Origin: a virus
Reading direction: 5' to 3' (one strand)
DNA: 22,078 nt
Virus record (IMG/VR): IMGVR_UViG_3300025869_001450
Coordinates: 1-22,078 of that record
Shown here: positions 1-22,078 of the stretch, piece by piece
Position numbering within the stretch: the first letter of the stretch is position 1
How the letters are laid out: each line of letters starts with the position of its first letter
Program-made: the position numbers and the translations under genes
Notes under the pieces: model-generated
Told to the model about the DNA's origin: nothing
The model's input: only the letters and a program-made list of their open reading frames with translations
The model's database searches: none

Positions 1-797
1 ATATCTGGTTGAGAAAATGTGACTGTAGGCGCTGTTGTATATGCACCACCTTGAGTAATTGATACTAAGGATACACCATCACCTGATAATGTTGAAGTAC
101 CAAATGCTTGATAAGTACTAAGTTCAATAGTAAACTGGTAATCCGAACTTGCAATTGAGAGAGAATCTTCAATCGCATCAATCTCTGTAATACCTGTTTC
201 AAGTGTTTCTGATCCATAATCAAAGAGGCGACATTTTAGTTTATAAACTGGATTTTGGTTTAACTGAAAGAAAGGATCGTCATGATCAACAAAGTTAATC
301 TCAAATAATTTTTTAAGCACAGGATGATAAATTGCGTCACCCTCTAGAGGACGATCTGTATCAGTTGCATCTGTTTCATTCAAAATATAAAATGTTTCAC
401 CTTCTAGTCTAGATGTTGCTATCGATCCCGACTCTAAAAGAATAGAACCAGATGAGGTTGTGTCTGTTGCAGTTTCAATCCGAATTTGTTTTGTCTTCTC
501 TTGAAATCTTTTCTTACTGACAATGAACGTAGCTTCACTTAAATTCTGCAAACCAAATTGACTCATTATTTCTTGTTCACCGGCATAACCACCTTCGGAA
601 CTTTCCATGTACATTTCTATAGGTGCCTGAGTTCTGAATTTAGATAACGAATCCTCACCAAGAACTGTGTCCTCAGCGACAAGTTCGCGGTCAAGATAAT
701 ATACATCATGACCATGAATCTGAATTGCTTCTACAAGCAAATCAGCATATAGTAGTTTTTCAGATGCAAGTATATTAGTTACGTTTGTTACGGCCAT
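1..797 (-). CDS. Second gp14-like neck protein (3' end beyond window)
   Basis: This frame opens with ATG at 797 and stays open to the window edge, giving about 265 residues. It closely resembles the protein encoded just upstream (797-1750) over about the first 220 residues. Shared blocks include GHDVYYLDR, LVAEDTVLGEDSLSKF, the stretch around FGLQNLSEATFIVSK, and NETDAT followed by EGDAIYHP. It is therefore a tandem copy of the T4-like neck protein gp14, which in T4 forms part of the head-completion/neck structure. After about residue 220 the copies diverge: this one carries a Gly/Thr-rich tail with a GGAYTTAPTVTFS motif, reminiscent of small beta-rich modules in phage fibre proteins. Its ATG overlaps the upstream stop codon by one base (TAATG), so translation is probably coupled. 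Family assignment is strong; whether this copy is the working neck protein or has a new role is unknown. Confidence 0.8.
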   Translation of the reverse strand, partial: MAVTNVTNILASEKLLYADLLVEAIQIHGHDVYYLDRELVAEDTVLGEDSLSKFRTQAPIEMYMESSEGGYAGEQEIMSQFGLQNLSEATFIVSKKRFQEKTKQIRIETATDTTSSGSILLESGSIATSRLEGETFYILNETDATDTDRPLEGDAIYHPVLKKLFEINFVDHDDPFFQLNQNPVYKLKCRLFDYGSETLETGITEIDAIEDSLSIASSDYQFTIELSTYQAFGTSTLSGDGVSLVSITQGGAYTTAPTVTFSQPD

Positions 798-1750
798 TAT
801 GCTACACTCCCAACGTCACCGAATGGATTTGACTCACTAAAGTCTAGAACAGTATCATCTAAGGTTTCAAATAATTCGTTCTGAGCAGTTTTATCAGTAA
901 CACCATCACCAAGCACAAACTCCTCAGTTATGATATAACTACCATTTTCAAGTAGAATACTTTCACCATAAGATGCGGGGTCTGATGTAACTATTGTGTT
1001 GTCCAGAGTTGTACTACTAGAAAGGTCAAAATCACCAAAGTCTAGAGTTATCGGGCCACCCGCAATAGATGGTCTTTCAAGAGTGAATTGATAATCAGAA
1101 GTTCTAACTGATAGACTATCTGAGATTGCATCAATGTCAGTAATGCCTGTGGTAAACTCTTCAGAAGAATAATCAAACAATCGACAACGCATTTTGTAAA
1201 CAGGGTTATTATCTAATTGATGAAAGGGGTCATCATGATCTACAAAATTAATTTCGAATAGTTTACCCAGCTGCGGGTGATAAATTGCATCACCCTCGAA
1301 AGGTCTATCAGCATCGGTTGCATCAGTTTCGTTTATTATATAAGATATTGTGCTGTTAGTAACCGTACCAGATTCTAGTTGAATTGCACCAGATGTTGAA
1401 TCTGTACCTTCCTCAATTTCTATTTGTTTTGTCTTATCTTGAAACTTTGTTTTACTTACAATAAAAGTTGCTTCACTTAGATTTTGCAAACCAAACTGAG
1501 TTAGAAGTTCACGTTCACCCCCATAACCAAGAGCAGAATCTTCCATGTACATTTCAATAGTAGCTTGATTATTAAATTTTGACAAAGAGTCTTCACCAAG
1601 AACATTATCTTCTGCAACAAGAGTACGGTCAAGATAATAGACATCATGACCCTTGTGACGAATAGATTCTGCAACCAAGTCAGCATATAGAGACTGTTCA
1701 GATGCAATCGCACTCACACCATTTGTATGGAAGTGTTTATTAACTGCCAT
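797..1750 (-). CDS. 14: T4-like neck protein gp14
   Basis: The 317-residue protein matches my recollection of gp14 neck proteins of T4-like marine phages: an N-terminal half with GHDVYYLDR at about residues 34-42, LGEDSLSKF and IEMYMED, and a C-terminus ending in a DFSESNPFGD block that I recall as typical of the family. Gp14 acts with gp13 in closing the filled head and joining it to the tail. The gene starts two bases after the gp13 stop, and the gp13-gp14 order matches T4. It is probably transcribed late from the TATAAATA element before gp13. It is followed by a second diverged copy, which is unusual. Identification rests on remembered family motifs and gene order, not on a search. Confidence 0.88.
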   Translation of the reverse strand: MAVNKHFHTNGVSAIASEQSLYADLVAESIRHKGHDVYYLDRTLVAEDNVLGEDSLSKFNNQATIEMYMEDSALGYGGERELLTQFGLQNLSEATFIVSKTKFQDKTKQIEIEEGTDSTSGAIQLESGTVTNSTISYIINETDATDADRPFEGDAIYHPQLGKLFEINFVDHDDPFHQLDNNPVYKMRCRLFDYSSEEFTTGITDIDAISDSLSVRTSDYQFTLERPSIAGGPITLDFGDFDLSSSTTLDNTIVTSDPASYGESILLENGSYIITEEFVLGDGVTDKTAQNELFETLDDTVLDFSESNPFGDVGSVA

Positions 1751-1752
1751 AG

Positions 1753-2574
1753 TTATCCTACCATGTAATTTACTGGTAACTCAAATGTGAGAGCGATTTG
1801 TTCTTCTAACTTATTAATCTCTTCCTGTGCTTGTGAGTAAATTGTATCACCATTCATGGTAACACCGCCCAACATTGCAACACCACTAAACTTAGACAGG
1901 TTCGCACCCCACTGTTGTTTGATTAGTGCAGTTGCATATCTCTTGAGATAGATGTCGTCAAAAATATCTGTGTAAGTTGCTGGGTCTAGTTTACGATAAC
2001 ACTCGACAATGATATAGTCTGTTCCAGCAGTAAAGTCATTCTCCCAATCTGCATCGATGTACAGACGGTTTTGATGTTGGTTGAAACGGATTGGTGTTTC
2101 ACCCACAAGAATATGTTCTAGAAAATCTAAGTTGTCCATAGCCATCTGATACTGAATGACAGACGTAGAGGACAGGTCAAATAAATCATTGAGACGCAAC
2201 TGGTAACGCATATCAAACATGTTACTACCACCACCCGTGTCTGTAAATGGCCATACCTGTATCACAGACACAACAGCACTTGGCATCGGGATAAAGTTAT
2301 TACCCTCCAGAAATGTTGCGGTGATGGAATTATCTGATGTATCTGTTCCGGTTGATGTTGTGTTTGCTCTTGCTCGCGTAACTTCTTCTTCGGTAATAAG
2401 ATGTTTGAGATACATCTTCTCAATACCGTCATAGTGATACTGTGCAAAAAATTGTAGGGCTTCATCGATACGATCATCTGCTTGATCGTCTGATACGTTG
2501 ATATCAATGACACCAGAACCTAACGCTCGTAAGCAATAATCTTTGAATGTTGATTTACTTGTGGGTATGGCCAT
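1753..2574 (-). CDS. 13: T4-like neck protein gp13
   Basis: The 273-residue protein begins MAIPTSKSTFKDYCLRALG and continues with IDINVSDDQADDRIDEALQ and an FFAQYHYDGIEK block, the characteristic N-terminus of gp13 neck proteins in T4-like marine phages. In T4, gp13 works with gp14 to complete the head before tail joining. ATG at 2574 is supported by a Shine-Dalgarno-like AAGGAT about seven bases upstream and by a TATAAATA late promoter element at 2594-2601. It is the first gene of the gp13-gp14-gp14' set. Its upstream neighbours are cargo genes rather than the fibre/wac genes expected from T4 order. Confidence 0.9.
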   Translation of the reverse strand: MAIPTSKSTFKDYCLRALGSGVIDINVSDDQADDRIDEALQFFAQYHYDGIEKMYLKHLITEEEVTRARANTTSTGTDTSDNSITATFLEGNNFIPMPSAVVSVIQVWPFTDTGGGSNMFDMRYQLRLNDLFDLSSTSVIQYQMAMDNLDFLEHILVGETPIRFNQHQNRLYIDADWENDFTAGTDYIIVECYRKLDPATYTDIFDDIYLKRYATALIKQQWGANLSKFSGVAMLGGVTMNGDTIYSQAQEEINKLEEQIALTFELPVNYMVG

Positions 2575-2593
2575 GAAGATATCCTTTTTTATA

Positions 2594-2601
2594 TATTTAT
2601 A
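2594..2601 (-). promoter_or_regulatory. T4-type late promoter before gp13
   Basis: The minus strand reads CTTATAAATATAT here and contains the exact T4 late promoter octamer TATAAATA. It ends 19 bases before the gp13 ATG at 2574, with AAGGAT as ribosome binding site in between. The same octamer at similar spacing precedes the genes at 19052 and 20052. The stop codon of the upstream acetyltransferase gene (2597-2599) lies inside the octamer, so the cargo region abuts the neck-gene promoter exactly. Confidence 0.75.
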
Positions 2602-3091
2602 AGATTTCGTTTATTGCGATACAGTTTGGGCCAAATTCTACGCCCTCGTCTATCCACCCCCCAATCTTGCGAAACCCCACACTTTCATATGCAGGCAGTG
2701 CAGATTTCCTTGGCATAGTCCAGATAATTCTGCATTCTTCTTGTTTCGCACTATTTATAGTAAGTTTTAAAAGCATATTTGACACTCTGTGACCCCTATG
2801 TTCTGGACTTACATACAACCCTCTGGACCTGTAAATATTATCATTCGTCTTAAACCCACTATTGACACCTATAAGTTTACCATCTGATTTTGCTGCCCAG
2901 AAGGTAGGTTCATACTTCCATATTGTATCTTTCTGTTTTGTTATAGATATGTTTCCATAACCTTCCCACAATTCCGCATCCCATGACAGGGAGCTTCGAG
3001 ATTCTATTTTACTTACTCTGTTAGGCCACAGACCTTCGTTCCAAAGGTCATATATTTCCTCAAAGGTAGTCTCAGAATATTCACAAATCAT
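2597..3091 (-). CDS. GNAT-family N-acetyltransferase
   Basis: The 164-residue protein has the GNAT acetyl-CoA binding signature: strand 4 LYVSPEHRG leading into RGHRVS at residues 99-104, the relaxed Q/RxxGxG/A loop. A C-terminal ALPAYESVGFRKIG block follows at 131-144, the usual motif B with Ala, Tyr and GF. It would transfer an acetyl group from acetyl-CoA to an amine or hydroxyl; the acceptor cannot be read, although amino-sugar or peptide modification fits the neighbours. It stands alone on the minus strand between the inverted plus-strand cassette and gp13. Only 15 bases separate its start from the divergent gene at 3107, and no Shine-Dalgarno is visible before its ATG. Confidence 0.85.
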   Translation of the reverse strand: MICEYSETTFEEIYDLWNEGLWPNRVSKIESRSSLSWDAELWEGYGNISITKQKDTIWKYEPTFWAAKSDGKLIGVNSGFKTNDNIYRSRGLYVSPEHRGHRVSNMLLKLTINSAKQEECRIIWTMPRKSALPAYESVGFRKIGGWIDEGVEFGPNCIAINEIL

Positions 3092-3106
3092 ATTACTATA
3101 TATAAC
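3092..3106. promoter_or_regulatory. Short AT-rich divergent spacer
   Basis: Fifteen bases (ATTACTATATATAAC) separate the divergent starts at 3091 (minus) and 3107 (plus). The spacer has TATATATA-like content on both strands but no exact late octamer, and no purine-rich ribosome binding site in either direction. Promoters for these genes must overlap this spacer or lie inside the opposing coding sequence. Calling it a bidirectional promoter is inference. Confidence 0.3.
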
Positions 3107-3733
3107 ATGAACGAAAACAGAATTGGTATGGTATCAACATCACGAAGTGGTTGTACAGTTTTTCGTAGAGCAATATGTAATATATACGGGATGGCAGACT
3201 CCAATTCTTGGTTGAAAAAAAATGATTATCAGCACATAGAAGAAACACCTTTCTCAAACCAACCACATATACTCAAAATTTTAATTCATTATGTTCCAGA
3301 AAGTAAATTGGGATTTGTTCTCAACGACATGCCTAAGATATGGTTGTACAGGGACGATGAAGTAAGACAGTTTTTAAGTCATGTTGCAAGACTGCACACC
3401 AAAGTAAATCATGTATATGAATCAGATGGTCAACCGATACTAGATGACAACTCTGTTATGGCAACCAGAAATCAGTTTGATATCTTTATGTATCGACGTA
3501 AGCTCTTTTGGAAGGCATGGAAGGTTTATGGATTTATCAAGAACGAACCCCTGATAAAGTTTGAGGACTTTTTGGAAAACCCAACTGAGGTTGTTGAAAA
3601 CCTAGAGGAGTGGTATTGGAAACAGTTTAGATTTGGCGCACCAATTAAATTTCCAATGCCACACAAGATTCAAATGGACTATATAGAAAAGTTTGCAAAC
3701 TACGAAGAGATACTGGAGTGGTTTAATGAGTGA
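3107..3733 (+). CDS. Sulfotransferase-like P-loop protein 1
   Basis: The 208-residue protein starts with a PAPS-sulfotransferase-like 5'-phosphosulfate binding loop, TSRSGCT at residues 11-17, after a short hydrophobic strand. A conserved-looking IWLYRDDEVRQFLS lies at 78-91, where the 3'-phosphate binding Arg/Ser region is expected. KFEDFLENP at 151-159 is a common C-terminal sulfotransferase feature. It would transfer sulfate from PAPS to a hydroxyl or amine, plausibly on a sugar. It is shorter than most carbohydrate sulfotransferases. The gene is on the plus strand, the first of three co-oriented overlapping genes, with no visible Shine-Dalgarno; ATG at 3128 is an alternative start. A generic P-loop nucleotide-binding protein is the main alternative. 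Confidence 0.68.
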   Translation: MNENRIGMVSTSRSGCTVFRRAICNIYGMADSNSWLKKNDYQHIEETPFSNQPHILKILIHYVPESKLGFVLNDMPKIWLYRDDEVRQFLSHVARLHTKVNHVYESDGQPILDDNSVMATRNQFDIFMYRRKLFWKAWKVYGFIKNEPLIKFEDFLENPTEVVENLEEWYWKQFRFGAPIKFPMPHKIQMDYIEKFANYEEILEWFNE

Positions 3734-4487
3734 TTTTTGTATTGTGTGCGTAACCCGTTCTGGTTCGTATTACATAATGGAATATATGTGCAGAGTGTTT
3801 GGTCTTGCCGAAGGAAATGAATGGTTTGGAAGGAACAAAGAGGTTGACCTAACAAATCAATTTGAATTAAAAACAAAAAGAATTGATATTGATTTTCATG
3901 TTAACGAGGGGTTGTTGAGTGATCAGGATATCAAAAATCGATTGAGACATCTTGAAAATTTTCCTATACCGTATTGCATAAAATCAATGCCACCACAGTT
4001 TACCAACACAATTGAATCTGTCAAGCTTCCTCTTGAACAAAGGATAGAAGTAGCACAAGACATACTTAAAGACTTTGATCTAATATGGTTCAAGAACGAA
4101 GATAAGATTTCCCATTTCTGTTATGAGTTGACTTGTATTCGGTGTAGTTCAGCGGGTTATCCTCGACCCAGAGAATATGGAATATATGATTCTGAAAAGA
4201 GAGTAACACCACCAGAAAATTCATTTACCGCAACAGTAGAAGATTTTGATAAATTTATGCGACGTGAAGAGTTCACGGATGCCGTGATGAAAACTTTCAC
4301 ATGTCCTGTCGTAACCTATGACGACTTTGTGAAAAATCAAGACCAAGAGATTCAAAGGATTGCCGACTATTACGATTTACAAATGCAAGACGTATATAAA
4401 ATACCTGTCATACACAACCCAGACTATAGAAACATATTTACAAATTATAGTGAGATTGAAAAATGGTTTACACAATACCAGAGATGA
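3726..4487 (+). CDS. Sulfotransferase-like P-loop protein 2
   Basis: The 253-residue protein has an N-terminal TRSGSYY loop at residues 10-16, followed by a helix. WFKNEDKISHF (121-131) occupies the 3'-phosphate-binding position and TYDDFVKN (197-204) corresponds to the FEDFLENP block of the preceding gene. The two are distant paralogues of the sulfotransferase fold. I chose ATG at 3726, which overlaps the upstream stop by eight bases, rather than an upstream in-frame ATG at 3693 that would add residues before the P-loop strand. Its stop overlaps the next gene as ATGATGA. With the APS kinase encoded about 1.1 kb away on the opposite strand, a PAPS-dependent sulfation step is a reasonable inference. 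Confidence 0.66.
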   Translation: MSDFCIVCVTRSGSYYIMEYMCRVFGLAEGNEWFGRNKEVDLTNQFELKTKRIDIDFHVNEGLLSDQDIKNRLRHLENFPIPYCIKSMPPQFTNTIESVKLPLEQRIEVAQDILKDFDLIWFKNEDKISHFCYELTCIRCSSAGYPRPREYGIYDSEKRVTPPENSFTATVEDFDKFMRREEFTDAVMKTFTCPVVTYDDFVKNQDQEIQRIADYYDLQMQDVYKIPVIHNPDYRNIFTNYSEIEKWFTQYQR

Positions 4488-5035
4488 TGAGCGGTCAGTG
4501 GTTAGAAGGAGAAGTTCTAACCCGTGATAACTATAATGATAAGTTCATAGGACAACTTGCAGACCTGATGGCATCCGTTCACGGTATAGTTACAAAGTCT
4601 CCTCGTATTCCCAAGATGCAGGGCATCGTTGATAGTTTAGAACATTGGGATAATTTTACTAAACAGGCTGTAGAAGAATACTACGGAATACGATCAGAGT
4701 TAAAACACACCGCATATCTTCACGGAGATATATGGGCAGAAAACGTGATAGTAAATGATGGAAGTCTTATCGGGCTAATTGATTGGGAACACGCTGACGT
4801 AGGTGACCCGCATTGGGACTTTAGAATGATCCGTAGATGGATAGGTTGGGACGGTCTTGAAGAGTTGTTATTCTACTATAACGCCAGCACAGGTTTGCAA
4901 TGCAAAAGAAAATACATAGAAGTATTAGACAAGATATCATTGTGTAATTCTAGACAAATACGAAATTTCACCGACCCATTGTTCACTGAGTATATCAAAC
5001 TCTGGCCGTCTATTCCACCTCAAAAGTCTCATTAG
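4484..5035 (+). CDS. APH/choline-kinase-like phosphotransferase, C-lobe only
   Basis: The 183-residue product carries the catalytic half of an APH-family kinase: HGDIWAENVIV at residues 80-90 (Brenner motif, catalytic Asp82 and Asn87) and IDWEHADVGDPHWDF at 99-113 (metal-binding Asp100). It begins at the hinge segment (GQWLEGEVLT, then LADLMASVHG). The roughly 80-100 residue N-lobe with the ATP-binding lysine is absent, and the gene just upstream does not encode it. Either the gene is 5'-truncated or the protein works without the usual N-lobe. ATG at 4484 or 4487 overlaps the stop of the preceding gene; an in-frame ATG at 4463 adds only seven residues. Small-molecule or sugar phosphorylation fits the context better than antibiotic resistance. 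Its 3' end overlaps the convergent gene at 5010 by 26 bases. Confidence 0.75.
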   Translation: MMSGQWLEGEVLTRDNYNDKFIGQLADLMASVHGIVTKSPRIPKMQGIVDSLEHWDNFTKQAVEEYYGIRSELKHTAYLHGDIWAENVIVNDGSLIGLIDWEHADVGDPHWDFRMIRRWIGWDGLEELLFYYNASTGLQCKRKYIEVLDKISLCNSRQIRNFTDPLFTEYIKLWPSIPPQKSH

Positions 5036-5345
5036 ACTTATTAAATACTCTAACTGTACCATCTTCTTCTGTAACCCTACAGGTGATATTATTTGCAGAC
5101 ATATATGTTCTTGTTGCGGCAGATTTATTTGCAAATATATCATCGTTTTTATTAATAATAATATTTGTGTAATCTTCTTTTGAAGAATAAACTACTTCCA
5201 TAGTTGAAGTCAACTCATCATCACTTAAAACTCCTGTCCTAGAAATTGTAATATCGGAATAAAATCTTAAGTCAGTCCATTCTTCGGGCCATTTGGTATC
5301 TGTATCTGGTCTAGTCATAACTCTAGTTATTGTGTATGTTGCCAT
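5010..5345 (-). CDS. Small hypothetical protein, 111 residues
   Basis: I do not recognise this 111-residue protein. It is Thr/Ser/Asp-rich, with alternating short strands (MATYTITRV, DITISRTGV, TMEVVYSS, ITCRVTEEDG), no Cys cluster, no membrane segment and no catalytic motif. The overall look is a small beta-rich protein, possibly virion-associated. ATG at 5345 has a clear GGAGAT ribosome binding site and overlaps the end of the nucleotidyltransferase gene by 23 bases, so it is the last gene of the minus-strand cargo series. It ends convergently with the APH-like gene (26-base overlap). A TATAAATA lies 88 bases upstream at 5433-5440 but inside the preceding coding region and at atypical spacing. 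Confidence 0.6.
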   Translation of the reverse strand: MATYTITRVMTRPDTDTKWPEEWTDLRFYSDITISRTGVLSDDELTSTMEVVYSSKEDYTNIIINKNDDIFANKSAATRTYMSANNITCRVTEEDGTVRVFNKSNETFEVE

Positions 5346-5664
5346 TTCTTATCTCCGTTGCAGAAATCTTTTCAATTTCTTCTCCCAATTGTTCCTGTTC
5401 AATCTTATAACCAACATCTCTTCCGTATGTTATATTTATAATGTTGGGAACGTGCATAATGATATAATCTACATCATATTCATATCCATGATTTTTAAGA
5501 TCAACAATAAGGTCTGGTTGGTCGAACCATCCCTCACCAGTGTCTCTTACCATTATTACAACTTGTCCAGTTTTTGCGTGAGCTCTCTTGAAAAGTTCTC
5601 TGTGTCCTTGATGCCATGGTTGAAACCGTCCAAGCATTTGTACAGTTGGTTTACGTCTATCCAT
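5323..5664 (-). CDS. HxGH-motif nucleotidyltransferase
   Basis: The 113-residue protein has the two hallmarks of the HIGH nucleotidyltransferase superfamily: GRFQPWHQGH at residues 12-21 and ISATEIR at 100-106 (the ISxTxxR motif). The family includes glycerol-3-phosphate cytidylyltransferase, NMN adenylyltransferase and ATP sulfurylase. The GRFQPxHxGH form resembles NadM/NadR and short phage proteins. It would couple an NTP to a phosphorylated substrate, possibly to activate a sugar or alcohol phosphate. The start at 5664 has AAGGAT as ribosome binding site. The first 36 codons overlap the 3' end of the APS kinase gene in another frame, an unusually long 109-base overlap that contains the catalytic HxGH. 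The substrate cannot be assigned. Confidence 0.82.
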   Translation of the reverse strand: MDRRKPTVQMLGRFQPWHQGHRELFKRAHAKTGQVVIMVRDTGEGWFDQPDLIVDLKNHGYEYDVDYIIMHVPNIINITYGRDVGYKIEQEQLGEEIEKISATEIRNGNIHNN

Positions 5665-6020
5665 TTTGAAATCCTTATATTATAATCTTTGGGTTCTATG
5701 AAAATTCTATTGGTATCTTCATATTTTCCGACACCTATTGTTGCCATCCATATTGTAAAGTCTGCGTCAAACTCTCGCCGTGTTTCTTCTGTGGGACAAA
5801 TGAAGTCTGCAACTGCAACTCCACCAGCCATGACCACACCATCTGAAAGGTGTTTCATTCTTTGTGATTGTCGAATACGTCCCTCTGTAGAGAAGTCCCA
5901 ATCATCGTATTTCTCTCTTACTTGATCTGCATTTATCCATATACCAAATAAACTTTTGGCCAGAGGTTCAGCAAATGTACTCTTACCTGATCCCGGTAAA
6001 CCCATCACTAAAATTTTCAT
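5556..6020 (-). CDS. Adenylylsulfate (APS) kinase-like protein
   Basis: The 154-residue protein has a Walker A loop GLPGSGKST at residues 7-15, NADQVRE at 30-36, DWDFSTEGRIRQSQR at 40-54, and KYEDTNRIFIEP at 99-110, in the order and spacing of CysC-type APS kinases. APS kinase phosphorylates adenylylsulfate to PAPS, the donor for sulfotransferases. Two sulfotransferase-like proteins are encoded nearby on the plus strand, so a sulfate-activation role is attractive, although phage homologues of this fold could act on other substrates. ATG overlaps the preceding radical SAM stop as ATGA. The last 32 or so residues, after SKW, lie wholly in the overlap with the nucleotidyltransferase gene and do not look like a family C-terminus. 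Confidence 0.8.
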   Translation of the reverse strand: MKILVMGLPGSGKSTFAEPLAKSLFGIWINADQVREKYDDWDFSTEGRIRQSQRMKHLSDGVVMAGGVAVADFICPTEETRREFDADFTIWMATIGVGKYEDTNRIFIEPKDYNIRISKWIDVNQLYKCLDGFNHGIKDTENFSRELTQKLDKL

Positions 6021-7513
6021 GTTAAAAAAACCTCACTTACATATTTTTTATTTAACTCAACTGCACCATCATAAATTTCATTTTCAAAAGATTTTCTATC
6101 TTCCACACTCTTGAATTTTTGGTGCATATAATTCCAATCGTATTTATCATCCAAAATATTCAAATTCATAATTGACATACCAGATTGAGCAGATTGCACC
6201 AAACTAATATCTATATTATTCTCGTAGAATTTTTTATTAATGTCCTGAGCAAAAACGCTACACTCAGCTGAAGTCCAAGTATCATTGACCCATCCATCAC
6301 GATAACCACCATGCGGGTCACCCCCAAGATCGTCTGTTAAAGTATATCCATATTTTTCAGCATTCTCATCAAATTCACTAAAAATACCTGTGCCCCTACC
6401 ACCACGATTTCTGTATATACCCAAACCATTTATTGATATACTGTCTATTGCAGTTTCCTTGTTGATTATCATAGACGACCATTTCTCAAGAGTCTCTGGT
6501 GTTTCATGGGGAAGACCTGCTATGAGTCCAGCATGAAGCACTGAATTTTCACCCAGTGATTCTTTTACCTTTTCAAGAGTTCTGAGAACTTTGTCGGTAG
6601 GTAGTCCTTTACCAATTGATTTTGCAGATTCATAATTAAGTGATTCTAACCCAAAGAAAATAGATTTAGTTCCAATGTCTCGCAGAATAGAGATTTGTTC
6701 TGGAAATCTCTCCAACAACTCCAAACGTATATATGCCCACAATCCACTATAAGGACTAGTTGCATCTTTCACCTTTTTAAATCTCAACAATTTATCTGTT
6801 GTCTCGTTGAATGTGTCATCACTAATCATATAATATTTGGTATTGAAGTTCTCATGGTTGGATAATAGTTCGTCATATAAACTTTTTTCTGTCCTGACAT
6901 AATCATCAGTAGGCAATCTACCTAAAAATGGGAACGCACAAAACTTACATTTAAAACGACATCCCCTAGCAACCATCAGTGGCAATAACTCTCCCCTAGA
7001 TACTGTATCATTTTTTCCAAACAATGGTTGTTGGTTGGGGAATGTAAATAATTCTTCATTTGCATATAACTTTTCCTCTATTATTACTGGTGCAGAATCA
7101 GAATCTTTTAAATATTTTAAAATTGAATTATCACTAATACCATGAAAAATATTAGAAATCTTATCACCATATAAATCAAAGAACCCCCAACTATGTCTAC
7201 CATTACCACCAGTAATAATATCCACATCGGTATGATTAAAATACAAATAGTCTATTAATGGCCTAAATTTTTCTGGATCATCCATAAATGTTGTACTAAA
7301 CCCAAAAAATATTGTATCACCAGAAACTACATCATCAAGATAATCTTTAAGTTGTTCAAAATTATTTTCAATAATGAACATAATATTATCAATTACTTTT
7401 ATGTTGTATCCATGCAATCTGCAAATAGATGATATTGAATATGACCCAGCAGACTTAGTAGGTACTGCTCCAGCACTTTTCATATCATTGAAGATGAATC
7501 CATGATATTTCAT
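6017..7513 (-). CDS. B12-binding-like radical SAM protein
   Basis: The 498-residue protein has an N-terminal Rossmann-like half (about residues 1-140, with FFGFSTTFMDDP and DIITGGNGRHSWG) resembling the B12-binding domain architecture. The radical SAM cluster CRFKCKFC follows, with Cys185, Cys189 and Cys192. After it come segments such as KSIFFGLESLNYESAKSIGKG and AGLIAGLPHET that are typical of the elongator/MiaB-like HemN-type core. Such proteins perform radical chemistry such as methylation or ring formation. The usual B12-ligand DxHxxG is not evident, so cobalamin binding is doubtful. It is coupled on both sides by ATGA overlaps to the asparagine-synthetase-like and APS kinase genes. The substrate is unknown. 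Confidence 0.85.
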   Translation of the reverse strand: MKYHGFIFNDMKSAGAVPTKSAGSYSISSICRLHGYNIKVIDNIMFIIENNFEQLKDYLDDVVSGDTIFFGFSTTFMDDPEKFRPLIDYLYFNHTDVDIITGGNGRHSWGFFDLYGDKISNIFHGISDNSILKYLKDSDSAPVIIEEKLYANEELFTFPNQQPLFGKNDTVSRGELLPLMVARGCRFKCKFCAFPFLGRLPTDDYVRTEKSLYDELLSNHENFNTKYYMISDDTFNETTDKLLRFKKVKDATSPYSGLWAYIRLELLERFPEQISILRDIGTKSIFFGLESLNYESAKSIGKGLPTDKVLRTLEKVKESLGENSVLHAGLIAGLPHETPETLEKWSSMIINKETAIDSISINGLGIYRNRGGRGTGIFSEFDENAEKYGYTLTDDLGGDPHGGYRDGWVNDTWTSAECSVFAQDINKKFYENNIDISLVQSAQSGMSIMNLNILDDKYDWNYMHQKFKSVEDRKSFENEIYDGAVELNKKYVSEVFLT

Positions 7514-8580
7514 ATCGTTAGGTAATCCTGTTTCATATATTTCATAATATTTTTCCTATTAACAACCTGACCATTTGATGTTATGGCCATTGCATTGTAA
7601 TTCGTTGGTATAGGTAAAGACATTTCACTTTGCACATCAGGAGGCATATTAGTCTTTACCATACTATACGCATAATCCTTATCCCACCTTGCAATAAAAT
7701 CCCTTATGGACATCTTGGTCTTCAAAAATTCTTCTGGTTTGCTCCAATAATTAGTATGCCAAACTATCTCACGATCAATGTGTTGATTGATCGCAAACTT
7801 CTCTATCTGTGGTGATAGGAAGAATGGTTGATAATGACTCATATCAAACGAATCAACTTTGATATTCTGCAAGAATCGAAAGGATTGTGTAAGTAATGTG
7901 TATTGTGTTATTTCCCACCAACGACTATGGTGATATTCATAGTCCTCCTCATAAGTATATCTTTCACTATTTATATACCTACTGTGTGGGTATCCCGTAC
8001 TACCAAATAATCTATCAGCTTCACATCCTGTAGTAAATATATTGTTAGATATATCAGCAGCACCAAAAATATTACCCTCATCTATTGTGTGTTTGGTAAA
8101 TGATATAATATCCTTATATGCCTTTGGATATTCTTTTATAGGTTCCCAACCAGAAGTCACTACATTTATCTGATCATATGGACACACTTCAGCAAGTGCA
8201 AGAAGAATAGCAACACTGTCAATACCACCGGAGTAGAAAACATCAATTATCTTACCCATGTCTCGCATCTCTGTTGCACGTTCCAACATAATGTCTGTGA
8301 AAGATGGTAGGTTGTCGGTATACTTATACTCAACTACTGGGTAGAAGTCATTACTGGTTCTGAACAAAAACTCCTCACCACCACCAAGTTTATCATTAAG
8401 ATACCAGCTAGGTTGACGATTTACATTCTTTAGTTGTCGAGACTCAAGTTCCAATAGAAATTTAAATTCTTCTTTGAAATCGTTATCAAACCTTTCCCAA
8501 TGTTCAAACCTAGGTAAGTTTTCAATATATGTCTTCCAAGCACTTCTGTAGTCGTCACTTAGGTAAACGAAACTGTTCAT
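7510..8580 (-). CDS. Asparagine-synthetase-like ligase (PP-loop domain only)
   Basis: The protein (356 residues from ATG at 8580) has the PP-loop ATP-pyrophosphatase motif YSGGIDSVAILL at residues 116-127, followed by a C-terminal region consistent with the synthetase domain of AsnB-type enzymes. These adenylate a carboxylate and form an amide. The N-terminal glutaminase domain with its catalytic Cys2 is missing; the first 110 residues are unrelated to it, so nitrogen would have to come from free ammonia, an amine substrate or another protein. Upstream in-frame ATGs at 8586, 8595 and 8628 exist, but 8580 minimises overlap with the glycosyltransferase gene (26 bases) and has a weak GGAATGATT before it. 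Amidation of a sugar acid, or lactam/amide bond formation as in beta-lactam-type enzymes, are possible roles. Confidence 0.78.
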   Translation of the reverse strand: MNSFVYLSDDYRSAWKTYIENLPRFEHWERFDNDFKEEFKFLLELESRQLKNVNRQPSWYLNDKLGGGEEFLFRTSNDFYPVVEYKYTDNLPSFTDIMLERATEMRDMGKIIDVFYSGGIDSVAILLALAEVCPYDQINVVTSGWEPIKEYPKAYKDIISFTKHTIDEGNIFGAADISNNIFTTGCEADRLFGSTGYPHSRYINSERYTYEEDYEYHHSRWWEITQYTLLTQSFRFLQNIKVDSFDMSHYQPFFLSPQIEKFAINQHIDREIVWHTNYWSKPEEFLKTKMSIRDFIARWDKDYAYSMVKTNMPPDVQSEMSLPIPTNYNAMAITSNGQVVNRKNIMKYMKQDYLTI

Positions 8581-9262
8581 AATCATTCCATTCATGAGGT
8601 TTGTTTCTGTGGTTTGTAAAATGTACAAACTTTATATCAGGATGAAACTCTCCACCCATATATATCCAATCATTACCTGTCTTTTCTTTATATTTTTCAG
8701 TCATACTGTATTGCCAAGTTCTGGTGTTTTTATAATCAATAACTTTATTATCTGCAACCCATCTGGTAAACCATTCGTCAGGAAGTGTAATAAGTTCTAG
8801 TCTCTCATTCACACTATCTCCTACAAAATATTGTTCTCCATTTACTGGACCTGTGGTAGTTCCGTTTTCAATGTAGAACTTTTGCCAATGGTGAATATCA
8901 CTCATAAACTTATCGTAGATATAACGACACTCCTTCGGATAGTATTTGAAGAACCCACCATTAATCTCATAAGTGTTAGAATCATTTCTCCACCATCCCG
9001 GCATCGCAAGAAACTGTCCGGGCTTGATTGGATAGTCAAACACCTTTTGATAATCGTTAACCAACAAAATGTCAATGTCCATCACACAGATAGGTTCATC
9101 AGTGTCCATCTGCATACCCCACATCTTGTTCCATTGCAAAGTGACAGATGGATGATATGGTTCACGGACCCAGATAAAGTTATACTCTGGTAGTTTATTC
9201 TCTAAGTATGTCTCATACTCTGGGCCATACTTTTCACCAATACGAACTGCTACGATATTCAC
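8555..9262 (-). CDS. Glycosyltransferase-like protein (DxD)
   Basis: The 235-residue protein has an N-terminal Rossmann-like region and MDIDILL at residues 61-67, where the metal/nucleotide-sugar binding DxD of GT-A glycosyltransferases lies. It also carries QFLAMPGWWRND and a C-terminal histidine segment HPDIKFVHFTNH that can complete metal binding, as in GT8-like enzymes. It likely transfers a sugar from a nucleotide-sugar donor in the cytosol; there is no membrane segment or signal peptide. The start is GTG at 9262, overlapping the SGNH stop as GTGA. It is a distant paralogue of the protein at 15529-16266 (shared GWW block and DxD). Donor and acceptor are unknown. Confidence 0.72.
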   Translation of the reverse strand: MNIVAVRIGEKYGPEYETYLENKLPEYNFIWVREPYHPSVTLQWNKMWGMQMDTDEPICVMDIDILLVNDYQKVFDYPIKPGQFLAMPGWWRNDSNTYEINGGFFKYYPKECRYIYDKFMSDIHHWQKFYIENGTTTGPVNGEQYFVGDSVNERLELITLPDEWFTRWVADNKVIDYKNTRTWQYSMTEKYKEKTGNDWIYMGGEFHPDIKFVHFTNHRNKPHEWNDYEQFRLPK

Positions 9263-10050
9263 TTGTAAATTTCCATATATTTATCATACAATATCTCTTC
9301 AGAAATTATCTCATGGCCTAGCCCATTAGGGTGAGAATCGTTTTCCGATATTCTATATTTTATTCGTTCTGGATCAATCTCATCCAAATAATTATCTAGA
9401 TAATATCCACCTATATCTTCAAAAATAGGCCAACCAATAAAATTATTTTCATTTATTCTGTCACTGATAGGAGAGTTTATTATTTGTTTAATAGATTTAT
9501 TCCTCATTTGGGCAACAATCTGCCAATCAACATTATCGCTCTCTGGATGTAAATACAAAACATCACACAAAGGATTGCACCCCTGTATCATCAGATACGG
9601 TATATCCTTTATCAACTCTTGTGCCATCAAGAAAAATCTAAGAGAACGCATAGTAGCAGATATAACATTATTATGTTCTAATAGTGCAATTCTTGCTTCA
9701 CGATTTATGGGATATCTTTCAACTTCAAAATTATCTCTATGTGGATGTAAATAAACCCAACCGTTTGTACCTTTTCCTGGCCTAAATTGAAAGTCTAATC
9801 TTTGCCACTCACTCCACATAATAACTATTAATCCTATGTTCTTTTCTGATATAAGTGTATCTAATAATTTAGCAACCATGTATTCTTGTCCCATACCAGC
9901 TTTGCCTAGATTTACACACTCCATGTCAAGTTTGTCTGCAAGATGTTGAGGCCACCGTATAAAATTAAGTTCTGACTCATCAGCGTAAATGGAATCTTCA
10001 TAATGTTCAGTATAACTACAACCGATTGCTATAAGTTTATTTTTCGCCAT
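9259..10050 (-). CDS. SGNH/GDSL-type hydrolase, copy 1 (intact)
   Basis: The 263-residue protein contains the SGNH blocks: IAIGCSYT with nucleophile Ser12 (residues 8-14), NLGKAGMG at 47-54 for the oxyanion Gly, and a C-terminal DSHPNGLGH (Asp238, His240) for the catalytic pair. SGNH enzymes remove or transfer acyl groups, often acetyl groups on sugars. ATG at 10050, preceded by GAGG at suitable spacing, is preferred over an ATG at 10176 whose extra 42 residues would overlap the radical SAM fragment. It is very similar to the protein at 16356-17141 and to the remnant at 11552-11836, including an FIGWP plus IGG block. No signal peptide is seen, so it acts inside the cell or in the virion. Confidence 0.8.
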   Translation of the reverse strand: MAKNKLIAIGCSYTEHYEDSIYADESELNFIRWPQHLADKLDMECVNLGKAGMGQEYMVAKLLDTLISEKNIGLIVIMWSEWQRLDFQFRPGKGTNGWVYLHPHRDNFEVERYPINREARIALLEHNNVISATMRSLRFFLMAQELIKDIPYLMIQGCNPLCDVLYLHPESDNVDWQIVAQMRNKSIKQIINSPISDRINENNFIGWPIFEDIGGYYLDNYLDEIDPERIKYRISENDSHPNGLGHEIISEEILYDKYMEIYK

Positions 10051-10333
10051 ATTTGTCCTCAGTATTTCCTTCACCACACATTTTAAAACAAACCTCTGGT
10101 GCTCTATTTGGAGCTTGTTGCAACATAAGATAAAATTCAACCCAAGAAAAAACCTTGAGTATTTTTTTAAATTCATCTATAGACATTTCATTATAGTTTC
10201 GTCTTGCAGTTATATAAGCTGGGCTTTGTCTTAGACAGGAAGGACATTGCAAAGGACATTTATTTGTTATATCTAAGTTAATAGGTTTTTTTAAATATGT
10301 GTCCGAAAAGGTAGGAATGATTACGTTAACCAT
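10037..10333 (-). pseudogene. Truncated radical SAM protein (N-terminal fragment)
   Basis: The 98-residue reading frame has an N-terminal strand (INLDITNKCP) and an intact CPLQCPSC with Cys26, Cys30 and Cys33, the radical SAM iron-sulfur motif. MSIDEFKKIL then aligns with MSLDDFKTSF of the 347-residue radical SAM protein at 13157-14200. The homology ends there, and the frame continues with an unrelated tail (QQAPNRAPEVCFKMCGEG) and stops. About 250 residues of barrel and C-terminus are missing, so this is probably the remnant of a radical SAM gene cut by a deletion. It overlaps the upstream twitch protein by eight bases and the downstream SGNH gene by 14. A functional short protein is possible but less likely. 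Confidence 0.65.
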
Positions 10334-11393
10334 AGTAGGGCTTCCATTCTGGAAAAAAGTCTAACAAACAAGTGCCTCTGTATTTGTCTCTTTGCATAAG
10401 ATCAAACATCATTTTCTTGTGCAGCTCTGGTTTAAATTCTATCTCTTCTAGATATCTTACTAATTTTACATCTGCTCCTTCGGAGTAAAACTTGTCTAGA
10501 TATATTTCTCTGATGTCTAAAGGTAATGCCTCTATCGTATAGAGTTCTTTCTCTCCCCACACAAGAGAGCCTGTGGTAGAAGTATAATGATCTGGAATCT
10601 CATTCAAGTAACCAATGTTAAGACAATTAACGGTAGAAGCAAATGTTACATCCGAACACTCCTCAAACCTTTCAACATTTTTCATTATAACTTCCCACTG
10701 AGAGGGATACCTAAGATAGTTGTTACGTTCTCCCCAAGCCTCTATTGATACCATCATTTTACATTTTTTGAAATGGGAGATGTAGTTAAAGATATCCCAC
10801 TTGTTAAACGTGGGTGTGAGAGTAGCATTGGTTGTTATCTCTAGAGTTATATTTTTGCTCAGACCAGTAGCGATAAACTTATCCATCAGTTCATAGTTTT
10901 GACGTATGGCAAGAGTCTCGCCACCAACAAGTTTAAGGTTAGTTATGGGCCTAACCGTTGGTAGTTCTTGGTCTGGCTGCACAAGAGTTTTCTCTCCATA
11001 CTTATCAGAAAATGCTTGACTCAGGGGGTCAAGTTGTGCTATACTCAAGTTCTCTACAGCTATCGTAGAAGAATTCCAAGGACTACACATATGACATTTG
11101 AGATTACAGAAATTGCTAGGAGCGTTATACTCCATAGTGTAAATGTCTGGATTCTGTTTGTAAGCTTCTAGATATGAAGTTCTAGGGCTTTCTTTATTAT
11201 GTTTTTCTTGTTCGATACAAGACTGACAAAACTTTTCTTTTAGATTTCCTTCCCCTGTAAGAAACTCTTTCTTTAGAGATTCCCATGTTTTTTCGCTGTC
11301 CTTGACAGGCCAGTTCTTCATCACACAACAAGGTTGAACTCTACCACTCAGGCCATTGATAACCACACTCGAAAAGGGTTGAGAGCAATACAA
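10326..11393 (-). CDS. Twitch/SPASM-type radical SAM protein
   Basis: The 355-residue protein carries an N-terminal cysteine set (Cys3, Cys22, Cys23, Cys56, Cys59) resembling an auxiliary-cluster domain, then the radical SAM core CNLKCHMC (Cys96, Cys100, Cys103) and KLVGGETLA at 154-162, the GGE motif that contacts SAM. An auxiliary domain placed before the core is a layout I recall from twitch-domain radical SAM proteins of marine phages and bacteria. These enzymes commonly modify peptides or sugars. The only possible start is TTG at 11393: an in-frame stop lies close upstream, and the conserved YCSQPF segment begins straight after. It starts one base after the small protein's stop. Confidence 0.8.
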   Translation of the reverse strand: MYCSQPFSSVVINGLSGRVQPCCVMKNWPVKDSEKTWESLKKEFLTGEGNLKEKFCQSCIEQEKHNKESPRTSYLEAYKQNPDIYTMEYNAPSNFCNLKCHMCSPWNSSTIAVENLSIAQLDPLSQAFSDKYGEKTLVQPDQELPTVRPITNLKLVGGETLAIRQNYELMDKFIATGLSKNITLEITTNATLTPTFNKWDIFNYISHFKKCKMMVSIEAWGERNNYLRYPSQWEVIMKNVERFEECSDVTFASTVNCLNIGYLNEIPDHYTSTTGSLVWGEKELYTIEALPLDIREIYLDKFYSEGADVKLVRYLEEIEFKPELHKKMMFDLMQRDKYRGTCLLDFFPEWKPYYG

Positions 11394-11394
11394 A

Positions 11395-11577
11395 TTATTT
11401 CTTCTTCATGTACTGATTCCAACTTTTCTGTACATGTTTTGCTTGCTCTTCTACAGGAAGTTCTTTGAACTTATCATCATCGAACTCATAGATAAATCCC
11501 TTGTTTTCGTGATACTCTCTTTTCTTAAAAGTTGATAAGAACAGTCTGCATCTAAGAATAAATTTTTTCATACTCAT
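11395..11577 (-). CDS. Small basic/acidic protein, copy 1
   Basis: The 60-residue protein begins MSMKKFILRCRLFLSTFKK, a strongly basic amphipathic stretch, followed by an acidic middle (YEFDDDKFKELPVEE) and a lysine-rich end. The first half matches the 35-residue product at 16259-16366. Both copies start inside the 3' end of an SGNH hydrolase gene. That repeated arrangement and clear residue conservation make it a real gene rather than chance. I do not recognise the family. It could be a membrane- or partner-binding adaptor, or a short substrate/leader peptide for the radical SAM enzyme encoded immediately downstream; both ideas are inference. Confidence 0.68.
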   Translation of the reverse strand: MSMKKFILRCRLFLSTFKKREYHENKGFIYEFDDDKFKELPVEEQAKHVQKSWNQYMKKK

Positions 11578-11836
11578 TATAAAATATCTCTGCTATTAGT
11601 TTGTGACCACTTGCATTTGGGTGAGTGTCCTCATCCGAAAGTCTGTGATGATCCTCTAGTTTATCATCGAAAGAAAATCCACCTATATCACTCACGATAG
11701 GCCATCCAATGAAATTTGAAATTGGGTGTGGCCTATCTATAAGATATTTAGATAGATTATAAAAGTTTTTTCTATTAACCTCATCTGTCATACCTCTGTT
11801 TTGTCGTCTATTCTGATACAGAGAATATCCATTTTC
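11552..11836 (-). pseudogene. SGNH hydrolase remnant, copy 2 (C-terminal part)
   Basis: In this frame the sequence from about 11836 encodes a segment homologous to the C-terminal third of the two intact SGNH proteins. It includes NFIGWPIVSDIGG, a DDKLE stretch, and DEDTHPNASGHKLIAE with the catalytic Asp-His pair. The N-terminal part with the GCSYT nucleophile and Gly blocks is absent. Upstream of about 11836 the frame reads through the 3' end of the 449-residue gene and loses similarity. A deletion has therefore joined the end of that gene to the tail of an SGNH gene. A product from the in-frame ATG at 11791 would lack the catalytic serine. Confidence 0.7.
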
Positions 11837-13157
11837 TCTCCCACTGTTTTGTCGGTTTAGTTCCTTGGAACCAACACATATTTGCATATCCCAAAATCTC
11901 ATGTAGCGCCTCATATGCCCAGACGAGCTCGTCCAAGGTATATCGTGCATGTGACATATGATAACTGAATATATTACTAGCATCAAAGAATACGTTTCGA
12001 CCTCTTACGGTGTTAATCAACATAGTAGGATCGAACTCTATGAGGTTCATCAACCAGTAGTGTAAGTCTTGTTCTTCTCGCATCTTCTCTTGTAAAACTC
12101 TAAGTTCTTCATGAGTTCCCATTGAACTAGTTCTTTCGGTTGCAGGGTTATTGCCAGTATTATCAACAAAATTTTTGTCAACAACTTTTCTATAAACATA
12201 AAGGTCATCTAAAGACATATTCATATCAACGATGGTTTTTTTTGCATCAATATTGTCTTGAGTGTAGTCGTAGAATATTACTTCGCCACTGAAGTCTAAT
12301 TTATCAACAAGTAATTCTGCACTATAACCCGCTGTTGGAGAAAACAACACATCGAACTTTTCTGTTGGAATTTTTTTAAAATTCTCTGTGTTGAACATAT
12401 AAAACGATGGTTGTATTCTTGTCATGAAACGACTAAAATAAAAATCTTCACGATCTACATTATCTAAGTCTTTCCAAGCATCTTTGTGCCACGGTTTATA
12501 ATATGAGAATGCTTTGCGAGTTCTTTCCCCATGATCAAAATTAATAATCATAGGACGATCTTTTGGTTTAATCCAGTAAGGTGTGTAATCGTCATGATGA
12601 TTTTCTACACCACGTTCATATTTTTCCCACCGTTCATCCATAGGGGGGCAACCGATAGTTTTCCACATATCCACGTTTAGGTTAATATGTTGATGGTGTA
12701 GATATGCAGAAACATCTGGCCGAGCCATAATGTGACCCTTACAGTATTCTTCTGACTCAACAAAATCATAGAAATCCGTGATAGTAGTTATTTGGTTTGG
12801 TGTTCTTTTCTTTCCAGATTCAAAAAAATTTTGTCGCCACCTTTGATCAAAATGTTCTCCGTGGCCGACCATATCAAAAACCATACCAACAGATACAATC
12901 ATTGCGTGTGTATGTGTGCAGTTTTTCAAGTAGTCGTTGACTTCACTTCTATAACAGAACTGAACATCATGTCCAGTGCTTGCTCCTGTAAACCCACCCG
13001 ACACCATGAAAGTTGTTGTCTGTGTTTGTTTCTCTATACCAAAGTCCCATTCAAGCTTATCTGGATATACTACCAAGAACAAAAGATTAGGTTCCTTAAT
13101 CTTTATGTCTTTAGTTTCTGATTTCCAGAGACTTACAAATTCTTCAAAGTTTTTCAT
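11808..13157 (-). CDS. Unknown two-domain cargo protein, 449 residues
   Basis: I do not recognise this family. The N-terminal half has hydrophobic strands (LLFLVVYPD, HAMIVSVGMVFDMVGHGEH) and a HHQHINLNVDMWKTIGCPP block that could belong to a transferase. The C-terminal half has a Rossmann-like pattern, KFDVLFSPTAGYSAELLVDK near residue 270 and GEVIFYDYTQDN near 295, reminiscent of a methyltransferase or nucleotide-binding fold. It then has NTVRGRNVFFDASNIFSYH and ends with NMCWFQGTKPTKQ. The start is ATG at 13157, sharing one base with the upstream stop (TGATG); a GTG at 13160 is an alternative. The last 10 or so residues lie in DNA that in another frame belongs to the SGNH remnant, so the natural C-terminus may have been replaced. 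Confidence 0.6.
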   Translation of the reverse strand: MKNFEEFVSLWKSETKDIKIKEPNLLFLVVYPDKLEWDFGIEKQTQTTTFMVSGGFTGASTGHDVQFCYRSEVNDYLKNCTHTHAMIVSVGMVFDMVGHGEHFDQRWRQNFFESGKKRTPNQITTITDFYDFVESEEYCKGHIMARPDVSAYLHHQHINLNVDMWKTIGCPPMDERWEKYERGVENHHDDYTPYWIKPKDRPMIINFDHGERTRKAFSYYKPWHKDAWKDLDNVDREDFYFSRFMTRIQPSFYMFNTENFKKIPTEKFDVLFSPTAGYSAELLVDKLDFSGEVIFYDYTQDNIDAKKTIVDMNMSLDDLYVYRKVVDKNFVDNTGNNPATERTSSMGTHEELRVLQEKMREEQDLHYWLMNLIEFDPTMLINTVRGRNVFFDASNIFSYHMSHARYTLDELVWAYEALHEILGYANMCWFQGTKPTKQWERKWIFSVSE

Positions 13158-14200
13158 CACACATATACCCTATAATTCGATGTTCTTGCACTTTCACGGG
13201 TCGCATCTTTGCTAAAGGAACAGGTATTAGAACAAGGTTTCAGACATGTAGACTTGTCTTCCCAAGATAATTGCAACACATCATAAAACACATCGTTCAT
13301 AATTTCCTCTAAATTTTTCTCTAGGAGATTATTAGATGTGTTGTGATAATAGTCATCATAAAATTTCTGATCGCCAAGAAGATGTTTTGAAGAGGGAAGA
13401 TAACAACACGGCCAAACACGGCAAAGATAATCAATGTAAATAGAATTTGCTACTTGGAACTTACATATAATATCTTCAACCTCCTTATTTTCATAACGGT
13501 CTTTCTTTATATCTTCCCACTCTGGCCATAAATCCTGTGGTTCTAGCTTATACTCCTTTCCATGATAAGTGAAAGGTTCAACATCCATTCGATTTGAATA
13601 CTGATATGTGAACTTATGAAAACCATATTGTTTTGATAGTTTCTGTGCATCCTCAAGTTGATGTTGATTATGTTTGAATATAATCATCCTCCACTCTGCT
13701 TGTCCCCCAGCATCAATAAATGCAATTGCGTTTTCTATAATCTTGTCGTAATTTGCATTTATTCTATAGAGGGGTAGTGCATCATGAAGTCCATCCAAAC
13801 AGAATACTACTCGACTTCCCGCACTCTTACTATAGAGTTTTCCTAACTCAGACCACCACTCTTTTGATCTCAGTGACCCATTAGTACTAAGCAATATCCT
13901 TGCTCCGTTTTCAATTATATATTGGCTAATCTCATAGAAGTTGCTACTGGCAACATTCTCAGAAACAGTTCCATAGAATTTTATCAATCCTACATTACCA
14001 ATATTGTCAAACGATGTTTTGAAATCATCTAAAGACATTTGATAGTTATCCAGAGTTGGTAGGGGATTACCACTAGTATCAGGATTCTTTTGTAACACAC
14101 CGTCCTTAATTGTATTACGAGCGCACTGAGGACACATTAAATTACAAATGTTGTTCAACTCATAAGATGCATCAACTGGTTTAGTTAGATCAATCATCAA
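13157..14200 (-). CDS. Radical SAM protein with C-terminal Cys clusters
   Basis: The 347-residue protein has CNLMCPQC (Cys19, Cys23, Cys26) directly after an N-terminal strand, the usual radical SAM start, followed by SVxENVASSNFYEI and LLSTNGSLRSKEWW regions typical of the partial TIM barrel. The C-terminal third holds several cysteines (CKF, CRVWPCC, CLKPCSNTC) consistent with a SPASM-like auxiliary cluster domain. Such proteins often modify ribosomally made peptides or sugars. It overlaps the upstream oxygenase gene by 11 bases and shares one base with the next gene. The fragment at 10037-10333 is a truncated relative. The substrate is unknown. Confidence 0.8.
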   Translation of the reverse strand: MMIDLTKPVDASYELNNICNLMCPQCARNTIKDGVLQKNPDTSGNPLPTLDNYQMSLDDFKTSFDNIGNVGLIKFYGTVSENVASSNFYEISQYIIENGARILLSTNGSLRSKEWWSELGKLYSKSAGSRVVFCLDGLHDALPLYRINANYDKIIENAIAFIDAGGQAEWRMIIFKHNQHQLEDAQKLSKQYGFHKFTYQYSNRMDVEPFTYHGKEYKLEPQDLWPEWEDIKKDRYENKEVEDIICKFQVANSIYIDYLCRVWPCCYLPSSKHLLGDQKFYDDYYHNTSNNLLEKNLEEIMNDVFYDVLQLSWEDKSTCLKPCSNTCSFSKDATRESARTSNYRVYV

Positions 14201-14888
14201 TCTCTTTCAATACATCTTTACCAAACTGTTTAACTAGCGACCGCCTCATGAGTTCCTTACGTTCTTTGTTAAATCCCCCATGCATAATAAAATGAAACCT
14301 GTTCTCATTTGAACTGTTTAGGGCTTCGTGATTTACTCCATTGTCAAACCAGAACCCAGTACAATTTTCAAACGGCAGTTCTTCTTTTGTATCTGTGCGC
14401 CTCAGATAACAATTTTCAGGTTGATAGAACGCAAGATTGATTGCACCAGCGATATTTCTTACTCGACCTTCTTTTATTCTTTGCTCAGATGCATCATTGT
14501 GGTCTACAATAGCACCACCCGGCTCCAATAACATAAACCGCAAACGTCTGTAAGACTTATGTGGAAAGTCTTCCAACCATCTCTTAGTCTCAGGTGCGAC
14601 CTCTGCAATCTCAGTCCACCCCCAATCAACATCATTTTCAGAAAAACCATGACCCTCTGGATTTTTTGTGTGATGCCACCCTAGTGATGGGTCAGAACCT
14701 TTCTCCACAAAACTATGTATGGCCGCAGAACACCAACCATCTCCGTCACCGTATCTATGATCTACAAAGAACCCCTCATCATATACTGCTTGTGACTCTT
14801 GAATACAAACCTCTGGTATCTCTATATCAATCTTGAGATACCAAATATCATTATCTCTACACCAATCCACAATTTGTTTGTGTCTCAT
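14190..14888 (-). CDS. Aspartyl/asparaginyl beta-hydroxylase-like oxygenase
   Basis: The 232-residue protein has the core of the Asp/Asn beta-hydroxylase family of 2-oxoglutarate, Fe(II)-dependent oxygenases: LLEPGGAIVDHNDAS with His130 and Asp132 as iron ligands, a facing-strand Arg region (GRVRNIAGAINLAF), and GVNHEALNSSNENRFHF with distal His187 and the 2-oxoglutarate-binding Arg197. It would hydroxylate an amino-acid side chain, in a protein or free, using O2 and 2-oxoglutarate. It overlaps the methyltransferase gene as ATGA and the radical SAM gene by 11 bases. Within a glycan/peptide modification cluster, a virion protein or small peptide substrate is plausible but unproven. Confidence 0.82.
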   Translation of the reverse strand: MRHKQIVDWCRDNDIWYLKIDIEIPEVCIQESQAVYDEGFFVDHRYGDGDGWCSAAIHSFVEKGSDPSLGWHHTKNPEGHGFSENDVDWGWTEIAEVAPETKRWLEDFPHKSYRRLRFMLLEPGGAIVDHNDASEQRIKEGRVRNIAGAINLAFYQPENCYLRRTDTKEELPFENCTGFWFDNGVNHEALNSSNENRFHFIMHGGFNKERKELMRRSLVKQFGKDVLKEIDD

Positions 14889-15535
14889 CTACCAATTACC
14901 ATGAATCGTTTCATACCATTATTTAGTTCTTTTGTTCCAGAATACATTATATCAACAAGTTCAGCCTGTTCTGCCAGTTCATCTGGACCACTAACACAAT
15001 TTATATGATCATCCCACTGTTCATCATCTGTTGATTGCAAGACATAGAGATAATTTTTATTTTCATTTAATTTACGAAACCTAGACATAGGATACATATG
15101 TTCACAAGATGTATTAATTACTAAATCAAAATTTGCTGTTGAAACTGGTTTATACATAACATCATGCAATTTACATTCATAGAAACACTTTTGTTCAGAA
15201 ATATTATGCATCTTATATCTTTTATTAAACTTATAACTAAATTTTATAACATCAGGATCAATTTCCAAGTTAAGTATGTATTTTACACCAAGTTCATCAA
15301 CCAACAAAGGATTAATAAAATTTGCATACCAACCTGCTATAAGAAGAACCCTATCAATATTGATACCTAGATTTACAATCTCTGAAACTAACCAAAGTTT
15401 ACTTTGTAATTGGGAGTATGTTGATGCATCTCTAATTCTTTTCATACATTGTTTATAATCTTCTTTATCTGCCAATGAAAGAGCAGACTTCCAATCTTCA
15501 GCTGTATCAACCGTAAATTTTATATGATCTACCAC
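14885..15535 (-). CDS. Class I SAM-dependent methyltransferase-like protein
   Basis: The 216-residue protein shows a Rossmann methyltransferase layout. A divergent motif I (VLLIAGWYANF, residues 63-73) is followed by LNLEIDPD at 89-96, whose acidic residue would hold the SAM ribose, and FDLVINTSCEHM at 136-147, a motif IV form common in phage and bacterial small-molecule methyltransferases. The canonical GxGxG is replaced by AGWYANF. The start is GTG at 15535, overlapping the glycosyltransferase stop by seven bases; no in-frame ATG occurs before residue 31. Likely acceptors are sugar hydroxyls or carboxyls; this is inference from neighbours. Confidence 0.75.
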   Translation of the reverse strand: MVDHIKFTVDTAEDWKSALSLADKEDYKQCMKRIRDASTYSQLQSKLWLVSEIVNLGINIDRVLLIAGWYANFINPLLVDELGVKYILNLEIDPDVIKFSYKFNKRYKMHNISEQKCFYECKLHDVMYKPVSTANFDLVINTSCEHMYPMSRFRKLNENKNYLYVLQSTDDEQWDDHINCVSGPDELAEQAELVDIMYSGTKELNNGMKRFMVIGR

Positions 15536-16266
15536 AGTTCTTTTATCTCATCAGTATTAACGCCCTCAGTTTGAGAACTATTATTAAACAAACAAATTTT
15601 GTGGTCTTCTCTTATTTTCTTTTTCTCCATGTCATGTGGAAAAATATTTCCCTTGTACCATGAATATATATCTCCCTGTGGAAATCCCCGCAAAAATCCT
15701 CCATCTTCTTTCCAAGGGTCATACCAGTGGTGTGCAAGATAATTATCTAAGCTTGGTGATGTAAAGAAAACCACTTCGGGATGTTTCACAACATGATCCC
15801 ATACAGGCATCATCTGACCCTTCTTCCATACTATGACTGATGAATTAAGAGGTGTTGACTTATGCTTTGCATAGTTTTGCTTAACAGTATGAATATCATT
15901 CCACCAGCCACGAACAATCCATGGCTTGTCGTTAGGTAAATCAAAGAAATACTTTAAGTCTTGATGAATGATAACGTCAAGGTCAAGGAAAAGAAACTTG
16001 GAGTTATCAGAGAAATATCTATTGTCGCCGGGGATTTGGTGTTTAAACATATAACACTTACGATACGCCCAGAAGAAACCACGGTCTTCATCATAGAACT
16101 CGTCCAGTGTAGTTGGAATTGGAATGTGCCAGTCTTTTGTTGGTTTGTCAGTAAAACACCAGAACTTAAATGGAACAGAACAGTTTGCCTCGCATTGTTC
16201 TTTTAACTTCTCAACATAGGAGTCATCATACTTATCTCCCCACTTTATACATAATATATTATTCAT
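15529..16266 (-). CDS. Glycosyltransferase-like protein (DxD), second copy
   Basis: The 245-residue protein has FLFLDLDVII at residues 91-100, a GT-A-type DxD within a hydrophobic strand, preceded by a Rossmann-like N-terminus with FKFWCFTD. Downstream are IVRGWWNDIH and STPLNSSVIVWKKG. It resembles the protein at 8555-9262 in layout. ATG at 16266 is preferred because AGGA lies five bases before it and the overlap with the small-protein gene is only eight bases; in-frame ATGs at 16272 and 16281 would lengthen it slightly. It likely uses a nucleotide sugar in the cytosol. The acceptor is unknown. Confidence 0.75.
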   Translation of the reverse strand: MNNILCIKWGDKYDDSYVEKLKEQCEANCSVPFKFWCFTDKPTKDWHIPIPTTLDEFYDEDRGFFWAYRKCYMFKHQIPGDNRYFSDNSKFLFLDLDVIIHQDLKYFFDLPNDKPWIVRGWWNDIHTVKQNYAKHKSTPLNSSVIVWKKGQMMPVWDHVVKHPEVVFFTSPSLDNYLAHHWYDPWKEDGGFLRGFPQGDIYSWYKGNIFPHDMEKKKIREDHKICLFNNSSQTEGVNTDEIKELW

Positions 16267-16366
16267 CTTCATCCTGTTCATATATAAAATTGTTATTTTT
16301 ATGTTCGTATTTTTTAAAACGAGATAAGAAAAATCTTACCCTGTAAATAAATTTCTTAATGCTCAT
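16259..16366 (-). CDS. Small basic/acidic protein, copy 2 (35 residues)
   Basis: A 35-codon gene starts at ATG 16366 and encodes MSIKKFIYRVRFFLSRFKK followed by a Tyr/His/Asn linker and an acidic end (YEQDEDE). Residues 1-19 align position by position with the 60-residue protein at 11395-11577 (MS-KKFI-R-R-FLS-FKK shared). It overlaps the upstream SGNH gene by 11 bases and the downstream glycosyltransferase by eight. It lacks the lysine-rich extension of copy 1. Function is unknown. The conserved basic helix plus acidic tail suggests a binding peptide or a modified short product. Confidence 0.62.
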   Translation of the reverse strand: MSIKKFIYRVRFFLSRFKKYEHKNNNFIYEQDEDE

Positions 16367-17141
16367 TATATATCTCTTTGTATTGTTCATATAAAAAATC
16401 TGCAATAAATTTATGACCCGCAGCATTAGGGTGAGTATCGGTTCTAGAAATCCTAAATTTTGACCGTGATGGGTCTTTTTTATCAAGAATATCATCAATA
16501 CAATATCCACCAATTTCACTCATTAATGGCCAACCTATAAATTTGTCTGATATGTTATTTTCAATGTAATCAAGATAAGGACTTGTCAATATTTCATTTG
16601 CTGCTTCCCGGCGACCTTTTTGATTTCTAGGCCAACTGTCGTCAGTTGACAGATAACTGCTGTTCCAAAAAACAGTTTGTGTGCCTTGAAGAAACATGTA
16701 AGGAATATCACTTAAATTTTTTTCAGCATGTATGAATGTTCTCATAGTGTTGCGGGTTGCATGAAATTCGTTTTGTTTTTCTAAAATATATTTTCTCCCG
16801 TCTTTTAGCCAATCTTCTACATGGTCGTGATCAGTTATATTAGTCCATCTATTAAAATCTGTATGACATTGAAATCCCACTCTTCGCCACTCACTCCACA
16901 TCAAAACTACAAGACCAATATTCTTTTCCTTTAATGTAGCATCAACAGTTTTTGCCAAAATATAATCATTACCCGCACCAGATTTGCCTAGGTTGACACA
17001 TTCCATATCAAGCATATCTGCAAGGTGTTGCGGCCATCTTGGAAAATCAAAGTTTAAGTTAGGACTTTGATTTGAAGTTAAATAGTGCGATGTAAAACTA
17101 CACCCAATAGCAATTAGTTTTTTTCTAGAAGATTTTAACAT
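16356..17141 (-). CDS. SGNH/GDSL-type hydrolase, copy 3 (intact)
   Basis: The 261-residue protein has LIAIGCSFT with nucleophile Ser15 (residues 9-17), NLGKSGAG at 50-57, and a C-terminal DTHPNAAGH supplying Asp235 and His237. It is closely similar to the SGNH protein at 9259-10050 throughout, including RWPQHLAD, LDMECVNLGK and LMWSEWRR. ATG at 17141 removes a nine-residue N-terminal extension that would lie inside the carbamoyltransferase 3' end. It probably de- or trans-acetylates a sugar intermediate. It sits between the carbamoyltransferase (17-base overlap) and the small protein (11-base overlap). Confidence 0.8.
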   Translation of the reverse strand: MLKSSRKKLIAIGCSFTSHYLTSNQSPNLNFDFPRWPQHLADMLDMECVNLGKSGAGNDYILAKTVDATLKEKNIGLVVLMWSEWRRVGFQCHTDFNRWTNITDHDHVEDWLKDGRKYILEKQNEFHATRNTMRTFIHAEKNLSDIPYMFLQGTQTVFWNSSYLSTDDSWPRNQKGRREAANEILTSPYLDYIENNISDKFIGWPLMSEIGGYCIDDILDKKDPSRSKFRISRTDTHPNAAGHKFIADFLYEQYKEIYNEH

Positions 17142-18462
17142 TATATAATTTTGAAAACTCCATTGCATCGTCCCAAGTATCCACTATCGGCATACCCTTT
17201 ATATTTAGGGATGTGTTCAGAAGCATTGGACAACCTGTTTCATCATACCACGCTTCTAGTATTTGACGAATTACAGAACCGCAATTTTTCTTGACCACCT
17301 GTACTCTTGCCGTACCGTCAACGTGTGTAACAGAACTGTAATCGTGTTTAACCTTTGCGACAAACTGCATGTACTCGTTCATTGGCCCTTCAAAGTATTC
17401 GTCTGCATACTCTTCCAGAATGGCTGGTGCAAAGGGACGAAACTTCTGTCGTTTTTTAATATCGTTCACAGTGTCCTTGATGTCATATCGTGGATCACCA
17501 AGAAGTGATCGATTGCCTAAAGCTCTTGGTCCAAACTCTGCTCGACCATTTGCAATACCACACACCTTATTTTCTAACAGTTCTCCCACCACTTCTTTTG
17601 AGTTAATATCCCGACTAATAAAAGTTCCAAGATAGGGATGATTCCACTTCAACTTCTTTTTAAGAACCAACGCAGCTGCGCCCAGCGCACTACCAGCATC
17701 GCCGGGTGAAGGCATTATCCATATATTCTTACCTTTAATCTTTGAATTCGCAACACAGTTCAGCGCACACCCACCCATGATAACTAAGTTTTCATGGGGA
17801 CATAACTCTACCAGTTTAAGTAGTTCCCTCTCGTAGAGGTCTTGTATGGACGCTGCAAGGTCTTCTGGACGTGCTTTAGGGAATATATTTCCAACACCCC
17901 TATGGTTGTTTTCCCACAGATGGTCTTGCAAATCATATATGGGTTCACCAAATGCAGCCATACCCATAGTGATATATTCGTCCTCGTTAGGTTTCAGTCC
18001 TATACGTTGTGTGATTGCTGAGTAGAGAAGACCAAGGGAGTGTGGGTATTTCCATGTCATAATTTTCTTCATACTATCATTTTTGCATTTCCATATAGAC
18101 ATAGTGTCCCACTCACCGATTGCGTCGATGACTAGAACATTGCACTCATCAAATGGGGATGTATAGTAACCAGCTGCTGCATGACACTCATGGTGTCCAA
18201 AATACACATCGTATTTTCTACGAGGCTTCTGCCATTTTTGTCCAGCATAGATTCGGCGTAAGTTCTTACGAAAAGGTTTCTCGTAATACGCAACTATGTC
18301 GGGTTTATTGATTTTAGATGTAGGCAATTGTGTGGGATGTATCCACTTATCACCCTTCTTTCGACTATGACGTTCACTGTGTGAAGCAAAATGAATTTGG
18401 TCATTCCTCAGTAAGCAAATGCCAGCGTCATGAAACCCCTCCGAAACTCCAAGTATATTCAT
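17125..18462 (-). CDS. NodU/CmcH-family carbamoyltransferase
   Basis: The 445-residue protein matches the O-carbamoyltransferase family: N-terminal LGVSEGFHDAG, GHHECHAAAGYY at residues 89-100 (metal/active-site histidines), an ATPase-like Gly-rich segment MGGCALNC, then the YrdC-like C-terminal signature GRAEFGPRALGNRSLL at 306-321, RPFAP at 342-346 and NTSLNIKGMPIV. These enzymes move a carbamoyl group from carbamoyl phosphate, through carbamoyl-adenylate, to a sugar or antibiotic hydroxyl. From memory the family is usually 500-600 residues, so this is a compact version with both domains retained. It is the first gene of the cargo series, 14 bases after the 191-residue gene, with no late octamer in front, and so is probably read through from upstream. 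Confidence 0.92.
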   Translation of the reverse strand: MNILGVSEGFHDAGICLLRNDQIHFASHSERHSRKKGDKWIHPTQLPTSKINKPDIVAYYEKPFRKNLRRIYAGQKWQKPRRKYDVYFGHHECHAAAGYYTSPFDECNVLVIDAIGEWDTMSIWKCKNDSMKKIMTWKYPHSLGLLYSAITQRIGLKPNEDEYITMGMAAFGEPIYDLQDHLWENNHRGVGNIFPKARPEDLAASIQDLYERELLKLVELCPHENLVIMGGCALNCVANSKIKGKNIWIMPSPGDAGSALGAAALVLKKKLKWNHPYLGTFISRDINSKEVVGELLENKVCGIANGRAEFGPRALGNRSLLGDPRYDIKDTVNDIKKRQKFRPFAPAILEEYADEYFEGPMNEYMQFVAKVKHDYSSVTHVDGTARVQVVKKNCGSVIRQILEAWYDETGCPMLLNTSLNIKGMPIVDTWDDAMEFSKLYNVKIF

Positions 18463-18476
18463 AATATATCTCTATA

Positions 18477-19052
18477 TTATTTAAACGGGATGTAAACCCC
18501 CTCTACTTCAAATTTTTCACTGTCGGACAATTTGAGCTCAGCACCATTTGAAAATACCATGTATCCTAACAACACATCTGTAGGGTTATCTGATTTGCGA
18601 ATAAATGTTTTTGCGTTTTTGAACTTATCTTCTTTTTCTGAGTTCTTCACAACGTCTTGTTCAAAAATCTTGAGTTTAAGTTTAAACAACTTTTCTTTTT
18701 GATCAGCATCCGTATTATCAAATTCTGAGAGAAAATTAATAATATTATCTTCAAATTTATTCTTTGGATTTCCATCTGCATCACCAAAGACCACATCTTC
18801 CCTCTGGGCCCAAGAACGAAATGCCTCACGAAACTCCTCACGGAAATTTTCGTTTCTTACATCACTACGTCTATTAATTTCTTCATAAGGAAATTCTGCA
18901 ACAAAATCTCTCCACTGCTCATCTTCCTCATCAACCTTAATATAATGTTCGCGTGTAGTTCCATCATCGTCTGTCCACAAAACTGCGATAGTGTCCGATT
19001 CTGGATTGCTGTAATAAAAATCTGTAACTTTGTCTGACCACAAATATGCCAT
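18477..19052 (-). CDS. Hypothetical protein, probably virion-related (191 residues)
   Basis: I do not recognise this 191-residue protein. It is highly charged, with an N-terminal beta-rich part (YYSNPESDTIAVLWTDDDG), a central Glu/Arg/Lys-rich helical part (residues about 60-150, possible coiled coil) and a short beta C-terminus. There is no enzyme motif, signal peptide or membrane segment. It has its own late octamer (19073-19080) and a good AGGAG ribosome binding site, like the structural genes before it, which suggests late expression and a structural or assembly role. It is the last gene before the cargo series. Confidence 0.7.
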   Translation of the reverse strand: MAYLWSDKVTDFYYSNPESDTIAVLWTDDDGTTREHYIKVDEEDEQWRDFVAEFPYEEINRRSDVRNENFREEFREAFRSWAQREDVVFGDADGNPKNKFEDNIINFLSEFDNTDADQKEKLFKLKLKIFEQDVVKNSEKEDKFKNAKTFIRKSDNPTDVLLGYMVFSNGAELKLSDSEKFEVEGVYIPFK

Positions 19053-19072
19053 TTATTTTCTCCTGTATAATC

Positions 19073-19080
19073 TATTTATA
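19073..19080 (-). promoter_or_regulatory. T4-type late promoter before 191-residue gene
   Basis: The minus strand reads CTTATAAATAGA, containing the exact octamer TATAAATA. It is followed after 20 bases by the ATG at 19052, with AGGAG between. It lies in the 34-base gap after the structural gene that ends at 19087. As the last exact octamer at this spacing before the cargo series, it may also drive the carbamoyltransferase and following genes by read-through. Confidence 0.72.
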
Positions 19081-19086
19081 AGACTA

Positions 19087-20052
19087 TTAAACGTGAACAA
19101 TCTTGAATGTGTATGTGTTAATAGTTGCAGCTGATCCGTTAGGAAATTCCTGTGAACGATAATCATCACCAACCTGTAGTTGTTGATAATTACCAGACCC
19201 GTTCAGTCGAGTGTCAACCATAGCAGTACCTCTGGCATTACCAGAACCGTTAATATTATAACTTAATTTATGTCCACCAGAATCCTCTGCTGCAAAATGA
19301 CGAATATCATTTTTTAAAATTGCATTGAAAGCAGTTGTATCAGAAGTCAAGTCAACCTGATTTAGATTACCGCTGGAGTCAATTAATAGTGGGGCAACTG
19401 TCGGAAAAGTTCTACCAAAATTAGCTCTTTGTAAATAATAAGATGTGATAGTCGTAGGTTGATCAAGTGTCTCTGGAATACCAGCAGCGCTGTACGCACT
19501 CGTATCTGCGCGGGTATCTAAAAATACTGCCGTACCAGCACCAGAAGCTTCTGCATAATTAGTGACAGATGCAGCTGTTGATATTGTATAAGTACCATTT
19601 GTTGCTGCACTCTCACTAGCAGTTATCATCGCATCTAAAGTTGCATATATGAAAGTATCCACATAATCTGTTGCTGACATTGCCTTTATATTATTACCAT
19701 CTTTGTATGCCGGAAAAGCAATATTGTTTGTATCCGCCTGTGCAGTCAATGAAGTGTCATATGTCGGACCTGTTATTTTATCATAGTTGACAGTCACAGT
19801 AGCAGGTTCAGCAGTTGTACCTTCTGCAACAAATGCAGAACCCCCACTGCCTGTTACTGATGCAGCACCAGCCTTCAATCTGGTATCTGCCATAGTTGGA
19901 GAAAGTGTTCCACTACCACTAACAACAGAACATGTTACAGTTGGATCAGTTGCATACAAATATGCTATGTATGTTTTCCACTGAGTAATATGATCTGCGG
20001 TCATATCAACAATACTTGTCCCATTATAGTATACTGGTGTTCTAACTGTCAT
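19087..20052 (-). CDS. Virion structural protein, fibre-like (321 residues)
   Basis: The 321-residue protein is rich in Ala, Thr, Ser and Gly with few charged residues, typical of phage fibre or appendage proteins. It has related short motifs TMADTRLKAG (near residue 53) and AMVDTRLNGSGNYQ (near 280), and a C-terminal QVGDDYRSQEFPNGSA block that I recall from marine myovirus structural proteins. It lies between a repeat-rich fibre protein and the 191-residue gene, the position where T4 carries its short-fibre and whisker genes. It has its own late octamer (20070-20077). The exact role cannot be assigned. Confidence 0.7.
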   Translation of the reverse strand: MTVRTPVYYNGTSIVDMTADHITQWKTYIAYLYATDPTVTCSVVSGSGTLSPTMADTRLKAGAASVTGSGGSAFVAEGTTAEPATVTVNYDKITGPTYDTSLTAQADTNNIAFPAYKDGNNIKAMSATDYVDTFIYATLDAMITASESAATNGTYTISTAASVTNYAEASGAGTAVFLDTRADTSAYSAAGIPETLDQPTTITSYYLQRANFGRTFPTVAPLLIDSSGNLNQVDLTSDTTAFNAILKNDIRHFAAEDSGGHKLSYNINGSGNARGTAMVDTRLNGSGNYQQLQVGDDYRSQEFPNGSAATINTYTFKIVHV

Positions 20053-20069
20053 TATTCATATCCCTATTG

Positions 20070-20077
20070 TATTTATA
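20070..20077 (-). promoter_or_regulatory. T4-type late promoter before structural gene
   Basis: The minus strand reads AATATAAATACAAT, containing the exact octamer TATAAATA. It is followed after 17 bases by the ATG at 20052, with AGGGAT as ribosome binding site. It lies in the 48-base gap after the fibre-like gene that stops at 20101. That gap shows no hairpin terminator. Confidence 0.72.
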
Positions 20078-20100
20078 TTGCTTGCTTAATTGATATGACA

Positions 20101-22078
20101 TTAACCTTTTCCTCTGTCATCATAATAACCATTAGTATTAATATACACTGCTGCTGAAGCATCCTGTCTGTATGCTACCTGACTAGAAGTATCAGTTCTA
20201 ACAATGTGCGTACCAGCAGCCCATGTACCATTGTTATTGGAACTGTTTTCACCACCGTTGTTTAGATTATTACTTGAAGCTGCAACATCAGTCACGCCTG
20301 GATTTGTGATGGTAAATCTGACAGCAGCATTACTACTCGCAATAACAGCAAGGATACCGAGTATAGCTCGTGTTTCAACACCAAGTGGTGTTGAAACAGT
20401 TTGTGTAAGTCTACTAGTTCCAGGCGACCCATTACTCAGATTATTAATTTGAGAATTAAAGATGAACTCGTCACCAAATTGTTGGAAGTTTAAAATATTT
20501 CCCGAACCATCGGTGAGAACTGCTCCAATACGTCTAAATGCAGAAGCACTATTATTTGCAACTAGATTTGCAGCAGTTACACTCGTATCAAAACCAATAT
20601 CAACACTGTCACTAACGATAATGGCATGAACGTGATACCATGTGTTATTTCCCAAAGAGACACCTGATGCCAAACCACCATTACCTGATCCTGATGACCA
20701 AGTTGCATCAATCCTTTTAGTCATCGCAGAGTCCAACGTAATATTAGTAGAATTTGCATTATCTCTTACTTCGCCTTCTGCAACAGTAATATCATGATCG
20801 GTATCAGTTGCGTTTGATAATCCCATACCCGATAGATGACCTCTAGGTAAAGACGACGCCGAAGCGGCTGTTGGACCCAACACGTTCTCTTGGGCATCAT
20901 TAAATGCGCCCGTCAGGGACAACAATGCTGTACCAGCAGAGTTCTGGATTTCTACATCTGTCCCACCAGTAGTGGCGTTGCCAACGCGAACTTGTATTAC
21001 TGTGCCACTGGCGTTCTTAATAAGCAACTGTTTTGGTGTTGCAGCTGCATCTATATATGTTTTAAGTCTTGCCGCAGTAGTTTTTCTATTTGTACCACCC
21101 GCCCCGTCATCAACAATGAACAAGTCTGCATCAGCGATAGCAGCACCAATATCAGTTGCACCATCAATATCAAGGTCAGCAACAGCGATAGACCCATCAG
21201 GGAATACTGGTGCTTGACTAAAGGTTACTACACCGTTAGCTGCAATTGCGATTGCATCTGTGTCACCAACAGAACCGATATTACCAGTATTAGGAATGAC
21301 AATGTTACCACCTGTGGTCATAGTGCCACCGCCAGTGTAAGTTCCACTCACATCTAGATTTGCATTTACATCTACAAGTGTAGCATTAAGTTCAATTTCG
21401 TCTGTTGCATTAATGTCCAGAACTGTTCCGCTTGGTGCATTAATATTCTGAGAGGCATCATTGAATTGTAACTGCATGGTGCCGTTAAGCAATAGTCCAG
21501 TGTCAGCAACATGCGTAAGGGTTACATCTTTATCTGCACCAAAATGAATAACAGAAGCATCACTAAGGAGTATTAGGTCATCACCGATAACAGCATCTAA
21601 AGCTACCGATAGACCACCATCAGTTTGTAGTGAACCATCTGTTGTACTTGTTGCAGCAGTTGTATCATCAGTCTTGATAATACCACTCGCAGTTATGGCA
21701 GCAGTCGTTGTTGCTCCTGCTACATCTACGGCACCTGAGAAGTCACCTGTGGCAGCATCAATCTCACCAGAGATGGTTAAATTTCGTATTCCAGTGTAAT
21801 CTTTGTTGGAGTCTAGTATAACTGCTTTAGAAGCAATGGCATTACCAACAGCTGTGCTACCTAAGTCCAGTGCGTTAAGTTCTCCAACCACAGCAGTAAT
21901 ACCGTCTAGAACATTAAGTTCAGCAGCCGTAGATGTAACACCATCCAGAATATTAAGTTCAGCAGCAGTTGATGTAACACCATCTAGAATATTCAGTTCA
22001 GCAGCCGTTGATGTAACACCATCCAGAATATTCAGTTCAGCAGCAGTTGATGTAACCGCAGTCGAACCAATTATAATT
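20101..22078 (-). CDS. Fibre-like protein with tandem repeats (5' end beyond window)
   Basis: The frame is open from the window edge to TAA at 20101, giving about 659 residues. The N-terminal part seen here holds four copies of VTSTAAELNILDG plus a degenerate copy (GITAVVGELNALDLG). Such repeats occur in many phage tail-fibre and appendage proteins. A long low-charge beta-rich region with DLILLSDASVIHFGADKDVTL follows, then a C-terminal domain containing NNTWYHVHAIIVSDSVDIGFDTS and AFRRIGAVLTDGSGNIL that I recall from other phage tail proteins. A GTG at 21891 is not a believable start because the repeats continue in frame upstream. It is probably an adhesion or appendage protein and a candidate target for the cargo enzymes. 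Confidence 0.8.
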   Translation of the reverse strand, partial: IIIGSTAVTSTAAELNILDGVTSTAAELNILDGVTSTAAELNILDGVTSTAAELNVLDGITAVVGELNALDLGSTAVGNAIASKAVILDSNKDYTGIRNLTISGEIDAATGDFSGAVDVAGATTTAAITASGIIKTDDTTAATSTTDGSLQTDGGLSVALDAVIGDDLILLSDASVIHFGADKDVTLTHVADTGLLLNGTMQLQFNDASQNINAPSGTVLDINATDEIELNATLVDVNANLDVSGTYTGGGTMTTGGNIVIPNTGNIGSVGDTDAIAIAANGVVTFSQAPVFPDGSIAVADLDIDGATDIGAAIADADLFIVDDGAGGTNRKTTAARLKTYIDAAATPKQLLIKNASGTVIQVRVGNATTGGTDVEIQNSAGTALLSLTGAFNDAQENVLGPTAASASSLPRGHLSGMGLSNATDTDHDITVAEGEVRDNANSTNITLDSAMTKRIDATWSSGSGNGGLASGVSLGNNTWYHVHAIIVSDSVDIGFDTSVTAANLVANNSASAFRRIGAVLTDGSGNILNFQQFGDEFIFNSQINNLSNGSPGTSRLTQTVSTPLGVETRAILGILAVIASSNAAVRFTITNPGVTDVAASSNNLNNGGENSSNNNGTWAAGTHIVRTDTSSQVAYRQDASAAVYINTNGYYDDRGKG
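20371..20398. repeat. Perfect 13-bp-arm inverted repeat inside fibre gene
   Basis: TGTTTCAACACCA at 20371-20383 is the exact reverse complement of TGGTGTTGAAACA at 20386-20398, with only two bases between. It lies within coding sequence (the protein reads TVSTPLGVETR) near the start of the C-terminal domain. No T-run follows on either strand, so it does not look like an intrinsic terminator. It may be chance, an RNA hairpin in the late transcript, or a recombination-prone module boundary. Confidence 0.7.
21901..22056. repeat. Four tandem 39-bp repeats in fibre gene
   Basis: Units at 21901-21939, 21940-21978, 21979-22017 and 22018-22056 are each 39 bp and encode the 13-residue repeat VTSTAAELN(I/V)LDG. 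Units 1 and 3 share TCTAGA and GCCGT, while units 2 and 4 share TCCAGA and GCAGT, so there is a higher-order 78-bp period. A degenerate fifth unit precedes in lower coordinates (about 21862-21900). The array may extend beyond the window. Confidence 0.92.

Follow-up and report, generated by a model that had tools for sequence, protein, structure and literature searches.

The enzyme island and its flanks

In the window (the whole 22,078-nt stretch of viral DNA analysed, IMG/VR record IMGVR_UViG_3300025869_001450), the fibre-side structural genes are separated from the neck genes gp13 and gp14 by about 16 kb of DNA with non-structural genes, of which some 20 are intact and two more are truncated remnants (Table 1). 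An earlier note, made from the letters alone, had proposed an enzyme island at this junction. Profile searches bore this out, as no ORF between 2597 and 18462 matched a structural family. At the neck side, gp13 matched PHROG 211 (E 4e-41) and gp14 is present as two tandem copies (PF11649, PHROG 460), of which copy 2 is 70% identical to copy 1 across 222 aa. The order gp13 then gp14 is that of the structural region of T4-like (Kyanoviridae-related) phages, and in relatives gp15-gp17 come after the neck genes.

Table 1. Features of the window, listed from the fibre side to the neck genes.
Position	Strand	Feature	Basis or remark
20104..22077	-	fibre-like protein with TSTAAELNILDG repeats, continues past window end	open frame; piece 83% identical to L069 protein directly upstream of gp13; no profile match
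20070..20077	-	late-promoter box TATAAATA (T4 type)	17 nt before s19087
19087..20052	-	s19087, structural-like protein	Mosig homologue (45%) near VrlC
19073..19080	-	late-promoter box TATAAATA	20 nt before s18477
18477..19052	-	s18477, conserved, island's fibre-side border	
17125..18462	-	NodU/TobZ-type carbamoyltransferase, accessory	Pfam PF16861, PF02543
16356..17168	-	SGNH hydrolase-like, accessory	GDSL Pfam E 4e-4, below cut-off; alignment
15529..16281	-	GT2, core, GT-A-like	DxD motif; one relative matches Glyco_transf_8 (GT8), E 0.005
14885..15535	-	MT, core, probable class I methyltransferase, highly allelic	
14190..14888	-	AspH, core, Fe(II)/2-oxoglutarate Asp/Arg hydroxylase family	PF05118, 36.3 bits (curated cut-off 22.6)
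13157..14200	-	rSAM3, radical SAM, SPASM-like C-terminus, accessory	31% identical to radical SAM beside AspH-u11808 in L238
11808..13160	-	u11808, core, putative C-terminal class I methyltransferase-like fold	
11552..11790	-	SGNH C-terminal remnant, truncated	
11395..11577	-	small ORF	relatives come after SGNH genes in several loci
10326..11393	-	rSAM2, twitch-domain radical SAM, accessory	NF033640 above cut-off
10037..10333	-	o10037, truncated radical SAM N-terminal remnant	CxxxCxxC
9259..10056	-	SGNH hydrolase-like, accessory	alignment
8555..9262	-	GT1, core, GT-A-like	DxD motif
7510..8628	-	PP-loop Asn-synthase-like ligase, accessory	SGGIDS motif only
6017..7513	-	rSAM1, closest to B12-type radical SAM families, rare accessory	
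5556..6020	-	APS-kinase-like P-loop kinase	
5323..5664	-	HxGH nucleotidyltransferase	109-nt overlap with kinase gene
5010..5345	-	small protein	some relatives have a family member between gp15 and gp16
4463..5035	+	APH-fold small-molecule kinase, opposite-strand block	PF01636
3693..4487	+	ST2, sulfotransferase-like, opposite-strand block	
3107..3733	+	ST1, sulfotransferase-like, opposite-strand block	ST2 paralogue
2597..3091	-	GNAT acetyltransferase adjoining gp13, accessory, frequent	PF00583
2594..2601	-	late-promoter box TATAAATA	19 nt before gp13
1753..2574	-	gp13, neck protein / head-tail adaptor Ad2	PHROG 211
797..1750	-	gp14 copy 1, neck protein	PF11649
3..797	-	gp14 copy 2, continues past window end	

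The window stops short of VrlC. In relatives (L163, L190, L122, L174) the island lies between VrlC and gp13, the location of the pelagimyophage host-recognition cluster. In sister phages the site is empty and the fibre genes abut gp13 directly, in agreement with the note. The island genes co-occur across phages in conserved order, contrary to what unrelated insertions would give. Their order is repeated in >100 other contigs, and the arrangement is therefore not due to chance. Trees of gp13 and gp17 placed the clade of these phages beside the OM43 phage Melnitz, with HTVC008M falling outside.

Most of the window has an independent counterpart, with 12680-22078 being 99.99% identical to L094 and 1075-9261 97.3% identical to L096. 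The segment 9262-12680 has no independent copy, but a chimera is unlikely, because its rSAM2, o10037, SGNH1 and GT1 genes are joined by 4-20 nt overlaps. A match assigned to a Flavobacteriales MAG (L211) was rejected as a bacterial locus, because the contig belongs to a phage from this lineage. The curli gene csgG was absent from eight module-bearing contigs.

A fixed core among changing cassettes

Five genes form the core, GT2-MT-AspH-u11808-GT1, with order and strand kept in 103 of 104 distinct contigs and GT1 close to gp13 in 97. Core genes had dN/dS values of 0.06-0.14, compared to 0.067 for gp13, and purifying selection on GT1 and AspH was as strong as on gp13. Among pairs of loci with gp13 at least 95% identical, alleles of MT ranged from 45 to 100% identity and those of u11808 from 43 to 100%. 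Three core proteins (GT1, AspH and u11808) had no match in ~50,700 deposited phage records, nor any detectable tblastn match in HTVC008M or Mosig; s18477 was likewise without a match in the deposited phage collection.

Around this core, accessory cassettes come and go: carbamoyltransferase-SGNH, radical SAM, PP-loop ligase, kinase/nucleotidyltransferase, GNAT, and an opposite-strand kinase/sulfotransferase block found in 20 loci. The enzyme inventory of the note stood as to some 20 intact genes and three radical SAM genes; one SGNH copy and a further radical SAM proved to be truncated, and some labels rest on motifs only. Profiles supported the GNAT, the APH-type and APS-kinase-like kinases, the HxGH nucleotidyltransferase, the three radical SAM proteins, the Asp/Arg hydroxylase and the NodU-type carbamoyltransferase. 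The last (NodU/CmcH/TobZ) exceeded the cut-offs of both Pfam domains and fell below that of the NodU equivalog (123 vs 1000). rSAM2 passed the NCBIfam twitch radical SAM model NF033640 (188.7 bits, cut-off 170), for which rSAM3 scored only 32.4; rSAM3 lay just under the Pfam radical SAM cut-off (28.8 vs 29.5) and matched PHROG 21308 (E 9e-20). Kinase and nucleotidyltransferase form a single protein in PHROG 10255 and two overlapping genes in the window; a sequencing error was rejected, as the overlapping arrangement repeats in eight loci.

The remaining labels are more guarded. The SGNH hydrolases carry GCSxT and DxHPN motifs. The putative sulfotransferases fell below the cut-offs of PF00685 (14.4 vs 22) and PF13469 (14.7 vs 27), with E 0.024 (0.0011 for one relative), and we call them sulfotransferase-like from their R-S-G-S/C motif only. 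GT1 and GT2 are putative glycosyltransferases by DxD-type motifs only, without profile or structural support; GT1 had no profile match, and no fold is claimed from its predicted structure (mean pLDDT 37). The amide ligase is named from an SGGxDS PP-loop motif only, and the assignment of MT as a methyltransferase is weak. No significant match came from profile searches of PDB sequences with u11808, GT1, AspH, GT2, MT, ST2 or the PP-loop protein.

The closest cellular relatives of these three core proteins are in Bdellovibrionota. There, AspH and u11808 homologues are adjacent, or fused in either domain order, and often flanked by homologues of twitch rSAM and rSAM3; one such fusion is 711 aa long. 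As they are fused or adjacent, often beside the same radical SAM families, AspH and u11808 are taken to be one functional unit. These cellular loci differ from the phage island in being chromosomal, and no GT1/GT2/MT core was recognised in them. In a search with the predicted fold of u11808, the top Foldseek matches were methyltransferases (E 1e-3), and in the VIA comparison (Z 9-11) nearly all rows covered only residues 245-447; this weakly suggests a methyltransferase-like C-terminal half.

What the island may modify

The late box TATAAATA precedes gp13 in 106 of 114 loci and s18477 in 17 of 43, against a background of 0.0058 per 60 nt; none precedes the core enzymes. Since boxes flank the island and the core enzymes have none of their own, transcription starting at the fibre-side late promoter could extend through the core, and the island may thus be expressed late together with the fibre-side genes. 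No transmembrane segment or signal peptide was evident from hydropathy in the island enzymes. The island is modular, a set of apparently soluble tailoring enzymes whose core is fixed, and it lies among structural genes with T4-type late-promoter boxes on either side. Its probable role is to make an unusual chemical group and to decorate it, either on the virion or on the surface of the host.

The best explanation, which we favour tentatively, is that a component of the virion receives, late in infection, a glycan or protein modification primed by hydroxylation. A virion protein would be modified covalently in the cytoplasm during particle assembly. AspH, a 2-oxoglutarate hydroxylase acting as one unit with u11808, would install a hydroxyl or ready the acceptor, onto which GT1 and GT2 would transfer sugars, with MT and u11808 methylating. 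The radical SAM enzymes, carbamoyltransferase, SGNH proteins, PP-loop ligase, sulfotransferases, kinase/nucleotidyltransferase and GNAT would add or supply variable decorations. Swapped alleles and cassettes would alter the chemistry among close relatives, as expected for a surface-exposed, host-facing structure. Against this explanation, the late box is absent before s18477 in about half of the loci, the opposite-strand sulfotransferase block is not readable from the late promoters found, and enzyme alleles covary only weakly with s19087. As s19087 also occurs in Mosig and the covariation is weak, s18477 and s19087 were rejected as module-specific substrates.

A somewhat less probable, still substantial possibility is that the enzymes act on the surface of the infected cell and change its LPS O-chain or a different envelope glycan, so that superinfection is blocked or progeny are freed from receptor decoys. 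Zaragoza-Solas et al. 2020 (PMC7029224) propose this for the glycosyltransferases of the same interval in pelagimyophages and favour host O-chain modification. The Bdellovibrionota AspH-u11808 relatives in L233 and L212 lie near carbamoyltransferase, GT2-family glycosyltransferase and amidotransferase genes, which can be cited for a host-surface target; such carbohydrate-gene neighbours fit either target. It also counts in its favour that polysaccharides commonly bear carbamoyl, methyl, acyl and sulfate groups. Against it, the enzymes appear soluble, late promoters lie on both sides of the island, and eight module-bearing contigs, one near full genome size, contain neither an Und-P initiating transferase (PF02397) nor a Wzx-type flippase (PF01943), the only two families on which the comparison with serotype-conversion (gtrABC-like) systems was made. 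None of these points settles the matter, since the missing steps could come from the host's own machinery. Nevertheless, the promoter layout and the missing lipid-linked glycan machinery make us lean towards late cytoplasmic modification.

We consider it improbable that the radical SAM, 2-oxoglutarate oxygenase, PP-loop and kinase/nucleotidyltransferase proteins act on a non-glycan substrate (a peptide, a tRNA or DNA base, or a secreted small molecule). rSAM3 does resemble peptide-modifying SPASM/twitch maturases, with all NCBIfam matches far below cut-off, but no precursor-peptide-like gene was recognised. A QueC-family PP-loop protein lies inside the AspH-u11808 cluster of L238, and L002-type phages encode, between GT1 and gp13, a PP-loop protein whose CPCGKCAKCKC motif is rich in cysteine; however, the two have no detectable homology, and a common origin is not supported. 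The carbamoyltransferase, SGNH, sulfotransferase-like and GT-like proteins also suit saccharides better.

Finally, hitch-hiking cargo or genome filler without joint function, to which truncated SGNH and radical SAM copies (turnover), very variable accessory content and the suggestion of cyanophage LPS gene clusters as possible stuffer DNA (PMC3037559) would point, is very improbable given the strong purifying selection and the fusion or adjacency of AspH and u11808 in cells, and is largely refuted for the core by its invariant order across >100 contigs, being possible still for single accessory genes.

Known systems and significance

The earlier note knew of no characterised pathway with this combination of enzymes. 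An island rich in enzymes had already been described from this interval, as the pelagimyophage 'host recognition cluster' (PMC7029224), and other islands occur in HTVC008M and Mosig. The published cluster shares with ours the interval in T4-like marine phages, fibre genes, glycosyltransferases and radical SAM cassettes. It was called nonsyntenic, and late-promoter boxes were not satisfactorily detectable; here there is a five-gene syntenic core by gp13, with allele exchange, T4 late boxes and a cellular AspH-u11808 counterpart. Thus, the location is known, and what is new is the internal order, that is, the conserved core. The cultured SAR11 phages HTVC008M and Mosig EXVC030M also have an enzyme island in the slot upstream of gp13, that of Mosig with carbamoyltransferase, radical SAM, methyltransferase and Asp_Arg_Hydrox-annotated proteins, but these islands are different, being analogous rather than homologous, and the Asp/Arg hydroxylases of Mosig are remote relatives at best.

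A hydroxylation-then-sugar scheme has a precedent in the Mimivirus L230-type collagen hydroxylase-glycosyltransferase, in which hydroxylation makes the sugar-attachment site and the two activities are coupled. That hydroxylase is of another family, and here the coupling is of AspH with u11808. Virion glycosylation is reported for mycobacteriophages Che8 and Rita (via PMC11256854): like our phages they encode glycosyltransferases, and their particles carry covalent glycans, demonstrated there and inferred here; that source reports no hydroxylase/radical SAM core.

More speculatively, and with some doubt, AspH and u11808 with twitch/SPASM-type radical SAM partners may be an undescribed modification system, present both on Bdellovibrionota chromosomes and in uncultured marine T4-like phages that form a large clade. 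Hydroxylation would prime a heavily decorated virion glycan or residue, and the phages would vary the chemistry by cassette and allele swaps in one slot by gp13.

A region published as nonsyntenic now has a defined, selected and conserved core and a named two-protein unit. With specific proteins to work on, one can test why so many glycan-like enzymes occur in T4-like phages whose hosts are streamlined ocean bacteria. Should the target be the virion, widespread marine phages would have a large, combinatorial system for modifying their particles; should it be the host surface, a lytic lineage would have an unusually complex superinfection-exclusion system.

The slot upstream of gp13

On the minus strand of this 22-kb piece of an uncultured virus (an IMG/VR record), a fibre-like protein gene is followed by s19087 and s18477 (structural-like genes), the cargo island, the neck gene gp13 and two tandem gp14 copies (70% identity over 222 aa). 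Many relatives likewise carry tandem gp14, whereas HTVC008M, Mosig and Melnitz have a single gp14 behind gp13. The nearest deposited gp13 proteins are those of SAR11 phage HTVC008M (66%), OM43 phage Melnitz (63%) and SAR11 phage Mosig (58%). Trees of gp13 (window and relatives) and gp17 (relatives) placed an uncultured-phage clade beside Melnitz, with HTVC008M outside. Short tandem repeats in the fibre-like gene encode TSTAAELNILDG.

The earlier note placed the island at the fibre/gp13 junction, and relatives bear this out. In at least ten of the closest IMG/VR relatives without the island (e.g. L058, L061, L064, L080, L081), fibre-like or large repetitive structural-like genes, so labelled from sequence rather than profiles, lie no more than a few hundred bases from gp13. 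A gene for a fibre or another large structural or hypothetical protein also precedes gp13 in Melnitz and cyanophages P-HM1 and P-TIM40. On the gp13 tree, the IMG/VR relatives with such empty sites are scattered among phages that bear the module, so a single slot appears to have gained or lost the island repeatedly. In HTVC008M and Mosig, the same slot holds unrelated enzyme islands, annotated with 2OG oxygenases and ferrochelatase, and in Mosig also with heme oxygenase and PcyA; the Mosig ferrochelatase, heme oxygenase and phycocyanobilin:ferredoxin oxidoreductase annotations lie immediately upstream of gp13. In three loci (L141, L146, L148) VrlC-like pieces lie between GNAT and gp13, which places a structural gene downstream of the island.

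Features of the window and of related loci
Feature	Locus	Coordinates	Strand	Median dN/dS
gp14, tandem copies	window	3-797, 797-1750	-	
Cargo island	window	2597-18462		
ST1/GNAT divergent start region	window	3092-3106		
ST1, sulfotransferase-like	window	3107-3733	+	
ST2, sulfotransferase-like	window	3693-4487	+	
APH, kinase	window	4463-5035	+	
Kinase and HxGH nucleotidyltransferase genes	window	5323-6020		
GT1	window	8555-9262	-	0.07
u11808	window	11808-13160	-	0.14
rSAM3	window	13157-14200		
AspH	window	14190-14888	-	0.06
MT	window	14885-15535	-	0.09
GT2	window	15529-16281	-	0.11
gp13	window		-	0.067
s18477	window	18477-19052	-	
s19087	window	19087-20052	-	
Fibre-like gene, tandem repeats	window	21896-22056		
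Enzyme annotations upstream of gp13	L083 (Mosig)	15638-19965		
DctP	L014	3912-4856		
AspH-first fusion	L225	5928-8087		
AspH-first fusion	L226	5964-8099		
u11808-first fusion	L213	9644-11689		
Longer fusion	L233	5756-8974		
Longer fusion	L234	290-3349		

Enzymes, core and cassettes

The enzyme island itself is real. Profiles supported nine of its enzymes: GNAT, the APH kinase, an APS-kinase-like kinase, the HxGH nucleotidyltransferase, three proteins of the radical SAM type, an Asp/Arg hydroxylase and a carbamoyltransferase of NodU type. The labels SGNH, sulfotransferase, glycosyltransferase, amide ligase and methyltransferase come from sub-threshold matches, motifs or fold. Two more ORFs are truncated remnants, one of an SGNH gene and one of a radical SAM gene. 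The APS-kinase-like and HxGH nucleotidyltransferase genes share 109 nt in different frames, as in at least eight loci, whereas PHROG 10255 is one fused protein; dual coding or frameshifting is possible.

Window proteins were compared by tblastn with all fetched loci, collapsed to 163 distinct contigs. Core proteins had served as queries for part of the fetching, which makes the size of the set uninformative on core frequency. Two or more core genes occurred in 104 contigs, which are not independent events since some are near-duplicates from one sampling site, and the order GT2-MT-AspH-u11808-GT1 and strand were kept in 103. GT1 and gp13 occurred together on 97 contigs, on the same strand in 96 and usually 0.5-0.85 kb apart. 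Of the contigs fetched with gp13 alone, 30 extend 3 kb or more upstream, and 21 of these carry a core gene. The core is conserved, and its dN/dS values show selection. No tblastn match to u11808, GT1 or AspH was found among 50,697 deposited phage records, nor any sequence relative in the PDB.

The anatomy is modular. SGNH directly follows the carbamoyltransferase in 23/27 loci, APH-ST2-ST1 forms a single block running opposite to gp13 (20 loci), and the GT1-gp13 gap holds GNAT in some phages and a PP-loop protein in others. Between phages whose gp13 shares 95% identity or more, identity fell to 45% for MT and 43% for u11808. The window is itself a mosaic: identity is 97.3% between its left part and L096 and 99.99% between its right part and L094, but u11808 of L096 reaches only 55%. 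The island of L014 contains DctP, a TRAP-type solute-binding protein (PF03480, E 3e-45), flanked by two PP-loop ligase-like genes.

Late-promoter boxes

Six copies of the T4 late-promoter box TATAAATA are present in the window, every one on the core-gene strand (2.3 expected; six or more in 3/100 shuffles). Three of them lie 17-20 nt ahead of gp13, s18477 and s19087; those of gp13 and s18477 mark the island's borders. Across loci, the box precedes gp13 in 106/114 and s18477 in 17/43, and precedes no core enzyme. This is useful in itself, since late promoters could not be satisfactorily detected in pelagimyophages (PMC7029224). Late transcription of the core, starting on the fibre side, would be a reasonable though unproven reading, and a different promoter must serve the opposite-strand block. 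The ST1/GNAT start region has in relatives a conserved TATATATA element, possibly their shared promoter.

Cellular counterpart and likely function

Searching genome contigs with a u11808-alignment profile returned a single contig of phage origin, binned in a Flavobacteriales MAG, and two contigs of bacteria, both Bdellovibrionota; in a sample of that phylum, 13/369 genomes matched. AspH and u11808 are neighbouring overlapping genes in L212 (hhalign E 5e-24 and 3e-18), a single AspH-first protein in L225, L226 and L232, and a u11808-first protein in L213. A longer protein (~1,020-1,070 aa) in L233, L234 and L235 extends further at the N-terminus; in L233 the additional stretch matches a 313-aa gene adjoining the L225 fusion. 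That AspH and u11808 are found fused in either order is strong evidence of their acting together. Several twitch radical SAM genes surround the pair in L213, L236 (up to five), L237 and L238, with rSAM3 homologues (radical SAM with a SPASM-like C-terminus) in L213 and L238 (31% identity, E 8e-49 in L238). Carbamoyltransferase, GT2-family-like glycosyltransferase and glutamine amidotransferase genes lie nearby in L233 and L212. The L225 and L226 fusions adjoin methylmalonyl-CoA mutase, MeaB-like and propionyl-CoA carboxylase-like genes, named by eye and ORF size rather than by profile.

Our tentative preference is that the island modifies a virion protein late and in the cytoplasm. Hydroxylation would prepare the acceptor, the putative glycosyltransferases GT1 and GT2 would add sugars, and there would be variable decorations. 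The island enzymes have no evident TM segments, and eight module contigs lacked genes for initiating a lipid-linked glycan and for a flippase, which is supporting but not decisive. Close behind, as a somewhat less probable explanation, comes host-surface remodelling, the published view for the interval: in pelagimyophages, Zaragoza-Solas et al. (PMC7029224) found a large 'host recognition cluster' between VrlC and gp14 that was nonsyntenic and contained glycosyltransferases as well as radical SAM cassettes; they suggested that it alters the O-chain and helps to avoid coinfection. Glycans have been reported on capsid proteins of mycobacteriophages Che8 and Rita (PMC11256854). Beyond these publications, the analysis adds a syntenic core that deposited phages lack, its framing by late promoters, rules for the cassettes and the AspH-u11808 unit of cells.
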